Shown here piece by piece: positions 1-64,000 of a stretch of 64,000 bases of DNA. The notes below the pieces were generated by a model, which was not told the DNA's origin, searched no databases, and saw nothing but the letters and a program-made list of their open reading frames with translations. The DNA is from a virus. Both the position numbers and the translations under genes were made by a program. The DNA lies in IMG/VR virus record IMGVR_UViG_3300044819_000016, positions 19,042 to 83,041 of that record; one strand, given 5' to 3'. Numbering within the stretch: position 1 is the stretch's first letter; every line of letters starts with the position of its first letter.

Positions 1-765
1 GCGCAACCAGACTTCTCAGACCTCACCGGCACCGCGGCGCTCGCCCAACTTCCTGCCGTCCTGATCAATGTCCAGGTCCTGACGTCGGGCGTTGGCGCGA
101 CGTACACCCCGACCTCGGGGACAAAGGTACAGATCGTGGAAGGTGTCGGCGGCGGCGGCGGCGGCGGAGGCACATCAAGCACTGCCGGTGGCGCAGGCAT
201 TTCGATCTACGCCGGAGGCGGCGGAGGCGGCGGCGGCGGCTATTTTCGTCGGCGCTACACGATCACGACAACCGGAACCTACACAATAGGCGCTGCTGGA
301 AGTGCAGGCGCTGCTGGAGGCAACGGTGGCAACGGTGGCAACACGACATTCACAGACGGATCGAATCTTTGCACGGGAAGTGGCGGCAGCGGCGGCGGCG
401 GAATGGCGAGCGCCGCATTGATCACGGCTGGCGTAGCCAGTGGCGGCAACGGCGGAGGTTCGAGCGGCGGAAATGTGAATATCGGAGGACAGGGCGGCGG
501 CGCCGGAGTCCGCCTTGGAGCTGGACTTGGCACTACATCAGGGACGCCGATCGGCGGACACAGTGGAGTCGGCGGGGCCTCCATCCTCGGAGGCAGTACG
601 CAAGCTGCCATAAACGCAAACCTCTCCACCGTGAACATTGGGGGAACCACTGGATTCGGAGCCGGCTGCTCCGGCAATAGCCAGTGCTCAAATGTCAACA
701 CGGCATCGAGCACCGCCGCCGCCGCTGGTGGCGCGGGCGGAATCATCGTCTGGGAGTTCGCATGA
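1..765 (+). CDS. Glycine-rich tail-fibre/receptor-binding protein, 3' part only
   Basis: The reading frame is open from the first base, so the N-terminus lies outside the window; 254 residues are visible. They start in a fibre-like repeat (DLTGTAALAQLPA). They continue into a glycine-rich domain with poly-Gly runs, the phrase TITTTGTYTIG, and GGNGGNGGNTTF, ending in GGIIVWEF. Such domains form the distal end of phage tail fibres and adhesins, where polyglycine helices present receptor-binding loops (family knowledge). The C-terminal 200 residues are paralogous to the end of the next gene. The TGA overlaps the ATG of the next gene. Receptor binding is an inference from domain type and position. 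Confidence 0.75.
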   Translation, partial: AQPDFSDLTGTAALAQLPAVLINVQVLTSGVGATYTPTSGTKVQIVEGVGGGGGGGGTSSTAGGAGISIYAGGGGGGGGGYFRRRYTITTTGTYTIGAAGSAGAAGGNGGNGGNTTFTDGSNLCTGSGGSGGGGMASAALITAGVASGGNGGGSSGGNVNIGGQGGGAGVRLGAGLGTTSGTPIGGHSGVGGASILGGSTQAAINANLSTVNIGGTTGFGAGCSGNSQCSNVNTASSTAAAAGGAGGIIVWEFA

Positions 766-2423
766 TCGTCCTCAACACCACGTCGGACATCGTCCAGATC
801 ACGACGACGACGGCGAACGCCATCGACGTACACGTCACCTACGTCGACAACGTCACCGCCGCTCCGTACACCTCGGCTCGCCAGAACACCGCGATCGCAT
901 CGTCCACGACGACCACCGTCCTCTCATCGCCTGCCGCGTCCACACAGCGCCAGTTGAAGGTCCTGACCGCCGTGGCGAAGGGCGGTGCGAACGCCGTCAC
1001 GCCCAAGCTGTTTGACGGGACGACGACCTTCAACCTGTTCGGCAACGGAATTTCCCTCCTGCCGAATGAGACCCTCTCCTACGAGGACGCGCGCGGCTGG
1101 TTCGTGCTCGATGCCCTCGGCCAGGTAAAGCAGGTTGGCGCCACGGGCCCGACTGGCCCGACTGGCTCTCAGGGACTGACGGGGCCCGCTGGCTTCGCCT
1201 ACGAGCCCGAGGAGCCGCAGGAGCCTCTCCTCCTGCGCGGGATCCAGGGCCCGGTCGGTGGCCAAGGTCCCCAGGGCGTGAACGGACCCCCGGGCGGGTT
1301 CGGCTCTGACGGCGACGACGGAGCCGACCCGATGATGATCCCGGGCGTCCAGGGATTGCAGGGTATCCAGGGGCCGACCGGAATCACCGGGTCCCAGGGC
1401 GCGCCAGGGTTCGCGGTCCCTGGTGCCGACCCAGAGGAGCCCGAGGCCCCGTGGGTGTTCGGCTCTGGGTTCACCCAACTGACTGGCCCGGTCACCGCTG
1501 GTCCAGGGGCTGGCCCCCAGCAAACGGCTATCTCCACGAACGCCGTGGCGCTGACGAACCTCGCACAGATCGCGACGCTGACGCTCCTCGGGAACAACAC
1601 GGGCGGCACGGCGAACGTTCTGGCGCTGACGGCGGCTCAGGTGAAGACGCTCCTGGCAATCGCGTTCGGAGATGTCTCAGGGACGCTCGCCGCTACCCAG
1701 TTCCCGGCGCTCACTGGAGCTGTCACGTCTGTCGCGGGCGGCCTTGCGACGTCGGTTGGCACGATTCCAGGGCGGTACGTGGCAACCCAGGTGTTGACCT
1801 CTGGCACGACCTACACCCCGACAAACGGCACAGTGAACAAGCAGATCGTGAGGGGATGGGCCGGCGGCGGCGGCGGCGGCGGTGTGACGACGGTGGGCAC
1901 GACGAACGCATTCGGCGGAGGCGGCGCGAGTGGGGGTTACTTCCAGCGCGTTTACAACATCACGACCACTGGCACCTATGCCATCGGGGGCGGAGGGAGC
2001 GCGGGGGCGAACACCGGCGGCACCGGCGGCACCGGCGGCAACACCACATTCACGGACGGAACGACCCTCTGCACCGCCAATGGTGGCCACGGAGGCGTCG
2101 GTATGACAGCCGCGAACACGAACTTGGTTGCGCTTGGTGGGGCGGCTCCATCTGCGAGCACCAACGGCAACGTCAATGGCACGGGCTCCCCGGGTGGCTA
2201 CGGTTTCCGGCTTGTCGGCGCCGTCGCAGGCGATGGCGTCTCGGGCTTCGGGGCGAGTTCCGGGTTTGGCGGAGGCGGCACGGCGAAGAACGCCGGAGGC
2301 GCCGGGGCCAACGCGACGGGGTTCGCCTCCGGAGGGGGCGGCGCTGCGCAAGTAGCCAATTCAGGGGCTGCGGTCGGCGGCACAGGCTCGGCAGGCATAA
2401 TCATCGTGGACGAATTCACGTAA
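762..2423 (+). CDS. Tail-fibre protein with collagen-like and glycine-rich domains
   Basis: The product has 553 residues and starts at the ATG overlapping the previous stop (ATGA). Residues 1-125 form a beta-rich N-terminal domain, perhaps for attachment. From about residue 126 there are collagen-like Gly-X-Y triplets (GPTGPTGSQGLTGP), interrupted by acidic EPEEPQEP-type inserts. A fibre repeat follows (FGDVSGTLAATQFPALTG), then a glycine-rich tip homologous to the upstream gene (TITTTGTY / NITTTGTY; GGTGGNTTFTDG). Collagen-like segments are common trimerising shafts in phage fibres. The acidic, proline-rich interruptions are unusual and may be hinges. Adhesion function is inferred. Confidence 0.8.
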   Translation: MIVLNTTSDIVQITTTTANAIDVHVTYVDNVTAAPYTSARQNTAIASSTTTTVLSSPAASTQRQLKVLTAVAKGGANAVTPKLFDGTTTFNLFGNGISLLPNETLSYEDARGWFVLDALGQVKQVGATGPTGPTGSQGLTGPAGFAYEPEEPQEPLLLRGIQGPVGGQGPQGVNGPPGGFGSDGDDGADPMMIPGVQGLQGIQGPTGITGSQGAPGFAVPGADPEEPEAPWVFGSGFTQLTGPVTAGPGAGPQQTAISTNAVALTNLAQIATLTLLGNNTGGTANVLALTAAQVKTLLAIAFGDVSGTLAATQFPALTGAVTSVAGGLATSVGTIPGRYVATQVLTSGTTYTPTNGTVNKQIVRGWAGGGGGGGVTTVGTTNAFGGGGASGGYFQRVYNITTTGTYAIGGGGSAGANTGGTGGTGGNTTFTDGTTLCTANGGHGGVGMTAANTNLVALGGAAPSASTNGNVNGTGSPGGYGFRLVGAVAGDGVSGFGASSGFGGGGTAKNAGGAGANATGFASGGGGAAQVANSGAAVGGTGSAGIIIVDEFT

Positions 2424-2437
2424 GAACAGGAGACCCC

Positions 2438-2650
2438 ATGGACCCCACTGTCACGATCCCAATCACCGAGTATGAGACCCTGATCGCCATCGTCTCGCGC
2501 CTGCGCTCCCTCCGGAAGCTTGGGCTAAAACACCGCTTCAACGCCGAGGGCAATCCTGAGTCGTATCCCGACACCGAAACCACCCCCCTCCAGCACGCCC
2601 AGGTGAACCTCGATCAGGTCATCGAGGCGGCCATGAGAGCCGGGTTCTGA
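2438..2650 (+). CDS. Small hypothetical virion-region protein
   Basis: A 70-residue protein beginning at an ATG preceded by a good ribosome-binding site (AGGAG, 4 bases upstream). It is predicted to be mostly helical, with no membrane segment or recognised motif (starts MDPTVTIPITEYETLIAIVS). It lies between the tail-fibre gene and another small structural gene. Its stop overlaps the repeated GATCGG(N)CTGGCC element. It may be a fibre chaperone or tail accessory protein; nothing in the sequence decides this. Confidence 0.6.
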   Translation: MDPTVTIPITEYETLIAIVSRLRSLRKLGLKHRFNAEGNPESYPDTETTPLQHAQVNLDQVIEAAMRAGF

Positions 2651-2666
2651 TCGGTCTGGCCAGGAC

Positions 2667-3005
2667 ATGGCAACAGCAAAATCCCGACTCGTAGGCCCGA
2701 CCCAGGTGGCCACCGGCCCCACGACCGTCTTGACGGCTGGTGCCCTTGAACAGTGTGTCATTCAGATGATCATGGTCTCGAATCCGAGCGCCTCGGCCAT
2801 CAACTTCTCGCTCTCGATCGGCGCCGACGCCGCCGCGACCCGGATCATCGGGACGAACGCGACGGTAGGCAATATCGCCGCGAACAGCGTCCAGCAGTTC
2901 TACGGGTCCTGGCCCGTCCAGCCGACTGAGATCGTGACCATCTCGGCGTCCACCGGCGCCGTCCTGGTCTGCGTGATCACCGGCGAGCGACGCACCCTCG
3001 GGTAA
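2667..3005 (+). CDS. Small beta-rich hypothetical structural protein
   Basis: A 112-residue protein rich in Val, Ile, Thr and Ala in alternating patterns typical of beta-sandwich virion proteins (VATGPTTVLTAG, IVTISASTGAVLVCVITG). There is no signal peptide or catalytic motif. The ATG lies 18 bases after the start of the GATCGGTCTGGCCA element, the same spacing seen before the 984-residue fibre gene. Position among tail genes suggests a small tail or decoration protein; no family was recognised. Confidence 0.6.
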   Translation: MATAKSRLVGPTQVATGPTTVLTAGALEQCVIQMIMVSNPSASAINFSLSIGADAAATRIIGTNATVGNIAANSVQQFYGSWPVQPTEIVTISASTGAVLVCVITGERRTLG

Positions 3006-3019
3006 ACTAGGGGCCAATT

Positions 3020-3208
3020 GTGGACCCTCACGACTCCCATTCCTCGCCGCCGGGGAACTTCCAGCAGATCCTGGAGGTGTTCCCGGTGGCGACCCCGACC
3101 GGCCTCAATGATCTCGTCACGGCGTGCATCGGGGCGACGTTTGCCGACCAACTCCTCGCCGTCGAGGTCTACATGGGGGGCGCCGGACTGATGCCTCCGG
3201 TGTCGTAA
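3020..3208 (+). CDS. Small hypothetical protein
   Basis: A 62-residue frame starting with GTG, placed 14 bases after the previous gene and just downstream of a GGGCCAATT sequence. The translation (MDPHDSHSSPPGNFQQILEV) has no recognised motif. It fills the gap before the long tail gene with good third-position GC, so it is probably real. Confidence 0.5.
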   Translation: MDPHDSHSSPPGNFQQILEVFPVATPTGLNDLVTACIGATFADQLLAVEVYMGGAGLMPPVS

Positions 3209-3213
3209 GCCAG

Positions 3214-6200
3214 TTGGGGGCGGGCCTCACAAAGCAGCTGATCCCGCTGTTCGTTGGCGGCGGTGTCGACACCAAGACGGATCCCCGTCTCGTCGGAACC
3301 GCTTCGAACGCCGTCGGTACCTCGACGCCGAACGGGGCCCTCCTCCAACTCGACAACATGTTCATGGCTCGCACCGGCGAGCTTCGGCTCCGGAGCGGGT
3401 TCAACAACTTCTCCGGGAGTGCCTACTCGTCTGGTGTCGGCGGATCCATCTACGGGATTTTCCCTGCCGGACAGGGAAAACTCGGCTGCTATTACCAGCA
3501 GTCAGGCGTTCGCCGTGGCGCCCAGTTTCACATAGGCGCCCTTCCGTGGGACTCGACCAGCCTTAGCTCCGTTTCGTCGGCCCTCAACCAGAACGGGATC
3601 ATCGCTCCGCAAGGCGGAGTCTTCCCGATCGGACCTTCGAGCCCTGCTGACGTCAACGTTCGCGCCGTCGATTGCGCCTATGCCAACGGCTGGGTCATCT
3701 ACGGCTGGCGGAACAACAACAACGACAATTTTTGGGCGGTCAACAAGCTGTCAGATGGGCTGTCACTCAATGGCGCGACGGTAGGATTCAGCCCACCATG
3801 GTCGGTCTCCACTGCGACGAACGCCAAAAGCACCGTCACCTCAGCCAACAATAAATACCTCGTCTATATCGCCCCGGAAGCCACGACCAACAAGGTCAAA
3901 CTCCTGGTGACAGACGTGGTCGGGAATACCGTCTCCTCTGCCGTCGACGTCTCGACGTCGATCAGCGCCCCGATTGGCGGCGCGAACATCATCTGCGCGC
4001 GGGCCCGCGCCTCCGGCAGCAATTCCATCATCATCGCGTGGACGCTCGCTGCCGCGAACAGCGTGAAGGTGATCGAGTTCGACTGCTCGACGCTCTCCAT
4101 CGTCACCTCGAACACGGTCACGGCGGACGCCTCCCAGACCATAGGCTGGATCGGCGACCCAACCGGACAGACGAGCTACTACCTCGCAGCCGCCGGAGCG
4201 ACAAGTGGCGTCGTCGTCCGCCAGATCAATTCATCGCTCGCGGTCACGTCGATCGTCACCATTGACGCGACGGTTTCTGTCACCGTCGCGAACATCTGCG
4301 GGTACGTCACGGGCGCAAACTCCTATCGCTGTGTCTGGGATCGAATCGCATCCGGGACGCTCCCGGCTATCGGATGGAGCGACAGGATCATGTCCGGCAC
4401 TGTGGCATCCGGTACGCTGACTCAAGCGGCGACCCAGTCAGGTCTTGGGTTCTCCATCGTCTCCGACGTCTTTGGGATCACGACAGCATCGGGCGACACG
4501 AATCAGTACATCGTCGCTGCGTTCACCTCTCCGACCCAGTCGACTTACGTTGTCCTGTGGATCGGGATGTCGACAGTCAACAACGACTCCGACCACGAAT
4601 TCCGATTCGTCTCGTCCTTCTGCCAGGGAACCGCGAGCCAGGTCCGCCGCGGGACTGGTGCAAAAGCCTCGATCGCGATGATCAATGCGAATAGGAAAAT
4701 GATCGTCCTGGAGCAGGTGACTCGGATTCCAGGCATCGGCGGGACCGGGGGGTATGCCTTCCAGCAGACGTCTGGACACCCGGTGAATTTCTTCGAGATC
4801 AATGGATATGCGAATGGCTTAGCCAACGTCCAGAACGGCCTTTACAATCCCGTCGAGATTGGCGGCACGACGTATCTCCCGGGCGGCTTCATGATGCAGG
4901 GTACGTCCGGGGCAAATCTAATTGCCGCTCAGCACGTGGTTTCGCCGGAGCCTGTTCAGTCGCTTATCGTAAACTCTGGGTCCGGCAATCTAACGCCGTC
5001 GGCGACCTACCAATATTGCTACGTCTACGTGTTCACGAATGCCGACGGATCGATCATCCGCTCCGCGCCCTCCGTCCCTGTGAGCGTCTCAACCGGAGTC
5101 GCCGCCAACTGGACGGCCAACGGAAACCTGATCTGCGAACGTTGGAACGGTCAATTCCAGGGCGATGGGGTCGCTACGATCGAGGTATATCGCGCCGGTG
5201 GAACTGCCGGATCTGTCACTTTCAACAAGGTTCTCACGCTCCCGAATCCGTCTGGGAATGACACGGTGAATTTCAATGACGCCGTCGCCGATACCGTCGC
5301 GGCAACGGGCGAGATTCTCTACACGACCGGCGGTGTCCTCGATAACCTGCCGGCTCCGCCATGCAAGCTGATGGTCGCTAACAACGGGCGTGGCTGGGTA
5401 GTCAATTCCGAGAACCCGACCGAGCTTTGGTTCTCGAAGCAGCGGAAGGTCGGCGAGGGGCTCTACTTCCATCCCCTTCTCCGCATCCTGATCACCGGCG
5501 ACGGGTTCGGCGCGATCACTGGGCTATCCGCGATGGATGGCCGCGTGGTGGTCTTCAAGTCCAATGCGATCTACGTGATCTCGGGTGATGGCCCGGACGA
5601 CACGGGGGCGGGCTCGTTCAACGTTCCCCAAGCCGTCAGTTTGTCGATGGGCTGCCAGAACCCGGCGAGCATCGTCCTCTCGGACGCCGGGATCTTGTTC
5701 CAGAACGAACAGGGGATTTTTCTCCTCGATCGCGGCTTGAACCTGACGTATATCGGCTCCCCGGTTGAGGCGTACACGTTCGCCGAGTGGATCGTCGGTG
5801 CATCTCTCGTCGATGCCTACACCCAGGTCAGGTTTGTGACCCCGAGCGGACGCTGCCTCGTCTACGACTACTTCCAAAAGCGGTGGTACTCGTGGCTCCT
5901 CCGGTCGGACACCAACGGGGTCATCTCTCCGGTTGTCGGCTGCGCCCAGGTCCCCTACAGGAACTGGGTCTATGCGCTGGCGGACGGGTCGATCTTCGAG
6001 GAGACGCCCGGTATCTGGCAGGACGTCAACGTCATCACGACGGCCATAATCCCGGTCATCCTGTTCCCCCAGGTCAACACCGGAGGGATCAATGGCTTCC
6101 AGCGCGTCTACTGCATGCAACTCGAAGGCGCCTACCTCGGGGATCACACGCTCCAGGTGTCGGCGGTCTACGACCTCGGGGCGAACACGGAGCCGACCAG

Positions 6201-6390
6201 GTCCCTGGCGATCACCAGCGGCCCGTTCCAGTACGAGGTGTTCTTCGCGAACCCGAAGTGCTCGACCATCCAGGTCCAGCTGACGTCGAACCACGCCGCC
6301 GGCTCCGGGGCGTTCATACTCACTGCGGCATCCCTCTGGGTCGGAGTGAAGCGCGGGAGCCAGTTCGCCGCGTCGAAGAGACTCGTCTGA
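3214..6390 (+). CDS. Large probable tail protein, beta-propeller-like
   Basis: About 1058 residues if it begins at the TTG at 3214; an in-frame extension back to 3124 would overlap the previous gene and gives an unlikely Arg-rich N-terminus. The likely start reads GAGLTKQLIPLFVGGGVDTKTDPRLV, then LLQLDNMFMARTGELRLRSGF, a pattern known from large phage tail proteins. The C-terminal half has blade-like repeats (MDGRVVVFKSNAIYVISGDGP, SDAGILFQNEQGIFLLDRG, GRCLVYDYFQKRWYSW) that suggest a beta-propeller, as in tail nozzle or stabilisation proteins of podoviruses. The fold and nozzle role are inference. The stop overlaps the next start (TGATG). Confidence 0.65.
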   Translation: MGAGLTKQLIPLFVGGGVDTKTDPRLVGTASNAVGTSTPNGALLQLDNMFMARTGELRLRSGFNNFSGSAYSSGVGGSIYGIFPAGQGKLGCYYQQSGVRRGAQFHIGALPWDSTSLSSVSSALNQNGIIAPQGGVFPIGPSSPADVNVRAVDCAYANGWVIYGWRNNNNDNFWAVNKLSDGLSLNGATVGFSPPWSVSTATNAKSTVTSANNKYLVYIAPEATTNKVKLLVTDVVGNTVSSAVDVSTSISAPIGGANIICARARASGSNSIIIAWTLAAANSVKVIEFDCSTLSIVTSNTVTADASQTIGWIGDPTGQTSYYLAAAGATSGVVVRQINSSLAVTSIVTIDATVSVTVANICGYVTGANSYRCVWDRIASGTLPAIGWSDRIMSGTVASGTLTQAATQSGLGFSIVSDVFGITTASGDTNQYIVAAFTSPTQSTYVVLWIGMSTVNNDSDHEFRFVSSFCQGTASQVRRGTGAKASIAMINANRKMIVLEQVTRIPGIGGTGGYAFQQTSGHPVNFFEINGYANGLANVQNGLYNPVEIGGTTYLPGGFMMQGTSGANLIAAQHVVSPEPVQSLIVNSGSGNLTPSATYQYCYVYVFTNADGSIIRSAPSVPVSVSTGVAANWTANGNLICERWNGQFQGDGVATIEVYRAGGTAGSVTFNKVLTLPNPSGNDTVNFNDAVADTVAATGEILYTTGGVLDNLPAPPCKLMVANNGRGWVVNSENPTELWFSKQRKVGEGLYFHPLLRILITGDGFGAITGLSAMDGRVVVFKSNAIYVISGDGPDDTGAGSFNVPQAVSLSMGCQNPASIVLSDAGILFQNEQGIFLLDRGLNLTYIGSPVEAYTFAEWIVGASLVDAYTQVRFVTPSGRCLVYDYFQKRWYSWLLRSDTNGVISPVVGCAQVPYRNWVYALADGSIFEETPGIWQDVNVITTAIIPVILFPQVNTGGINGFQRVYCMQLEGAYLGDHTLQVSAVYDLGANTEPTRSLAITSGPFQYEVFFANPKCSTIQVQLTSNHAAGSGAFILTAASLWVGVKRGSQFAASKRLV

Positions 6391-6545
6391 TGCCTATCGA
6401 CTACGGTGATTCCCCCGAGGCGTTCAAGCGCAACATTCACACGCTTTCGAACGACAAGAAGCCCGACGGATCCCCTAAGTTCAGCCGGGCACAGATCGTG
6501 GCGATCGCCTATCGGGCGCGGCGCTCCAAGCGACCCAAGAAGTAG
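6390..6545 (+). CDS. Small basic hypothetical protein
   Basis: A 51-residue protein translationally coupled to the preceding tail gene (TGATG overlap). It ends in a basic tail (YRARRSKRPKK) preceded by KFSRAQIVAIAYRA. It has no membrane segment. It is too short for a confident family call. The conserved-looking phrase SPKFSRAQIVAIAY and tight coupling support a real gene within the tail operon. Confidence 0.55.
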   Translation: MPIDYGDSPEAFKRNIHTLSNDKKPDGSPKFSRAQIVAIAYRARRSKRPKK

Positions 6546-6569
6546 GGGCCTGATCGGGCTGGCCACGGT

Positions 6570-9524
6570 ATGGCCGTCAACCAACCGCCGGTGAAGTCGC
6601 TACCCCGCACCGTCGCGTCCCCGCAGCCGATTTTTCCTTCAGGTACCTCCGGCGGAGGAACACCTGCGGCCACGTCTATGCCGCAGTCTACGGCCACATC
6701 TGGGGCCTATCCTGTCGGGTCAAAGTACACCCCCGGAAGCTTTACCTACACCTCCGGAACCGGAACGGCATACGGGCTCACCAAAGCAGATGCTGGGAAC
6801 GGGAATTCATATTACGAATACCCGGACGGAAGTCGGACTCTCGTCGGACCCGACGGCACTGTGCTCGGCAACCAGGCGCCGAGCAGTCCGACACCTGGAG
6901 GAACGCCAAGTTCCACCGGGGGGCCCGTTCAGTACCCGCCGGGGTGGGACCCAACCAAGGGAACATCGGTCAACTCTGACGGGACCGTCAGGAATGCTGA
7001 TTATGGAACCAACCCGGATGGGACAGTTTCGGCAAGCACCGCGCAGGGCGTGCAGCAGGCGCTGGCAGCTGGCTACCCGCTCAACAAGATCCAGGTCCCC
7101 GTCGTTTCCGATGGCTTCAACGGTGGGCCTCCGACGACGACCTACACCACCGCCGACAAAGGCGGAATCCTCGATCCGAACGACGGCAAGACCCACACCC
7201 TGAGTTCCACCGGAGTCGAAGGCGGAACGCCGGCACCGAAGAACCTCCTCGATGCACTTGGATCCGGCGTCCCCTTCGTAAGCCCTGTTCTCGCCGCCGG
7301 TACTGGACTCGTTACCGACGTCGCCAACAAAGTCGCCGGCCTGCTTCCCCCAACTTCCGGTGGATCTGGAGGCGCCGCTCCGACGGTGGCGAATGGACCG
7401 GCAATCTCTGCCGCGATCACGGCAGCCCAGAACCAGGCGGACGCCGCGCAGAACGCCGCCAACAACTATCAGCCGATCTCGTCGCCGACCATCGGCTACG
7501 TCCCCGCGACTCAGGCCGGTCACGCCACGGCTGGCGTCTCCCAGGGCTATGGCGCCACCGGCGGAGTCTCCCAGGGCTATGCCGCCGCCGCCGGCCAGGT
7601 CGGCGCCTATCAGGCTGCCCCCTACACCGCGCCGATCCAGGCTGGTCACGCGACCGCTGGAGTCGCCACGGCGGGGCAGATCGCCTCGACGGCCCTCGCC
7701 GCCAAGCAACAGGCGATCGTCGCGCAGCAGATCCAGGCGGCCCTCGTCGCCCAGCAGCCTGCCATCCAGGCCCAGCAGGTCACGGCGGCCCAGGCCGGGC
7801 GGACCATCGTCGGCCCCACCGCGCTCGCCGACCAGTCCCAGATCGCTCCGGTGGATCTGGCCGGCAACACGACCATCGACCAGGGCGAATCCGAGCAGGC
7901 CCGCGCCGCTCAGACCGACCTGATTGGCCAACTCCAGGGCACGATCGCGGGCACTTCTCCGTCCGTCGCCGCCATCATGCTCCGCCAGGAGACGGAGCGG
8001 AACATCGCGAGCCAGTACGCCCTCGGCGCCGCCGCCAGCGCACAGAACAGCGGGCTCGCCCAGCGGACGGCGATGATCAATGCCGCGAACCTGAACCAGC
8101 AGGCGATCGGCCAGCAGGCCCTTCTTCGCGCCCAGGAGATCGCGACCGCCCAGGGACTTCTCGGGACGACTGCCGGCGCCGAGCGGACCTCGGACATCAA
8201 CGTGGCCACGTCCCAGGCTGACCTCAGCCAGCAGGTCATCCTCGCGAACGCCGGGTTCACGAACACCCAGAACATGACCCAAGCCCAACTCGACCAGGCG
8301 GTCAAGTTGGCGAACGCTGGGTTCAAGAACACCGCGACCACGACCCAGGCCCAGCTCGATCAGGCAACCGCGGCCCTGAACGTCACGCAGGCGAACACCG
8401 TCAACCTCGCGAACGCGAAGAACGCCCTCGACGCCGCGACCACGAACGTCACCCTCGCCCAGCAGGCGATGCTCGCGAACCAGTCGGCCGAAAATGCGGC
8501 GCGCCTCGCGAACGCGCAGAACGCCCTCGCCGCCGCGACGACCAACGCCCAGCTTGCCCAGCAGGTCGAGCTTCAGAACGCAGCGGCCATCAACCAGACG
8601 AACACCACGAACGCGACGCTGTCGACGAACACGTCGATCGCGAACGCCGGGTACGCGACCCAGGCGTCCATCACGAACGCCAACAACATCACCTCGGCGA
8701 ACACGGCGTCTGCTCAGCTTGCGAACGCGATCTCAATCGCGAACGCGAACAACCAGAGCCAGATGCAGGTCGCCCAGGCCGCTGACACTACGAACGCGAA
8801 CATCGCGACCGCCGGCAACTTCACTCAGTCCTCGGTCGCGAACGCCAAGAACGCGACCGACGCGAGCATCGCATCGGCCCAAAACTACACCTCGTCCTCG
8901 GAGAACAACGCGACCAACGCGACGAACGCCTCCGAGAACAACGCGACGAACGAAACGAATGCCTCGATCAACACGGCGACGCTTGCGAACGCCGTGAACA
9001 TCAACAACGCATCGAACGCCGTGACGACCGCGGGCCAGAACATCACCGCGAAGCAGAACGCAGCCGGGAACGCAATCACTGCCGAGGGCAACGTCATCTC
9101 GGGTCAGGTCGGGATGGCGAACGCAGCCAACGGAGCGGTCTCGGCCGCCGCCGCTATGAAGGCCGCCAACAACAACGATCCGTCAAATCCGTTCAACATC
9201 ATAAAAAACATCCCGGTCCCAGGTTCCGATCGTCGCGGCAAAAAGGATATCAAAGATGCCGAGATGGACGTGAAGAAGCTGGTTGCTTCTCTCTCGGCAA
9301 AGAGCTTTGCCTACAAGGACACCTCGAAGCCAGGAACGGCTCCGGGTAGGCGTTGGGGAGTCATGGCACAGGATCTGGAAAAGACCTCTGCTGGAAAGTC
9401 CCTGGTCATGGAAACCCCAACCGGAAAGATGATCGATGCCTCTCAAGCTGTCATGACGGCGCTCGCTGCTCTCGGCCACGTCGCCAAGCGGCTCGACAAG
9501 GTCGAAAAGCGGGTGTCGCGATGA
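6570..9524 (+). CDS. Long tail-fibre/virion protein with C-terminal S74-type chaperone domain
   Basis: 984 residues. Residues 1-230 are Gly/Pro/Thr-rich and probably extended. Residues 280-440 are Ala/Gln-rich with repeats (ATAGVSQGYGATGGVSQGY). Residues 440-860 form a long Ala/Asn helical or coiled segment (NATNASENNATNETNAS). The last 100 residues match the Peptidase_S74 intramolecular chaperone: SDRRGKKDIK from about Ser886, then SFAYKD and RRWGVMAQDLEK. In known endosialidase and fibre proteins this domain assembles the trimer and then cleaves itself off at the conserved Ser. The usual L-K pair reads G-K-K here, so cleavage is likely but not certain. Start chosen at ATG 6570 after the repeated GATCGGGCTGGCCA element. 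Confidence 0.8.
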   Translation: MAVNQPPVKSLPRTVASPQPIFPSGTSGGGTPAATSMPQSTATSGAYPVGSKYTPGSFTYTSGTGTAYGLTKADAGNGNSYYEYPDGSRTLVGPDGTVLGNQAPSSPTPGGTPSSTGGPVQYPPGWDPTKGTSVNSDGTVRNADYGTNPDGTVSASTAQGVQQALAAGYPLNKIQVPVVSDGFNGGPPTTTYTTADKGGILDPNDGKTHTLSSTGVEGGTPAPKNLLDALGSGVPFVSPVLAAGTGLVTDVANKVAGLLPPTSGGSGGAAPTVANGPAISAAITAAQNQADAAQNAANNYQPISSPTIGYVPATQAGHATAGVSQGYGATGGVSQGYAAAAGQVGAYQAAPYTAPIQAGHATAGVATAGQIASTALAAKQQAIVAQQIQAALVAQQPAIQAQQVTAAQAGRTIVGPTALADQSQIAPVDLAGNTTIDQGESEQARAAQTDLIGQLQGTIAGTSPSVAAIMLRQETERNIASQYALGAAASAQNSGLAQRTAMINAANLNQQAIGQQALLRAQEIATAQGLLGTTAGAERTSDINVATSQADLSQQVILANAGFTNTQNMTQAQLDQAVKLANAGFKNTATTTQAQLDQATAALNVTQANTVNLANAKNALDAATTNVTLAQQAMLANQSAENAARLANAQNALAAATTNAQLAQQVELQNAAAINQTNTTNATLSTNTSIANAGYATQASITNANNITSANTASAQLANAISIANANNQSQMQVAQAADTTNANIATAGNFTQSSVANAKNATDASIASAQNYTSSSENNATNATNASENNATNETNASINTATLANAVNINNASNAVTTAGQNITAKQNAAGNAITAEGNVISGQVGMANAANGAVSAAAAMKAANNNDPSNPFNIIKNIPVPGSDRRGKKDIKDAEMDVKKLVASLSAKSFAYKDTSKPGTAPGRRWGVMAQDLEKTSAGKSLVMETPTGKMIDASQAVMTALAALGHVAKRLDKVEKRVSR

Positions 9525-10063
9525 GGACCGGCTACCTCGATCGGGCGAGCGGCCAGTGGGTGGACACCGCGCCACCCGACCAACTCCCCGATCCGCCGCC
9601 CGAGCCGGTGGCGAATACGGCCCCGGCGATGAAAGCCGGTCCGAGCGGATCGACGCTCGCCCAGCGCGCCGCCGCGATCAAGGTCCTCCGGCACCCGGAC
9701 GCCACCCCGAAGGACATCGCCGCCGCCCGGACGACCCTCCTAGGGTTCACCCCACGCGAGGTCCAGGTCGGCGAGGATGGGCTCGTGCGGCCGATGCCGG
9801 GGCCAGTTGGCGGTCTCCCGGCGACGGCGCCCCCCGTCGCGCCGCCGCCCGCGCCGGGCGCCCCCGACATCAACGCCCAGCAGATGCCCCCGCCCGATGC
9901 CCCTGTGGATCTCCCCGGGATGCCGACCGTGAACGTCGGCGACGATGATCTCGTGCATCCGGCGCCCCCCGCAGCCGCCGCCCCCGATCCGACCACCATG
10001 ACCAAGGCGCAAAAGGCGCGAATGATCCAGGCCAACCGCCAGAAGAACATCGGAGCCCTCTAA
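9521..10063 (+). CDS. Pro/Ala-rich virion-region protein
   Basis: 180 residues; the ATG overlaps the stop of the fibre gene. It opens with YLDRASGQWVD, which resembles the N-terminus of the 800-residue protein at 12330 (YLDPATGNWI). A Pro/Ala-rich linker follows, and the end carries KARMIQANRQKNIG, shared with the next gene and with the protein at 14729. No catalytic motif is seen. The shared end motifs suggest a common assembly signal among successive virion proteins; function unknown. Confidence 0.6.
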   Translation: MRTGYLDRASGQWVDTAPPDQLPDPPPEPVANTAPAMKAGPSGSTLAQRAAAIKVLRHPDATPKDIAAARTTLLGFTPREVQVGEDGLVRPMPGPVGGLPATAPPVAPPPAPGAPDINAQQMPPPDAPVDLPGMPTVNVGDDDLVHPAPPAAAAPDPTTMTKAQKARMIQANRQKNIGAL

Positions 10064-12330
10064 TGCCGACCCCGAATCTCGCTGCCCGCGCCCGGATGAT
10101 CCAGAGCTTCCGCGCCAACTCCGCCAATCACGCCGACTGGATCCGTCGGCGGGACGCCATGCACCGTGGCGACCAGGACAAGTCCACGCCCGAGCGGAAC
10201 GCCCCGGCTCACTTCAACGCCCCCGGGAAGGCGTCGGTTGATGAGAAGGCGTCCGGGAAGGTCACATCCCGCGACGCCGCCCCGAAGGTCACCAACTCGG
10301 GCTCCCAGCAGGCTTCGTCCAAGACGACTGCCAAGGTCGCCGCGCCGTCCAAGTCTGTGCAGGAGAAGGCCGACCCGGAGCGGGCGACCGAAGCGGCTCG
10401 CCATGACCCGGTGGCGCATACCGCCGACACGGCGCAGCCGTCACGTCCGGCGCCGGCCAAGTCCCCCGAGCGCGCCCCCGAGCCGGCGGCACGCCCCGCG
10501 GCCACCCCGGCCAAGGCCCCTGCGCCCTCGCAGGCGCCCCGCGCCGCCGTCCAGGCTGCGCCGGCCCCCTCGGCCAAGCCGAACGCCGTGGCGGCGAAGC
10601 CAGCGGCCCCCGGCGCCACGTCCGGGGCCGCCGTCCCGAACACCAAGATGGCTCTGAACCCGAAGGCTGTACCCGCTGCCACCCCTGCCGCCGCCGCGCC
10701 GCCCGCGGCCGGCTCCTCCCGGCTCCTCCCGGCGACCAAGGGCCAGATGCCGCTCTCTCGCCTGCCGCCCGCGACGGGCCCGGGATCGCCCCAGAGTTTC
10801 CTCCCACTCGCTCAGTCGATTGTCGCGAAAGGTGGGCTCCCTGGTCTGCCCCTCGCACCTCCTCGGATCGGCCCGGACGGCAAGCCGACGTCGCCCCTCT
10901 CGACGACCACCCTGACCCCGGCGACCCTCCAGGCCGTCGCGCAGCACGTCGCCGCCACGGGCCCGGGGGCATCTCACCTCACCCAGAGCGTCCAGAACGG
11001 CGTCCAGCCGCCGCTGTTCGGGCCCGGGAACAAGATCCTGCCGGCCAAGATCCTGAGCCCGGCAGAGCGCGCCCAGGCCATCCAGGCGTTCCAGAAGGGC
11101 GGACCCAACCGGGACGTCGACTGGCTCCGTGACCGCGCGCGCCTCGCGCAGACCGTTCAGACCGGCGCGCCGCCGGCCCAGGCTGCCGCTGCCGCCGTCA
11201 AGGCCGCCATCCCGGCGTCCGTTGCCGCCGCCGCGCCGGTCACCGCAACGAGCGCCGCCCCTGTGACGGCCGCTGCTGCGCCCGCGCCCGTGGTGCCTCC
11301 GGTTCCCGCCGCCGCGCCGATCGCCCCTCCGGTGGCGGCCGCTGCCCCCGCGCCGTCCGATCTCACGATCCCGGCCGCCGCGCCGGCCCCGGTCGCGCCC
11401 CCCTCGGACCTCACGATCCCCGCGGTCGCGGCTCCAGACGTCGCCCCCACCCCGCCCGCGGTGGCCCTGCCGCCCGTGGTCGCCGCCCCGGCGGCCCCGG
11501 ACGCATCCCAGATCGCGCCACCCGTGGCCGCGCCCGATCAGTCCGCCCTCACCATCCCGACGGACAACTCGGTCGCCCCGGCGCCGGTGGACGCCTCGGC
11601 CCCGGTGGCGCCGCCCGTGCCGGTCCCGGCCCAGGATGATCAGACGCTCCTGGCCCAAGCCATCGCCGCCTCGCCGCCGCCCCCGCCGGCAGTCGAGCCC
11701 TACGCCTACGTCGCGCCGGTGCAGGATCAGAGCATCGCACCGGACGCGGTGGCGCCGGTTCCCGTGGAAGCACCGGCTCCCACGGTGGCACCGGACGTCA
11801 CGGTGCCGGCCCCCGCGGCGCCCGCGGCGGCTCCTCCCGCGCCTGCCACCCCTGCCGGCCCCTCGGACGCCGACATCCAGGCCGCGCTCCAGGCGTCCCA
11901 GGCTGTCCAGCCCACTACCACGCCGCCGGCCGACACCAGCACCCCGGCTGTTCCAGCTCCCGACACGTCCACCCCGGCGACGCCCGCGCCGGCTCCCGAC
12001 ACGTCGGCGCCCCCGGCCGCCCCGGCGCCGGCCCCCGCGGCGTCCCCTTCGGACGACTCCTCCAACCTCGCCGCCGCGATCCAGGCGGCAGCCGCTCCCC
12101 AGCCGGCCCCGGCTCCTCAGCCGTCGGCAGGCGCTGCCGCCCCCGCGGCCACCCCGGCGTCACCCGACACCAGCACCCCGCCGCCGGCTCCCGCCGCCCC
12201 GAAGTTCGACGTCGAGCACCCGACCGGGTACTCGGATGACGATCTCCAGGCGGCTCTCCGCGCCCAGCGCGCCGCGATGTACGGGCCCGGGACGACCTCG
12301 GGCACCTCCAACCAGGGGCTCGCCTACTGA
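10063..12330 (+). CDS. Long Ala/Pro-rich, probably disordered virion protein
   Basis: 755 residues, TAATG-coupled to the previous gene. Residues 1-35 contain ARARMIQSFRANSANHADWI; a related phrase (AQAIQAFQKGGPNRDVDWL) recurs near residue 345. Between and after these the protein is almost entirely Ala and Pro with Val, Thr and Asp (for example AAPAPVAPPSDLTIPA, repeated), so most of it is probably extended and disordered. Long Ala/Pro tracts occur in phage internal and ejected proteins and in linkers. No enzyme motif is present. The role is inferred only from location between the fibre gene and other large virion genes. Confidence 0.6.
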   Translation: MPTPNLAARARMIQSFRANSANHADWIRRRDAMHRGDQDKSTPERNAPAHFNAPGKASVDEKASGKVTSRDAAPKVTNSGSQQASSKTTAKVAAPSKSVQEKADPERATEAARHDPVAHTADTAQPSRPAPAKSPERAPEPAARPAATPAKAPAPSQAPRAAVQAAPAPSAKPNAVAAKPAAPGATSGAAVPNTKMALNPKAVPAATPAAAAPPAAGSSRLLPATKGQMPLSRLPPATGPGSPQSFLPLAQSIVAKGGLPGLPLAPPRIGPDGKPTSPLSTTTLTPATLQAVAQHVAATGPGASHLTQSVQNGVQPPLFGPGNKILPAKILSPAERAQAIQAFQKGGPNRDVDWLRDRARLAQTVQTGAPPAQAAAAAVKAAIPASVAAAAPVTATSAAPVTAAAAPAPVVPPVPAAAPIAPPVAAAAPAPSDLTIPAAAPAPVAPPSDLTIPAVAAPDVAPTPPAVALPPVVAAPAAPDASQIAPPVAAPDQSALTIPTDNSVAPAPVDASAPVAPPVPVPAQDDQTLLAQAIAASPPPPPAVEPYAYVAPVQDQSIAPDAVAPVPVEAPAPTVAPDVTVPAPAAPAAAPPAPATPAGPSDADIQAALQASQAVQPTTTPPADTSTPAVPAPDTSTPATPAPAPDTSAPPAAPAPAPAASPSDDSSNLAAAIQAAAAPQPAPAPQPSAGAAAPAATPASPDTSTPPPAPAAPKFDVEHPTGYSDDDLQAALRAQRAAMYGPGTTSGTSNQGLAY

Positions 12331-14732
12331 TGGCCTACCTCGACCCAGCTACCGGCAACTGGATCAATGACGATGGGACCGTTGCGCCCGGCGGAATGGT
12401 CAACCAGCAGCAGGCGGACAACACGCCGCCGCTGATCCCGCCGCCGCCCGATCCGAACGTGCCCCCCGCGCCCACCTTCGGGCCCGAGGAGCAGACCGGG
12501 GATCGGGCACCATCGCTGACGTTCAATCCTCAGCCGGGCCCGAATGACGTCCTCCCCCCGGGCTACGGGCAGACCGGCGCGAACGGGATGCCCCTCGTCG
12601 ACATCCCCGGGACGGACATCCCCGAGCCCGGGCAGGGCCCCGCAGTGCCGCCACCTCCGATGGCGACCGGCGAGGAGGGCCCGACGGCGACGCCAGGCGA
12701 TCCGACCCTGAAATTCGGGAGCGACATGGTCCCCCCGGACGCTGGCCCGACCGCCATCCCCGGCGAGCCCAGCCCTCCGAAATTCGGGACCGACATCCTT
12801 CCGGGCGAGCCGACGGCGACGCCGGGCGAGCCCGTGGTCAAGACGGGCGCCGACATGGCTCCGATGTCCCCGGACGACATGGTTCCCCAGGAGACCGGCG
12901 GCGATCTCCAGCCGTCGGCGAGCATGCAACTCCCCGAGCCGGCGCTCGGCGGCGCTCCGCCCGCTGGCCCGAGCCTTGGGCTGCCGCCCCTCTCCGGGCC
13001 TGGCGTGCCGCCTGCCGATCTGCAACTGACGCCCCCGGGCGCCCCCACCATCGCGGGCGCCCCGAGCCCGGAGAGTCCCATCGGCGCCCCCGAGGGCGGA
13101 CCCGTCCAGCCCGGCACCAAGGAGGATCTCCTCGGAGAAGCCGTCACGAACCGCCAGGCGCAGGAGAAACTCGACGAGGATAAGGCGCGGACGACCGCCG
13201 CCTCGGCGAACAAGATCGCCGAGATTCGATCTCAAGCGGCGAAGGCCGCCCAGCTGATCATCAACCAGGGACAGAGCGATCTCGCGACCGCCCGCCAGCA
13301 GCAGAAGGACGACTACGACAAGTATCGCGAGATGGGCGAGAAATCCGTGTGGGGCGACAACCCGACGCGGAACATGGTCCTCGCCGGGATCGCGGCCATC
13401 GTCGGGGCTCGCCTTGGCCTCGGATACAAGCTGGCCGGCGCCATCGTCATCACCGCAGTCAACCGGCTGGAGGAGGAGAAGAAGATCGCGATCGCTCAGC
13501 AGGGGAAGCTGCTGGAGCAGGACGGAAAGAACGTCGAGCAGGTCCAGGCCATCGCCGACAAGAAACTCGCCAACTGGCAGGTCCAGAAGGCCGCGGGGCT
13601 CGACGCCACCGTTGCGCGCGCCGAGGCAGAGATGGCGGCGAAGGGGATCCCCCAGGCCCAGATCGACGCGAACAAGGACATCATCCTCCTGAAGCAGGCC
13701 GCCGAGGACGCGAAAGAAAAGGCCGACATCCAGGCGCACAAGGTCGCCGAGGACAAGATCAAGGACGAGCTTGCGGCGCGCAAGGCGCAGGCCCAGATCG
13801 ATCTCGACGAGGCCAACGCGCGGAAGGCCGACCGCTGGCCGAACAAGAAGGCCGGTGGCGGCGGTGGCGGCGGTGGCCCGTCGATGGACGATGCGGTGAT
13901 CAAGTGGAAGAAGATCGTCCAGGACGGCGTCGCCGATCCGACCACCGAGAGTGGGCGCCGCCCGTTGACGCCGGCCGAGAAGGATCAGGCGGCGAAGGAT
14001 CTTCACATCCCGCTCATGGGGAAGCCGAACACCATCAACGCGGCGGCTCTCGACAAGGAAGTCGCGTTCGATGCGAGCCAGAAGCGCCAGGAGAGCCGAG
14101 CGGGCCTCCAGAATGAGAAGCAGCTTTCGAAGGAAGCTGAATCCTGGGCGCGGACCAACGACGTCAAGAAGATCACGGAGGCACAGGCCGAGCTTGGGAA
14201 GCTTCACAAGGTGCTCCAGGACAACCCGCACAATCCCGAGGCCCAGGCCCTTGGGCTCGAAAGCGCCGTCGCGGCGGCACGTCACGGCGTCGCATCGAAG
14301 CAGGCCCTGAACCTCGCGCTGCAACACCTCGGCGGCACACTGGACACCGCCGGAGGCATCATCGCCGGAGTCAGGTCGGGCGAAATCGGCCCCGGCCAGA
14401 TGAAGAACTTCAACGACTTCCTCAACGGCCAGATCAGCGCCGTGCAGGCCGAAGGGCGCGCAAAGTACGATGCCTTCAACAAGTACGCTGACTCTCAGTC
14501 GCCGGCACTGCGCCAGTCCCTGATCTCCCAGCGCGGCCGCCTGTTCTCCGGGATGGACGGATTCGGCGGCCAAACCGGAAACGCAATGAACGCCGCCGCC
14601 GCACCGAAGACAATCCCGATCCGCACGCTCAAAGACGAACTGCTCAGGAAGAAGGCGCTCGCGACGCTGCCGAATGACCCGTTCTATGCGACCGCGCAGC
14701 AGTGGCTCGCCACCCATGGTGTCGCGCAATGA
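12330..14732 (+). CDS. 800-residue coiled-coil virion protein, possible internal/ejection protein
   Basis: TGATG overlap with the upstream gene. Residues 1-270 are Pro/Gly-rich and carry repeats of TATPGDPTLKFGSDM and TATPGEPVVKTGADM type. Residues 290-540 form a long charged helical region. A hydrophobic stretch near residue 350 (NMVLAGIAAIVGARLGLGYK) could be membrane-active. A Gly run (GGGGGGGG near residue 512) separates this from a helical C-terminal third. Length, helicity and a single hydrophobic segment resemble podovirus internal proteins that enter the host envelope with the DNA; this is inference. A long antisense frame covers the same bases and is a shadow. Confidence 0.65.
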   Translation: MAYLDPATGNWINDDGTVAPGGMVNQQQADNTPPLIPPPPDPNVPPAPTFGPEEQTGDRAPSLTFNPQPGPNDVLPPGYGQTGANGMPLVDIPGTDIPEPGQGPAVPPPPMATGEEGPTATPGDPTLKFGSDMVPPDAGPTAIPGEPSPPKFGTDILPGEPTATPGEPVVKTGADMAPMSPDDMVPQETGGDLQPSASMQLPEPALGGAPPAGPSLGLPPLSGPGVPPADLQLTPPGAPTIAGAPSPESPIGAPEGGPVQPGTKEDLLGEAVTNRQAQEKLDEDKARTTAASANKIAEIRSQAAKAAQLIINQGQSDLATARQQQKDDYDKYREMGEKSVWGDNPTRNMVLAGIAAIVGARLGLGYKLAGAIVITAVNRLEEEKKIAIAQQGKLLEQDGKNVEQVQAIADKKLANWQVQKAAGLDATVARAEAEMAAKGIPQAQIDANKDIILLKQAAEDAKEKADIQAHKVAEDKIKDELAARKAQAQIDLDEANARKADRWPNKKAGGGGGGGGPSMDDAVIKWKKIVQDGVADPTTESGRRPLTPAEKDQAAKDLHIPLMGKPNTINAAALDKEVAFDASQKRQESRAGLQNEKQLSKEAESWARTNDVKKITEAQAELGKLHKVLQDNPHNPEAQALGLESAVAAARHGVASKQALNLALQHLGGTLDTAGGIIAGVRSGEIGPGQMKNFNDFLNGQISAVQAEGRAKYDAFNKYADSQSPALRQSLISQRGRLFSGMDGFGGQTGNAMNAAAAPKTIPIRTLKDELLRKKALATLPNDPFYATAQQWLATHGVAQ

Positions 14733-17491
14733 CCGACCCGTTCGCCGCTGACCTGGCGGCCAAGGGAATCGGCGGCGCGGACGACGACGTCGATCCCGAA
14801 ACCCCCTGGCTCAAGAAGGGCTACAAGCCCGATCCCTTCGCCGCTGACCTGGCGGCCAAGGGCGTCGGCCTTGCGCCCGACGACACCTCGCGGAAGTTCC
14901 CGAACAACACTGGGCCCGACGTCGATCTGCGTCTAAAGGAGGAGGCCGCAGCCGCCGCGCCGCCGTCCATTGCGCATGACATCGGGCAGAGCTTCGCGAA
15001 CTTCGGGTCAACTGTCGCGAAGGGCGCGGGCGCCGCCGCGCGCCTGGCATCGCCGCTCGGCACGGACGACAAGGGGGGCATCGGGCTCCACATCCCGTTC
15101 TCCGATCTGAGTCAGGCCCCCTACCGCCGAGAAGCCGAGCGTGGCGTCTCCGACGTCGTCACCGGCGGACTGGCGGAGCGCGTCGCCAACTCGCTGGATC
15201 CTGCCTTCGCCGCGTCCGGCGAGTCCGACAAAGCCGCCGCCCCGGGTGTCCGTGAAGCCGCGCAACTTGGCGGCTCGGTCCTCCCAAGCCCATTCCGCTG
15301 GCTCGGGGAGCAGGCCGCACCCGTCGCAGGGGCCCTGGCAGAGCGCGCAGGGGCCGGGAACGTCGTCCAAGCCGCTACCCGCGGGGCGGCCGCCTACGAG
15401 GGGCAGGCGGTTCCCCTGGCGGTTGTAGCGGCACCTGACGGTCGTCGCATGGACGCCGCGGAGCGCGCGGCTCTAGATCCTGCCGGGCTCGCCCTGGCCG
15501 CCGGGGCCCCCGCCGCCACCGAGGCAGCCACGAGCACTGATGCCATCGCCGCCGCCAAGGCTCGGATGATCCAGGCGGCGCGCCGGTACGCCGTGAAGGA
15601 TCTGGGTACGGACATCACAAGCGCCGACGGCGTCCGGGCCCGCGTCACGGACCAGAAGCGGATCGCCGAGGTCAACGACCGCCTGTTCAACACCGTCTCG
15701 CAACTCGACAAGGAGCAGCCTGGGTTCCGGAATGTGTTCCGAAAGCCGGCCTCCAAGGCGATCCCGAGGGTCGAGCAGGTCCTCCAGGACACGATGGCCC
15801 CCCGCGACGGGCTCTACCAGGAACTGGACGCGGCGTCAGTCGCCCCAAAGCCGATCCGCCGCGCGAACGAAGGGGCCATCCCGGAAACCATCGAGAACGA
15901 AGCCCCGACTGGCCGCATCGAGGACCCGAATTTCTCCCCGCCGGCAACCACGCTGAACAGCGGCGAGGACCATTTCGTCGAGGGCGCCAACGCCGACCGC
16001 CCCGAATCCCCATCGAGCCTCCGAACGACAGCAACCCACAACGCCGTGATCGACTATCCCGGGCGCCGCGCTGCCGGCGAGACCGGGTACGTACCGGTCG
16101 GCGACGAGGTCCTCCCGCATCGCGCCGAGGACGCTGTTCCTGTCTATCCGTACGAGGTAGCGCCTGGAGACATCATCTCGGAAGCTGCCGCGAAGGGCGG
16201 CGCTATGCGGCTTGTCGATCCGTATGAGGTAGCGCCTGGAGACATCATCTCGGAAGCCGACGCGCCCAAGGGTGGCGTCCGTCACCGCCAGGCCGCGCGC
16301 GCTGTTCCTGTAGCGCCTGGAGACATCATCTCGGAAGCTGACGCGCCCAAGGCCGCGCGCGCTGTTCCTGTCGATCCGTACGAGGTAGCGCCTGGAGACA
16401 TCATCTCGGAAGCCGACGCGCCCAAGGGTGGCGTCCTCCTGAAGGACATCATCGAGGGTCACCGCCAGGCCGCGCGCGATGCCGTCACTGCCGCGAAGGG
16501 CGGCGGCACGTTCGGCGAGCCCGACGCTTCCAGGTTCAACTATCGCGCCGACCAGTTCGACCGGATCTATGGCAAGGACCTCCCGCCGAAGGTCGATCCT
16601 GACTTCGTGATCGACAAGAAGAGTGGGATGACGGCAGGCAAGATGCTGGAGATCCTGAATCGTCGTCCTGACGCCCCTGGCATCCCGGAGGAAATTCAGA
16701 GGATCGAGAAGCTGGCGACGGTCCCCGGCGGACGAGACCCCGATGTCAGGGTCCCCGCGCTTCACTTCCGCAAGGAGGTCACGGAGAGCGGTAAGGCTGC
16801 CGAGTCTGTCCTTGGTGGCCTCGAAGGAACGCCGCGATTCGAGGCCCTCTCAAAGCTTCACGAGGTCGGTCAGAACATCCTCAACAAGCACATCGACGAG
16901 TCGGGCATGGATCCCAACCGGATCGCCCAGCTTCGCGCGATGAACGACCGCTATTTCCTGCTGAAGCGTGCGCAGAACGCCATGGAGTCGCGCGGCTGGA
17001 AAGAAGCGAACCGACCAGGTTGGAGGCTCCCACACACGATCCGCTCCGCCGAGGCTGGTGGGCTCGCCAGCATTGCCACCTACGGTGGGTTTCATCCACA
17101 CGCCATCGCACCCCTGCTTGCGACCTACGGAATCGCCCACACACTCCCGGCGATCGCGAACCGTGTGAACTGGAGGATCGCCAACATGGAACCATCTGTT
17201 CCAGGGATGCTCCCACCGGAGCCGCGAGGTCCTGTCGACGGGCGCCTGCTGCTTGGACTCCCGAACCGGCTGGCGCGCACCGCGAGCGACACCTCGATGG
17301 CCAATGTCGCCGCCGCCGACCGCGTGCCTCAGATTGTCGGCCAGGAGGACAAGGAGAACGATCCGAACCTGGGCGCCGGCCCGTTCGCCTCCCCGGACGA
17401 TCTTCAGGACCTGGCGAAGCAGGCGATTGGCGATCCCGACGCCACGCCCGCCGAGAAGGCCCGAGCCCTCCAGATCCTCCGGGGGCAATAA
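14729..17491 (+). CDS. 920-residue virion protein with four near-identical internal repeats
   Basis: Starts at the ATG overlapping the previous stop (ATGA) rather than 27 bases earlier. The N-terminus holds a duplicated phrase, DPFAADLAAKGIG and DPFAADLAAKGVG. Near residue 280 is AAAKARMIQAARR, shared with the genes at 9521 and 10063. Residues about 475-570 contain four copies of VAPGDIISEA embedded in 20-residue units. The C-terminal third is helical. No enzymatic motif was recognised. It sits with the other large, low-complexity proteins and is probably an internal or ejected virion component. Confidence 0.65.
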   Translation: MTDPFAADLAAKGIGGADDDVDPETPWLKKGYKPDPFAADLAAKGVGLAPDDTSRKFPNNTGPDVDLRLKEEAAAAAPPSIAHDIGQSFANFGSTVAKGAGAAARLASPLGTDDKGGIGLHIPFSDLSQAPYRREAERGVSDVVTGGLAERVANSLDPAFAASGESDKAAAPGVREAAQLGGSVLPSPFRWLGEQAAPVAGALAERAGAGNVVQAATRGAAAYEGQAVPLAVVAAPDGRRMDAAERAALDPAGLALAAGAPAATEAATSTDAIAAAKARMIQAARRYAVKDLGTDITSADGVRARVTDQKRIAEVNDRLFNTVSQLDKEQPGFRNVFRKPASKAIPRVEQVLQDTMAPRDGLYQELDAASVAPKPIRRANEGAIPETIENEAPTGRIEDPNFSPPATTLNSGEDHFVEGANADRPESPSSLRTTATHNAVIDYPGRRAAGETGYVPVGDEVLPHRAEDAVPVYPYEVAPGDIISEAAAKGGAMRLVDPYEVAPGDIISEADAPKGGVRHRQAARAVPVAPGDIISEADAPKAARAVPVDPYEVAPGDIISEADAPKGGVLLKDIIEGHRQAARDAVTAAKGGGTFGEPDASRFNYRADQFDRIYGKDLPPKVDPDFVIDKKSGMTAGKMLEILNRRPDAPGIPEEIQRIEKLATVPGGRDPDVRVPALHFRKEVTESGKAAESVLGGLEGTPRFEALSKLHEVGQNILNKHIDESGMDPNRIAQLRAMNDRYFLLKRAQNAMESRGWKEANRPGWRLPHTIRSAEAGGLASIATYGGFHPHAIAPLLATYGIAHTLPAIANRVNWRIANMEPSVPGMLPPEPRGPVDGRLLLGLPNRLARTASDTSMANVAAADRVPQIVGQEDKENDPNLGAGPFASPDDLQDLAKQAIGDPDATPAEKARALQILRGQ
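16141..16440 (+). repeat. Four direct repeats inside the 920-residue virion gene
   Basis: A segment of about 28 bases encoding VAPGDIISEA occurs at about 16157, 16229, 16309 and 16385, nearly identical at DNA level. The flanks (DPYE before, ADAPK after) are shared by most copies, and the spacings are multiples of three. High identity at silent positions points to recent duplication by slippage or unequal recombination. Confidence 0.85.
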
Positions 17492-18345
17492 TGGGCAAGT
17501 ACGCAGCCCTGTTCGCGGCCCCTCCCGATGACAGCCTGAAACTCCCCACCTACGCCCCGCCAGAAGACCAGGCCGGCCCGGTGAGCCCCGAAAGCCAAGC
17601 CTGGGCCATGTCCCCCCCAGTGCAGACCGCGAACGCCCAGGCGCGCCTGGAGGGCGGCCAGGGGACATGGGAGGATCGCAAACTCCTCGGGAAGTCAGTC
17701 CCGACCGATCAGGACGAAGGCCGGGAATTCGCCAAGTTCGCCGCCCGCGCCGCTGCGGGTGAACTGGCGGCCCCGCTCATCGGCAAAGGAGTCTCGGCCA
17801 TCGCCGCGAGGGTCAGGGCCATCCAGGCCGCCCGCGCTGGAGCCGGCGCCATGCCCCCGATCGAGGAGGCCGCCGAGCCCATGGTCGCCCTCAACGCCCA
17901 GGGATCGAAGGGCGGCGCCGTTGACTTGGCCTCGCGACTGGCGGCGAAGCAAGCCGCCGAGGACTGGGCGAAAGAGCAGGCCACCGGCCAACTCGACTAT
18001 GAGCCGGCGCCAGCCCAGCCCGATGGACTCGCCGAGCATGGTCTCCAGATGCACACGTGGCAGCCGTTCAAGGACGACGAGGTTTTCAGCAAGTGGAAGG
18101 CGACGCCAGAATTCAACGGTGTCGGTCTCGTGCAGAAGGACGATCCATCGAAGTTCGTCGCCATCCATCGCTCGACGAAGGAGCCCGGGAAGTGGCAGGC
18201 ATCAAGCTTCGACGATCAAGGCGCCGTGGGCGACAGCATCCGCGACAATCCAGACGAGCTACTTCAGGACTACAGCCACAAGTGGTACAACCCGGTCGCG
18301 CTGAAGACAGTTGGCGCCCCGGTCGATCCCGAAGAACAGCCCTAG
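17491..18345 (+). CDS. Hypothetical virion-region protein, last gene of the large-protein block
   Basis: 284 residues, TAATG-coupled to the previous gene (MGKYAALFAAPPDDSLKLPT). The N-terminal third is Pro-rich. The middle is Ala-rich helical (IAARVRAIQAARAGAGAMPP), echoing the KARMIQA motif of its neighbours. The C-terminal 100 residues look globular (LQMHTWQPFKDDEVFSKW, SHKWYNPVAL). No known domain was recognised. Its stop codon shares a CTAG with the stop of the convergent minus-strand gene. Confidence 0.55.
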   Translation: MGKYAALFAAPPDDSLKLPTYAPPEDQAGPVSPESQAWAMSPPVQTANAQARLEGGQGTWEDRKLLGKSVPTDQDEGREFAKFAARAAAGELAAPLIGKGVSAIAARVRAIQAARAGAGAMPPIEEAAEPMVALNAQGSKGGAVDLASRLAAKQAAEDWAKEQATGQLDYEPAPAQPDGLAEHGLQMHTWQPFKDDEVFSKWKATPEFNGVGLVQKDDPSKFVAIHRSTKEPGKWQASSFDDQGAVGDSIRDNPDELLQDYSHKWYNPVALKTVGAPVDPEEQP

Positions 18346-19307
18346 TCGCCGGCCATGATCCGGTCGGTCTCGGTGCTCTCGGTCGATGCAGATCCAGGCG
18401 TCTTGGGCTTCGGAGGCTTGGGCGCCAAGGAGACCATGTCCTTCTTGAACATCGCTTGAAGTGCGACCCCAAGCGCCCGGGATGTGACGTCCTCCTGCTG
18501 CTTCAGGATTCGAAGGACCTGTTCCTTCCGAATGGAGAGCCTGAATTTCGGCTCGACGCCGTTTTTGCGGGCCAACTGAGTCTCGATTCCCTGCTGGCAG
18601 CGCGCGTAGGTGAGCGGGTACATGTCGGCGAACGCCCGCACCATGTCGCGGCTGAGAGCGTATTCGCCGACTGCTTCCATGATGACTCCGACCGGGTCGC
18701 AGGCCACGGACCAGAGGCGCCGAAAGCGTGCGACGTCGCTGTGCGCCGGCATCTCGTCCACCGGGCCCTGGATTCCCTCGTGCGTCCGCTTGGGGACCTT
18801 GCCGAGGAGGTACGTCTGGATCTTATCGGCGATCTCGTTGGCGGCGAACGCCGTGTCGGCGTGCTCCCCGAACGCGCCCATGATCGCGGCGGTGTGCTTC
18901 GGCAGCGGCGGCGTCTTGAGATCCTCGACGACCTTCTGGAAGTCGAACGGCTGGAGCTTGGCCACCGGCAACGGCTCGTCGCTGCCGATGAACTTGTACA
19001 ACTCCCGGTCAATCTCGGCGCCCAGCTTGGCGGCCCGGTCGAGATGGTAGAGGTGGACCCGTTTCAGGGTCTTGTCGGCGAACGGCTCGATGCCGAGGAC
19101 CGCGACCATCGCCTCGACTGCGGCAGGATCGGCGGCCGGCGGCGGCGGCTTGGTCGGATCGGGGGGCGGCGGAATCTCACCGGGCCCGAGGTCATCCGGG
19201 GGCGCCGCATCTGGCGGCAGAGCATCGGCCAGCGGCGCGGGCGGCTCTTCGGGCGCCGCGTCAGGTGCAGGCAATTCAGCGGGAATCGGGGGCGGTGCAA
19301 CGCTCAT
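18342..19307 (-). CDS. Minus-strand hypothetical protein inside the virion block
   Basis: 321 residues if begun at the ATG at 19307 (MSVAPPPIPAELP); an upstream in-frame ATG at 19337 would add 10 residues. Residues 1-75 are Pro/Ala/Asp-rich. The rest is globular and helical, with ADKIQTYLLGKVPKRTHEG and FRLSIRKEQVLRILKQQED. It ends in a Lys/Pro-rich tail. No domain was recognised. It is the only substantial gene on this strand. It converges on the preceding gene with a 4-base stop overlap (CTAG) and diverges from the gene at 19346, so it needs its own promoter. Confidence 0.65.
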   Translation of the reverse strand: MSVAPPPIPAELPAPDAAPEEPPAPLADALPPDAAPPDDLGPGEIPPPPDPTKPPPPAADPAAVEAMVAVLGIEPFADKTLKRVHLYHLDRAAKLGAEIDRELYKFIGSDEPLPVAKLQPFDFQKVVEDLKTPPLPKHTAAIMGAFGEHADTAFAANEIADKIQTYLLGKVPKRTHEGIQGPVDEMPAHSDVARFRRLWSVACDPVGVIMEAVGEYALSRDMVRAFADMYPLTYARCQQGIETQLARKNGVEPKFRLSIRKEQVLRILKQQEDVTSRALGVALQAMFKKDMVSLAPKPPKPKTPGSASTESTETDRIMAGD

Positions 19308-19345
19308 GAATGGGCCATCGCGATCGGACTGGCCCAACCGAGCCC

Positions 19346-19726
19346 ATGAGCAAACCCCGGGTCACAACCCAGATTGTCACCAATGCGAACCTCGGTGCTC
19401 AGCCGATCGTGTCCTCGATCATCGACACCTGGCAGGTTGACGCCGGTAGCCTTGAGATTCAAGCCTCCGGCTCTGGGATCACCGGCACCCTGACCATCGA
19501 AGCGTCGAATCAGTACGATCCGAAGACGAACCCAACGCCGACCTTCGTCCCTCTGACAACCACACCTGTCACTCCCGCATTCTCTGCACTCGGTGGGACA
19601 GGAGGAAGCTTCATCTACAGCTTCCTGCCGCCCGCTCTCGCGCCCAGGTTCATCCGGCTCCGCTTCGCTGGCGGTGGTGGCTCCGGGACGCTCAACGTCT
19701 TCGCCAACGTGACCGGGGCCGCCTGA
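19346..19726 (+). CDS. Tandem paralogue 1 of a ~130-residue structural family
   Basis: 126 residues, starting at ATG 19346 after a GATCGGACTGGCCC element. It shares with the next three genes a middle phrase (EASNQYDPKTNPTPTFVPL) and a C-terminal phrase (FIRLRFAGGGGSGTLNVF). The pattern of alternating hydrophobic residues suggests a beta-sandwich. Four tandem copies next to tail genes suggest a virion surface or tail-tip family with diversified members. Function unknown. Confidence 0.65.
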   Translation: MSKPRVTTQIVTNANLGAQPIVSSIIDTWQVDAGSLEIQASGSGITGTLTIEASNQYDPKTNPTPTFVPLTTTPVTPAFSALGGTGGSFIYSFLPPALAPRFIRLRFAGGGGSGTLNVFANVTGAA

Positions 19727-20148
19727 TGTCGAGGCTCCTGCTCTACCAGCCCGTGATCCAGTCGTTCGGGACGAACAACGCCAACGGCACCGTGGCGTTG
19801 CTGTCGCCGGTGATCGAGGTCTGGCCCTACTACTTCCTGTCGGCCGAGGCGAAATGGACGGGGACCCCCTCGGGAACGTTCTCCTGGGAGGCGTCGAACC
19901 AGTACCACCCGATCACGAACCCGAACGCGACGTTCGTTACGATCGATTCTTCCTTCGTCCAGTTCATCGGAAGGATCGGCGGATCGACGTCGCCAGCCGG
20001 ATCGGCCGGATCGAGCTTCACGTCCGTCAACCTGTTCGGCTCGCAGACCATCGCCGCGCTCGGGACCAGGTGGCTTCGGCTCCGCTACACCAATGCATCT
20101 GGCGCCGGCCCACTCGACGTCTGGTTCTCAGCAGAAGGGTACGACTAA
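19726..20148 (+). CDS. Tandem paralogue 2 of a ~130-residue structural family
   Basis: 140 residues, TGATG-coupled to paralogue 1. Family signatures are EASNQYHPITNPNATFVTI and TRWLRLRYTNASGAGPLDVW. Slightly longer than its neighbours through an insert around residue 85 (IGRIGGSTSPAGSAG). Predicted beta-rich, without signal peptide. Confidence 0.65.
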   Translation: MSRLLLYQPVIQSFGTNNANGTVALLSPVIEVWPYYFLSAEAKWTGTPSGTFSWEASNQYHPITNPNATFVTIDSSFVQFIGRIGGSTSPAGSAGSSFTSVNLFGSQTIAALGTRWLRLRYTNASGAGPLDVWFSAEGYD

Positions 20149-20541
20149 ATGAGCAAGCCGCATGCAACATACAAAATCTTCTCCGGCGCAGTGATGTCGG
20201 GGACGAACACGATCGTGTCAGTCGCGATCGAGACGTCAATGATCGACGTCGCCGCTGGCGTCGAGTTTCAGATCACAGGCAACCCTACTGCTGGCGCCGG
20301 ATTTACGTTGGAGGGTTCGAACCAGTACGATCCGTTCAATAATCCGAACGCGACGTTTATTCCACTGGCTGTTGCTATGACCCCTGCACTCACGAGCCCT
20401 ACAGCGGGAGCGCCGGCTTCGCAGTTGTGCGCATTCAGCCCCACGTCGCATCTACCATTTCGTTGGCTCCGGTTCCGATATGTAAACGCATCCGGATCCG
20501 GTACCATAGATGCCTGGGTCAATCACACGGGAGCCGCGTAG
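20149..20541 (+). CDS. Tandem paralogue 3 of a ~130-residue structural family
   Basis: 130 residues, starting at the base directly after the previous stop. Signatures are GSNQYDPFNNPNATFIPL and FRWLRFRYVNASGSGTIDAW. Its N-terminus (MSKPHATYKIFSGAVMSGTN) resembles that of paralogue 1 (MSKPRVTTQIV). Codon use is less GC-biased than in paralogue 2. Confidence 0.65.
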   Translation: MSKPHATYKIFSGAVMSGTNTIVSVAIETSMIDVAAGVEFQITGNPTAGAGFTLEGSNQYDPFNNPNATFIPLAVAMTPALTSPTAGAPASQLCAFSPTSHLPFRWLRFRYVNASGSGTIDAWVNHTGAA

Positions 20542-20543
20542 TC

Positions 20544-20930
20544 GTGCGCCGAATCCTGAATACGAAACTCGTCGACCCAGCGGGAACGAACAACATGACC
20601 GGAACGGCCACGATCTTGTCGTCCGCCATCGAGACGTTTCCTTATGACAACTCCATTTCGTTCGAGATCCAGGCGACCGGGACACCGACTGGGACCCTCA
20701 CGATGGAGGAGTCGAGCCAATACGATCCGGTGAACAACCCGAACGCCGCTTTCGTGCCCATGAATCCAATCTTCAATGGAGTCGCTATTCCGACGTTCTC
20801 AGGCGCTCCCGTGTCGGCGTTCTGTACTCACACGCGCGCGGCCATGGGGAAATGGCTTCGACTTCGATACGTCAACTCTTCCGGGTCGGGACAACTCTCG
20901 ATCTGGGCCTTCGGAAAAGGGAAAAACTGA
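20544..20930 (+). CDS. Tandem paralogue 4 of a ~130-residue structural family
   Basis: 128 residues from GTG 20544, three bases after the previous stop; longer starts would run back through paralogue 3. Signatures are ESSQYDPVNNPNAAFVPM and GKWLRLRYVNSSGSGQLSIW. Closest by eye to paralogue 3. It completes an array of four, after which the lysis-type genes begin. Confidence 0.6.
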   Translation: MRRILNTKLVDPAGTNNMTGTATILSSAIETFPYDNSISFEIQATGTPTGTLTMEESSQYDPVNNPNAAFVPMNPIFNGVAIPTFSGAPVSAFCTHTRAAMGKWLRLRYVNSSGSGQLSIWAFGKGKN

Positions 20931-20931
20931 A

Positions 20932-21264
20932 ATGGCAATCGATCCGAATCCGCTACGCAACCGAATCAAGATCATCCTGACGACAGCCGCTCTCACCATC
21001 GCGTCCTTGGCGGCCTCCGAGAAGGTATGGGGGCCACTGATCCCGACGTGGCTGCTCGCCGACCTCGACAAAGGCATCGGCCTCGCGGAACACCTCGCAG
21101 TCCTGGCCGGTGTCCTCGGCGCCAGTCCGCTCGGGCGCCTGATCTGGAAGGGCGATGGCCCCGATCTGTCGCCGCTGACCCAAGCCAATCACACGCCGTC
21201 GGGGACCGACGTCGTGATCACCCAGTCCCTCAAGAAGCCGCCCACGGAAGGATCCAAGTCATGA
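20932..21264 (+). CDS. Small membrane protein, holin candidate
   Basis: 110 residues from ATG 20932. Two hydrophobic segments are visible: IKIILTTAALTIASLAA (about 13-29) and GLAEHLAVLAGVLGASPLG (about 50-68). They are followed by a polar tail ending KKPPTEGSKS. Size, two membrane passes and position just before a lipoprotein, a peptidase and a CHAP endolysin fit a holin, which permeabilises the inner membrane at lysis. Holins share no conserved motif, so this is an inference from architecture and context. Confidence 0.5.
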   Translation: MAIDPNPLRNRIKIILTTAALTIASLAASEKVWGPLIPTWLLADLDKGIGLAEHLAVLAGVLGASPLGRLIWKGDGPDLSPLTQANHTPSGTDVVITQSLKKPPTEGSKS

Positions 21265-21632
21265 AACGTCTCACCTCGATCGTTGTCGTCGCGTTCGCTC
21301 TCTCCGGTGCTCTGTCGTGCGCCCACCTCCATCCTGGCGCCGTCGTCTCATGCTTGGAGAACTTCGCTCCCGGCCTCGTGACGAACGCGATGGGCGTCAT
21401 CTACCAGGCCATCGAGCAGGGCTTGGCATCCGGCAACACCGAGGCCGCGATTCTGATCAGCCTGGAGAAGCTGGCCGTCGGGTTCGCCCCCGACGTCTGG
21501 CAGTGCGCAATGCAGGGAGTGTCCAGCCCCGACAGCGGGCCCTCGGTCTCGACCACGGCTGACAAGGCGATCGCCGCCGCTATCGCCGCGGACTACATCT
21601 CGGCCCACTCTGCCGCCGGCTCCCGGAAGTGA
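21261..21632 (+). CDS. Putative exported lipoprotein of the lysis region
   Basis: 123 residues, ATGA-coupled to the holin candidate. It opens with a classic signal sequence (MKRLTSIVVVAFALSGALSC) whose final Cys could be lipidated, although the lipobox ALSC is not ideal. The rest is helical with three more Cys. A small lipoprotein beside a holin and endolysin could be an outer-membrane spanin subunit, but it lacks the usual Pro-rich stretch. A plain secreted protein is possible. Confidence 0.5.
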   Translation: MKRLTSIVVVAFALSGALSCAHLHPGAVVSCLENFAPGLVTNAMGVIYQAIEQGLASGNTEAAILISLEKLAVGFAPDVWQCAMQGVSSPDSGPSVSTTADKAIAAAIAADYISAHSAAGSRK

Positions 21633-22387
21633 TCCCGAAGAACGCAAGGCTCGGCAAGCTGGCTGCGCGGCATGACGGCAGGACATTGCTCCTGGCCAAT
21701 TATTTGCACACGTCTCAGCTCCCGGCGCCGCCGTTCCATCAGAACTGGGCGGCGCTCGCCTCGACGAACTGGGGAATGCTCGGGAACGATTCGGCCGGCG
21801 ACTGCACATGTGCTGCTGCGGCACACGCCATCCAGACCTGGACGGCGAACACCGGCGCCGAGGTCACGATGTCGACCGACGATGTCCTCGCCACCTACTC
21901 GGCGCTGACCGGGTACGACCCTGCCGATCCGGACACCGACAAGGGCGCCGTTGAGCTGGACGTCCTGACCCACTGGCGAGCGAACGGCATCGGGCCCTCG
22001 AAGCTGGCGGCGTTCATGGCGTGCGAGCCAGGGAACCAGGATCATGTCAAGGCGGCGATCGATCTGTTCGGTGGGCTCTACATCGGCGTCCGGCTCCCGA
22101 AGTCGGCGCAGACCCAGCGCGTCTGGTCCGTACCGCCCGGCGGCCCCATTGGCGACGCCGCCCCCGGCTCCTGGGGCGGTCACGCGATCTGGGTCGTCAG
22201 CTATGACGCGACCGGCGTCACCTGCGTGACGTGGGGGGCCCTTCAGCGCATGACCTGGGGCTGGTTCGCCACCTACTGCGACGAAGCCTACGCGTTGCTC
22301 TCCGACTCGCTGTGGTCCGCGCCAGGACGTCTGGCGCCATGCGGGTTCGCGTTCGCCGATCTGCAATCCGATCTCGCTCTCCTGTGA
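21629..22387 (+). CDS. Papain-like cysteine peptidase-fold protein
   Basis: 252 residues from GTG 21629 (GTGA overlap). The fold is suggested by WGMLGNDSAGDCTCAAAAH with candidate nucleophile Cys59, then SWGGHAIWVVSY with candidate His185, followed by a Trp-Gly (TWG, about 202) typical of C1/C39-type peptidases. There is no signal peptide. Position before the endolysin suggests a role in lysis or wall degradation. Similar proteins occur in phages and bacteria without known substrate. Peptidase activity is inferred from residue order only. Confidence 0.6.
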   Translation: MIPKNARLGKLAARHDGRTLLLANYLHTSQLPAPPFHQNWAALASTNWGMLGNDSAGDCTCAAAAHAIQTWTANTGAEVTMSTDDVLATYSALTGYDPADPDTDKGAVELDVLTHWRANGIGPSKLAAFMACEPGNQDHVKAAIDLFGGLYIGVRLPKSAQTQRVWSVPPGGPIGDAAPGSWGGHAIWVVSYDATGVTCVTWGALQRMTWGWFATYCDEAYALLSDSLWSAPGRLAPCGFAFADLQSDLALL

Positions 22388-22394
22388 GGTAACC

Positions 22395-22901
22395 ATGCCG
22401 ACCGACTTCGTCTCGAAGATGCTCGAATTCGCCTACGCCGAGGTCGGCGCGCGGGAGACCCCGGGCCAGCGGAACCGCGGCCCCCAGGTGGATCAATACT
22501 GCCGGGACATCGGACACGACCCGACGAAGGGCGATCCATGGTGCGTCATCTTCGTCGCCGCCATGGCCAAGCGCGCCGCCGACTTCCTCGGGATCAAGTG
22601 CCCGGTGCCGCTCGTCGCCGGCTGCTGGACGGTGGATCAGGATTCCCCGCCCATCGTCCGAACCATGACTCCGACCTCGGGCTCCATCTTTCTGACCCTC
22701 CTGCACAAGCACTGCGGACTCGTCACCGACGTCTGGGACGACGGCACGCTTAGTTCAGTTGAAGGAAATACGGACCCCGCCGGCTCCGCTGAAGGTGACG
22801 GCGTCTACCTCAGAACCACGCGAAAGAAGACCGACATGGCCATCTTCCTGGACTTCAATCTGCTCGGCAATCTCAGCAACCAAAGGCCCCTTGTCGGATG
22901 A
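22395..22901 (+). CDS. CHAP-type endolysin
   Basis: 168 residues. The order of motifs matches CHAP amidase/endopeptidases: EVGARETPGQRNRGPQVDQY near the start, DPWCVIFV with catalytic Cys50, HKHCGLVTDV with candidate His106, and SVEGNTDPAG with Glu123 and Asn125. CHAP enzymes cut peptidoglycan cross-bridges or the sugar-peptide amide bond. No signal peptide is present, so it probably needs the holin to reach the wall. Context supports host lysis; a tail-associated hydrolase is the alternative. The C-terminal 30 residues are not part of the catalytic core. Confidence 0.8.
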   Translation: MPTDFVSKMLEFAYAEVGARETPGQRNRGPQVDQYCRDIGHDPTKGDPWCVIFVAAMAKRAADFLGIKCPVPLVAGCWTVDQDSPPIVRTMTPTSGSIFLTLLHKHCGLVTDVWDDGTLSSVEGNTDPAGSAEGDGVYLRTTRKKTDMAIFLDFNLLGNLSNQRPLVG

Positions 22902-23244
22902 GCGTCGCAACAGTGGAGGCCCTGGGGGCGGAAGCGGAGGGAATGGTCCGGTCACAGCCCGTGTCGACATCTCACGAACCGTCGCACATGAGCTTGGCCG
23001 CGCAGTATCGCGCGCTGGCTATCTGGCGGTCGAGACTGGAGACAACCTCACGATCCTTGGAGACACGATCGAGGGCCATACGACGGCTCGGAAACGAGCT
23101 ATTGTCCTTGCCCTCCTCAGGGAGCTAGAGGACGCCAAGGGCGATCTCGCCGCCGTCATCGAGCGATGCGAGGACGCTACCGAGATGGTCCGCCGGGTGG
23201 CCGAGGACATGACCCTGGAGATGGCAAATGCCAACCGAAGGTGA
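22891..23244 (+). CDS. Small helical protein between endolysin and membrane protein
   Basis: 117 residues if translation starts at TTG 22891, inside the end of the endolysin gene. The C-terminal 60 residues (ALLRELEDAKGDLAAVIERC) look like a genuine amphipathic helix with strong third-position GC. A competing frame beginning at ATG 22898 (ATGA overlap with the endolysin stop) runs 76 codons to 23128 and also has acceptable codon use. Which one is expressed cannot be settled by reading; both may be. Confidence 0.45.
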   Translation: MSDERRNSGGPGGGSGGNGPVTARVDISRTVAHELGRAVSRAGYLAVETGDNLTILGDTIEGHTTARKRAIVLALLRELEDAKGDLAAVIERCEDATEMVRRVAEDMTLEMANANRR

Positions 23245-23635
23245 CGTTTCCGGTGAGCACCAGTCCATCGGGCCAGCGACCCGTACCAAGCTGAGCCTGG
23301 CCCAGTTCGTCACGATCGTCGGCGCCGTCGTCGCCATGACCGCGACTGCCCTGGCGACGTTCTACGCCCTGCGGGCCCGCGACGATCTCCAGGACGCGAA
23401 GCAGGGCGCCCTCGAAGGGGCGTTCGCCCGGCACCTTGCCGATCTGAACGCCCACATGCCCGAGAACTTCCAGCGGGCCCACGGCGAGCCGGTCGGTTCC
23501 TTCGACTTCCGCGTGACGATCGACCGGCTGGAGAAGAACCTCGAAGAGATCCAGAAGCGCCCATTCGTGCTCGACGGCGACACCTGCCGCCCGGTCCACG
23601 GCGGCACTCTCTGTCAGCAGAAGTACCCGCCATGA
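23228..23635 (+). CDS. Single-pass membrane protein of the lysis block
   Basis: 135 residues. It begins inside the preceding gene, with the start overlapping by 17 bases. One membrane segment (FVTIVGAVVAMTATALATFY, about 27-46) is followed by a charged helix (LRARDDLQDAKQGALEGAF) and a soluble C-terminus with two Cys (TCRPVHGGTLC). N-in/C-out topology with a periplasmic helix resembles inner-membrane spanins, but no lipoprotein partner is nested within it. A second holin-like or envelope protein is also possible. Confidence 0.5.
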   Translation: MPTEGDVSGEHQSIGPATRTKLSLAQFVTIVGAVVAMTATALATFYALRARDDLQDAKQGALEGAFARHLADLNAHMPENFQRAHGEPVGSFDFRVTIDRLEKNLEEIQKRPFVLDGDTCRPVHGGTLCQQKYPP

Positions 23636-24321
23636 TCCTGTCGGCGGCCGAGCAGAAGAAGCTCGTTGCCGCCCATCTGAAGCTGGCCCAGGCCGCCGCC
23701 GCCAAGGCCCGCGCCACGATGCCCGACACGGTCGAGCTTGCTGATCTGATCCAGGAGGCGACGATCGGTCTGATTGGAGCCGCCAGGCGGTTCGACCCAG
23801 CCAAGGGCGAGGACTTCGCCTCCTACGCCTACTCGCGCTGTCTCGGCGCCGCGAAGGACTACGTCCGGAGCCTCGATCCTATCTCGCGTGACGCGCGCCG
23901 CTACCAGCGCAAGATCAGGTCAACGGCTCACGCCCTCGAACTGGAGCCCGAGGGCGTGAGCCAGGAGGCCATCGCCGCGCGCATGGGCGTGAGCCTGGAG
24001 CGTTTCCATGCCATGGTCCTGTGGGGGGCGCCCGGCGGCTCCTCCATCGGCCTGGATGAGCCTGGCGTCATCCCGTTGATGCGCTCGAAGGATCCATCCC
24101 CCGAGGACCAGGTCGAGCGGTCACAACTCCTGGAGCGACTGGCCGGCGCCATCTCCAGGCTTCCCCATCGTCTCCAGGTAATCACCCTAGCGTGGCTCGA
24201 CGGCTGGCTGATGGCGGATATCGGCGTGGCAATCGAGCGCACCGAGTCGCGCGTCTGCCAGCTACTGCAAACCGCGGTCGAGATGATCCGAGACGACATC
24301 GGGCCAACTTCGAATGGATGA
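23632..24321 (+). CDS. Phage-encoded sigma-70-family RNA polymerase sigma factor
   Basis: 229 residues, overlapping the previous stop. Region 2 is clear at residues 35-80 (VELADLIQEATIGLIGAARR, FDPAKGEDFASYAYSRCLGA), as in FliA/SigB-type factors. A region-3-like HTH lies at about 109-128 (VSQEAIAARMGVSLERFHAM). Region 4 is at about 173-220, with ISRLPHRLQVITLAWLDGWL then IGVAIERTESRVCQLLQ. It should redirect host RNA polymerase to phage promoters. The GGGCCAACTTC element overlaps its 3' end. A second sigma-like protein is encoded at 25133. Confidence 0.85.
   Translation: MILSAAEQKKLVAAHLKLAQAAAAKARATMPDTVELADLIQEATIGLIGAARRFDPAKGEDFASYAYSRCLGAAKDYVRSLDPISRDARRYQRKIRSTAHALELEPEGVSQEAIAARMGVSLERFHAMVLWGAPGGSSIGLDEPGVIPLMRSKDPSPEDQVERSQLLERLAGAISRLPHRLQVITLAWLDGWLMADIGVAIERTESRVCQLLQTAVEMIRDDIGPTSNG
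24301..24311 (+). promoter_or_regulatory. GGGC(T/C)AACTTC boundary element, site 1
   Basis: GGGCCAACTTC at the end of the sigma gene, 6 bases before the ATG of the resolvase. First of nine near-identical sites at gene starts between 24 and 57 kb. Function unproven; a phage promoter is one hypothesis. Confidence 0.5.
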
Positions 24322-24851
24322 GCACACTTTATGGAGGAATCGATCCAGGCAAAGACGGATGCCTGGCAACCATCGACAAGGATGACGGCTCCGTCGTGTT
24401 CTTCGACACCCCGACGGCCGAGACGGTCAAGGCGGGAAAAACCAAGCTCGGCAACGAGCGCCACAAGCGCATCTACCTGGCCCACGAGATGGCGGACTTC
24501 CTCCGACAGCTGAAGCCTCACCTGGTCAGCGTGACCATCGAGGAAGCCCTCGCGATGCCCGGGAAGGCCGGGCGCCCGATGCCGGCTCAATCAGCGCTGG
24601 AGACCGGGCTCGGGTTCGGCATCTGGCTTGGGATCCTCGTGGCGCTCGAAATCCCCTTCAGGCGCGTTCATCCCGCGACGTGGAAGGCCGCTCTCCTGGC
24701 AGGCCAGCCGAAGGTCAAAGAGGCGGTCGTCCCGTTCGTCTGCAACCTCTACCCGCAGGCGGCGCCCTATCTCCGTGGTCCCAAGGGGGGATTGCTGGTG
24801 GACCGAGCGGACGCGACCCTCATCGCTCACTGGGGGAAGACCCAGGGCTGA
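24318..24851 (+). CDS. ruvC: RuvC-like Holliday junction resolvase
   Basis: 177 residues from ATG 24318, which overlaps the sigma-factor stop. It has the RNase-H-like layout of RuvC: YGGIDPGKDGC with Asp9, VTIEEALAMPG with Glu75/76, AQSALETGLGFG, and a C-terminal LVDRADATLIAHW with Asp162/165. These acidic residues bind the two metal ions. In phages the enzyme resolves recombination and replication branches before packaging, consistent with the RecA and SbcCD genes downstream. A strong terminator follows. Confidence 0.8.
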   Translation: MSTLYGGIDPGKDGCLATIDKDDGSVVFFDTPTAETVKAGKTKLGNERHKRIYLAHEMADFLRQLKPHLVSVTIEEALAMPGKAGRPMPAQSALETGLGFGIWLGILVALEIPFRRVHPATWKAALLAGQPKVKEAVVPFVCNLYPQAAPYLRGPKGGLLVDRADATLIAHWGKTQG

Positions 24852-24873
24852 GCACCAAATAGTCACCAACTTG

Positions 24874-24907
24874 GCCCCGCCATCCCACGTGGATCGCGGG
24901 GCTTTTT
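24874..24907 (+). terminator. Rho-independent terminator after the resolvase
   Basis: Stem GCCCCGC (24874-24880) pairs with GCGGGGC (24896-24902), with a second inner stem ATCC/GGAT, followed directly by five T. It closes the late/structural-to-resolvase transcription unit. Confidence 0.85.
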
Positions 24908-24925
24908 CGTGCCTGTACGATTCTG

Positions 24926-24954
24926 TTTGCAAAGTTTTTCAGTTACGGTAGTGT
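24926..24954 (+). promoter_or_regulatory. Promoter P1 (conserved-spacer class)
   Basis: -35 TTTGCA (24926-24931), a 17-base spacer ending in TTTTTCAGTTACGG, and -10 TAGTGT (24949-24954). The last 20 bases are identical to the promoter at 58326. It directly follows a terminator and precedes the small gene at 24996, so it should drive the 25-30 kb operon. Confidence 0.7.
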
Positions 24955-24995
24955 TCATTTCGTCGGCAGCAACCAACTTCGAAAGGACCACCACC

Positions 24996-25136
24996 ATGAC
25001 CAATCCCATCAAGCCCGGCCAGACCTTCTACCGCTACCGCGTCAACTCCTCCCGCGACTCTGCGCGTGTCGAGGTCGCCGAGGTCACGAGCGTCACGGAC
25101 AAGGTGGCGTTCGCCCGAGCCGGAGGGGAGCGATGA
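24996..25136 (+). CDS. Small hypothetical protein, first gene after promoter P1
   Basis: 46 residues (MTNPIKPGQTFYRYRVNSSR) from ATG 24996, with GAAAGGA seven bases upstream as ribosome-binding site. Beta-rich and short, with no recognised motif. The upstream promoter and downstream ATGA coupling support expression. Confidence 0.6.
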   Translation: MTNPIKPGQTFYRYRVNSSRDSARVEVAEVTSVTDKVAFARAGGER

Positions 25137-25843
25137 ATCCCACCACGCTCGAACACATCAAGGACCAGTCCCACTGGGTCGCCACCAGGCTCGGCAAGTT
25201 CTTCCATGGCTTCGAGCAGGACATCGAGCAGGAGGCATGGGTCGCTTGCCTGGAGGCCGCCAAACATCACGACCCGACGAAGCCGGGGGCGAAGGGACAC
25301 TTCTACCGCTGCGCCCTGCTCCAGGTGACGCCACGGGCAAATCGCTGGATGGCCGTGACGTCCCTGTCGAAGGTTGCCAGCCGCGCCGGCAACGTCGGAT
25401 CGAGGCAGAGGAACATGACCGTCGATGTCAAGCCCGGTTTAATCCGGCTCAAGAGCTACCGAGCCTTTGGAAGGTCGTCCTCGATCGGCGCGGGCGCCGA
25501 GCAGGCGGAGGAGTTCGACGTCTTCCCGCCCGTTCCGTTCGCGGAGGAGTCGCTCGAATCCGTCGTGCTCCTCGCCCAGCGCGAGGTGACGCGACTCAGG
25601 GCCAAGCGCCGCCGGATCATCGACCGCCTGACCCGGAACGACACCGAGGTCTGCGACATCGGATGCTTGCTGCTGGGGATCGACCGAGCCCCGGTGAGCG
25701 TAGTGGTGGCGGCGAAGCGCCTCGGTATCGACCTGGACGACGCCAAGAAGCTTGCAGCACGGTGGAGGAAGTTGCTCAAGGGGGATCCGCGAGTGGCGGA
25801 GTTGACCAAACACATCGAAGACATCGAGGAGAATCTCCCATGA
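25133..25843 (+). CDS. Second sigma-factor-like protein
   Basis: 236 residues, ATGA-coupled to the small upstream gene. Residues 28-85 resemble sigma region 2: EQDIEQEAWVACLEAAKHHD, GAKGHFYRCALLQV and NRWMAVTSLSKVASRAG. A C-terminal helical segment (APVSVVVAAKRLGIDLDDAK) could be the DNA-binding region 4. It is more divergent than the factor at 23632 and lacks the YAxxRxxGA signature. It sits first in an early-type operon. It may be a middle or late sigma, or an anti-host RNA polymerase factor; the sigma call is tentative. Confidence 0.5.
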   Translation: MNPTTLEHIKDQSHWVATRLGKFFHGFEQDIEQEAWVACLEAAKHHDPTKPGAKGHFYRCALLQVTPRANRWMAVTSLSKVASRAGNVGSRQRNMTVDVKPGLIRLKSYRAFGRSSSIGAGAEQAEEFDVFPPVPFAEESLESVVLLAQREVTRLRAKRRRIIDRLTRNDTEVCDIGCLLLGIDRAPVSVVVAAKRLGIDLDDAKKLAARWRKLLKGDPRVAELTKHIEDIEENLP

Positions 25844-26307
25844 AGCGATCAGAGGAAAGTCAGCGTCTTTACGACGAGCGGCTCAAGCGGGCCCGAGCGA
25901 CGGGGTTCATCCCTGTCGACGAAGCCGCCGAGCTGGTGGTGATGCCGCGGTCGAACATCTACCACTGGATCAGGAGCGGCGAGATCCGGACCCAGAACTG
26001 GGCCGGCGCCAACACGCGCCCCGTCCTGGTGTCGATCGCCGATCTGAAGTCCAAGGTCCCAACCGCGTTCGGAGGTGGAGACGTGCCTCCGAGGACCACC
26101 CCGCAGACCAGGCTCCATCGGGTCCACCAGTTGATCCCTCGGCACGCCCGGGCGCTGCCCGGTGTCGACGTGACGGCGTGCGGGATCAGGGACGGAGGGC
26201 CGAGCGTGAAATTCGGCGCGAACATCCGCGCCATCACCTGCCCGAAGTGCAAGGTGCTTCGGAAGGTCAGGGGACACCGAGCGAAGAAGGGAGGGAAGGC
26301 GTCATGA
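25840..26307 (+). CDS. Excisionase-type HTH protein with C-terminal zinc-binding segment
   Basis: 155 residues from ATG 25840. Residues about 21-70 form a MerR/excisionase-like helix-turn-helix (FIPVDEAAELVVMPRSNIYH, WIRSGEIRTQNW). The C-terminal part has VDVTACGIRDGG and ITCPKCKVLRKV, together supplying Cys residues for zinc. This pair of domains is known in phage DNA-binding proteins. It probably binds phage or host DNA as a regulator; no integrase is nearby, so an excision role is unlikely. Confidence 0.65.
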   Translation: MKRSEESQRLYDERLKRARATGFIPVDEAAELVVMPRSNIYHWIRSGEIRTQNWAGANTRPVLVSIADLKSKVPTAFGGGDVPPRTTPQTRLHRVHQLIPRHARALPGVDVTACGIRDGGPSVKFGANIRAITCPKCKVLRKVRGHRAKKGGKAS

Positions 26308-26591
26308 TCAAGTTCGAGAAGATCAAGCCAGGGATGGTCCTGTACGACGTCCACACCTACCAGATAGGGAACACCACGCTGCGGTCGTATGGGGAGTGGG
26401 AGGTGCAGATCATCGAGGTCTATCCCGAAACCCGCTCCGCCAGCGTGTCGTGGAACGGCAACCGACCAGAGGTTTGGCGGGAGAAGCAACTGAAGGGGCT
26501 GCGCGCGAAGCCGACTGAAATGGTTCGCGGTTTCCTCGGGAGCCGGCGACCCGCGAAGAAGCACGAGAAGAAGGGAGCAAAGGCACCATGA
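26304..26591 (+). CDS. Small basic hypothetical protein
   Basis: 95 residues (MIKFEKIKPGMVLYDVHTYQ), ATGA-coupled. The first 60 residues look like a small beta-barrel (YGEWEVQIIEVYPETRSASV). The C-terminus is highly basic (RRPAKKHEKKGAKAP) and may contact nucleic acid. No family was recognised. Confidence 0.6.
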   Translation: MIKFEKIKPGMVLYDVHTYQIGNTTLRSYGEWEVQIIEVYPETRSASVSWNGNRPEVWREKQLKGLRAKPTEMVRGFLGSRRPAKKHEKKGAKAP

Positions 26592-26803
26592 GCGTCACGC
26601 GCGTCGTACCAGAGACCGACGGAGAACAGGCTATCCGTTGGTGCAAACTGGCGGGTGATCGGCTGAAAAAAATTTGGCGTCTGGAGGCTCGCATCCGCGA
26701 GCAGGATGCCGCCCTGAATGAGAAGGATCGTCTCCTGAAAGTCGCTGAGGAGAACGCGGCGGCTCTGAGGATTGCGGTTGCCGCATTGTGGGAACGACGA
26801 TGA
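26588..26803 (+). CDS. Small coiled-coil protein upstream of the helicase
   Basis: 71 residues, starting at an ATG that overlaps the previous stop. Charged heptad pattern (RLKKIWRLEARIREQDAALN) over most of its length suggests a coiled coil. It ends one base into the helicase start, so the two are translationally coupled. A helicase partner is possible but not shown. Confidence 0.55.
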   Translation: MSVTRVVPETDGEQAIRWCKLAGDRLKKIWRLEARIREQDAALNEKDRLLKVAEENAAALRIAVAALWERR

Positions 26804-28206
26804 AGATCACAGCCGACAACCTGTGGGCGCACGTCGAGGGGACACAAGCGGAGCGCGACTTGCTCCGCCTGTACCTGACGGTCCAGGTCAAGAACGCGGA
26901 GCACACGGAGTCGTACCAGAGCGGGCATTGGGATGGGACGGTGAAGTTGTTCGACGGTCGGCGGGAGCGGTTCGCGACTGGGCTCGTCCGCATGGTTGTC
27001 GGCTACTGCCGCGAGAAGGGTGTACCGGCCGAGGTCGTGGATGCGAGGGCTCCGCACGAGACGCGCATCCTTCCCGGCGGGGGATGGCTCCGTCAGTACC
27101 AGGCGGAGGCGGTGGAGGCGATGGTCCGCCGGGGACGAGGGATCCTGATGGCTCCGACCGGCGCGGGGAAGACGGAGATCGCCGCCCGGCTCACCCAGGC
27201 CATCCCTTGCCGCTGGCTGATCCTGGTGGACACCCGCGACCTGATGCACCAGATGGCCGAACGGATTGCCCTGAGGACAGGAGAGCCCGGCGGCCTGGCT
27301 GGGGACGGTGAGTGGTCGCCGCGTAGGGTGACCGTGGCGACCCTCCAGACCCTGCTCCAGGGGATAGGCCAAGGCGGCCCCGTGGATCGCCTCCTGGAGG
27401 GAGCCCAGGGGCTCATAGCGGACGAGGTACAGGTCCTCGCCGCCGACGAGTTCAGGAAGGTCGCGATGGCCACCCCGAACGCCTGGTGGAGGTTCGGAAT
27501 CTCGGCCACGCCGCTCGAACGCGAGGACGAGGCGGACTACCGGGCCATCGAGGCGCTTGGGCCATTGATCCACGAGATTCCGGTGGAGACCCTGTTCGAA
27601 CTGGGGCACCTGGCTCGCCCCGAGATCCTGATGGTCGAGTTCCCGCAGCCCAGGATGACCGGCAGCTACCCGGAGATCTACGAAGCCGGGGTGGTCTTGT
27701 CGGACGCCCGCAACGCCCTGGTGGCCAAACTCGCCGCTCGATACCACGCTCCGCGCCCGACGCTGGTGTTCTTCAAGTCCATCTATCACGGGAAGGTCCT
27801 GGCTCGGGAGATCGGCAAGACCGCGGAGGTCGAGGTGGTCTCTGGCGTCCACGGGACGAAACAGCGCGACAAAGCACGGGGCAGACTCACCCGTGGCCAC
27901 ACCGAGGTTCTGATCACGAGTCGAATCTTCAACAAGGGGATCGACATCCCTGAAGCCCGCTCCGGCATCAACGCCGCGGGGGGCGCCAGTCGGATCGACG
28001 CCCTCCAGAAGGTCGGGCGCGGGATGCGGGTGGTACCCGGCAAAACGACCTTCAGGTACTGGGACATCTTGGACACCGGGAATTACAACCTGGAGGGCCA
28101 CGCCAGGAAGCGCATCGAAGCGTACCGAAGCCGAAACTACAACGTGCGAGTCGTCCGCCAGCGGGAGCTGGACGCCGTGCTCGCCCAGATGGAGAACACA
28201 CCATGA
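26800..28206 (+). CDS. SF2 (UvsW/DEAD-like) helicase
   Basis: 468 residues from ATG 26800. Motif I APTGAGKTE (118-126), motif II DEVQ (208-211) instead of the common DEAH, motif III SATP (235-238), and motif VI QKVGRGMR (403-410) preceded by FNKGIDIPE. The N-terminal 95 residues with a QSGHWDGTVKLFD phrase match the small domain of T4 UvsW-like helicases. Such enzymes unwind branched DNA and R-loops during phage recombination-dependent replication. This agrees with the resolvase upstream and the RecA/SbcCD genes downstream. Confidence 0.85.
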   Translation: MKITADNLWAHVEGTQAERDLLRLYLTVQVKNAEHTESYQSGHWDGTVKLFDGRRERFATGLVRMVVGYCREKGVPAEVVDARAPHETRILPGGGWLRQYQAEAVEAMVRRGRGILMAPTGAGKTEIAARLTQAIPCRWLILVDTRDLMHQMAERIALRTGEPGGLAGDGEWSPRRVTVATLQTLLQGIGQGGPVDRLLEGAQGLIADEVQVLAADEFRKVAMATPNAWWRFGISATPLEREDEADYRAIEALGPLIHEIPVETLFELGHLARPEILMVEFPQPRMTGSYPEIYEAGVVLSDARNALVAKLAARYHAPRPTLVFFKSIYHGKVLAREIGKTAEVEVVSGVHGTKQRDKARGRLTRGHTEVLITSRIFNKGIDIPEARSGINAAGGASRIDALQKVGRGMRVVPGKTTFRYWDILDTGNYNLEGHARKRIEAYRSRNYNVRVVRQRELDAVLAQMENTP

Positions 28207-28451
28207 CCACGCCATTCCGAGTTGAAAAAGGTGTCCCAATCCCAGAGCCCTCCCTGAAGTATCCATTCGCCGAAATGCAGGTTGGCGATTCGTTCTTCGT
28301 CCCTGGGGGAGACGTCAGGAGCCGCCTGTCTGTTGCGATCTCCGCATGGAAAAAGAGTCACCCCGGAGACGACTTCACGATGCGGAAAGGAGCCATCGCA
28401 GGGGACCGGACGGAGTTGGTCCATGGGTTCCGCGTCTGGAGGACAAAGTGA
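28203..28451 (+). CDS. Small conserved-type phage protein
   Basis: 82 residues (KYPFAEMQVGDSFFVPGG then FTMRKG...FRVWRTK). The layout of a 'YPF..M..GDSFFVP' phrase followed by a helix and a 'F..R...' ending is familiar from small phage proteins of unknown function. ATGA-coupled to the helicase. Confidence 0.65.
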   Translation: MTTPFRVEKGVPIPEPSLKYPFAEMQVGDSFFVPGGDVRSRLSVAISAWKKSHPGDDFTMRKGAIAGDRTELVHGFRVWRTK

Positions 28452-29227
28452 CCACGATTGAGTTCCCGAAGTACACCGGGGTCCGCTGCCTGATGATGCC
28501 CTACATCCAGGGCGAGCCCGATTCCCTGCCGGCGGATTACGATGCCTATCGCGACATCGTCTCGACGGTGTTCCTGCGCAAGGGAGAGGTCGGCTTCCTG
28601 ACCATCGACGAGTCGCTGGCCAAGGCCGGGACGCCGCACCGTGGGGCCCGGGCGCACTACCCTCGGGCGCTGCACACGGAAGCTGGGATCGTGCGCGAGG
28701 TCTATTGCTGGGGCAGCAGCGCCCCGACCTACGGGTGGGGAAGCCCGCCGGCCCCCACCTACGGATGGGGTGGGGCCCCGACGCCGGTCCCGAGTTGGGG
28801 TGGCCGGCGCGCGGTCACGCTGGACCGTGACGTCCGGATCCTGATCGCCTCCAACCTGGCGGACACCTGCGCCGTCTGGGACGCGGAGCATGAGGACACC
28901 TCGGACGACGGCGACATCGGGCACCTGGCCGACGAGTATCCATACCGAGACGCGGTCCTCCTGGCGGCAGGCGAGGTTCGAGAGATCGGGATCTTGACGC
29001 CACACGAAAGCCTGCCGGTGCAGCGCGATGTCCGTCGCCAGTTCCTGCGCATCGTCGGGGCCGGCGTGCATGGCCGAGAACCCTACTTCACCGAGAACCC
29101 GCTGGGTGACACCATAGAGTGCGCCTGTGGCTGCGGGAGATCGTTTCTGCGTTTCGATCCCAGCGGACGCCCGCGCAAATTCATCTCTGGGCACAACGGC
29201 TTCAAGGGACTGGTGACCCATGTCTAA
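28448..29227 (+). CDS. Duplicated-domain protein with Trp/Gly repeats and Cys motif
   Basis: 259 residues from GTG 28448 (GTGA overlap). The N-terminal and middle parts look like two copies of one domain: YDAYRDIVSTVFLRKGEVGF...DESLAK and EYPYRDAVLLAAGEVREIGI...HESLPV. Between them are three Tyr/Trp-Gly repeats (PTYGWGSPPAPTYGWGG). The C-terminus carries CACGCGRSFLRFD and RKFISGHN, a short zinc-type motif found in various phage proteins and next to HNH nucleases. Function unknown. Confidence 0.55.
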   Translation: MTTIEFPKYTGVRCLMMPYIQGEPDSLPADYDAYRDIVSTVFLRKGEVGFLTIDESLAKAGTPHRGARAHYPRALHTEAGIVREVYCWGSSAPTYGWGSPPAPTYGWGGAPTPVPSWGGRRAVTLDRDVRILIASNLADTCAVWDAEHEDTSDDGDIGHLADEYPYRDAVLLAAGEVREIGILTPHESLPVQRDVRRQFLRIVGAGVHGREPYFTENPLGDTIECACGCGRSFLRFDPSGRPRKFISGHNGFKGLVTHV

Positions 29228-30116
29228 TACCTCCATCGAATGGACCTCGAAGGTGTGGAATGTCACGCGCGGTTGTGCCCGTGTGTCCGCCGGGTGCGGA
29301 ACCGGCGTTGCCGGCGGTTGCTATGCTGAGCGCCAGGCGCATCGTTTCAGCGGCCCGGGTATGCCATACGAGGGGCTCACGAAGATGGGGAAGCACGGCC
29401 CACAGTGGACAGGTCGATGCATCTTCGTTCCCGAGAAACTCGACGAGCCGCTCCATTGGAAAAAGCCGGCGCGAATCTTCGTCAACTCAATGAGCGATCT
29501 CTTTCACGATGACATCACCAATGAGCAGATCTCAACCGTCTTCAGCGTCATGGCGGATTGCCCGCAGCACACGTTCCAGATCCTGACAAAGCGGCCAGCG
29601 CGAATGCTGGAGGCTCTCGAATGGATCGAGGAACACTCCGGCGGTCACCACGGCAATTGGCCACTCCAGAACGTGCATCTCGGCGTCTCATGCGAGAATC
29701 AGGAGACGGCAAACGAGCGGATCCCGATCCTCCTGAAGTGCCCGGCCGGGGTCAGGTTCGTCTCGGCCGAGCCCTTGCTGGGCGCCATCGCCTTCGGCGA
29801 GAAGCATCTCGGCCAGGGCTCTGACTGCCCGGAATGCGGGTGGGGAGTTCTCGTCGACGAGGAAGGATGCTGCGCCACCTGCGGCGAGTACTCGATGTGG
29901 TACGGGCTCGACTGGGTGATCGTCGGCGGCGAGAGCGGGCCCCGCCGTCGTGATTGCGAAGTCGAGTGGATCCACTCCATCGTCGAGCAGTGCGAGGGCG
30001 TCGGGGTCCCGTGCTTCGTGAAGCAGGACAGCGGCGCGCGCTCGGGAGGACAGGGACGGTTGTCTGACGAACTGTGGTCCATCAAGCAATTCCCCGTGAC
30101 AGGAGAGACACCATGA
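29220..30116 (+). CDS. Phage gp37/gp68-family (DUF5131) protein
   Basis: 298 residues. The opening IEWTSKVWNVTRGCARVSAG, with Cys19, Cys26 and Cys34, plus GCYAERQAHR, is the hallmark of the gp37/gp68 (DUF5131) family, whose three Cys are radical-SAM-like. Later family phrases include WKKPARIFVNSMSDLFHDD, QILTKRPARM, VSCENQETANERI and VIVGGESGPRRR. It has extra Cys pairs around 203-222. The biochemical role is not established. It overlaps the upstream gene by 8 bases. Confidence 0.85.
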   Translation: MSNTSIEWTSKVWNVTRGCARVSAGCGTGVAGGCYAERQAHRFSGPGMPYEGLTKMGKHGPQWTGRCIFVPEKLDEPLHWKKPARIFVNSMSDLFHDDITNEQISTVFSVMADCPQHTFQILTKRPARMLEALEWIEEHSGGHHGNWPLQNVHLGVSCENQETANERIPILLKCPAGVRFVSAEPLLGAIAFGEKHLGQGSDCPECGWGVLVDEEGCCATCGEYSMWYGLDWVIVGGESGPRRRDCEVEWIHSIVEQCEGVGVPCFVKQDSGARSGGQGRLSDELWSIKQFPVTGETP

Positions 30117-30655
30117 GCCTCGCCGAGCGGATCTTGTCCCGACTCCTGCACCGCCGCGTGATCATGGACCGCGAAGGGGGAACCAAGTACCTCAGCCGGT
30201 GGTACATCCTTGGCACGAGGTTCGACTCCAACGGCAAGAAGCTGTCCCACTCCCGGCTCCCCTTCAGCCTGTTCGTGCACCGCTTCCACCGCTCGGACGA
30301 CGATGGTTGCCTTCACAGTCATCCCTGGGCTTGGAGCGTGGCCCTGATCTTGCGCGGCGGGTACTCGGAGGAGCGCCGGGTGGGCGACGAGGTCATCCGC
30401 CGGCTGGTGAAGCCCTGGCGCCTGAACTTCATCCGAGGGACCGACTACCATCGGGTGGACCTGGTAGGGCATGACGCCTGGAGCTTGTTCCTGGCCGGAC
30501 CTAAGGTGTCCACCTGGTACTTCTGGGACCGGGAGACCAAGCGCCGGATGGAATGGCGGTCGTTCATTGCCATGAAGAGGGGCCTGGGAGCGCCTGGGAA
30601 CGCCTGGGAGGCCGATTCGAGGGCGGCAAGCCCTGAGGTACTCACCAGGCGATGA
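30113..30655 (+). CDS. Cupin-like phage protein
   Basis: 180 residues from ATG 30113 (AGGAGAGACACC upstream). The pattern SLFVHRFHRSDDDGCLHSHP, then ALILRGGYSEERR and TDYHRVDLVGHDAWSLFLAG, matches small cupin-fold proteins of phages. The histidines and Asp in HRFHRSDDD...HSH could bind a metal. The substrate is unknown. It is the last gene before a hairpin at 30704. Confidence 0.65.
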   Translation: MSLAERILSRLLHRRVIMDREGGTKYLSRWYILGTRFDSNGKKLSHSRLPFSLFVHRFHRSDDDGCLHSHPWAWSVALILRGGYSEERRVGDEVIRRLVKPWRLNFIRGTDYHRVDLVGHDAWSLFLAGPKVSTWYFWDRETKRRMEWRSFIAMKRGLGAPGNAWEADSRAASPEVLTRR

Positions 30656-30703
30656 ACGGGGCTCCTGGAGCATCCTGTGCGTTCTGGGGCCCAGACGCAC
30701 GAA

Positions 30704-30728
30704 GGGCCCGGAGTGTTAGTCCGAGCCC
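30704..30728 (+). terminator. Hairpin between the cupin-like and HNH genes
   Basis: GGGCCCGGA (30704-30712) pairs with TCCGAGCCC (30720-30728), one mismatch, 7-base loop. A T-rich stretch starts about 14 bases later. Probable terminator of the P1 operon, though no T-run follows directly. Confidence 0.5.
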
Positions 30729-30741
30729 TGTTCGTGCAACC

Positions 30742-30770
30742 CGTTTTGCTTTTTCAAGCCAGTGGGTTAA
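30742..30770 (+). promoter_or_regulatory. Possible promoter before the HNH/replication operon
   Basis: TTTTGC, a 17-base spacer with TTTTTCAAGCC, and TTAATC form a weak sigma-70-like match. The spacer start resembles the TTTTTCAGTTACGG class but lacks GTTACGG. It lies after a hairpin and about 90 bases before the HNH start. Confidence 0.3.
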
Positions 30771-30857
30771 TCTGGGGGTTGTCCAGACCCGCGTTCGGGG
30801 GAAAAGATCCCACGGATGCGGGCGGTTGTCAAACCCCTATCCGATGGAGACTTTCGA

Positions 30858-31424
30858 ATGAGCGCAAGCGGCGGTAGTGCGTGGTATTCGGAGATACTGA
30901 AGGACCCGAGGTGGCAGAAGAAGCGACTGGAGATCATGAGTCGCGACGGGTTCAAATGCGTGAACTGCGAAGCGTCAGATAAGACGCTTCACGTTCACCA
31001 CCTGCGATACCTCAAGGGCAAGAAACCATGGGAGCATGGCGACGAGAACCTCCAGACGCTCTGCGTGGATTGCCACGCAACCGAATCAGTGGTTGACGAG
31101 AGACTGAAGGAGGCGATTTTCGCCTATGCCATTTTCTGCGGTGGCAAAGAGGGTCTGCTCGGGTACCTGGAGGCGGCGGCCGCTTATTGGCATTTTGGCA
31201 AAGATGGCGATCACGCCCCGTTGTCAGTGAAAATAATAAGTACTGCCCACGCATGCGGAATAGCCAAGTGGCTCAGGGAGCAGGACGCCGGGGTCGACAT
31301 CGATGGCGCTGGCGTAGTAGCCTTGGCAACCATCGATGAGGAGTCATCGCTGGCCATCGTCGACATCCAGGGTTTGCTGTTCAGTCTTCTGCCGGCGGGT
31401 GACCCGAGGCTTCCTCGCCCATGA
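30858..31424 (+). CDS. HNH endonuclease
   Basis: 188 residues from ATG 30858. Residues 10-75 form an HNH nuclease: LKDPRWQKKRLEIMSRDGFK, CVNCEA (Cys34/37), HVHHLRY (His47/48), ENLQTLCVDCHAT (Asn64, Cys69/72). The Cys pairs bind structural zinc and the His-Asn set holds the catalytic metal. It cuts double-stranded DNA; in phages this type acts in packaging or homing, or as free-standing genes. The C-terminal 100 residues do not show a known DNA-specificity domain. Confidence 0.8.
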   Translation: MSASGGSAWYSEILKDPRWQKKRLEIMSRDGFKCVNCEASDKTLHVHHLRYLKGKKPWEHGDENLQTLCVDCHATESVVDERLKEAIFAYAIFCGGKEGLLGYLEAAAAYWHFGKDGDHAPLSVKIISTAHACGIAKWLREQDAGVDIDGAGVVALATIDEESSLAIVDIQGLLFSLLPAGDPRLPRP

Positions 31425-32161
31425 GCTGCGCGTGCCATGTCCAACCTTCCGTCAGAAGGACCATCCGAATCAGCAAGGAGGAGACCGTTCGGTCCATGGT
31501 TTGCCCTTGCTGCCATGCGACCTGGAAAACGCGTGAACTGGACATCGTGGGGAGCCATATGGAGGCAGTTAACGGGTGGCATATGGCCACTAATAGCCAG
31601 ATCACAGATGTGATCGAAGATGATCCGATACCAAGAAGATCCAATGAAATTGCGGTGATCACGAAGTTGTCGGGCATTTCTACGCCTCGCGTTAAGGGGG
31701 GAGGGGGGGTTTCCGTGATCCACTCTCCAGAAAGTGATCAGCCTCTAAGTGATGATCATCAGGGATTGATCCTCCAACTTCCCAGTAAACCTACCGCGCG
31801 CGCGCCCGCGACCCCTGCGCCCGCGACCCCAGGGGCATTCGATCGATTCTGGGCCGCCTACCCGAGGAAGGTGGCCAAGGCCAGGGCCCTTGCGACGTGG
31901 AAAAAGAAACGCCCAATCCTCTCCGTCGTCCTGGACGCCCTGGAGTGGCAGAAGGTCGAATGGGCCAAGGGGGATCTGAAGTTCATCCCTCATCCGGCAT
32001 CTTGGATCCACGACGGTAGATGGGAGGACGAGCGCCCGAAGCCAGGCGCCAACGCCCCCGTCCGCGACGTCGCCATTGGCTGGGCACCGGCCCCTCGTCG
32101 CTCCGAGAACTTCGTGGAAGGCGTCGGCGGATACGCCAGCGTGAAGGGGGCGAACGAATGA
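31421..32161 (+). CDS. Replication initiator/organiser-like protein
   Basis: 246 residues, ATGA-coupled to the HNH gene. The N-terminus has CPCCHATWKTREL, a possible zinc site. A low-complexity linker rich in Ala-Pro-Thr follows (about 125-138). The C-terminal 75 residues (GAFDRFWAAYPRKVAKARAL, FIPHPASWIHDGRWEDE) match the terminal domain seen in phage replication proteins of the O/DnaT-like type. It precedes the helicase loader and helicase, so it probably recognises the origin or recruits the loader. The exact family is inferred. Confidence 0.6.
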   Translation: MSCACHVQPSVRRTIRISKEETVRSMVCPCCHATWKTRELDIVGSHMEAVNGWHMATNSQITDVIEDDPIPRRSNEIAVITKLSGISTPRVKGGGGVSVIHSPESDQPLSDDHQGLILQLPSKPTARAPATPAPATPGAFDRFWAAYPRKVAKARALATWKKKRPILSVVLDALEWQKVEWAKGDLKFIPHPASWIHDGRWEDERPKPGANAPVRDVAIGWAPAPRRSENFVEGVGGYASVKGANE

Positions 32162-32808
32162 AACTTCCAGAGCGCACCGCTGGTGAAGACCTGGAGGCGT
32201 GGATCGCTCGCCTGTACGAATTGGAGATGTCTCCAGCCGGGAAGGCGGCTCGGCGCGACGAGGTCGCCGCCGGGATCGTCAAGGCCCGTGGCGAGCAGCG
32301 GGCGCAATTGGTGGCGATGGGCGCCCCTCTCGTGGCGGTCACCGCCCTTGAACACTTGAAGAAATCTCCCCTCATCGCCGCCGTCCGGGAGAATCCACCG
32401 CGTGTTCTCCTGGCCCTATCTGCTGGCGTAGGAGCTGGAAAGACGGTCGCAGCATGCGCGGCGATGCTCGACGTTCTTCAGTCAGGCTGGGAGTCGCTGT
32501 TCGTCCGGGCCATCCCATTCGCCCGGTGGGATCGATACGATGATGACGAGATGGGTCGGCTATTGGAAACTCGACTCCTGATCATCGATGATCTCGGACA
32601 GGAATTCATGGACGCGAAGGGGAATTTCGCCGTCCTCCTGGACGAAGTCACGGCAACGCGATCGGAGAATAACCTGCGAACGATCCTGACGACGAACCTG
32701 AGTGTCGGCGACTTCCGGACTCGATACGGTGAGCGCATCGCCAGCCGCATCTCTGGCCTCGGGGGATTCTTCGAATACTCGGGCCGCGATCTCCGGGTGA
32801 AGCCATGA
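32158..32808 (+). CDS. DnaC-like helicase loader (AAA+ ATPase)
   Basis: 216 residues, ATGA-coupled. Walker A GVGAGKT (90-96), Walker B LLIIDDLGQE (140-149), sensor-1 ILTTNLS and a sensor-2-like ERIASRISG near the end. This is the AAA+ core of DnaC/IstB-type loaders, which place the replicative helicase on single-stranded DNA. The helicase gene follows immediately, overlapping by 4 bases, so the pair is probably made together. Confidence 0.8.
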   Translation: MKLPERTAGEDLEAWIARLYELEMSPAGKAARRDEVAAGIVKARGEQRAQLVAMGAPLVAVTALEHLKKSPLIAAVRENPPRVLLALSAGVGAGKTVAACAAMLDVLQSGWESLFVRAIPFARWDRYDDDEMGRLLETRLLIIDDLGQEFMDAKGNFAVLLDEVTATRSENNLRTILTTNLSVGDFRTRYGERIASRISGLGGFFEYSGRDLRVKP

Positions 32809-34181
32809 ACGCGCCGCCGTTCTCCATGGAATCCGAGAAGGCAGCGCTCGGGTCAGTCCTGATCCGGAACACAGCCTACGACGAGGTGTCATCGCTCGTC
32901 GTCGCGGAGGACTTCGTCGGCCTTGGGCACGATGCGATCTTCCGAGCGATGGGCGTCCTCGTGGCTGCTGGCAAGCCGCCGGGGGACGTGATGCTGCTGA
33001 TCGAAGAGGTCCGTCGCTCGGGCAGTCTCGGCAAACTCGACGGCGGCGAGATGTACATGCTCACGTTGAGCGGGGCTGTCCCCACAGCCGAAAATGCTGT
33101 TCACTACGCACGGATCATCCGGGACAAAGCCGTCTTGCGCCGGGTCATGGCCGCTTGTGCAGAGACGATTGCACGAGCCAGTTCCAACGAGGCGGTTGGC
33201 GCATCCGCCGTACTGGCGGATCACATGGCTGGATTCGAAGCCATTACGATTCGCGGCGATCGCGGCTCCGAGTCATACTCCGATCTCGGTAGTCGCGTGC
33301 TCGATGTCGTCGAGGCGAAGTGCAAGGCACCTGACGGCTACCAGATCCCGATCGGCATCAAGGAGTTCGACGAGGAATACGGCGGCTTCAGAGCTGGGCA
33401 ATTCGTCCTGATCGGTGGGCGCCCAGGGAACTTCAAGACGACGTTTGCCGTCAACACCGCCGTCCGGATGGCGATGACGAGCAACATCTCGTCGCTGATC
33501 TTCTCGCTCGAAATGTCGAAACAGGAATTGTTCGAGAAGATGCTGGCCCAGATTTCCGAAGTGGACTCGAAGAAGATCACACGCGGGACGCTCGACGTCG
33601 CGGAATGGAAGTCAATCCACGGGGCACACAAGGTTCTGTCTAAGCTCCCGATCCTGATCGACGACCGCGAAGATATCGCCGCCGAGGATCTGTGCTCCGC
33701 GGCTCGGATGTGGTCGCGCTCGGTAGATGCCGGCGGACCACCGAAGATGAAAGCGATTTGGATCGACTCCATGTCTCAACTCTCGCTGCGAAAGGAAGGT
33801 CGGCGGTTCGATGACGTCTCGAAGATTTCGCGGATGCTGAAGCGCCTGGCGCGGTCCCTAGGCTGCCCGGTGTTCCTGGTGGCGCACGTCAACCGCGAGG
33901 TCGAAAAGTCAGTGCGACCGCGCAAGCCGAGGCTCTCCGATCTCCGTGAGTCTGGAAGCCTTGAGCAAGACGCCGACGTCGTCCTGTTCCCATGGATCAC
34001 TCCGGGCCAGTCGGCAGACGTCCTCGACGCTCACCTGCTGATGGTCAAAGTCCGCGACGGCGTGCCGTCCGAGGTTCCAGTCTCGATCCATCGGCGGTGC
34101 GGGGCCTTCAAAAGCCGCGAAGACTCAACGTTCGTGAGCACACTCGCCTCTGCCCCCGACCATTGGGGCAACCCGGAATGA
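32805..34181 (+). CDS. dnaB: DnaB-family replicative helicase
   Basis: 458 residues. The N-terminal domain has SMESEKAALGSVLI, and the C-terminal RecA-like ATPase domain starts near residue 180 (IPIGIKEFDEEYGGFRAGQF). Walker A reads GRPGNFKT (205-212): the Gly before the Lys, conserved in DnaB (GMGKT), is Phe here. Walker B is AIWIDSMSQL (Asp321), and DLRESGSLEQDADVVLF is the conserved late motif. It unwinds the fork 5' to 3'. The loader is encoded just upstream. No DNA polymerase or separate primase is visible nearby. Confidence 0.85.
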   Translation: MNAPPFSMESEKAALGSVLIRNTAYDEVSSLVVAEDFVGLGHDAIFRAMGVLVAAGKPPGDVMLLIEEVRRSGSLGKLDGGEMYMLTLSGAVPTAENAVHYARIIRDKAVLRRVMAACAETIARASSNEAVGASAVLADHMAGFEAITIRGDRGSESYSDLGSRVLDVVEAKCKAPDGYQIPIGIKEFDEEYGGFRAGQFVLIGGRPGNFKTTFAVNTAVRMAMTSNISSLIFSLEMSKQELFEKMLAQISEVDSKKITRGTLDVAEWKSIHGAHKVLSKLPILIDDREDIAAEDLCSAARMWSRSVDAGGPPKMKAIWIDSMSQLSLRKEGRRFDDVSKISRMLKRLARSLGCPVFLVAHVNREVEKSVRPRKPRLSDLRESGSLEQDADVVLFPWITPGQSADVLDAHLLMVKVRDGVPSEVPVSIHRRCGAFKSREDSTFVSTLASAPDHWGNPE

Positions 34182-34486
34182 AGACCAAGAACATCGATAT
34201 GTTTGCCGCCCCGGCTGCTCCAGTCGCTCCCAGTGCCCCGCTCAGGGCCTCCAAGGCCCCGGCGCCCCAGCCGACAGAGAACGCCCCGCCAGCGCGAAGC
34301 CAGAGGCCCTGGGTGACGGCTCCGCCGGCCAGGACGCCTGTGTACTACATCACATCGGGCATCTCGACCTACGTCTGGCTGTGCCCCAGGCACGTCGTCG
34401 CCCGGAAGAAGGCCGGTTGGACGGTCAAGGGAACCGGGACCTACGCTGACTGGGGCTGCGACGATTGCCCTCGCGAGACGGGCTAA
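34178..34486 (+). CDS. Small zinc-finger-like protein
   Basis: 102 residues, ATGA-coupled to the helicase. Pro/Ala-rich N-terminal half, then a compact C-terminal part with WLCPRH and GCDDCPRETG, supplying Cys/His ligands for one zinc. It ends in Gly-TAA, with the TAA inside a GGGCTAACTTC element. Possibly a replication accessory; unknown. Confidence 0.6.
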   Translation: MKTKNIDMFAAPAAPVAPSAPLRASKAPAPQPTENAPPARSQRPWVTAPPARTPVYYITSGISTYVWLCPRHVVARKKAGWTVKGTGTYADWGCDDCPRETG

Positions 34487-34490
34487 CTTC
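34480..34490 (+). promoter_or_regulatory. GGGC(T/C)AACTTC boundary element, site 2
   Basis: GGGCTAACTTC, 18 bases before the ATG at 34509. The in-frame TAA of the upstream gene lies inside the element. Confidence 0.5.
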
Positions 34491-34508
34491 CCTCGTACGG
34501 AGGGAACG

Positions 34509-35069
34509 ATGAGCGAAAGAAAAGTCAGCACCGATGCCTTGGAGACCCTTGGCACGATTCACACGAAGGACGAGAAGCGCGATGCCATTCACCTGGCGGT
34601 CGTTCAGGTGAGTGCCAAGATGCTCCTTAATCCAGGGGAGTCGATCGCGATCAGGAACGGCTGGGCACACATCCCAAGAGGCGACGAGGAATCCCTGGCC
34701 ATCGTCGACCCGTTCCTCACGGCCAAGGTGCGCTATGGCGATCGGTTCTGGGCTGTCCTGCGCCCGCGCTTGGTGACGTCACTGCGCCACGTCTGGACGC
34801 ATACCGCGTTCCCTGACACCGAGGCCCACCAGGATGGCCGCACGGCATCCGAGGTGTGGATGGACGACTTCTCCAAGTCCCTCGGGATAACCACGGAGAC
34901 GCTCATGGAGGGCGCGAAGAGGTACCTGAAATATGACGACCGCCTGTATTGCGGGGAGTTGTTCGACGGCAAGGAAATTCCCAAAGAGTTTTGGAGGCAC
35001 TTCGAGGAGATCGAGAAGACCACCGTCCCCCAGGAGAAGCGGCACGACTTCTTGAGCTGCTCATGCTGA
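34509..35069 (+). CDS. Hypothetical protein
   Basis: 186 residues with a good ribosome-binding site (GGAGGGAACG). Contains HIPRGDEESLAIVDPFLTAK and FPDTEAHQDGRTASEVWMDD, and ends with two Cys (LSCSC). It looks globular and soluble. No family recognised. Placed between replication and recombination genes and preceded by the GGGCTAACTTC element. Confidence 0.6.
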   Translation: MSERKVSTDALETLGTIHTKDEKRDAIHLAVVQVSAKMLLNPGESIAIRNGWAHIPRGDEESLAIVDPFLTAKVRYGDRFWAVLRPRLVTSLRHVWTHTAFPDTEAHQDGRTASEVWMDDFSKSLGITTETLMEGAKRYLKYDDRLYCGELFDGKEIPKEFWRHFEEIEKTTVPQEKRHDFLSCSC

Positions 35070-35554
35070 AGCCAACGACGAAGCAGATCGCCGATGCCAT
35101 GCCGCTGACCGAGAGCCACACGGCGCCGCACGGTCCATTCCCGCTGGAGCAGTTCATGTGCGGCATCTGCGGCCAGGGCTCCGGCTCCCTCGCGCTCTAC
35201 CGCGAGTGCGACGTCGTCGACAAGCCGTATCCCGGCGACGAAGCCTTGATCTTCATCGGTAGGGACCACGCCGGGTGCATGCGTGCGATGGACGCCCATC
35301 CTCGGCTCTACATCGAGGAGTCCGGGAATCCGGGCAGCTTCCCGGCGCTCTGCGGGGAGTGCACCTGGCGCGTCGATTTGCGCTGCGAACACCCTGATCA
35401 GTTCGTCAAAAGCGGTCCCGGTCTGAAGGTGGATCTGACAGACCCACTCCGCGGCGCAATCGTCTGCGGGACTGACAGACAGGGGCGCCGCGCGCGAATC
35501 AGGATGGTCAACCGCGCCGTCTCGTGCGCTGGCCAAGAAATCAAAGGAGGGTGA
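35063..35554 (+). CDS. Cysteine-rich hypothetical protein
   Basis: 163 residues from ATG 35063 (7-base overlap). Cys motifs MCGICG, ALCGEC and LRCEH suggest one or two structural zincs. The first 30 residues (LKPTTKQIADAMPLTESHTA) look helical. No enzyme family recognised. Confidence 0.55.
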   Translation: MLKPTTKQIADAMPLTESHTAPHGPFPLEQFMCGICGQGSGSLALYRECDVVDKPYPGDEALIFIGRDHAGCMRAMDAHPRLYIEESGNPGSFPALCGECTWRVDLRCEHPDQFVKSGPGLKVDLTDPLRGAIVCGTDRQGRRARIRMVNRAVSCAGQEIKGG

Positions 35555-35555
35555 G

Positions 35556-36212
35556 ATGAACGAATCGAAGCCAGAGCATCCGACGGGTGACACGGTGGCC
35601 ACGGACCTGAATGTCGAGATCGATGCCATGCGCAAGGTCTACATGGCGGTACTCGCCGTGCCGCCCGAGCGCCGCGCCGAGGTCTTGGCGTGGGTCAGCA
35701 AGCGCCTCGAACCCCAGCGCGCGAAGCAGTTCGTCCGCGACCCGCAGGCCGCTCAGGCGAACCCGGTGATCCTGCACGTCGGCGACCCGACTCCGCATGA
35801 GGTGGCATTCACGAACGACCCGAGGAAGTACGCGCATCTCATGGATCCCCAGGACGTCCAGTCGGCGACGGAGAAGATTCAGCAGCTGCGCCCCAGCCTC
35901 GGCCTAGTGAACCCTGGTGGCGGCCTCACCATCGCAATAGGAGGCGGCGGCACGTCGGGAGCCGGCGAACCGACCGCGACCATCAAAGACATCCGTGGCC
36001 ACCACTCGCCATACGCCGAACTGGGGACTTTGCGACAGGTGATCACCGAGGTGGTACGTCACAAGTTCGGAGGTGTCACACCTGCCCCCGTGGCGATGGT
36101 GGAGTTCATCCGGGAGCTTCGAGATGGACCGAACGGCCCGACGAGGGGATTTCTGAACGTGATCCCGGACGACACGCTGGAGGAGCGGATCACCCAGCTC
36201 CTGGAGGGCTAA
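35556..36212 (+). CDS. Hypothetical protein with Gly-rich middle
   Basis: 218 residues; the strongest ribosome-binding site in the region (AAAGGAGGGTGAG) precedes its ATG. Helical N-terminus (MRKVYMAVLAVPPERRAEVL), a glycine-rich linker near 121-137 (IAIGGGGTSGAGE), then a globular C-terminal part. The last residues are LLEG-TAA with the stop inside a GGGCTAACTT element. No family recognised. Confidence 0.6.
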   Translation: MNESKPEHPTGDTVATDLNVEIDAMRKVYMAVLAVPPERRAEVLAWVSKRLEPQRAKQFVRDPQAAQANPVILHVGDPTPHEVAFTNDPRKYAHLMDPQDVQSATEKIQQLRPSLGLVNPGGGLTIAIGGGGTSGAGEPTATIKDIRGHHSPYAELGTLRQVITEVVRHKFGGVTPAPVAMVEFIRELRDGPNGPTRGFLNVIPDDTLEERITQLLEG

Positions 36213-36216
36213 CTTA
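36206..36216 (+). promoter_or_regulatory. GGGC(T/C)AACTTC boundary element, site 3
   Basis: GGGCTAACTTA (last base differs), 33 bases before the ATG at 36250, again including the stop codon of the upstream gene. Confidence 0.45.
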
Positions 36217-36249
36217 GACCCTGTCACCCCACCCCGAACGGAGACCAGA

Positions 36250-36705
36250 ATGGCCCCACCGACCAAGCCCCTTCCGGAAGTCATCGACGAGAAGACGATT
36301 CGCCTCGCCATCTCGATCAACGCCGATGCGATTCAGCAGGAGTACATCGAGCTTCCATCGACTCGCTACAAGTTCACCCGCCGGCACATTGCCTCCGCCA
36401 AGGCTCATCGGCTCGCCGAGTTGGAGGACGAGATCGAGGAGCAGAAGATTCGAGCCGATCTGAAGCGCATCGCCGACGAAGCCAACCCGCCGAAGAAGCT
36501 GACGGTCGCCGACATGGAGCAGATCGTGATCCTCGATCCCCGCTACCGCCAGTCGAAGGAACGTGTCATCAACGCCCGCGAGGCGATGGACCAGGCCGCC
36601 GCCATCGTCGCGAGCATCTCTGATAAAAAGGAGATGCTCGTCTCCCTGGGCGCCGACCTGCGCACCGAAAAAGAAGCCGACCCAAGCATCCGCACCCGCC
36701 GCTGA
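36250..36705 (+). CDS. Possible UvsY-like recombination mediator
   Basis: 151 residues, fully helical and charged (HIASAKAHRLAELEDEIEEQ; ADMEQIVILDPRYRQSKERV; ISDKKEMLVSLGADLRTEKE). Its size, helicity, and the order 'helix, lysine-rich turn, Asp-containing helix, KKEML..LGADLR' resemble UvsY-type mediators that load the recombinase on SSB-coated DNA. It stands two genes before a gp32-like protein and three before RecA/UvsX, where such a mediator would be expected. No hallmark motif exists, so the call rests on shape and context. Confidence 0.4.
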   Translation: MAPPTKPLPEVIDEKTIRLAISINADAIQQEYIELPSTRYKFTRRHIASAKAHRLAELEDEIEEQKIRADLKRIADEANPPKKLTVADMEQIVILDPRYRQSKERVINAREAMDQAAAIVASISDKKEMLVSLGADLRTEKEADPSIRTRR

Positions 36706-36728
36706 CACCAATAAAGGACCCATCCACA

Positions 36729-37091
36729 ATGGCACTCAAGGACATGGAAACCCTGCATCAGCTGTACCGCGATCTCCAGGTCGCAAAGCAACTCGGCTAC
36801 AAGCGTCTCGCCGCTGCTCTCGCCACGACGCTTCTCACCTTGGCTCATGGGCTCATCGGCGAGTGCATGGGCGCCGAGTTGATCGCGAAGGCGGCGAGCG
36901 CGGCGAAGGAGGACATGCCGCCCGACGAGGTCAGGCTTCTGTTGCTGATCGTCACCGCCCCGAATGAATCGTTCGAGACCGTGACGAAGGTTCTCCAGAG
37001 GGATCTGGATGCCAAACTCGCCAAGGAGCGCGAGGCGTCCCAGGAGCCGGCCCAGACGACGACGGAGGAGCGCGAAACGACGGCGGGCTAA
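36729..37091 (+). CDS. Small helical hypothetical protein
   Basis: 120 residues (DMETLHQLYRDLQVAKQLGY), helical, with a moderately hydrophobic stretch (LAAALATTLLTLAHGLIGEC) and an acidic, Thr/Glu-rich tail. Ends TTAG with the stop in a GGGCTAACTTCC element. Lies between the mediator-like and SSB-like genes; function unknown. Confidence 0.55.
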   Translation: MALKDMETLHQLYRDLQVAKQLGYKRLAAALATTLLTLAHGLIGECMGAELIAKAASAAKEDMPPDEVRLLLLIVTAPNESFETVTKVLQRDLDAKLAKEREASQEPAQTTTEERETTAG

Positions 37092-37095
37092 CTTC
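37085..37095 (+). promoter_or_regulatory. GGGC(T/C)AACTTC boundary element, site 4
   Basis: GGGCTAACTTC, 44 bases before the ATG of the gp32-like gene. The region between is C/A-rich (CCAACCACC), as expected for an unstructured leader. Confidence 0.5.
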
Positions 37096-37139
37096 CATCC
37101 CAACCACCAACCAACCCAAACCCAAAGGAACAAACGCAC

Positions 37140-38192
37140 ATGGCAACAACGACCGACACTTTCGTGGAAACCGAGTGGGAGCGATCTTCGCCCGAGGAGA
37201 TGCGCGAAGACTTCGACGCGTACAAGCGTGACGAAGCCGAGCGCAAGGCACGCGGCGCCGTGGTCAAACCCGAGGTGGGCAAGACCGTTTGGCGCATCAT
37301 GCCCAAGATCAAGGGGAAGCGCCTGACGAAGCGGACCTGGACGCACAACGTGAACAACAAGGTCCTCGCGCAGGCGATGGACCTACTTGCTGGGCTCCCG
37401 GACGAGCCGCGTCTGAAGGCAGCCGCCGCGCTCGGGATCATGGACATCCCGGCCCCCACGTTCTCCGATGGGTTCTCCGCGACCGTCTGTGCCTCCAAGG
37501 TGGAGGACAAGCCGTGCTTCTACTGCACGCTGAACAGCATCCTTCGCGGCATCGGCAACGCAGCGCCGGCCCTGGCCGAGACGACCAAGTACCTATCTGG
37601 CGAGATCAGTTCGAGCCAGGAGTATTTCGTGGGCGCCGTGAACCTCAGCGACAAGGCCGAGATGGCGCGTGGACCGCGGATCTTGAAGCTGACAAAGGGG
37701 CAGTTCGAGGACCTCGATCGGATCTACTGGGACAAGGAGGCCGGCGGCGACTTCTCCGATCCAGACAAGGGGTTCAACCTGATCATCGATCGCATCGAGG
37801 ACCCGAACACGACGATGGAGATCAACGGTAAGTCGATGCCCAAGACGACCTACAAGATGTCGGCGGCGCGGACCTCGACCCCGATCCCGAACAGGGACTG
37901 GCTGAAGCACCTTCACGATCTCGACACCGCACGCCCCGTGCTGGACGTCGGCGAGGTGCGAAGGCTCATCGAGGGCACGCCGAAGGGCCCCCAGGCGCCC
38001 GCAGCGCCGCAGGGACGTCAACTCACCTCCGTTCCCCCGCCGGCAGCCGTTGCTCCCGCTGGCGTCGCTCCTGGTGACGCTGGCGAAGACGATGGCGATC
38101 CCGACGAGGTCCTCCAGAATCCGAAGGACAGTTCGGACTTCGACAGCCGAGCGAACTTCAAGAAGCGCGGGATCCGCGGCATCCCAATCTGA
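37140..38192 (+). CDS. gp32-like single-stranded DNA-binding protein
   Basis: 350 residues. Residues 50-60 (VWRIMPKIKGK) open an OB-fold-like core. His69 and Cys117-x8-Cys126-x2-Cys129 nearly reproduce the zinc ligand pattern of T4 gp32 (His, then Cys-x9-Cys-x2-Cys). A flexible Pro/Ala segment and an acidic stretch (DAGEDDGDPDEV) near the C-terminus fit the protein-interaction tail of SSBs. It lies just before RecA/UvsX and is followed by its own strong terminator, consistent with high expression. The call is inference from pattern and position, not overall identity. Confidence 0.6.
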   Translation: MATTTDTFVETEWERSSPEEMREDFDAYKRDEAERKARGAVVKPEVGKTVWRIMPKIKGKRLTKRTWTHNVNNKVLAQAMDLLAGLPDEPRLKAAAALGIMDIPAPTFSDGFSATVCASKVEDKPCFYCTLNSILRGIGNAAPALAETTKYLSGEISSSQEYFVGAVNLSDKAEMARGPRILKLTKGQFEDLDRIYWDKEAGGDFSDPDKGFNLIIDRIEDPNTTMEINGKSMPKTTYKMSAARTSTPIPNRDWLKHLHDLDTARPVLDVGEVRRLIEGTPKGPQAPAAPQGRQLTSVPPPAAVAPAGVAPGDAGEDDGDPDEVLQNPKDSSDFDSRANFKKRGIRGIPI

Positions 38193-38202
38193 TTCACCGA
38201 TG

Positions 38203-38239
38203 GGGGAACGCCTGGTACTGGGGAGTCCAGGCGTTCCCC
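38203..38239 (+). terminator. Strong terminator after the SSB-like gene
   Basis: A perfect 13-bp stem, GGGGAACGCCTGG (38203-38215) with CCAGGCGTTCCCC (38227-38239), 11-base loop, followed by TAATTTGT. Likely limits read-through into recA or sets their ratio. Confidence 0.75.
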
Positions 38240-38260
38240 TAATTTGTCAGGAGGAATCAG

Positions 38261-39262
38261 ATGGCTCGACCGAAGAAGATCAAGACCGAGAAGGAACCGA
38301 AGGCGAAGGCGACCGAGAAGACGTTCGCCGAGCGCGCCGCCGAGATGCTCCGCGCCGAGTTCGGAGAGGAGTCAGCGGATACCCTGGCGGACGGCGGCTA
38401 CTCCAAGGTCCACGCCGTGCTGCCAACCGGCCTCGAAGTCCTGGACCGCTGGGTCATCGGGATCGGTGGCCTGCCCTACGGAAGGATCATCGAGATCAGC
38501 GGCCCCGAGGACGTTGGGAAGTCGAGCCTGATTAATGCTCTGATGGCCGCTGCACAGCGCGATGGCGCGGTGGCTTGCTTGGGGGATGCTGAGCGCAAGG
38601 TGCAGCCAGAATGGGTCGATACGTTCGGCGTGAACCGCAAGGAGATCATCCTCCTGCCGGCGGAGACGGTGGAACAGTTCCTCAGCCAAATCCGCATGAT
38701 GCTTCGGAAGTACGGCAAGACAAAGAAGATGGTTTTCATCCTCGACTCGGTGGCTACCTGCATGCCGAAGAAGGCACTTGAGTCCGACCTGAACGAGGCG
38801 GAGATCCCTGGTGCGATGGGAGCCGCCTGGAGCCGTGGTCTCCGGGCCCTGCACAAAGCCCTCTCATCGAGCAATTCGATGCTTGTCTTAACGAACCAGC
38901 AGAGATCAAAGATCGGGGTCCTTTTCGGTCCAACCGAGGACACTCCAGGAGGCCGCGCGATCAAGCACTATGCCTCGTTGCGGCTTGGAATGTTTCATGG
39001 AAAATCGGTCAAGGATGGTGACCGCCACGTAGCGAAGTGGGCGAACGTTCGCGTGCTGAAGAACCACCTCGGGCCCGGGGCGAACCACCGCAAGGCGGCC
39101 ATCCTCCTCGATTTCAAAGCTGGATGGGACGACGGCAAATCGACGCTCTATCACGCGCGCGAGGTCGGCTGCGCGGACGCGAACACGCGGTCTGTCGAGG
39201 AGGCGAGGAAGAACCTCGGGTGGTCAGTCGTCGAGGACGCCGGTCTCCCCGGGGCGGCCTGA
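38261..39262 (+). CDS. recA: RecA/UvsX-like recombinase
   Basis: 333 residues with an AGGAGGAATCAG ribosome-binding site. Walker A GPEDVGKS (81-88), Walker B VFILDSVA (158-165), and an L2-like segment NQQRSKIGVLFGPTEDTPGG followed by KHYASLRLGM. The N-terminus is Lys-rich. It forms filaments on ssDNA and drives strand exchange. With the gp32-like protein, RuvC-like resolvase, UvsW-like helicase and SbcCD it makes a T4-like recombination-dependent replication set. The C-terminal end overlaps a possible small minus-strand gene. Confidence 0.9.
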   Translation: MARPKKIKTEKEPKAKATEKTFAERAAEMLRAEFGEESADTLADGGYSKVHAVLPTGLEVLDRWVIGIGGLPYGRIIEISGPEDVGKSSLINALMAAAQRDGAVACLGDAERKVQPEWVDTFGVNRKEIILLPAETVEQFLSQIRMMLRKYGKTKKMVFILDSVATCMPKKALESDLNEAEIPGAMGAAWSRGLRALHKALSSSNSMLVLTNQQRSKIGVLFGPTEDTPGGRAIKHYASLRLGMFHGKSVKDGDRHVAKWANVRVLKNHLGPGANHRKAAILLDFKAGWDDGKSTLYHAREVGCADANTRSVEEARKNLGWSVVEDAGLPGAA

Positions 39263-39409
39263 GCCGTCGGCGTCCTGGGCCTGCACCAAACTCCAGCCGG
39301 TTCGCGTCTGCAAGAAGAAATGATCGCCCCAGCGAACGATCGTGAGCCGGTCTGGATTGTAGGTCCCGTCCACTGATTCGCGGCTGAGTGGCGGCGCGGT
39401 GTTTTCCAT
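39224..39409 (-). CDS. Possible small minus-strand protein convergent with recA
   Basis: 61 residues on the minus strand (MENTAPPLSRESVDGTYNPD; IVRWGDHFFLQTRTGWSLV). It overlaps the 3' end of recA by 39 bases. The composition looks protein-like and it fills an otherwise empty gap of 265 bases, but no promoter or clear ribosome-binding site is seen. Kept as a low-confidence gene. Confidence 0.35.
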   Translation of the reverse strand: MENTAPPLSRESVDGTYNPDRLTIVRWGDHFFLQTRTGWSLVQAQDADGSGRPGETGVLDD

Positions 39410-39510
39410 GGGCGCCCGTCACTGCGAACGCCGTGCCAGCTGGAATAGCGTAGATCCGCCTACATCGCGTTACGCAATGCACCCGATGTCCGAGGGATGG
39501 ATCGGCGAGC

Positions 39511-39521
39511 GGGCCAACTTC
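39511..39521 (+). promoter_or_regulatory. GGGC(T/C)AACTTC boundary element, site 5
   Basis: GGGCCAACTTC followed by GAA, as at sites 1 and 6. It is 24 bases before the preferred GTG start at 39546 and 6 bases before an upstream ATG. No stop codon is involved here, and the variable base is C. Confidence 0.5.
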
Positions 39522-39545
39522 GAAACTATGGGCAAGGAGAAACAA

Positions 39546-39806
39546 GTGGCCAAGCAACCATCCAAGATGCCGAATCCGTGCGACCAGTGCGGCGGCGAAG
39601 AGTGGCACGCCCCGGGGTCCAGGATCTGTAAACAGAACCGGGCCCGCAACGAGCAAGACCGAACGGCCATCGAGGCGACGGTTCGCGAACAATCGCGGTG
39701 CATCGCCTGGATCCAGGAGTACCGGCGCCGCTCCTTGAATGCCTTCGATCCTGAGTTCCTGATCCTCGACATCGAGAGCGGACTGAACGCCGAGGACGAA
39801 GTATGA
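39546..39806 (+). CDS. Small zinc-motif protein before SbcD
   Basis: 86 residues if started at GTG 39546, which has AAGGAG seven bases upstream; an in-frame ATG at 39528 would add six residues. Contains NPCDQCGGEEWHAPGSRICK, a likely zinc site, then a charged helix (RCIAWIQEYRRRSLNAF). ATGA-coupled to sbcD. Unknown function, possibly a nuclease accessory. Confidence 0.55.
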   Translation: MAKQPSKMPNPCDQCGGEEWHAPGSRICKQNRARNEQDRTAIEATVREQSRCIAWIQEYRRRSLNAFDPEFLILDIESGLNAEDEV

Positions 39807-40945
39807 CCACCACGGCGAAGTCCAAGAAACCGAAGTACGATGTTGCCATCGTCGCCGACGTTCACCTCGGGAACCACCGAGGATGGGGTGGCCCCGTGGG
39901 TACCGATGGGCTGAACCAAGCCGCGAGGCTCGGGATCGAGAGCCTGGTGGAAGCCATCGAGATCGCGAAGTCTGCCGGCTGCTCCGTCCTGATCGTGGCT
40001 GGTGATCTGTTCCAGACAGCGCGCCCCGAGCCGGCTCTCATCGCCGCCGTCCAGCACGCGATCACGGCAGGCGAGCTTCCCGTGGCCCTGATCCCTGGGA
40101 ACCACGACATGCCTGACGCCACCGCCGAGAACGGCAACACGGCGCTTGCCCCGCTTTGGGACTGCGCCCAGATCGTTGGCAGTCCGGAGCGCATGGTGCT
40201 GAACACGTTCGCCATCGTCGCGGTACCGTTCGACGCCCGCGCCCCGATGCGCAATGTCCTGGACGAGTGCCCGCTCCTGGAGAAGCCAAACGCCGACGAG
40301 AGCCGGCGGACCATCCTTGTCACGCACGTTGGGGTCTACGATGACTTGGACGCCAAGTTGTCGCCCTGGGTTCGCCTGGCCAAGGACGGAATCTCGGACA
40401 CGGAGATGTTCGCGATCATGAAGCGCGCCGGCATCCGCCTGGCGTTCGTGGGGAACTTCCACGAGCATCGGCAGTGGACGGACCCGGACGGCCGCACCAT
40501 CATCCAGTGCGGCACGCTGGCGCCGCACAGCTTCTCGGACGCCGGGACTCACCAGCGCGGGCTCGTCATCCTGACGGACGGCGAGATGTTCAAGACGAGT
40601 GAGGCGCGCGGCGTCCGGTTCGTGAACCTTCGGGGAAATGACCCGAACCACCTCGCCAGCCTCACCCAGGGGATCAGCAAGGGCAATCGCTACGTGGTTC
40701 GGCAGACGGGCGGCGCGCGCTGGGAGGAGTCGGAGATCAAGGAGCTTCTGGCCTACGAGTGGGTCCCCCAGAAGGCGCCGACCGAGAAGGCCAGCGGGGG
40801 CCCGGCGCCGACGTCCGCCCCCGATCCGATGGCCGCGCTGACGGCGCACCTCGCTGCCGCCCCGATGCCGCCTGGACTGGACTCGACCGTGGCGCGCGCC
40901 AGCGTGCTCGCGCTGGTCAAAGACTTTTGGAAACGCTCCGCCTGA
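39803..40945 (+). CDS. sbcD: SbcD-like nuclease subunit (metallophosphoesterase)
   Basis: 380 residues. Metal-binding motifs in order: ADVHLG (Asp19, His21), GDLF (Asp67), GNHD (99-101), VTHVG (His174), and GNFHEH (His219, His221), where most relatives have G-H-x-H. This is the Mre11/SbcD/T4 gp47 fold. With the SbcC protein encoded three genes downstream it forms a complex that cuts hairpins and resects ends for recombination. The C-terminal 60 residues form an Ala/Pro linker and a short helix that may contact SbcC. Confidence 0.88.
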   Translation: MTTTAKSKKPKYDVAIVADVHLGNHRGWGGPVGTDGLNQAARLGIESLVEAIEIAKSAGCSVLIVAGDLFQTARPEPALIAAVQHAITAGELPVALIPGNHDMPDATAENGNTALAPLWDCAQIVGSPERMVLNTFAIVAVPFDARAPMRNVLDECPLLEKPNADESRRTILVTHVGVYDDLDAKLSPWVRLAKDGISDTEMFAIMKRAGIRLAFVGNFHEHRQWTDPDGRTIIQCGTLAPHSFSDAGTHQRGLVILTDGEMFKTSEARGVRFVNLRGNDPNHLASLTQGISKGNRYVVRQTGGARWEESEIKELLAYEWVPQKAPTEKASGGPAPTSAPDPMAALTAHLAAAPMPPGLDSTVARASVLALVKDFWKRSA

Positions 40946-40959
40946 AAGGACCACCACCC

Positions 40960-41160
40960 ATGCAAACCCAAGACGTTGAGATCGAAGCCGAGACGGTTGT
41001 CGTCAAGATCGAGGTCGAGTCCGTCCTCGTGACCCTCTGGCAGTCGACGGTGACGGTCGATGGCTCCGTCCGCTACACGGCGGCATTCGAGAACAGCCCA
41101 GCTGCCGCGTTCATCAAGGCCCTCGACTTCGCGCGCGGCGCGAACCTGGTGAGCCAGTGA
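40960..41160 (+). CDS. Small hypothetical protein between SbcD and SbcC
   Basis: 66 residues (MQTQDVEIEAETVVVKIEVE) with GAAAGGACC as ribosome-binding site. Beta-rich, alternating Val/Glu, then a helix (NSPAAAFIKALDFARG). No motif recognised. Its place inside the sbcD-sbcC operon suggests a recombination accessory. Confidence 0.55.
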   Translation: MQTQDVEIEAETVVVKIEVESVLVTLWQSTVTVDGSVRYTAAFENSPAAAFIKALDFARGANLVSQ

Positions 41161-41399
41161 GCAGCGCTGAGAAGGCATGCCTGGAGTTCTATGTCGCCAG
41201 CCGGGAGCTTCTCCTGATCGAAGGCGCATGGGCGACCAGGGATCGGGACGTCAACATCGGGCGTTCACTGAACGAAGCCACCCAGTACCAGGCCGACAAG
41301 GAGAAGGCGACCTTGAGGGTCAAGAATGCCGAGTTCGAGATCAAGAACATCGGCGCGTTTCTCTACGAGAAGGGGCGCCCGAGCGCGGTGCCGCGATGA
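41157..41399 (+). CDS. Small coiled-coil protein before SbcC
   Basis: 80 residues from GTG 41157 (GTGA overlap). Charged helices throughout (YQADKEKATLRVKNAEFEIK). Ends inside the sbcC start (ATGA). Unknown function. Confidence 0.55.
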   Translation: MSSAEKACLEFYVASRELLLIEGAWATRDRDVNIGRSLNEATQYQADKEKATLRVKNAEFEIKNIGAFLYEKGRPSAVPR

Positions 41400-43060
41400 T
41401 CGTCCGCCGGATCCTCCTGACCGACTTCTTGCGCTACAAGGATGCGACCATCGACCTGCCCGAGGTCGGGCTCGTGGCGTTCTGTGGCCTGAACGGTAGC
41501 GGAAAGAGCAGCTGTCTGGAGGCTATCGCTTGGACGCTCTGGGGTCGCTCCCTCCGCGGCGCCGACGACCCGGGCCCCGCCGGCTCCGCGACCGCCATGC
41601 TTGACGACGGGTTCCATATCGAGCGCCAACGCTCCGGCCGCACGACCAAGGGCCTGACCCTGTCCACCGCCGCCGAGTCCCTGTCCGGCCAGACCGTGAC
41701 CCAGACCCAGGTCAAGATCGTGGAGCGCTGGGGGACCTTCGAGCGGTTCGCGGCAACCAGGGTGTTCGGCCGTGACCTCCTGTCCAGGTTCGGCACGGCG
41801 ACCAACAGGGAGCGTCAACAGCTCCTGGAGTCCATCCTCGGGTTCGAGCAGTTCTCCCGGGCAGAGAAGCTGGCCCGGGTCGAGCTTTCGACGCGGCGCT
41901 CGGCCCAGGACGGGGCGGACTCGGCCCTCCGGTACGCCGAGAAGGTGCTCCAGGACGCGCAGGAGCGCGCCCAGGGCTCGGGACCGCCCCCGAACCTCCT
42001 GGTGCTCCAGGACGAGATAGACGCGGCCCTACGCGCACGCCAAGCAGCGGAGGAGGCCATCGCGAAGGCGCGCGCCGCCCGCGACCGCTCCGCGTCCCTT
42101 CTCGACCGCCAGCGCCGGGCCCGGTATGACGCTGGTCACGAAGCCGACCAGGCCAAGGCCGAGACGATGGTGGCGGCCGGCAAGATCCAGGCGGCCCGCA
42201 AACTGCTGGAGTGCCCGGTGTGCCTCCGGGGCGCGTCCGAGGAGGACAGGGGCGTCATCGTCGCCCACCACCAGGCGACCCTCAACGCCGCCGCCAAGCG
42301 CAAGGCGGACGCCATGAACCTCATCGAGGCGCTCGATGCCGACATGGAGGACCTCGGCGCCCAGGTCGCGATCCACGACAAGGTGATCCGAGCCGCCGAC
42401 CAAGATCGGAGCGTCGCGTCCATCGCCTACGAGCAAGCCAAGGCAGACCTCAGGGTGGCCCAAGCCGCCAATGCCCAGGCCATGCGCGCCGCCGACGAGA
42501 TCGACAAGGCGCAATCCTTGGTCACAGAGACCACCCAGATCGCCACCACGGCACGGGCAGTCGTCCAGCAGGCCCAGGCAGCCGTCGAGGCCCTTGGGCC
42601 CCGTGGCGCGCGTCTCAGGCTGTTCAGCGACGCCCTGCAACGCCTGGAAGCCGAGACCAACGCCGTGCTCGACCGCCTAGGAATGGGCCTCGCCGTCGAA
42701 ATCTCGGCCCGCAAGACCCAGGCCAGCGGCAAGGAAGTGGACGAGGTCTCGATCACGCTCAAGGGCGCAGGTGCCGGCGAGTACCTCGGGGCGTCGGGCG
42801 GAGAGCGCACCCGCGTGGACGTCGCCATGATCCTGGCCCTCGGGCGCCTCTCGGGTGACGGCGGCCTCCTGGCGTTCGACGAGGTGTTCGATCCCCTCGA
42901 CGACGACGGCATCGAGCGCGTCTCTCAGTTGCTGGAGGAGCTTGCCGAGAAGCGCCAGGTCCTGGTGACGAGCCACAATCCCAGGCTCCTGGCGTCCATC
43001 CCAGCCAGTCAGATTCGCCGTGTCTCCCGGAACCCGGAAGGCGGATCGCAAATCACGTAG
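41396..43060 (+). CDS. sbcC: SbcC/Rad50-like ATPase subunit
   Basis: 554 residues from ATG 41396. Walker A GLNGSGKSS (31-39), Q-loop region ILGFEQFSRAEK, two coiled-coil arms around a zinc hook CPVC (Cys273/276), ABC signature GASGGERTRV (465-474), Walker B LLAFDEVFD (491-499) and a switch His in VTSHNPRL. Shorter arms than bacterial SbcC, as in T4 gp46. It pairs with the SbcD-like nuclease to process DNA ends. It is the last gene of the recombination operon; a repeat-rich non-coding region follows. Confidence 0.9.
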   Translation: MIVRRILLTDFLRYKDATIDLPEVGLVAFCGLNGSGKSSCLEAIAWTLWGRSLRGADDPGPAGSATAMLDDGFHIERQRSGRTTKGLTLSTAAESLSGQTVTQTQVKIVERWGTFERFAATRVFGRDLLSRFGTATNRERQQLLESILGFEQFSRAEKLARVELSTRRSAQDGADSALRYAEKVLQDAQERAQGSGPPPNLLVLQDEIDAALRARQAAEEAIAKARAARDRSASLLDRQRRARYDAGHEADQAKAETMVAAGKIQAARKLLECPVCLRGASEEDRGVIVAHHQATLNAAAKRKADAMNLIEALDADMEDLGAQVAIHDKVIRAADQDRSVASIAYEQAKADLRVAQAANAQAMRAADEIDKAQSLVTETTQIATTARAVVQQAQAAVEALGPRGARLRLFSDALQRLEAETNAVLDRLGMGLAVEISARKTQASGKEVDEVSITLKGAGAGEYLGASGGERTRVDVAMILALGRLSGDGGLLAFDEVFDPLDDDGIERVSQLLEELAEKRQVLVTSHNPRLLASIPASQIRRVSRNPEGGSQIT

Positions 43061-43074
43061 CCCCGGCTCCCCTC

Positions 43075-43380
43075 GAATTCGAAAGAGGGTCTTCGAATTT
43101 TTCATGAGCACCTGAAATTCGAAAGAGGGTCTTCGGTTTTTCCAGGGACTCCCGGAATTCAAAAGAGGGTCTTCGATTTTTCTGTGAGCACCCGATAGCC
43201 CCGCCCGGGGCTTTTTGAATCCCCCCTCCCGGATTCCTAAAGAGGGTCTTCGAATTTTCCGCACCCGCCAGCCAGCTGCCGCGGAAGGATCCCGCGCGCG
43301 CTGCGCTTCCGGGAATCAAAAGAGGGTCTCGGAATTTTCCGACACTCCCGGATTTCTAAAGAGGGTCTTGGATTTTTTCG
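43075..43380 (+). repeat. Six dispersed copies of an AAAGAGGGTCTT repeat
   Basis: Copies start near 43075, 43114, 43154, 43231, 43311 and 43350. The consensus is GGAATTC, then AAAGAGGGTCTTCG, then AATTTTTC. The core AGA-GGG-TCT can fold on itself. In copy 1 the arms AATTCGAA and TTCGAATT extend this to a clear hairpin followed by T5, while the others are less paired. Several copies are followed by TGAGCAC. Candidate multiple terminators or protein-binding iterons. Confidence 0.75.
43197..43216 (+). terminator. Rho-independent terminator after sbcC
   Basis: AGCCCCG pairs with CGGGGCT across a 2-base turn, followed by T-rich sequence (CTTTTT). Located between repeat copies 3 and 4. Confidence 0.75.
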
Positions 43381-43440
43381 TGAGCACGGGCCAGCCAGCC
43401 CCCGCGCGGAGCCGGTGCACAGTCCGGATTCCGGAAAAAA

Positions 43441-43538
43441 GCACGGAGCACGGAGCACGGAGCACGGAGCACGGAGCACGGAGCACGGAGCACGGAGCAC
43501 GGAGCACGGAGCACGGAGCACGGAGCACGGAGCACGGA
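43441..43538 (+). repeat. Tandem array of fourteen 7-bp units (GCACGGA)
   Basis: Fourteen perfect copies in a row. The unit matches the GAGCACGG found just after repeat copy 6 (43382-43389), so the array may have expanded from it. Perfect identity implies recent slippage, and copy number is probably variable. Seven-base periodicity shifts the frame at each unit, arguing against coding use. Confidence 0.95.
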
Positions 43539-43600
43539 GCGATCGCGCATGGGACTCAAACCTCCGAAAGAAAAAGATCGGGGAGCTTGAAAATAATTCA

Positions 43601-43629
43601 TTGACGAAGTTTCTTAGTTACGGTATTCC
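43601..43629 (+). promoter_or_regulatory. Promoter P2 (conserved-spacer class)
   Basis: -35 TTGACG (43601-43606), 17-base spacer ending TTTCTTAGTTACGG, -10 TATTCC (43624-43629). The ATG of the next gene is only 9 bases after the -10, so the mRNA would be leaderless or nearly so. Confidence 0.7.
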
Positions 43630-43638
43630 TATTTCACC

Positions 43639-43824
43639 ATGACGAATCAAACGAACAACGGAATCCACGCAAACGAAGCAATCGAGACGGCGCGTCTGGC
43701 GCTGGACCGCGCTCTTAACCGCGCGCTCGATGCACAAACGGACTATCTCGCGAATGCCGAATGGCACACGCAATCGGCTCTCGGGTGGTTCGACTTCGCG
43801 GCAGACATGCTCGCCTGCACCTAA
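43639..43824 (+). CDS. Small helical protein directly behind promoter P2
   Basis: 61 residues (MTNQTNNGIHANEAIETARL), then an Ala/Leu/Asp helix (RALDAQTDYLANAEWHTQSA). No ribosome-binding site is visible, because the promoter's -10 lies 9 bases before the ATG. Composition is less GC-biased at the start. No family recognised. Confidence 0.55.
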   Translation: MTNQTNNGIHANEAIETARLALDRALNRALDAQTDYLANAEWHTQSALGWFDFAADMLACT

Positions 43825-43850
43825 CCCACAAACTCGAAAGGACACGCACT

Positions 43851-44276
43851 ATGATCAATGCATCACCTGTCAGACTCGGCAATGGTACTTGGGGGGCCCG
43901 CGTGGCGGACCCTGTCAACGTTGGCGATCCTGTCCTGATCCGAACCTCTACCGGGAAACGCTGGACTGCTTTCGTGACTCGTCTCGTATGGTCGAGCGGG
44001 ACAGGCTCGATCGTCGAAACCTCGAAGGAACGGCCATCTGTCGCACCCGTCGAGTCATTCACTGCCGAGTTGGCGCGCGGCATGCGCGAAGGGTCGGAGG
44101 CAACGCGCGCCGAACGTGCGCCCGTCAGATTCGCGCCGCGCGTCCAGGTTCCCGCGCAAGCCCCGATCGAGGTCTCCGAGGTTCCGGCCGTCAAGGTCGA
44201 GATCCCGGAGATGCCGGCATGGTTGACGGAGGAGATCCCGGCCGATCCCGACGAATTGATTCCCGTCGACGAATAG
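43851..44276 (+). CDS. Hypothetical protein with Pro/Val-rich C-terminus
   Basis: 141 residues from ATG 43851, with CGAAAGGACACGCACT upstream. The N-terminal 60 residues look like a small beta-barrel (LGNGTWGARVADPVNVGDPV, RWTAFVTRLVWSS). The rest is charged and then acidic (EEIPADPDELIPVDE). Followed by a long perfect hairpin. Unknown function. Confidence 0.6.
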   Translation: MINASPVRLGNGTWGARVADPVNVGDPVLIRTSTGKRWTAFVTRLVWSSGTGSIVETSKERPSVAPVESFTAELARGMREGSEATRAERAPVRFAPRVQVPAQAPIEVSEVPAVKVEIPEMPAWLTEEIPADPDELIPVDE

Positions 44277-44282
44277 ACGTTC

Positions 44283-44325
44283 GCCAGCTTGATCCACGAA
44301 GCGGTACTTCGTGGATCAAGCTGGC
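44283..44325 (+). terminator. Perfect 19-bp inverted repeat after the gene at 43851
   Basis: GCCAGCTTGATCCACGAAG (44283-44301) is exactly complementary to 44307-44325 across a 5-base loop. No T-run follows. It may stop or stabilise RNA, or be a protein-binding palindrome. Confidence 0.6.
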
Positions 44326-44388
44326 TAGGGTCTCCGGTCTGACGTCGATGTTTACGAGACCCAGTAGACGATTCTCAAGAATAGTTTG

Positions 44389-44416
44389 TTGACACTTTTA
44401 TTACTTACGATATCTT
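44389..44416 (+). promoter_or_regulatory. Promoter P3 (conserved-spacer class)
   Basis: -35 TTGACA (44389-44394), 16-base spacer CTTTTATTACTTACGA, -10 TATCTT (44411-44416). About 20 bases upstream of the -35 (GATTCTCAAGAATAGTTTG) are nearly identical to promoter P4. Drives the DUF932-like gene. Confidence 0.8.
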
Positions 44417-44457
44417 GGTCTCTCCGGTTCACACACTCTTTCGAAAGGCAAACCAAC

Positions 44458-45549
44458 ATGACCCTTCTCGCAACCAATGAATCCCAGCGCCAGACCGCAT
44501 TGACCCGTCTCAACCGCTACGTCACGGAGGGACAGGCGCGCGCTGTCTCCGTCATGAAGCGTATCGAGACGGAGATCCCCTCCGATCATATCGTCAAGGC
44601 CGAGGTCGTTTCGTTCGGCCAGCACGACGGAGCTTTTCAGATGATCCTTCCGCGTCCTGGCTCGCAAGGTGCAATCCGCGGCACGATCCATCGCAATGCG
44701 CTCGGACAGATCGTCGAGCGTTGCGGAATGCGCGACATGCGCTACGCCGACCACTTGATCTCGACCGACTGGGGCCGAAACGTGCTGGCGAACAACCTCC
44801 AGCAAGGGATCCGCAACGGCAATTCTGGCTCCAAGTTCCTGGTACGCGGAAACTCGGGACAGGTGCGCGGATTCCTGTCCTCAAAGTTCAGACGCATCGA
44901 CGCGCGGCCGATCGCGGACACCCTGATCACGGAGGCCAAAGCGGCAGGGGCGATCGTGACCGACGCGGTGATTTCGGACGTGAAGGTCGAGATGAAATTC
45001 ATCGTTCCCCAAGTGATCGAGGTTTCGCCTGGCGAGTTTCTCGTGTTTGGCTTCAGCTGGGGAAATTCCGACTACGGGTGCGGCGCCAACTGGCTCCGCG
45101 CGTTCGCTCTCCGGCTCATGTGTTTCAATGGCGCGACGCTCGAACAAATGTTGCGGCAGGTGCATCTCGGTCGCGAGCTTTCCGAAGACATCGAATGGTC
45201 GGCCGCGACCCTGGCGAGCGACACCCGAACCGCAACGCTGGCAGCGCGCGACACAGCGCGCACCCTGCTGTCCCCTGTGCGAATCAAGGCAACGGCGGAT
45301 CTCGTCACGCGCGCCACAAACCAAAATGTCGACGTCAAGACGATGTTGGCCAGCATGAAAAAGACGGTGGGAAAGGCGACCTCGGAGAGAATTGCAACGG
45401 CGTACAACTCCCCGGACGTCGAAGAACTTCCGGCCGGGAACACGCTGTGGCGGTTCAGCAACGCGATCAGTCTCGTCGCCAGGGACGAGAAGAACGTGGA
45501 CGAAAAACTCGACCTTGAACGTCTGGCCGGCGACATCCTCCGCGCGTAG
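44458..45549 (+). CDS. DUF932-like phage/plasmid protein
   Basis: 363 residues from ATG 44458; CGAAAGGCAAACC upstream. Family-like phrases are VRGFLSSKFRRIDARPIADT, FLVFGFSWGNSDYGCGANWL and RAFALRLMCFNGATLEQML. This is the central domain of DUF932/DUF945-type proteins found on phages and plasmids, of unknown biochemical function. The C-terminus is helical. It has its own strong promoter and ends before a hairpin, so it is probably a monocistronic, well expressed gene, perhaps acting early. Confidence 0.75.
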   Translation: MTLLATNESQRQTALTRLNRYVTEGQARAVSVMKRIETEIPSDHIVKAEVVSFGQHDGAFQMILPRPGSQGAIRGTIHRNALGQIVERCGMRDMRYADHLISTDWGRNVLANNLQQGIRNGNSGSKFLVRGNSGQVRGFLSSKFRRIDARPIADTLITEAKAAGAIVTDAVISDVKVEMKFIVPQVIEVSPGEFLVFGFSWGNSDYGCGANWLRAFALRLMCFNGATLEQMLRQVHLGRELSEDIEWSAATLASDTRTATLAARDTARTLLSPVRIKATADLVTRATNQNVDVKTMLASMKKTVGKATSERIATAYNSPDVEELPAGNTLWRFSNAISLVARDEKNVDEKLDLERLAGDILRA

Positions 45550-45553
45550 CTAG

Positions 45554-45602
45554 TGGCCAGTCTGGACTCCCGAGGTCGCTCGGGAGTCCTAGCGGGCCCC
45601 GA
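45554..45602 (+). terminator. Hairpin element copy 1 (loop GTCG)
   Basis: GGACTCCCGAG (45564-45574), loop GTCG, CTCGGGAGTCC (45579-45589), inside a 49-base block starting TGGCCAGTCT and ending TAGCGGGCCCCGA. An almost identical block with the loop inverted lies at 46813-46861. Follows the DUF932-like gene. Confidence 0.7.
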
Positions 45603-45630
45603 GCTAACTCAATCGCAAGGAGAACACACC

Positions 45631-45885
45631 ATGGCACGTCTCACCGATCCCCAACTGTCCGCGCTGGGTTTCCTTCTGTCGTGCGTACAAGGCGCCTACG
45701 ATCGCGGCCAGCACACGATCACGCCATTCACGCGCCCTAATACCTTGCGAGCGTTACTCGCCTCTGAATTCGCCGCTTATGCGTCCGACGATATCGTGAT
45801 CACAGAGGCCGGACGCCAGGCATACGCAACGGGTGTCGGCCCTTCAGGCGACCGAACGCGCGCCATGAAAGATTCTCAAAAATAG
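45631..45885 (+). CDS. Small hypothetical protein, HTH-like fold possible
   Basis: 84 residues (ARLTDPQLSALGFLLSCVQG) from ATG 45631 with a strong AAGGAG site. The mix of helices and a final DDIVITEAGRQAYATG, ending like a winged-helix 'ITEAGR.AY' phrase, suggests a DNA-binding fold, but this is tentative. Ends just before promoter P4. Confidence 0.55.
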   Translation: MARLTDPQLSALGFLLSCVQGAYDRGQHTITPFTRPNTLRALLASEFAAYASDDIVITEAGRQAYATGVGPSGDRTRAMKDSQK

Positions 45886-45889
45886 TTTG

Positions 45890-45917
45890 TTGACAGATTT
45901 CTTAGTTACGGTATTCT
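45890..45917 (+). promoter_or_regulatory. Promoter P4 (conserved-spacer class)
   Basis: -35 TTGACA (45890-45895), 16-base spacer GATTTCTTAGTTACGG, -10 TATTCT (45912-45917). The best match to the class consensus. Upstream GATTCTCAAAAATAGTTTG repeats that of P3. Confidence 0.85.
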
Positions 45918-45972
45918 GTTTTCTGTAGCAACCAACCAACACAAAAACTCTCTCTCACAAAAGGCAAACACC

Positions 45973-46206
45973 ATGAAGACTATCGCTCTGATCCTCAAGC
46001 TATGGAATTCCTCTGCCGCCCCTCAGGTTGCGGACGTCGACGCACCCGCGATGGAGGTCCAGCTTTCGGCCGCCGATTCCGCCAAGGTCGAGAACCTTCG
46101 GGCCAGCCTGGCGAGCGACGATGACGGCGGACCCATCGATCTCAGCAAGCCGATGGACGTCTACGGATGGACCACGGCAGTCGGCGGCGTTCCCAAGTCG
46201 AAGTAA
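45973..46206 (+). CDS. Small hypothetical protein behind promoter P4
   Basis: 77 residues (MKTIALILKLWNSSAAPQVA) with AAAGGC upstream. The first 12 residues are hydrophobic but too short for a membrane span. Acidic middle (ASDDDGGPIDLSKPMDVYGW). No family recognised. Confidence 0.6.
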   Translation: MKTIALILKLWNSSAAPQVADVDAPAMEVQLSAADSAKVENLRASLASDDDGGPIDLSKPMDVYGWTTAVGGVPKSK

Positions 46207-46257
46207 CTCAACCAACCCACCAACCCCACCAACCCACGAACCAACGGAGAACCCACC

Positions 46258-46806
46258 ATGATCTTTAACAAGTCCTGCCAGATTGACGCCGCGACCGGAG
46301 ATGACACCACCCGCCCGTCCCTGACGTCAGCGTACCTCAATGTCGGCGCCAAGATGCTGGAGGCCACCAACGGGAAACTCGGCGTTCGTCTGCCCGTCAC
46401 TGTCGAGCCTGGGGACGTCTCCGGATACGTCACGGACGACGCGATCAAGGCCGCGCGCAAGGCGGCAGGGAAGGGATCGGAAGCTTCGATCCACGCGAAT
46501 GGTGCGCTGGCAGTCCCGAACGGTCCCACGTTCCCGCGCCCCGACTACGGCAGGTTTCCCGACCTCGCGTCCGTGATGCCCGATTTCAAGGCTGGCGACG
46601 CTGGCACCGTGACGGTGCATTTCAATCCGAGCTTGCTGGCCGACCTCTGCAAAGCGATCGGCGCGACGACCCGAACCGGCATCATCAGCTTCACCGTCAA
46701 ACTCCCCGAGACGGAAGGGAAGTACAAGGGCCTGGTCCTGGATCCGATCGTCATCTCGACGTCCGAGTCATCCGCCCAGGCGGTGCTGATGCCCGCGCGC
46801 GGCTAG
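46258..46806 (+). CDS. Possible DNA sliding-clamp-like protein
   Basis: 182 residues. The first half (TRPSLTSAYLNVGAKMLEAT, NGKLGVRLPVTVEPGDV) resembles the 'tRp.L.gv.l....l.AtdG..L' pattern of DnaN-like clamp domains. The second half (PDYGRFPDLASVMPDF, VTVHFNPSLLADLCKAIG) resembles the repeat of that domain. It is shorter than T4 gp45 (two domains, about 230 residues). No polymerase is visible, so a clamp role is speculative. RBS: CGGAGAACCCACC. Confidence 0.4.
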   Translation: MIFNKSCQIDAATGDDTTRPSLTSAYLNVGAKMLEATNGKLGVRLPVTVEPGDVSGYVTDDAIKAARKAAGKGSEASIHANGALAVPNGPTFPRPDYGRFPDLASVMPDFKAGDAGTVTVHFNPSLLADLCKAIGATTRTGIISFTVKLPETEGKYKGLVLDPIVISTSESSAQAVLMPARG

Positions 46807-46812
46807 GTTCGC

Positions 46813-46861
46813 TGGCCAGTCTGGACTCCCGAGCGACCTCGGGAGTCCTAGCGGGCCCCGA
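46813..46861 (+). terminator. Hairpin element copy 2 (loop CGAC)
   Basis: GGACTCCCGAG (46823-46833), loop CGAC, CTCGGGAGTCC (46838-46848), with the same flanks as copy 1 at 45554. The four loop bases are the reverse complement of those in copy 1. Confidence 0.7.
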
Positions 46862-46885
46862 ACCACTAACCGAAAGGACGCCAAG

Positions 46886-47239
46886 ATGGAAACCGCCACG
46901 ACGACTCCCAAACCCGTCAGTACAGCCAAACGCCGACAGATCGAGGCAGACGAAGCGCGCGCTGTCCTCCTGAAAATGTTGACCCGGGGTCAACGGGTAT
47001 TCGCCGAACAGACGCACACGTCAGCATCGGGAACCACGCGCCGTTATCGCGTGCTCGTGATCCTCCGGAACGACATTTGCGACATCACCCGCTTAACTGC
47101 GCGTGCCACCAAGCGCGAGGTCAACGATCGCGGAATCAAGGTGACCGGTGGGAACTTTTCAGGTGAGGTCGAGATCAAAGATGAACTTGCACGAGTCCTT
47201 TTCGGCGGGTACAACGATCTCGAACTTGGACGGATCTAG
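46886..47239 (+). CDS. Hypothetical protein
   Basis: 117 residues (starts METATTTPKPVSTAKRRQIE) with a CGAAAGGACGCC site. Helical N-terminus, then beta-rich (TTRRYRVLVILRNDICDITR). Basic middle could bind nucleic acid. No family recognised. Confidence 0.6.
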   Translation: METATTTPKPVSTAKRRQIEADEARAVLLKMLTRGQRVFAEQTHTSASGTTRRYRVLVILRNDICDITRLTARATKREVNDRGIKVTGGNFSGEVEIKDELARVLFGGYNDLELGRI

Positions 47240-47242
47240 CCC

Positions 47243-47578
47243 ATGAGGCCCGCCAAGCTCCCCGCTCGCCTCTTTGCCGTGTACAACTGGCTCGATCTGG
47301 CAGGCGAGATCCCCACCCTGCAATCCCTGTCAGGAGACGATCTCCTGGCCTACTGCCTGGACGCGGCCAGCAACGCGCATGCGCACGGGGAAACGGACGT
47401 CACAGAGTCTGACGTGTTCGCTCTGCGCGTGCACCTTGGCGCCGCATTCCCGGACGGTGCCAAGGCGCCTAGGCTCAATGCAGGTGAGCGCGCCGACGCG
47501 GTCAAGGCATCGGTCGCCAAACTCGATGCGGACGCCGCCACGAGCAATCCAGACGGCAGGGAAGGAGTACAACCATGA
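47243..47578 (+). CDS. Hypothetical protein
   Basis: 111 residues (MRPAKLPARLFAVYNWLDLA), helical and acidic towards the C-terminus. Starts 3 bases after the preceding stop and ends inside the next start (ATGA). No motif recognised. Confidence 0.55.
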   Translation: MRPAKLPARLFAVYNWLDLAGEIPTLQSLSGDDLLAYCLDAASNAHAHGETDVTESDVFALRVHLGAAFPDGAKAPRLNAGERADAVKASVAKLDADAATSNPDGREGVQP

Positions 47579-47904
47579 GCCCCGCGGACTATCGGATCGT
47601 CAAACGCATCAATGCGGACCTCACGATCGGCAAGATGCCGATCAAGCAGTACCTCTGCCATGCCGACGGGCACTCGGCGGTTGTCGAGTACCAACCCGCG
47701 CTCTACGACGGCTGGCAGATCCGTTGGATCACCTACATGGAAAACGAGCCAACGGCCGAGCGGTCCCACGCAAGCGCGGAGCACTGGCAGGGACCGAACC
47801 GCTACCTGGACGTCAGTAACGCGGAGCGGGAATCGGCAACCAAGCATGCCGCGATGCACTACACCCCAAGTCTCAAACCCTGGCACCCGGAGAACGACCG
47901 ATGA
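47575..47904 (+). CDS. Hypothetical protein
   Basis: 109 residues (SPADYRIVKRINADLTIGKM; YDGWQIRWITYMENEPTAER), probably alpha/beta. ATGA-coupled at both ends. No motif recognised. Confidence 0.55.
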   Translation: MSPADYRIVKRINADLTIGKMPIKQYLCHADGHSAVVEYQPALYDGWQIRWITYMENEPTAERSHASAEHWQGPNRYLDVSNAERESATKHAAMHYTPSLKPWHPENDR

Positions 47905-48122
47905 CAAATCCAAGCCCCCCAATCCTGGCCATCGAGACACTCGAAGGAATCCTGTCGGATGCCCGCAACCTCCGGCACGCATTCCAGCTACTGAGGTCCA
48001 CCCTGCCGCCGTCCGAACGTGTCGAGGCAATCAACGCGATGACGCTCAAGGTCGAGGGGGGACTAGCCGGTCTCCGAACGGAGACGGAGGACGCGTGCCT
48101 TTGGGCCCCAGGCAAGCCCTAG
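47901..48122 (+). CDS. Small hypothetical protein
   Basis: 73 residues (AIETLEGILSDARNLRHAFQ), predicted helical. Last gene of the 46.9-48.1 kb group; a hairpin follows at 48216. Confidence 0.55.
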   Translation: MTNPSPPILAIETLEGILSDARNLRHAFQLLRSTLPPSERVEAINAMTLKVEGGLAGLRTETEDACLWAPGKP

Positions 48123-48215
48123 CCCCACACGCATCGCAAAACGAACCCAGATGGCCCAGGACGCACGTAACCCCCCGCCATGGGCCCACCCCACCCAACG
48201 TCAACCAAACGTCAA

Positions 48216-48239
48216 CCTGGCCCCTCCCAGGGGACCAGG
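48216..48239 (+). terminator. Hairpin upstream of the gene at 48290
   Basis: CCTGGCCCCT pairs with AGGGG(A)CCAGG across CCC, one bulged A. No T-run. Just upstream is a repeated ACGTCAACC. Could be a terminator or an operator-like structure. Confidence 0.5.
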
Positions 48240-48289
48240 GAATTGACCCAGGATTGACTTAGCCCTGCCAGTACAAGATCCTAGTTCGC

Positions 48290-49090
48290 ATGAGCGACAA
48301 GGATGAAACCCCACAGCAAACCCCGAGCCAGGAACCAACGCTGAAGTCTGTAACTGGCGGATTACACAAACCAAGGGGTGGAAAGCGGCCGCCGCCAAAG
48401 GGCCCGTACAGACGTAGCGGCAGGGTGGATCGTGCGCTTTACGATTCGATGGCAGAGCGGTATTTGCAGGGGGAACGGGTGCAATCACAGCTAGCGCGAG
48501 TGTGCAACGTGGGACTGCCGACGGCGCACAGAGCAATCAACCATGGATGGCCTGATCGAGGATGGCCAAGCCTGAAAAGCAGAGCACAGCTGTACGACAA
48601 GCTGCACAGCGAAACGCAAATCACCACTGCGAACCCAGCACGCGGCAAGGACGCGCGCGACTGGGTTCAAATGCGTGATGACTTCGTCAGCATCTGCAAC
48701 GGCGTGCGCGTGGGACTCAGTCGCGCCGTGATCGTGCTGAATAAAGCAGTGGACCAAGCAACGGCAACTGAACTACGCGCCGTGCGCGAGGTCCACATGG
48801 AGGAAGTCCTCGACGACAAGGGCCGCGTGACGAAAAGAATCCCCCGCACGATCACGGTCGACGTGCAAATGCCGCCGTCCATCTTTCGCATTGCCGAGTC
48901 GCTGTCGTCCGTGGCGTCTGCACTCAAGCAGACGGCACTCGGGGAGCTCGAGGTTCTCATGGCAAAGCTTCCAGCCGGTTCATTCGGCAAAGCTGGCCAC
49001 AAGCTGACGCAAGCCCAGATCGAGTACATGGCAGCGAACAACGGAGCGATACCGCCCGGCGTCGATCTGGACGACCTCGGAGAGGTATAG
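48290..49090 (+). CDS. HTH-containing DNA-binding protein, terminase-small-subunit-like
   Basis: 266 residues. The N-terminus is basic and Pro-rich (HKPRGGKRPPPKGPYRRSGR). Residues about 50-100 look like a helix-turn-helix (MAERYLQGERVQSQLARVCN, LPTAHRAINHGWPDRGWPSL). The remainder is helical, with SIFRIAESLSSVASALKQTA. The 'HTH then GWP..GWP.L..RA' arrangement recalls small terminase or related phage DNA-binding proteins, but no intact large-terminase gene follows. A transcription regulator is equally possible. A terminator lies 25 bases after its stop. Confidence 0.5.
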   Translation: MSDKDETPQQTPSQEPTLKSVTGGLHKPRGGKRPPPKGPYRRSGRVDRALYDSMAERYLQGERVQSQLARVCNVGLPTAHRAINHGWPDRGWPSLKSRAQLYDKLHSETQITTANPARGKDARDWVQMRDDFVSICNGVRVGLSRAVIVLNKAVDQATATELRAVREVHMEEVLDDKGRVTKRIPRTITVDVQMPPSIFRIAESLSSVASALKQTALGELEVLMAKLPAGSFGKAGHKLTQAQIEYMAANNGAIPPGVDLDDLGEV

Positions 49091-49115
49091 CCGCTAGCCG
49101 CTAGCCTGGTACCAC

Positions 49116-49147
49116 CGAAAGGCCCGGACTAACCCCCGGGCCTTTCG
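49116..49147 (+). terminator. Hairpin terminator after the gene at 48290
   Basis: CGAAAGGCCCGG (49116-49127), loop ACTAACCC, CCGGGCCTTTCG (49136-49147): a perfect 12-bp stem. No T-run, but the position after a gene and before a gap supports termination. Confidence 0.7.
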
Positions 49148-49259
49148 TGCGTCTGGACCTCGGCACGACAGGGTTGCCCCGAACGGCGTTTGAGTAATTG
49201 CAGACAGTTGCCGTAATTAAGAAACATTGGAAACGCTACCAGGTGCGAGACCTCGGCAC

Positions 49260-49270
49260 GGGCTAACTTC
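49260..49270 (+). promoter_or_regulatory. GGGC(T/C)AACTTC boundary element, site 6
   Basis: GGGCTAACTTC followed by GAA, 6 bases before the ATG at 49277. Here the element lies in a true intergenic gap after a terminator. The TAA is not a stop of any gene, so the element is conserved without coding reasons. Confidence 0.6.
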
Positions 49271-49276
49271 GAACCC

Positions 49277-49528
49277 ATGGAACCACGAGAACCACGAGAC
49301 GCATTCGAGCGGGTGATTCTGGCGATGGCCCGTGTTGCTATTGCAGAGCGCGAAGCCGCAAGGGCCCGCTACCGCGCGGCAGGTGTCGGCGGCGGCGAAG
49401 GGGAACGCCTACAGGCACGCTACCGGGCCGCGATCGAGATCCAGCACGTCTGCCAGGACGAAGCGGCCTCCGCGAACGATGCACTGGTGCGCGAGACCGG
49501 CGGACTGCCGACCGAGCCGATGGGCTAA
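49277..49528 (+). CDS. Small helical protein
   Basis: 83 residues (EPREPRDAFERVILAMARVA), Arg/Ala/Glu-rich helices. No ribosome-binding site is obvious; the start lies 6 bases after a GGGCTAACTTC element. Ends EPMG-TAA in the next element copy. Confidence 0.55.
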   Translation: MEPREPRDAFERVILAMARVAIAEREAARARYRAAGVGGGEGERLQARYRAAIEIQHVCQDEAASANDALVRETGGLPTEPMG

Positions 49529-49532
49529 CTTC
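49522..49532 (+). promoter_or_regulatory. GGGC(T/C)AACTTC boundary element, site 7
   Basis: GGGCTAACTTC followed by CAGGGG, 6 bases before the ATG at 49539; contains the stop of the upstream gene. The sequence matches site 9 over 14 of 15 positions. Confidence 0.5.
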
Positions 49533-49538
49533 CAGGGG

Positions 49539-51443
49539 ATGAAAGTAACCGTCACCCTTCGCAATGGCGTCCGAGTCTCAATCACAACCGACAGCGCAAC
49601 GGAAGTCGGCGCTGTCCTCCGCGAGCTAGGAGTACCAGGCGAGCCAACATATCCCGAGCGGGGCGGAGACGACGAACCGTCTCCGGAGGAGATTCGCCAG
49701 GCTTTCCGCCATTCGGCATGGGAAGCAAACGAGCGCGCCGAATGGCTGGCACGCCGTAACCGCTACGTTACCGAGACCTCCGACCCTGCCGCCGAGGACG
49801 CCTACGTCCCTGCCGCCGACCACAACGGTAACCCCCGGTGGTGGCACACGGCCGAGACCGAACCGCCAGACGCATCGGCCGGACAGCGGTTCGATGCCTC
49901 GCACCCAACGGGGCCCGGCATTGACGGAGAACCGCCAGACACGAGTATTACCGCTGCGCGTGCGGCGCGGTTTACTCGATGCATACCACGCGCCGCCAGC
50001 GGTTGGGCAGTCCGTCAACCGTTCGAGCCTGCCGAGGTCGTCCTACCGCCTGGTCGCGTCTGGCCCGTCGGGACCGATGCATGGTCCTGGGAACGAACCC
50101 AGGCGGATGGGACGCTAGCCTACGGCGCCTGCACCGATCGGGAATCAGCCTACGCGGCCGCTGGCCTACCGCTACCCGTCGTCCCCGAATCGCTACCGCC
50201 GGGCCGCGCGTGGCAACCGGACAACGCGTGGTTTGATCCTGGACAACTGGCCGCGCTGACCCTCGAACCTGCCAAAGCGGCCGCGTCAGTCTCCAAGCCT
50301 GCAGAACAGCCTGCCGGACCCACCCTGCCGCGCAAGGAGTCGCCATTGGCCATCGTCGGCGGCAGGGAATCAACCCAGGACGTCACGGAATGCCCCTCCC
50401 TTGCGCAAGGCGAAGAGATTACAGAGACTAGGCTGTCACCCCCTTGTCAGGACGATGACGCGTTGCTTAGCGCAGCTAATGCGGTCGTGGCGTCAGACGC
50501 GGCTATCTCGGCTGTTCCAGTCAGGGACCGGACCACGGGCAAGAGTCTCGTCGACGCGCCTGGCGGGTGCGTCTTGCTCTACCGCGGTTCGGGCTGGTCC
50601 TGGCGATGCACCGTTCCCGGCTGGCAGCACCACAGCAAGGGCGGATACGACACCCGCGCCGATGCATTGGCAGGTGTCGAGGCATGGCTGGCCAGTACAC
50701 CAGGAGAGAATGACGGTGGAACGCTCGACCTCGTAGACCGCGAAAAGGCACGGTCCAAGATTCCGCCCGGAGGTCGCCTTTGGTACCAGCGTGGCGACGA
50801 AGCGTATGGGTCTCGGTCTGGCTGGTGCTGGGAACTTCCACAAGCGCCAGAAGGCCAAGGGGTTATTGGCGTCACGGATGGCGGCCCACACTTCTACTAC
50901 CGCGATGCCTTGCACGCGCTATGGTGCGCTGCCGATAATCTTGGCTTGCCTGTCGAGGCGGTGCCTGCATCCCGTCCGACGGCAGATTTACCGCCGAACA
51001 AACCGCGAGGTGGGCGCCGGAAGGACGGTCAGCCGTACAAGCGCCGCAAGGTCAACGTCCCTGGCGACGGCGGCACCTCAAACGAGACGGCAAAGCAGGA
51101 AGTCGCGCCTGCGTTCTTGCCAGCGACCCTACCGCCGGCCGACGACAATACCCGCCGGTCGCGCACCCCAGGGTACCGCGCCACTCGGAACGAAGGACTC
51201 CGCAAGGTGCGCGAGACAGACCCGTTGCCAGAGGTCGACGACTTGGCTTCCCGGTTGCCGCACAGACCCACTGATCCAAAGCTCTACATCCACCCCGGTG
51301 CAGGTTGGGGGCCGATGGAAGACGGCGGCATCGTCAAGCATCTCGTGTGCAAGGGCAGCGGGTGCGATGCCTGCAATCACCAAGGCTGTAAGCGTTGCAT
51401 CGAGAAACCGCCTCGGAAGTGGAAGGGGTTCGGGGCCATTTGA
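49539..51443 (+). CDS. Large accessory protein with repeated Trp motifs and Cys-rich C-terminus
   Basis: 634 residues from ATG 49539. A small N-terminal domain (KVTVTLRNGVRVSITTDSAT) is followed by a disordered, Pro-rich part. Three loosely related segments follow, each with a Trp-rich core and an 'R..A..A' helix: WSWERTQADGTLAYGACTDR near 182, GWSWRCTVPGWQHHSKGGYD near 350, and GWCWELPQAPEGQG near 430. The C-terminus has VCKGSGCDACNHQGCKRC for zinc. A 63-bp segment (49940-50002) also occurs, in another frame, in the next gene. Function unknown. Confidence 0.5.
   Translation: MKVTVTLRNGVRVSITTDSATEVGAVLRELGVPGEPTYPERGGDDEPSPEEIRQAFRHSAWEANERAEWLARRNRYVTETSDPAAEDAYVPAADHNGNPRWWHTAETEPPDASAGQRFDASHPTGPGIDGEPPDTSITAARAARFTRCIPRAASGWAVRQPFEPAEVVLPPGRVWPVGTDAWSWERTQADGTLAYGACTDRESAYAAAGLPLPVVPESLPPGRAWQPDNAWFDPGQLAALTLEPAKAAASVSKPAEQPAGPTLPRKESPLAIVGGRESTQDVTECPSLAQGEEITETRLSPPCQDDDALLSAANAVVASDAAISAVPVRDRTTGKSLVDAPGGCVLLYRGSGWSWRCTVPGWQHHSKGGYDTRADALAGVEAWLASTPGENDGGTLDLVDREKARSKIPPGGRLWYQRGDEAYGSRSGWCWELPQAPEGQGVIGVTDGGPHFYYRDALHALWCAADNLGLPVEAVPASRPTADLPPNKPRGGRRKDGQPYKRRKVNVPGDGGTSNETAKQEVAPAFLPATLPPADDNTRRSRTPGYRATRNEGLRKVRETDPLPEVDDLASRLPHRPTDPKLYIHPGAGWGPMEDGGIVKHLVCKGSGCDACNHQGCKRCIEKPPRKWKGFGAI
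49940..50002 (+). repeat. 63-bp repeat, copy A (out of frame)
   Basis: 60 of 63 bases match 51476-51538 by eye. In copy B the segment encodes a zinc-ribbon-like peptide (HEYYRCACGAVYS). In copy A that frame is interrupted just upstream by a TGA at 49922, and the host gene reads it in a different frame. Confidence 0.85.
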
Positions 51444-51838
51444 GCGGTCGCGTCCACCTCGGTACCAACGGCTGTCACGAGTATTACCGCTGCGCGTGCG
51501 GCGCGGTTTACTCGACGTACACCACGCGCCGCCAGCGGCTGTACTGCCATCGGCGCTGCGTGCTCAATCCCCTTCGCGATAAGGGCTACGTTCACCATGC
51601 AATCGCCGCGAAGCTGGCGAACGAACGGGCGGCCAAGCTGGCGGCAGAGCCTGAGCCCTTCATGCCGCCACGGGAAGCAACGTGGGGCTCGTACCTCAAT
51701 GCCGGGCTAGCCGAGCGTGTCCGTGCCGCCGAGATTGAATTCGACGCCCACCTTGATTCGCTCGATGCTCCCGAGCGGTGGCAGGACTGGGAGCGGCCAC
51801 GGTTCGATAGGTTCTGGAAAGGGAAGGGCCACCGATGA
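51440..51838 (+). CDS. Zinc-ribbon-like small protein
   Basis: 132 residues from TTG 51440 (TTGA overlap). YRCACGAVYS and RLYCHRRCV provide four Cys for one zinc. The rest is helical with acidic C-terminal part (ERWQDWERPRFDRFWKG). No known family. The zinc segment is duplicated out of frame 1.5 kb upstream. Confidence 0.5.
   Translation: MSGRVHLGTNGCHEYYRCACGAVYSTYTTRRQRLYCHRRCVLNPLRDKGYVHHAIAAKLANERAAKLAAEPEPFMPPREATWGSYLNAGLAERVRAAEIEFDAHLDSLDAPERWQDWERPRFDRFWKGKGHR
51476..51538 (+). repeat. 63-bp repeat, copy B (in frame)
   Basis: Partner of 49940-50002. Encodes the zinc-ribbon part of the gene at 51440. Three base differences separate the copies. Confidence 0.85.
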
Positions 51839-52071
51839 CCGAACACCCCGAGATTGAGGCGATGATCCTCCGTCACGCGCTACAGGCGCTCGACTGCTCC
51901 GTTGCCATCCAGGCAATCCAGCGCGCGAACGCTCTCATCGGCTCCAAGTCTGCGCACTCTGATACCGCCATCCAGATCCTTGCCGAGCGGGCCAATTACC
52001 ACCGTACACGCGCCGCTGAACTGCGAGCGATGATGCGAGCCGAGGAAACCCCAGAGGAGGCCAGATCATGA
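51835..52071 (+). CDS. Small helical protein
   Basis: 78 residues (MILRHALQALDCSVAIQAIQ), fully helical, ending with an acidic tail. ATGA-coupled at both ends. No motif recognised. Confidence 0.55.
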   Translation: MTEHPEIEAMILRHALQALDCSVAIQAIQRANALIGSKSAHSDTAIQILAERANYHRTRAAELRAMMRAEETPEEARS

Positions 52072-52631
52072 TCCCAGCAAACGCATGCCCGAAATGCACG
52101 GCAACGGCAGAGGAGCCTGGAAAGCTCTGCCGCTTTTGTTCCACCGCTTCGCAGTTGCCGCGATCCTACTGCCGAGGCCAATGTGGCACCGAGGTCCCGC
52201 AAGAGGGTCTTACCTGCATCGCATGCATGAACAGGCGACCCAAGCCCGAGATGTACCCGTGTCCTGGGTGCGGGACGAACGGGTACACGCGCGCGCTCTG
52301 CGGCGCCTGCAAGGATGCCGTTGCAATCGATGACGCCCGCGACTTCGCGGGCCATGTCTCGCGCGTCGATCGTCACTTCGTCGCCCAGTCCGAACGCCTG
52401 GAGAAGTTCATCATGGAACAGACCAAGGACTTATTCGTACACCTCACGGCGGCGCTCGCGGTGCCCCCCGCGGCTCCCGCGCGCGAGAATCTCAGCAACA
52501 AAGCCCTGTACGCGATTCGCGTTCTCCTGCTTCAGAGCATCGACGAAGCCAAAGAACGCATGTGGCAGGCAAAACAGGAAGAACTGGAGCACACCCTGGC
52601 CGAGTTCGATGCGTGGCGGAAAGAGCAATGA
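52068..52631 (+). CDS. Multi-zinc-ribbon protein with helical C-terminus
   Basis: 187 residues. The first 85 residues hold CPKC, CRFC, CRGQC, CIAC, CPGC and CGAC pairs, enough for three zinc sites. Arranged as short ribbons, they are a form often used for RNA or DNA binding. The C-terminal 75 residues are helical (LYAIRVLLLQSIDEAKERMW). No specific family recognised. The unusual density of CxxC pairs is the main clue. Confidence 0.6.
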   Translation: MIPANACPKCTATAEEPGKLCRFCSTASQLPRSYCRGQCGTEVPQEGLTCIACMNRRPKPEMYPCPGCGTNGYTRALCGACKDAVAIDDARDFAGHVSRVDRHFVAQSERLEKFIMEQTKDLFVHLTAALAVPPAAPARENLSNKALYAIRVLLLQSIDEAKERMWQAKQEELEHTLAEFDAWRKEQ

Positions 52632-52897
52632 GCAAGCGGTCGGAAGCCCTGGAGCGTGTGCGCCTCGGCATCCTCGACTTGATCAAAGAAGCCCGCGAGG
52701 AGAAGGGCTGGACGATCGATACCTTCATGGCCAATCAGGAGACGATCAACCGCGTCCGCGCTGTCATCGTCCCTATCGGTCTGAAGATCGAACTTGATAC
52801 CGACATGCCGGACAAGGAATTCATCCTGTTCGACAGCACCATGCGCGTCACCATGAAGGCCGCCGTCGGCCAAGGCGAAGGGGGGATGATCAATTGA
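52628..52897 (+). CDS. Small hypothetical protein
   Basis: 89 residues from ATG 52628. Helical N-terminal half (SEALERVRLGILDLIKEARE), then a beta stretch (LKIELDTDMPDKEFILFD). No family recognised. Ends inside the next TTG start. Confidence 0.55.
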   Translation: MSKRSEALERVRLGILDLIKEAREEKGWTIDTFMANQETINRVRAVIVPIGLKIELDTDMPDKEFILFDSTMRVTMKAAVGQGEGGMIN

Positions 52898-53088
52898 TTC
52901 TCTACGTTGTTCACCACAATTATGCGGGTGATTCCAATCCTCCGATGGAGAACATCCTAGGCGTCTACACGACGGCTGAGGCGGCGATCAATCGAGCCCG
53001 TGAGATCAACCGCAAGTGGTACGACGACTATTGCAATGTGACGGCGATAAAGGCTGACGAACCGCTCGACCCTCCGGGTGACCATTGA
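52894..53088 (+). CDS. Small hypothetical protein
   Basis: 64 residues from TTG 52894 (TTGA overlap). LILYVVHHNYAGDSNP and GVYTTAEAAINRAREINRKW form a 'beta strand then helix' pattern typical of small phage proteins of unknown role. Confidence 0.5.
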   Translation: MILYVVHHNYAGDSNPPMENILGVYTTAEAAINRAREINRKWYDDYCNVTAIKADEPLDPPGDH

Positions 53089-53906
53089 GCCTCGGATCGA
53101 TGACGGACCACGAGCGGATGATCTGGGCCGCTCGCCAGCTCCAGCTTGCCCGGGCCCGCGACGACTTCTCAAGGTTCGTCCCTGCCGCCATCCGCGGCGA
53201 CGACGGCGCCCCTGTCCATCCCTCGATCCTGGTGCTCGCCTGGTGGGCGCATGCCCGGTGGTCCTGGGAGCGTAACCTGCACGCCGGCATCTACACCCCG
53301 CTGCCGGTCGGAGCGTTCACCACGGCGCTCGCCACGTGGCTTGCAGGGCGCGGCTACCGCGTCCAGGTAGTGGCGCCCAACTCGGCGCTCGCCGCTCACC
53401 GTCTAAGGTCGATCCGAACCACCCTTGAGTCGCCACAGGTTCAGCGGATTTTCCCCTCTCCGCCGCCGTTGAAGTGGGGTGCGCATTCGGCCACGGCTGA
53501 GCCGGCCTCGCCCGGCGCTCCGCCACGTGTCCTAGTTGACTGCCGGCCGGTCGCATCCCGAGGTGGATCGCCAGGGTACAACCGGCTCATCCTGGAGTCC
53601 CCCGCCGATCAGGACAATTCGTCCACGGCTGAGCGGCAGGACGCCACCCGCCGGCAGGTCGAGCTGACTTGGCTCGGCGCGCTGGAGGAAGGCGGCAAGG
53701 CGCTTTGGATATCCCCGCGGATGGCCGGTGGTCCGGGCCCTGTGCTCCGGGAGCGCGCCGACTTCGCGTGGCTCGACCAGCGCCCGTCCATCGACGGCTC
53801 CGCTTGGGAGCAGGAGGCGTATGCCGTTCCCGAGACGTACCCAGAAGAGCTGGCCGCGATCCTGCATTCGATGGCCGTGATTCCAGCCACGAAGGTCGCG
53901 GGCTAA
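53085..53906 (+). CDS. Terminase-large-subunit-like protein with degraded ATPase motifs
   Basis: 273 residues from TTG 53085; an ATG at 53100 is an alternative. The order of segments recalls the TerL ATPase half: DDFSRFVPA, then a His/Trp block (WWAHARWSWERNLHAGIYTP), a Walker-A-like spot reading PLPVGAFTT, GRGYRVQVVAPNSALAAHRL, and RLILESPADQD where TerL has the Asp-Asp Walker B, then GGKALWISPRM. The Walker A Lys and Walker B acidic pair are not conserved and no nuclease domain follows. It is therefore unlikely to be the packaging motor. Homology is inferred. Confidence 0.4.
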   Translation: MSLGSMTDHERMIWAARQLQLARARDDFSRFVPAAIRGDDGAPVHPSILVLAWWAHARWSWERNLHAGIYTPLPVGAFTTALATWLAGRGYRVQVVAPNSALAAHRLRSIRTTLESPQVQRIFPSPPPLKWGAHSATAEPASPGAPPRVLVDCRPVASRGGSPGYNRLILESPADQDNSSTAERQDATRRQVELTWLGALEEGGKALWISPRMAGGPGPVLRERADFAWLDQRPSIDGSAWEQEAYAVPETYPEELAAILHSMAVIPATKVAG

Positions 53907-53910
53907 CTTC
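53900..53910 (+). promoter_or_regulatory. GGGC(T/C)AACTTC boundary element, site 8
   Basis: GGGCTAACTTC followed by GATCG, 17 bases before the ATG at 53928; includes the stop codon of the upstream gene (KVAG-TAA). Confidence 0.5.
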
Positions 53911-53927
53911 GATCGTAGGAGGCGACG

Positions 53928-54338
53928 ATGAAAACGACACTGATGATCCTGGCCCTGGCGAGTCCGAGTCCCGTAACTCTGGCAAGTATCGCGACGATGT
54001 CCCCGACGTTCGCGGCGAGCATCGGCATGGATGGACAGAGGTACGCCGTGGATCTCGGCAAGGTCCCCACGCAGCACATCCACGTGCGCCTGCCGTCGGC
54101 CATGGCCCAGCGCAACTGGGAATGCGAGGTGACGCCCGAGACCTTGAGCAACGACGGGACCAGGATTTTCCGGAACTTCGCGTGCTCCGCTGGCGACACG
54201 TCCGTGGTGGTCGAAGCGGTGTGCGGGCGCTCGACGCCGGATGCCGACCTCGGCCTGATGGAGATCAGGACGCCGGGCGAGGCGTTCGAGTTCAGGATCA
54301 GTTGCCAGACGAAGGTCATCGGCGGGGCGTCGCTGTGA
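53928..54338 (+). CDS. Exported Cys-containing protein
   Basis: 136 residues with TAGGAGG as ribosome-binding site. The first 30 residues resemble a signal peptide (MKTTLMILALASPSPVTLAS ... TFAAS). The mature part is beta-rich with four Cys (ECEVT, FACSA, AVCGR, ISCQT) that could form two disulfides. Likely periplasmic or secreted. Could be an envelope-directed accessory such as superinfection exclusion, but there is no direct evidence. Confidence 0.55.
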   Translation: MKTTLMILALASPSPVTLASIATMSPTFAASIGMDGQRYAVDLGKVPTQHIHVRLPSAMAQRNWECEVTPETLSNDGTRIFRNFACSAGDTSVVVEAVCGRSTPDADLGLMEIRTPGEAFEFRISCQTKVIGGASL

Positions 54339-54628
54339 GCCTGCGCGACGCTTGCGATCACTTCGTGGAGCTTGCCGACGTCCGTCAGCAGTTGGCGAAG
54401 GCCCAGGCAGAGCGCGACGAGGCCCGGAGAATCGCCGCTCACGCCGGGAAGTGCCTGATGCGCATCGACGCCGCCCTGAAGATAAATGACGGCAGCGAAG
54501 ACGCGAACGCCGCGTTCTTTGCGTTCGTCACCATCTGCACGATGGAGGCAATCCTGGCGATGAAGGATGCTCTCGGGCCATCCTTCCCGAAGCCGAATGT
54601 GCCGACGCCGTCCAAGCGAGGAGGCTAG
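54335..54628 (+). CDS. Small coiled-coil protein
   Basis: 97 residues from GTG 54335 (GTGA overlap). LADVRQQLAKAQAERDEARR is a coiled-coil segment. A second helical part follows (FFAFVTICTMEAILAMKDAL). No family recognised. Confidence 0.55.
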   Translation: MSLRDACDHFVELADVRQQLAKAQAERDEARRIAAHAGKCLMRIDAALKINDGSEDANAAFFAFVTICTMEAILAMKDALGPSFPKPNVPTPSKRGG

Positions 54629-54630
54629 CC

Positions 54631-54948
54631 ATGGGCTACATCCGGAACGGAATCATCGCCGACCTCGAAGACGAGCTTGCCCGGGCGCACGCCAAGCACG
54701 GGACTCAGTCCTTGCCGCTCGGGACCCGCGACGGCGGGGCGAACCTCGTGGTTCGGGCCCAGGCCCAATTGACCTGCGACCGGCACACCCGCGAAGGGAC
54801 GCTCACCTGGGAGGACATCATCGCCGAGGAGCGCGCCGAGGCTGCGTGTGAAGAGGACTACGAACGCTGGCGAGCCGAGACGATCCAGGAAGCCGCGATG
54901 TGCATAAAAGCCGTCCAGAGCATGGACGAAAAGATGCATCGTCGATGA
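54631..54948 (+). CDS. MazG-like small domain protein (tentative)
   Basis: 105 residues. DLEDELARAHAKHGTQSLPL, GTLTWEDIIAEERAEAACEE and RAETIQEAAMCIKAV follow the pattern 'A..KHG.Q ... tW..Il.EE..Ea ... E.iQ.AA' of short MazG-type nucleotide pyrophosphohydrolases and related phage proteins. Acidic residues in EERAEAACEED could bind Mg. If active it would hydrolyse nucleotide triphosphates; this is inference from a loose pattern. Confidence 0.45.
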   Translation: MGYIRNGIIADLEDELARAHAKHGTQSLPLGTRDGGANLVVRAQAQLTCDRHTREGTLTWEDIIAEERAEAACEEDYERWRAETIQEAAMCIKAVQSMDEKMHRR

Positions 54949-55199
54949 GGCGCATCGAAGGTCAACACCGCGGCGTGAAGTGGGTCGTCTTTCCGACCAA
55001 CAAACTCGACCAGTTCGAGGTCCACGCGTCTCACTACTTCAAGGGCCGCACGTTCAATGCTCTGCACATCGTTGATCTCCTCCCCCAAGATCCACCGACC
55101 ATCTTCGAGTCCCACGCGCGCCACATGATCGACGCGATGCTGGACGACCTGATTCCGTCTGTCACGATGCGAACCGGCGGCGACGTCCGCCCCAACTGA
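54945..55199 (+). CDS. Small hypothetical protein
   Basis: 84 residues from ATG 54945 (ATGA overlap). Contains RGVKWVVFPTNKLDQFEVHA and FNALHIVDLLPQDPPTIFES, an alpha/beta pattern. No family recognised. Confidence 0.5.
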   Translation: MRRIEGQHRGVKWVVFPTNKLDQFEVHASHYFKGRTFNALHIVDLLPQDPPTIFESHARHMIDAMLDDLIPSVTMRTGGDVRPN

Positions 55200-55211
55200 G
55201 AAGGAGACACG

Positions 55212-55649
55212 ATGCCCGAAGAGAAGTTGAAGACGTTCAAGAAGCCCCTGCTCTGCGAGTTGACCGAGGCCGAGAAGGTCAAGAAGGGTCACAAGGCCGG
55301 CACCCTCAAGAAGAAGCTGGCGAAGGTGCGGCTGGAGATGAAGGCCGCGACCGTCGGCCACAAGGACGAGATCAAGAACATCCAGGAGAACCTCGACACG
55401 CTCCTCGACGAGCTGGAGACTGGCCAGGAGGAGCGTCAGATCGAGTGCCGCGAGGTGAAGAACTTCGCGGCCAAGAAGGCCGAGGTCATTCGCCTCGACA
55501 CCAACGAGGTCGTCTCGACGCGGTCCCTGATGGCCGAGGAGTTTCAGACCGACCTCGCGCCGGTGATCACCGACGTGCGCGACGCCGGCCTCGACGACGA
55601 TCTGCCGCCGCCCAAGAAGCGCGGGCGGCCGAGGTCGGCCAATGCTTAA
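55212..55649 (+). CDS. Coiled-coil protein with AT-hook-like C-terminus
   Basis: 145 residues with a GAAGGAGACACG site. Long charged helices (KKKLAKVRLEMKAATVGHKD; ENLDTLLDELETGQEERQIE) end in PPKKRGRPRSANA, where KRGRPR is a perfect AT-hook core. It might bind the minor groove of AT-rich DNA. This is similar in layout to small phage and bacterial nucleoid-type proteins. Function unproven. Confidence 0.6.
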   Translation: MPEEKLKTFKKPLLCELTEAEKVKKGHKAGTLKKKLAKVRLEMKAATVGHKDEIKNIQENLDTLLDELETGQEERQIECREVKNFAAKKAEVIRLDTNEVVSTRSLMAEEFQTDLAPVITDVRDAGLDDDLPPPKKRGRPRSANA

Positions 55650-55926
55650 GTCGGAGGAACTGAAGAAGGAATGGGAGCGGCTGGGTAACGAGTGCGACGC
55701 CTCCTTTGCCAGCGTCTCCGCTGCCAATGAAGAGGTCACCCTGGCGGATGCGAAACTGCACTATGCGAAGTCCGTTCATTTGCGGCTTTTGGTGTCCCAC
55801 AGCGCAATCGGCAGGTCCACGGCGGATGCCAGGAATCGCTACTTCGATGCCCTCCACGAGGAGCAGGAAGCAGAGCGCAACGCCGTCGCTGTGCCGGGCG
55901 GCGAAGTGACTCTCGGTGAGATGTAG
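55642..55926 (+). CDS. Small helical protein
   Basis: 94 residues (LKSEELKKEWERLGNECDAS), helical throughout. Start overlaps the end of the AT-hook-like gene by 8 bases. No family recognised. Confidence 0.55.
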   Translation: MLKSEELKKEWERLGNECDASFASVSAANEEVTLADAKLHYAKSVHLRLLVSHSAIGRSTADARNRYFDALHEEQEAERNAVAVPGGEVTLGEM

Positions 55927-55930
55927 GATC

Positions 55931-56065
55931 GTGGCGGCAGTGGCGTTGCTCATCGCGGTTCTCGGACTGGCGGCGTGGGGGATCGACGTGGAGATCGGGC
56001 TCTGGAAGGAATGTCGCCGCGACCATTCTTTCTGGTACTGCAACAGGGTCCTCGGTGGGCGCTGA
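55931..56065 (+). CDS. 44-residue membrane micropeptide
   Basis: Starts at GTG 55931: AAVALLIAVLGLAAWGID is a single membrane segment, followed by a short polar tail with two Cys (KECRRDHSFWYCNRVLGG). It sits in a run of overlapping small genes and its end overlaps the next GTG start. No Shine-Dalgarno is obvious. One of several very small membrane proteins in this region. Confidence 0.5.
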   Translation: MAAVALLIAVLGLAAWGIDVEIGLWKECRRDHSFWYCNRVLGGR

Positions 56066-56294
56066 CAGCCGGTGGATCGTGGTCTACGTCCACCAGAATC
56101 CACACTTTCCCCTCGCGCGTCTTCATCGCCGGTTCACGAACCGTGACGGGTTCGAGAGCCGGTATGTCGACGTCACGCTCCACATGGCCCAGATGCTGAA
56201 GGTCGGGATGCCCGTCGAGATCACCCGCGACGGCAAACTCGCACCGTGCCTCCTCGAACCGCTGGTGAAGCTGAAAGACGGAGTACCGCTGTGA
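56055..56294 (+). CDS. Small hypothetical protein
   Basis: 79 residues from GTG 56055 (SRWIVVYVHQNPHFPLARLH; KVGMPVEITRDGKLAPCLLE). Probably a small beta-rich fold. Overlaps both neighbours by a few bases. Confidence 0.5.
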   Translation: MGADSRWIVVYVHQNPHFPLARLHRRFTNRDGFESRYVDVTLHMAQMLKVGMPVEITRDGKLAPCLLEPLVKLKDGVPL

Positions 56295-56539
56295 CACAAG
56301 TCCGCCAGTCCACGTTGCTTGCGCTCATCCTGGCGACCGGAGCCGTTGCCGGCGCCGCGCATGACGTGGACTGGCGGCGCGTTCTCCTGGGCCTGACGGA
56401 GGCCAGCGCCATCGTGACCAGCTGGTGCGCGGTCATGGCCGTTGGGACCGATGAGGACTTCTGGTATCGTAGGTTCTTCGCGTCAGGCGCCCTGATGTTC
56501 AGCCTGATGATCTTGGTCGCGATCTTCCCCGTCCAGTGA
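56291..56539 (+). CDS. Small membrane protein
   Basis: 82 residues from GTG 56291. Hydrophobic segments at about 8-23 (LLALILATGAVAGAA), 44-60 (SAIVTSWCAVMAVGTD) and 67-81 (ALMFSLMILVAIFPV) predict two or three membrane spans. Size is compatible with a holin or a superinfection-exclusion protein, but it lies far from the lysis block. Unknown function. Confidence 0.55.
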   Translation: MTQVRQSTLLALILATGAVAGAAHDVDWRRVLLGLTEASAIVTSWCAVMAVGTDEDFWYRRFFASGALMFSLMILVAIFPVQ

Positions 56540-56540
56540 C

Positions 56541-56551
56541 GGGCCAACTTC
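56541..56551 (+). promoter_or_regulatory. GGGC(T/C)AACTTC boundary element, site 9
   Basis: GGGCCAACTTC followed by CAGGG, 6 bases before the ATG of the metalloprotease gene and 1 base after the upstream stop codon. Not part of a coding sequence. Confidence 0.6.
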
Positions 56552-56557
56552 CAGGGT

Positions 56558-57208
56558 ATGAGCGTCAGATTCATTGCCTACCTCGCCCTGCTCGCCGCCA
56601 CGATCGCCCTCATCGGCTGCGAACCCCAGGCTCCGCCGCCGCGCCCCGCTGTCGTCTGGCTCGACTACCAGCCTGGAGGCGCTCCGACGCCGCCTCATGA
56701 TGACGGGTGCAGTGGACGAATCCAGCCGGAGCTTCGCATGTACAACGAGGACGAAGTCCAGTTCGAGGCCGACCTCCGGCGCCGCTTCGATGGTCTCGCC
56801 ATCACGTTCACGACGGCGCACCCGCCGGGCGGCTCAGAGTACCTGTCGGTCGTCCTGACCGGCGGCACGGCGGATGATTGCCGCCCCGGGGCCACCGGAG
56901 TCGGCGAGGCTCCGATCCTCTGCCCGCTCGACCGGGTGGCAGGAACGGGCTACGTGTTCACTGGAGGCGGCATTGACGGGGACACCGCGTCTGGGTGGGC
57001 GGATGTAACGGCGCACGAGGTCGGTCACATGCTCGGGCTCGTCCACGTGGGGGACGACGACATCATGAATCCGCAGGCCAACACACAGGGCTTCGGGATC
57101 GCGCCGCTCCTGGGTGACAAGCCATCGTGTGACGGCTCGAAGATTCAGGATGCGCCGTCGATTCTGCTGGCTCGGCTCGGGCCCGTCGGGACCTCGGTGA
57201 CGCCATGA
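56558..57208 (+). CDS. Matrixin-like metalloprotease, predicted lipoprotein
   Basis: 216 residues. The first 21 residues are a lipoprotein signal (LALLAATIALIGC) with a lipidation Cys at 21, followed by a Pro-rich linker. The zinc motif is HEVGHMLGLVH (His153, Glu154, His157, His163), and a Met-turn follows (DDDIMNP, Met170). These are the signs of the metzincin/matrixin clan, secreted Zn endopeptidases. Other Cys (51, 108, 122) may form disulfides. A secreted matrixin on a phage is uncommon. It may degrade extracellular protein, alter the host surface, or help release. The substrate is unknown. Confidence 0.75.
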   Translation: MSVRFIAYLALLAATIALIGCEPQAPPPRPAVVWLDYQPGGAPTPPHDDGCSGRIQPELRMYNEDEVQFEADLRRRFDGLAITFTTAHPPGGSEYLSVVLTGGTADDCRPGATGVGEAPILCPLDRVAGTGYVFTGGGIDGDTASGWADVTAHEVGHMLGLVHVGDDDIMNPQANTQGFGIAPLLGDKPSCDGSKIQDAPSILLARLGPVGTSVTP

Positions 57209-57456
57209 AAGAGAAGACCTACAAGGACGTGATCGCCGAGGGGCGCCTGGCGAGTTGTACCGAGGAATGCAGGAAGCCGGTTCAGTGTGTTGTGTGCCGA
57301 CGGTACAAGGCGATACTCGGTCGCGACATCCCCGCCGCCGCATCGAACGGGTACTGCCATTATCTCCAGTGCCCCGGCTACATGCAGGATCCGCCCGCGC
57401 GCCAGCATCTCTGGCCGAATGAGTGGATCCCTGCCGATGGACCACAATCGAAGTGA
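57205..57456 (+). CDS. Cys-rich small protein, paralogue of the gene at 62870
   Basis: 83 residues, ATGA-coupled to the metalloprotease gene. SCTEECRKPVQCVVCRRYKA, then NGYCHYLQCPGY and HLWPNEW. The spacing of Cys and the words VQCVVC, NGYC and WP.E recur in the protein at 62870. Probably one or two structural zincs. Function unknown. Confidence 0.6.
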   Translation: MKEKTYKDVIAEGRLASCTEECRKPVQCVVCRRYKAILGRDIPAAASNGYCHYLQCPGYMQDPPARQHLWPNEWIPADGPQSK

Positions 57457-57485
57457 TCCGCCCTGGCCTAGCAAAGGAGAACCCG

Positions 57486-57794
57486 ATGCCAATCATCACG
57501 ACCCGTCCAGGCGAGGACCTAGTCGCCGCGTACCGCCGCCGCTCCCTCGCCGTCCAGGGCCAGCTCCTGGCAGGTAAGACGCTCTCCGAGATCGTCCAGG
57601 AGATGCGGGTCTCCCGCGCCGTAGTCCAGCGCGAGATCCAAAGGATCCAGCAAGTCGGCGCGCTCGACGAACAACCTGACGAGGTCGAAGCCGCCGAGGC
57701 CCGCGTCGAGTGCGAGGTCAAGGCCGGCACAAGGTGCGGATGCGGACTCCTCAAGCCTCACGACTTCCTTCAGCGCCTGTCCGTCTGCACCTGA
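57486..57794 (+). CDS. HTH-type DNA-binding protein
   Basis: 102 residues with a strong AAAGGAGAACCCG site. SLAVQGQLLAGKTLSEIVQE and MRVSRAVVQREIQRIQQVG form a resolvase-like or Trp-repressor-like helix-turn-helix. The C-terminal end has RCGCGLLKPHDF. Likely a small regulator; target unknown. Confidence 0.55.
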   Translation: MPIITTRPGEDLVAAYRRRSLAVQGQLLAGKTLSEIVQEMRVSRAVVQREIQRIQQVGALDEQPDEVEAAEARVECEVKAGTRCGCGLLKPHDFLQRLSVCT

Positions 57795-57801
57795 GCCACC
57801 C

Positions 57802-58095
57802 GTGAAGCAGTACCTGCTCGGCGGCATCCTGGGCCTCGTCATCGCGTCCGCCGCCGCCTGGCTGACCCGAGACACGTGGTGGCCGCCGATCAAGGAGCCG
57901 CCGCCTGTCCTCGCCCCCATCGTCCACGATGTCGTCTGGGTCGAGCCCATCGCCCCCGAGCCGATGGACGCCGTCACCGAGGAAGCGCCGGCTGACCCTG
58001 TGCCCGAGCCGGTAGAACTGAAGCGCCCCCAGCGCGTCAGGACTCGCGCCAAACCAGCGGTGCCTCTGATCAACGGCGCCCCGATCATCGACTGA
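57802..58095 (+). CDS. Membrane-anchored Pro-rich protein
   Basis: 97 residues from GTG 57802. One membrane segment (YLLGGILGLVIASAAAWLT, about 3-21), then a periplasmic-type Pro/Glu-rich region (EPPPVLAPIVHDVVWVEPIA; PADPVPEPVELKRP). The layout resembles a short TonB-like or spanin-like envelope protein, but there is no diagnostic motif. Confidence 0.5.
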   Translation: MKQYLLGGILGLVIASAAAWLTRDTWWPPIKEPPPVLAPIVHDVVWVEPIAPEPMDAVTEEAPADPVPEPVELKRPQRVRTRAKPAVPLINGAPIID

Positions 58096-58103
58096 GAGGA
58101 ACA

Positions 58104-58316
58104 ATGACCGTTCGCAACCTCGATCGTTTCGTCAAGGCGTTCGGTGGGCTCGACGCCGCAGTGGAGGTAGCGATCAAGGGCGGCGCGCTCGGCCCATTCG
58201 CCCGTGGTCCTGACCCAAGGCGCAAGGAGCGGCTCCTCCTCGAATGGGTGAGCGACGCGCAGGCGCTGGAGATGTGGATGAACCACCTGAAAGCTGGACC
58301 ATTCCCGACGACTTGA
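58104..58316 (+). CDS. Small hypothetical protein
   Basis: 70 residues (NLDRFVKAFGGLDAAVEVAI; RRKERLLLEWVSDAQALEMW) with a GAGAGGAACA site. Helical, perhaps a small DNA- or protein-binding domain. Ends just before promoter P5. Confidence 0.55.
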   Translation: MTVRNLDRFVKAFGGLDAAVEVAIKGGALGPFARGPDPRRKERLLLEWVSDAQALEMWMNHLKAGPFPTT

Positions 58317-58325
58317 AGAATCTTG

Positions 58326-58353
58326 TTGCTAACTTTTTCAGTTACGGTAGTGT
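58326..58353 (+). promoter_or_regulatory. Promoter P5 (conserved-spacer class)
   Basis: -35 TTGCTA (58326-58331), 16-base spacer ending TTTTTCAGTTACGG, -10 TAGTGT (58348-58353). Its last 20 bases equal those of P1. Precedes the gene at 58376. Confidence 0.75.
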
Positions 58354-58375
58354 CGCGGTTGAGGAGATAGCCACC

Positions 58376-58666
58376 ATGAACACGAACATTCGAGATCCCC
58401 AGGAAGAGCGCCCCGACGTCGAAGAGGAGAGCGTCCCGTTCAGGCCCTACCCGTACGCGAGGCACACGCGCATCTGGACCCCCGTCCCGACGCCCGCGGC
58501 CACATCGCCGTCCTGGTGCCCGGCCCACATGAGCCGCCCGGTCTCCGGGTGCAATTGGTGCGTCGCGGAGTACCTGGCGGATGGTGAAGAGCGGACGGTC
58601 ACCGGCGCGCCCGAGGTCGAGGTGACGGACGATATGGTCCTGGAAGCCGTCGAGGTCCGGTCATGA
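58376..58666 (+). CDS. Small Cys/Pro-rich protein behind promoter P5
   Basis: 96 residues from ATG 58376 with GAGGAG upstream. Acidic N-terminus, then Pro-rich, then SWCPAHMSRPVSGCNWCVAE, with Cys and His for one zinc. Acidic C-terminus. Unknown function; first gene of the unit that includes the Ala-rich paralogues. Confidence 0.55.
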   Translation: MNTNIRDPQEERPDVEEESVPFRPYPYARHTRIWTPVPTPAATSPSWCPAHMSRPVSGCNWCVAEYLADGEERTVTGAPEVEVTDDMVLEAVEVRS

Positions 58667-59279
58667 CCGACTTTCCAGCGACCTTCGACCGATCCGTCTA
58701 CGAACGCCTCTGCGCCTCTGGCATGCCCAGCGGCCTGGGAACCACAGAATCCGCCTGCGTAATGGCGGCGCTGAACCTCGCGTGCGGAGGCGACCTCACA
58801 GACTCGGCGGTGTCGCCGTGCGTGCTGCCAGCGGCGGCGGCCTTCGCGATTGGCCTCAACGTTGCGCGCTGGTCCTCGCCCACGGCCCGCGCCGACGGAC
58901 TACACGACCTTGGCCTCGCGCTGCTTGGCACGGCGGACCTCGACCGAGCCACGTTCGTGCGCCGGCTGGCCGAAGGGACGATTCGGCGCGTGCTCCCGAT
59001 TGCGCTGCGGGCGGCTGGGATGACAAAAGAGGCAGATCGGTGCGAACGCGAAGGCACGCGCGACGCCGCATCCGCCGCCGCCGCCTACGCCGCATCCGCC
59101 GCCGCCGCCGCCGCCGCATCCGCCGCCGCCGCCGCATCCGCCGCCGACGCCGACTACGCCGCCGCCGCCAGGGCCGCCGCCGCCGCCTACGCCTACGCCC
59201 GCGACTACGCCCGCGACCACGTTCTCCGCGTATCCGCTACCCTGGCGACCGAAATTCTCACCGAGCTGCGAGGTGCACT

Positions 59280-59283
<4 letters not shown>
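58663..59283 (+). CDS. Ala-repeat protein, tandem paralogue 1
   Basis: 206 residues. Residues 1-128 form a globular helical domain with five Cys (FDRSVYERLCASGMPSGLGT; ALNLACGGDLTDSAVSPCVL). Residues 132-180 are almost only Ala with Ser, Tyr and Asp (AASAADADYAAAARAAAAAY). The end VLRVSATLATEILTELRGAL is shared with the next gene. The Ala/Tyr/Asp tract may form a long helix or amyloid-like rod. The family is not recognised; the duplication is clear. Confidence 0.65.
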
Positions 59284-59953
<670 letters not shown>

Positions 59954-59957
<4 letters not shown>

Positions 59958-60256
59958 AATGCCGGTACTGCGGGAAGCCGCTCCTGCCGGCTGACGCCCT
60001 CCCTGGGCTTCTCCATTTCGCCTGTGCGGCCCGTCTGTCGCTGGCCATGGGTACCGGCCCCAAGAAGACCGATCCGGCGCGCCTACGCGAAGCCAGCGCC
60101 ATCCTGAGCGAGGTCCTGGCCGAGTCCTCGGTTCCCATGCCGCTCCGCAAACTCGCGGCGGCGTGGCTGGAGGAGCGCCGGGGCAGCCTGGAGGCCGACG
60201 TGGCAAAGGCCGCGCTGCGAAACGTCAAGACCACGGGAAAGGGCGGTGACGCATGA
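59954..60256 (+). CDS. Small zinc-motif protein
   Basis: 100 residues from GTG 59954. KCRYCGKPLLPADALPGLLH followed by FACAARL supplies Cys/His for a zinc ribbon. Helical remainder (ASAILSEVLAESSVPMPLRK). Unknown function. Confidence 0.6.
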
Positions 60257-60333
60257 GCCGGCTCGACGCATGGCTCCTGGCCGCCGGCATCTGCACCGCG
60301 GCCCTGTCGCTCTGGGCGTGGGTCTGGTGGTGA
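60253..60333 (+). CDS. 26-residue membrane micropeptide
   Basis: ATG 60253, overlapping the previous stop. The peptide is a single hydrophobic helix (WLLAAGICTAALSLWAWVWW) after a short charged start (MSRLDA). Very short, but with standard ATGA coupling and a membrane-like sequence. Confidence 0.45.
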   Translation: MSRLDAWLLAAGICTAALSLWAWVWW

Positions 60334-60370
60334 CAGACTACCGGCCCAATTTTCAAACAAAGGAGACACC

Positions 60371-60664
60371 ATGAAACGACACCCGCAACGTCAGGGCGAC
60401 AGCGCCGAAGCCAAGATCCTCCGCAAGAACATCTCCAACCGGAAGCACGAGCGCCAGAAGCCTGTCGTCATCCAGGCTCCTCCGCCGTTCACGGTGACGA
60501 GCCTGGCTCGGATGATCGAGAACGACTCCAACATCCAGAACGCCAAGGGCGGCGTCCGTTCCCTCGGATTCCGTTGGAAGGACGTGAAGCAGGCGCTGAA
60601 GGCCCGGCGCTACGCTGCTCGGCAGTATGCGAAGTGGTTCGGGAACCCCGTGGTGACGCCGTGA
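60371..60664 (+). CDS. Basic small protein
   Basis: 97 residues with a strong AAAGGAGACACC site. Very basic (KRHPQRQGDSAEAKILRKNI; KALKARRYAARQYAKWFG), predicted helical; could bind nucleic acid. No family recognised. Confidence 0.6.
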   Translation: MKRHPQRQGDSAEAKILRKNISNRKHERQKPVVIQAPPPFTVTSLARMIENDSNIQNAKGGVRSLGFRWKDVKQALKARRYAARQYAKWFGNPVVTP

Positions 60665-60843
60665 CCAAGCCCAAGCCCAAGCCCAAGGGGACGAAACTCA
60701 GCGATGCGACGTTGAAGTCCATCGGTCAGCGCGTGGTCGACTACTGGATCGACACCGGAGAGTGCATGCTGTGCGACGCGAACGCAGGATATGGCGTGCC
60801 GAGGTCGCACGCCGATCACTGCCAGCTGCGAGGTCTGAAGTGA
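60661..60843 (+). CDS. Small zinc-motif protein
   Basis: 60 residues from GTG 60661. Lys/Pro-rich start, then a helix and CMLCDANAGYGVPRSHADHC, a plausible Cys2-His2-type zinc site. Unknown function. Confidence 0.5.
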   Translation: MTKPKPKPKGTKLSDATLKSIGQRVVDYWIDTGECMLCDANAGYGVPRSHADHCQLRGLK

Positions 60844-61070
60844 ACATCCGCGAGCCCATCAAGGTCATCGACCTCAGCGCCTACCGCCGCAAGTCCGCCG
60901 AGCGATGGCGAGACGAGGAGGAGCGCGAGACGATGCAGGAAGCTTGGGACCGGGTCCAGGCGCGACTGGACGAGGAGCGCGAGAAGTACCACGCGCGCGG
61001 CTGGACCCTGGCGATCGTCCTGTTGTGCGTCGGCGCCGGTGTTGCGATCTGTCTCGGCTGGCTTCCGTAG
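60840..61070 (+). CDS. Small tail-anchored membrane protein
   Basis: 76 residues from GTG 60840 (GTGA overlap). A charged coiled-coil-like region (RWRDEEERETMQEAWDRVQA) leads to a C-terminal membrane segment (WTLAIVLLCVGAGVAICLGW). Topology is probably N-in with a membrane tail. Unknown function. GGGCCAATTCTG follows its stop, a weak relative of the boundary element. Confidence 0.55.
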   Translation: MNIREPIKVIDLSAYRRKSAERWRDEEERETMQEAWDRVQARLDEEREKYHARGWTLAIVLLCVGAGVAICLGWLP

Positions 61071-61101
61071 CGGGCCAATTCTGAAGGAACAGGAGGTCAC
61101 G

Positions 61102-61803
61102 ATGGAACCACTTCGAAGCTCGAAAGACATTCCGCCCCAAACGGGGATGCTGGTGCAGTTCGTTCGCAATTCGATCACCGGGGAGCCGCGCGAGGGGGCC
61201 GCTCGTCGCCGCCTGAAATCCCGAGGCGATGTGAGTCCTGGCATGTGGGCTGCTGGCTCCTACGACATCCTGGAGATGAGCCCGGCGCCACCGTCCTTCG
61301 CGATAGACCATGGTGTAGCGTCCAGCGAACAAGTCGTCATGACCCTCGCGAACGGCGCAAAGAGGTCGATGATCTACGGCGTGGACCAGTTGATGGCCCT
61401 GGTTCGCGACGGTTTCATCACGAAAGAAGACGCCGCGGCCACGATGCGGTACATGGCCGAAAACGAGAAGAATCGCGCCGATGCCATCAAGGGGCGCAGC
61501 CAGGCGACGCTCTACCCGGTCGTTGTTCCCCTCGGTCTGAAAAGGGTGATCACGCGCGCGTCGGCTCCCTGGAAGTGCGTAAGACTGGACTGCAAGACGC
61601 CAACCGCCGGGCCGTGGGCCAACTGGTCAGGTATCTGTGTCGCTTGCTCAGACGTCGAGATCGCAAAGGAAACTGCGGAGCTTGATGCGAAGCGAACAGT
61701 AGTCAATGCGCGCCGCGAGGTCGCCGCTGCCCCTCCGTCGGCTCCAGCGATGATGGGCGGCGCCGTGTCTCGTCGTGGTGGACGCTGGGGGACGTGGAGA
61801 TGA
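61102..61803 (+). CDS. Hypothetical protein with a Cys4 segment
   Basis: 233 residues with a CAGGAGGTCACG site. N-terminal beta-rich part (TGMLVQFVRNSITGEPREGA), a central helical part, then KCVRLDCKTPTA and GICVACSD, four Cys for one zinc. Ends in a Gly/Arg-rich tail (GGAVSRRGGRWG). Unknown function. Confidence 0.55.
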   Translation: MEPLRSSKDIPPQTGMLVQFVRNSITGEPREGAARRRLKSRGDVSPGMWAAGSYDILEMSPAPPSFAIDHGVASSEQVVMTLANGAKRSMIYGVDQLMALVRDGFITKEDAAATMRYMAENEKNRADAIKGRSQATLYPVVVPLGLKRVITRASAPWKCVRLDCKTPTAGPWANWSGICVACSDVEIAKETAELDAKRTVVNARREVAAAPPSAPAMMGGAVSRRGGRWGTWR

Positions 61804-62870
61804 GCAACTACGCTGAAGTGACTGACGAATCGACTCGATTGCGCCATGGGGTAAACAAGGCGGCGGCCGAGATGGCGGATGCGCTCGACAGTGCGCTGGC
61901 GCGCGCCGAAAAGGCCGAGCGCGCGCAGGAGCGGCTCGTGGTCGCGCTGGAGATGTCCGACGGGGACCTGGTTAAGGCCCGCGAGCGCGCCGAGAAGGCC
62001 GAGGCGGCGCAGGACAAGGCGATCCTCGAACGTGACCGAGATGTTGCGCAGGCCGAGAGCGACAGGGACGAGGCGCTGGTGTCGCCCAACGGCCAGCTCC
62101 GCGACCTGGAATATGAGTGCGCGAAGGCATCCAAGGAACGCGACGGATGGAAGGCCCGCGCCGAGAAGGCCGAGCGGGAGCGCGACGCCCACAAGGGCGA
62201 CCTTGACGCCGAGGAATCCGGCAACGCGGCTTTGCGACGTGACTTCGGCGCGCGCCCCGACGAGACGATGTGCGAGTTCGTGGCGCGGCTGAAGCTAGAT
62301 TGCGACCAGGCCAAGGCACGCACCAGGGAGCTGGAGTACATGGCCGAGCGATGCCAGGCATGCATCTGGGAGCCGGTGGCATTGCGAGTGCACATTGGGA
62401 AAGAGGAGTGGACACTGGACGAGTTAGTGGACGCGTTCCTGTCGTACCGCAGCCGCGCAGAGGAGGCCGAGAAGGAGCGGGACCGCCTGCGCAAACTCTT
62501 CGACGACGCTGGCGAGGGCGGGTACAACGTACTGGCGCTGATCGACCACTACCAGGATTCGGCGCTGAAGACGAACAACAGCCGCGCCGAGATGGCGGCG
62601 CACCTGCGTGACTGCGAGGCGGAGCGCGACAGGCTCATGGCCGGCGCGTGCGCAATCTGCGCAACCTGCGAAGGCCCGCTGACGTGCGCGAAGTGCGTGC
62701 CGGTGACCGAGGACCGGACGCCGACCCTTGCCAGCCGGCTGGAGAAACTGGAGGCGCGGGTCGTCCCGGTGTTCTGCTCGATGTGCGGCGCTGCCTACGC
62801 GCCCGGGATGCCGCCGGCATGCGGCCATCGCTCGGGTGACTCGGCCGACAAATTCGAGGTGAAGCCTTGA
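61800..62870 (+). CDS. Long coiled-coil protein with zinc-type C-terminus
   Basis: 356 residues from ATG 61800 (ATGA overlap). Two-thirds are coiled coil with repeats of RAEKAER and RERAEKAEAA. Near the end are CAICATCEGPLTCAKC and CSMCGAAYAPGMPPACGH, enough Cys/His for two zincs. Structural or scaffolding protein, possibly of the accessory region; no family identified. Confidence 0.6.
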   Translation: MSNYAEVTDESTRLRHGVNKAAAEMADALDSALARAEKAERAQERLVVALEMSDGDLVKARERAEKAEAAQDKAILERDRDVAQAESDRDEALVSPNGQLRDLEYECAKASKERDGWKARAEKAERERDAHKGDLDAEESGNAALRRDFGARPDETMCEFVARLKLDCDQAKARTRELEYMAERCQACIWEPVALRVHIGKEEWTLDELVDAFLSYRSRAEEAEKERDRLRKLFDDAGEGGYNVLALIDHYQDSALKTNNSRAEMAAHLRDCEAERDRLMAGACAICATCEGPLTCAKCVPVTEDRTPTLASRLEKLEARVVPVFCSMCGAAYAPGMPPACGHRSGDSADKFEVKP

Positions 62871-63103
62871 TGTTGTACTGCAACGGAATTCCAGCGCCAA
62901 ACTGCAACGAAGGGTGCTTTGCGAGAGTCCAGTGCGTGGTTTGCCAACGCACCAAGGCACCCCGTGGGCGTTCGGTGCCGATGGAGGCGGCCAACGGTTA
63001 CTGCGACTTCGAGTGCCGCGGGTACGAGGTCGCGCCAACGCCGCCACATAACTGGCCAAGCGAGATGTCTCGCGAGCCGCCCAGTCCAGAGGTGGAGGAA
63101 TGA
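62870..63103 (+). CDS. Cys-rich small protein, paralogue of the gene at 57205
   Basis: 77 residues from ATG 62870, one base overlapping the upstream stop; a TTG three bases earlier is an alternative. Shares Cys spacing and words (VQCVVCQR, NGYCDF, NWPSE) with the gene at 57205. The N-terminus (MLYCNGIPAPNCNEGC) adds three Cys. Function unknown. Confidence 0.6.
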   Translation: MLYCNGIPAPNCNEGCFARVQCVVCQRTKAPRGRSVPMEAANGYCDFECRGYEVAPTPPHNWPSEMSREPPSPEVEE

Positions 63104-63204
63104 AGCTCCGCGACCTCCCCGCCCGCGCCGCAGTGACTGCCGTGCTGTGGGCCGTGGGCGCGCTGTTCCTCCTGGTGGAGTGCCTCGCGGGGTGCGGGCG
63201 GTGA
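63100..63204 (+). CDS. 34-residue membrane micropeptide
   Basis: ATG 63100, GGAGGA just upstream as ribosome-binding site and ATGA overlap. Single hydrophobic helix (AAVTAVLWAVGALFLLVECL) after a short basic start (MKLRDLPAR). Lies directly before the methylase-like gene, whose GTG overlaps its stop. Confidence 0.5.
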   Translation: MKLRDLPARAAVTAVLWAVGALFLLVECLAGCGR

Positions 63205-64000
63205 AGACCGTGGCGGCGCTGTTCGTGGCGAAGGGCGGATGCTATTTCGGACTGGACGGCGTCGACCCGTGGGACGAGGAACGTGATGCGCGGCTGTACA
63301 CCGGGCCCCATCCGGTCGTCGCGCACCCGCCGTGCCAGCGATGGTCAAAGCTAGCTGGGTTTTGCGAGTCCATGGGATACGGGAAAAAGGGCGATGATGG
63401 AGGATGCTTCTCGGTTGCGCTGGAGATGGTTCGGCAATTGGGCGGCGTGCTGGAGCACCCAGCGTCGTCGAGTGCCTGGGGTGCATTCGGACTCATTCGC
63501 CCGCCACGCAGCGGAGGCTGGGTAATGGCCGGCGATGGAGTCGGCTGGACCTGCTGCGTGGATCAAGGATGGTACGGCCACAAGGTCCCAAAGCCCACTT
63601 GGTTATATGCAGCCGGCGTGAAACTCCCCTCGCTGCGATGGGGAAAGCATCCGCAGCCGCCACGCAAACCAGGGCACGATACACGCCGTGGGCACCTTGG
63701 CTTGATGTGGAGCACGAACAGGATCAAGACCCCGCCCGAATTCCGCGACTTGCTGCTGTCGATTGCGAGGAGCGCGGTACCGCTGCTCCTCCTCGTCCTC
63801 GCATCGTGCGCGACGCTGCCGCAACCAGTCCCGATGGCTCAGCCCATCGCCGCCGACGTCGCATGGGAATGCGTGGGTGGCGTTGGCCCCACGCCGGTCG
63901 TCCAGGTGCTACCGCAAAGCCAGCTCACGTGTTCCAATACCGACGTCGTGGCGCACGGTTTCGGATGTGGTCGCCCCGGTTACCCGATGACGCCGTCACT
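63201..64000 (+). CDS. PPC-motif DNA-methylase-like protein, in-frame with a lipoprotein-like segment; 3' end cut
   Basis: Starts at GTG 63201 and is still open at the window end. Residues 1-190 match a phage family with VVAHPPCQRWSKLAG (PPC as in cytosine methylases), GGVLEHPASSSAWGAFGL, VDQGWYGHKVPKPTWLY and TPPEFRDLLL. Normally it ends there. Here the frame continues as LLSIARSAVPLLLLVLASC, a lipoprotein-signal-like sequence, then a polar, Cys-containing part. Either a fusion or an internal start (TTG 63750) is used. Methylation is not shown: no clear SAM-binding Gly-rich motif is visible. Confidence 0.6.
   Translation, partial: MKTVAALFVAKGGCYFGLDGVDPWDEERDARLYTGPHPVVAHPPCQRWSKLAGFCESMGYGKKGDDGGCFSVALEMVRQLGGVLEHPASSSAWGAFGLIRPPRSGGWVMAGDGVGWTCCVDQGWYGHKVPKPTWLYAAGVKLPSLRWGKHPQPPRKPGHDTRRGHLGLMWSTNRIKTPPEFRDLLLSIARSAVPLLLLVLASCATLPQPVPMAQPIAADVAWECVGGVGPTPVVQVLPQSQLTCSNTDVVAHGFGCGRPGYPMTPS

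Follow-up and report, generated by a model that had tools for sequence, protein, structure and literature searches.

The question raised by this viral locus is what a short sequence, GGGCYAACTTC, is doing immediately ahead of a series of gene starts. The window, the 64,000-nt stretch of DNA that was analysed, represents positions 19042-83041 in a virus record of 83,041 bp, the outer 19 kb of which are referred to as locus L009, and nearly all of the genes called in the record lie on the + strand. An earlier note had reported nine near-identical sites on one strand of the window, and all nine are confirmed on the + strand, with spacers of 6-44 nt to the start codon. The genome-wide search by position and strand that the note had proposed, conducted over the whole 83-kb record, gives eight exact copies on the + strand and none on the - strand, with none of the reversed control, against an expectation of 0.03-0.17 copies per strand under Markov models of order 1-4. 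Two variants in the last base (36206 and L009:2552) bring the number of sites to ten. The second of these, GGGCTAACTTT, falls beyond the edge of the window, at L009:2552 (window -16489), and has an ATG led by a Shine-Dalgarno (SD) sequence 17 nt downstream. The sequence, called here element I, is confined to 24.3-56.5 kb of the window, plus L009:2552.

Conservation of element I runs past the 11-mer, and the alignment of the ten sites yields an 18-bp unit, GGGCYAACTTC-S-A-NNNN-A, in which the first base after the core is G at five sites and C at the other five and the second is A at nine of the ten. A weight matrix of 18 columns scores the ten sites at 20.8-29.0, the next + strand site at 13.5 and the best - strand site at 12.5; the matrix was trained on these same ten sites, and its informative part is the gap rather than the scores. 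Because this gap to the rest of the genome is wide, the ten sites form a closed class, and the element I set is a real one with ten members. Weaker relatives had been suggested at 3011, 60342 and 61072, but the last two score 8.3-8.5, which is within the background, and 3011 does not appear in the top list, so that none of the three can be told apart from the background. Site 61072, which retains both an A at the position of the predicted +1 and an SD, is possibly a copy in decay.

The contexts of element I vary between Gly-stop, non-coding and coding G-P-T-S. Gene junctions coincide exactly with six of the ten sites, and wherever the element provides the TAA stop of the preceding gene, which it does six times, position 5 is T. 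The Gly-TAA overlap had been correctly described for the five such sites of the window and holds at L009:2552 too. These five are 34480..34497 (+), with a predicted +1 A at 34497 and an SD-led ATG at 34509; 36206..36223 (+), where the last core base is A, the predicted +1 is G 36223 and the SD-led ATG is at 36250; 37085..37102 (+), with a predicted +1 A at 37102 and an SD-led ATG at 37140 that opens an SSB-like gene (PHROGs); 49522..49539 (+), where the predicted +1 is the A of ATG 49539; and 53900..53917 (+), where the predicted +1 A at 53917 is the first base of AGGAGG and the ATG is at 53928. The remaining four, at 24301, 39511, 49260 and 56541, have C, C, T and C at position 5, such that CAACTT takes the place of TAACTT in three of the ten sites. 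They had been said to carry C or to lie in true gaps. Site 39511..39528 (+) is in a 214-nt gap, its predicted +1 being the A of ATG 39528 (a 92-aa gene, then an SbcD-like gene), and 49260..49277 (+) is also in a gap, its predicted +1 being the A of ATG 49277, the earliest possible start of that ORF. The site at 24301..24318 (+), GGGCCAACTTCGAATGG-A, is instead located in the last codons of a sigma factor gene, where it encodes G-P-T-S, and its predicted +1 is the A of ATG 24318 of a gene for a RuvC-like resolvase (by PHROGs). Finally, at 56541..56558 (+) the predicted +1 is the A of ATG 56558, again the earliest possible start of the ORF.

The distance from the core to the start codon at the nine window sites is, in order, 6, 18, 33, 44, 6, 6, 6, 17 and 6 nt, a spacing that is bimodal. 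Five sites (24301, 39511, 49260, 49522 and 56541) have exactly 6 nt and then ATG, without an SD, and five (34480, 36206, 37085, 53900 and L009:2552) have 17-44 nt, each with an SD. SD pairing in the N6 group amounts to no more than -2.4 to -2.5 kcal/mol, a strength matched or surpassed at about 89% of called starts, as against -5.8 to -10.3 in the N17-44 group. The two groups differ (Mann-Whitney p 0.005), and the sharing of one spacer by five of the ten sites has p ~8.5e-5 under a uniform 3-45 model, both values assuming a uniform spacer and the chosen start codons 39528 and 49277, in place of which a motif-blind simple gene caller took the in-frame ATGs 39477 and 49325. The seventh base after the core is a purine at all ten sites (A at nine, G at one). 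In the N6 group this base is the A of ATG, and in the long-spacer group, where there is no start-codon constraint, it reads A, G, A, A, A. AGGAGG starts at this very base at 53900 and L009:2552, the SD starts one base later at 34480, and in every case the SD is downstream of the predicted transcription start. Such a pattern is to be expected if transcription starts at base 7: the mRNA would either be leaderless, beginning with the start codon, or have its SD forced downstream of the start. No conserved -35 was found upstream of element I, either in aligned columns or by a word search with positional jitter, and no common RNA fold was detected around the sites (folding z -2.3 to +1.6).

Element I is probably a phage-specific -10-type promoter that lacks a -35 and gives rise to leaderless or leadered mRNAs, most likely being read by the host polymerase together with an encoded FliA/sigma28-like factor. 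The unit GGGCYAACTTC(G/C)ANNNN-A would span -17 to +1, with GGGC at the extended -10 place and YAACTT at the core -10 place, and the first transcribed base would be the purine 7 nt past the core. At five sites this purine would be the A of ATG, generating a leaderless mRNA, and at the other five a short leader would be made with its own SD. The pyrimidine at position 5 would allow element I to serve additionally as the preceding gene's TAA stop. The genes so driven would be those for DNA metabolism and accessory functions, whose content suggests a middle class. Four observations favour the role of a phage-specific promoter, which was among the candidates in the earlier note: the spacing is fixed, the +1 base is a purine, an SD, wherever there is one, lies past the predicted start, and a sigma28-like factor is encoded. 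Where transcripts begin, which temporal class they belong to and which factor reads element I are all deduced from the sequence. Leaderless genes are expected to have a -10 about 12 nt ahead of the start codon and no SD, and five of the ten sites fit this, the other five being SD-led; element I also has the layout of promoters read by phage sigma factors, upstream of genes and at a fixed distance from a purine start, a start that is itself placed from the letters alone.

The earlier note had counted two sigma-like factors among the encoded proteins, and the case for the first is strong. The gene at 23632..24321 (+) encodes a FliA/WhiG-like sigma factor with regions 2 and 4 (Pfam, PDB and NCBIfam): Pfam matches region 2 with E 6.9e-14 and region 4 with E 3.9e-7, the closest PDB match is FliA (6pmi, E 2.5e-21), and in NCBIfam the protein comes closest to the models for FliA and FliA/WhiG, without reaching the cut-offs at which these assign a name. 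It overlaps the next gene (ATG 24318) by 4 bp, with site 24301 inside this gene pair. Host core polymerase carrying this factor, encoded beside site 24301, would read element I, and the 23632 product is most likely the reader, being the best candidate. Against a sigma factor as reader, the protein has a region 4, yet no -35 is seen at element I. Region 4 of sigma factors normally reads the -35. The second protein, at 25133..25843 (+), is weakly sigma-like, with a partial match to Sigma70_r2 of 12.9 bits, below cut-off; an AlphaFold2 model of it was discarded (pLDDT 39).

A second motif with the same geometry is found in the virion module, to which it is confined. Element II consists of ATC-N3-YTGGCC, then 5 nt and ATG or another purine, with copies at 9665, 12035, 12178 and 16776 of L009 and at 2650, 6553 and 19323 of the window. 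Those of the window are 2650..2667 (+), ATCGGTCTGGCC-N5-A, with the +1 as the A of ATG 2667; 6553..6570 (+), ATCGGGCTGGCC-N5-A, with the +1 as the A of ATG 6570; and 19323..19340 (+), ATCGGACTGGCC-N5-G, followed by ATG 19346. Further + strand matches of uncertain value occur at L009 15124 and at window 24471, inside the RuvC-like gene, and there is one match on the - strand. In two relatives from IMG/VR, L044 and L045, orthologous starts retain ATC, CTGGCC and the 5-nt spacing, and both the spacer and the three bases in the middle have diverged at the gene that precedes the portal, leaving a footprint of the element. At L009 12035 the element overlaps the stop codon of the portal gene and opens a conserved stretch of ~110 nt. 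The RNA predicted from it has a 5' stem that begins one base after the predicted start and holds one compensatory pair, ends in a terminator-like hairpin with TTT, folds with z-scores of -1.9, -3.9 and -3.6, the hairpin included, and has no match in Rfam. An element that precedes a non-coding RNA would act in transcription, so this copy before a terminator-ended predicted RNA favours transcription over translation; since element I has the same geometry, its own assignment as a promoter is supported in turn. The GC-rich CTGGCC is unusual as a -10, and for element II the reading by a sigma factor is accordingly less certain than a function in transcription. It is conceivable, though on balance doubtful, that two sigma-like factors each have their own start-codon-fused promoter class without a -35, namely GGGCYAACTTC-SA for DNA metabolism and the GC-rich split ATC-N3-CTGGCC for virion genes. 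If this were true, a single short block would determine leaderless translation as well as temporal class, and the GC-rich element would count as an unusual kind of -10.

A third class, TTGACA...TTACGGTA, resembles the sigma70 promoters of a host. Five sites of the form TTGACA/TTGCNA-N10-11-TTACGRTANNN(T) lie near 24927, 43601, 44389, 45890 and 58326, the first being TTGCAA-N10-TTACGGTAGTGT at 24927..24954 (+). Their presence bears on an unlikely alternative in which the geometry of element I is the same but its reader is the main sigma factor of the host, recognising an extended -10 promoter with leaderless starts. TAACTT does fit TANNNT at -13 to -8, its usual place in leaderless genes (PMC3160421, PMC12340547), and the host-type promoters elsewhere in the genome also have TANNNT, one of them (43601) a few bases before an ATG. 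However, the conserved T is lost at the three CAACTT sites, GGGC and the base after TT are conserved far beyond the needs of sigma70, and the actual host-type promoters here show a clear TTGACA and TTACGG. A promoter for a phage-encoded RNA polymerase, whether single-subunit or of another kind, would account for the contiguous and nearly invariant block from -17 to -5 and for the missing -35, and phage single-subunit polymerases also use such a block without a -35. This is nevertheless highly improbable: no RNA polymerase family matched in the large ORFs scanned, and Rpb1 gave no match with a working control, although the search with PF00940 was uninformative as its control failed.

Signals that act in RNA or as plain DNA junctions are improbable as well. 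A translational repressor site, a processing enzyme site or a non-SD ribosome signal at start codons would suit the five copies that sit at the place of the SD in genes that have none, but the other five copies precede a proper SD, from which their distance varies, and the presence of an SD at long spacing against its absence at 6 nt would be left unexplained. Such a signal, suggested earlier as an RNA-processing or regulator site, has no shared structure to recommend it, does not explain the +1 purine pattern and is at odds with a sister element that precedes a non-coding RNA, and it is accordingly given only a slight chance. A module boundary used in gene shuffling, also put forward in the earlier note, or a chance or coding repetition is extremely improbable, even though six of the ten sites fall exactly at gene junctions and the 11-mer is also a coding word (e.g. 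W-A-N-F) in unrelated viruses. The eight copies stand against 0.03-0.17 expected and none on the other strand, their Gly-stop, non-coding and G-P-T-S contexts differ, site 24301 is inside a gene pair that overlaps by 4 bp, and recombination needs neither an exact 6-nt spacing nor a +1 purine.

No second virus with element I was seen in a scan of IMG/VR with GGGCYAACTTCSANNNNATG, which returned 34 stretches with a single match each, apparently coding words such as W-A-N-F in unrelated viruses. Searches with the DnaB, sigma and UvsX proteins found no relatives, nor did a search of genome contigs, and isolated phages gave no TerL match. TerL identified L044 and L045, whose terminase is 80% identical and which cover the structural module only. 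A conserved protein of no assigned function occurs at 80 loci, of which L058 (46.7 kb) alone is distantly related and has several genes in common; L058 is without element I, and no comparable repeated start motif was seen in it by eye. Element I is known from one genome because no relative with the DNA-metabolism genes was found.

If the phage-sigma promoter reading is right, the sequence alone is enough to lay out the transcription programme of an uncultured phage that has hardly any known relatives, with host-type promoters, element I for replication genes and element II for virion genes. A FliA-like phage sigma factor would be paired with a predicted target that is highly conserved, new in specificity and devoid of a -35, the virus would have packed a stop codon, a promoter and a start codon into ~18 bp, and the annotated start codons of such phages would have to be revised, here to 39528 and 49277.

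Several known systems share parts of this arrangement. Phage AR9 has late promoters of the form AACA-6N-TA/G, in which R is the start; they are read by a phage multisubunit polymerase and give leaders of 26-491 nt (PMC5312081). They resemble element I in having a short upstream block, a fixed distance, a purine start and no -35, but no phage multisubunit polymerase was found here and the leaders differ. In high-GC bacteria, leaderless genes are marked by a -10 located about 12 nt ahead of the start codon (PMC3160421), and Deinococcus-Thermus and Actinobacteria have leaderless genes with a start-codon-adjacent TANNNT (PMC12340547, PMC3160421). The start-codon distance, the lack of an SD and the start codon at the predicted +1 are the same, whereas element I is a long near-invariant block, is without TA at three of ten sites and is confined to one gene module of a virus. 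Promoters of sigma28 (FliA), TAAAGTTT-N11-GCCGATAA, have a composite -10 that combines an extended part with a core (PMC2859248), a layout matched by GGGC plus YAACTT and by the homologous sigma factor; the core GGGCYAACTTC is nonetheless not GCCGATAA-like, and there is no TAAA -35 with an 11-bp gap. The middle and late promoters of Salmonella phage 7-11 and phiEco32 are read by phage-encoded sigma factors (PMC4331800). There, as here, a low-copy, highly conserved short motif precedes functional or structural genes, with separate motif classes per module, an encoded sigma factor and host-type promoters alongside, and the two promoter classes in two gene blocks follow what was proposed for phage 7-11 (PMC4331800). 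Unlike their TGATGT core, the sequence here is a different one, is fused to start and stop codons and has a FliA/WhiG-like candidate sigma factor. Middle and late promoters of phage sigma factors are of a known kind, and element I, as a probable promoter of this sort, would be new in being an 18-bp block joined directly to the start codon and at some sites to the stop of the preceding gene as well.

A small phage RNA, about 110 nt long, is a candidate product of L009:12035-12166 (window -7006 to -6875; L009 is the locus covering the outer 19 kb of this record) and, in two relatives, of L044:8092-8219 and L045:9294-9421. Across the three loci it is a conserved, structured stretch whose 5' stem shows a compensatory pair, and it is preceded by element II, the putative promoter of the virion module. 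Its end is terminator-like, and no Rfam family was found for it. The portal gene and the gene after it flank this candidate.

A very short ORF also has element II before its start codon (L009:16776-16823; L045:14014-14070) and stops just ahead of the next gene, the layout in this genome being ATG-8 codons-TAA-ATG; it is possibly a leaderless leader peptide. The same element precedes the first of four small genes in succession (19346-20930), which appear to be paralogues with a common repeat family, D16. Two further genes, at 58663-59957, are tandem duplicates, with 89% identity over a 300-bp stretch, and carry long Ala-rich GCC repeats.

A non-coding gap of 578 bp contains six copies of a AAAGAGGGTCTTCGAATTTTTC-type repeat (43069-43395), spaced mostly by about 40 or 80 bp, and, 3' of these, a tandem AGCACGG array (43440-43544), repeats that could be origin iterons or binding sites. 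At the far end of the record, 63829-63994 (record 82870-83035) is about 71% identical to L044:7689-7854, which adjoins the portal gene of that relative, and a rearrangement, a mobile gene or a genome end are candidate readings of this match.

The conserved protein of unknown function encoded at 34509-35069 (phrog_11912) has an invariant C-terminal CSC and shows about 36-51% identity across Schitoviridae, Emdodecavirus, jumbo and many uncultured phages.
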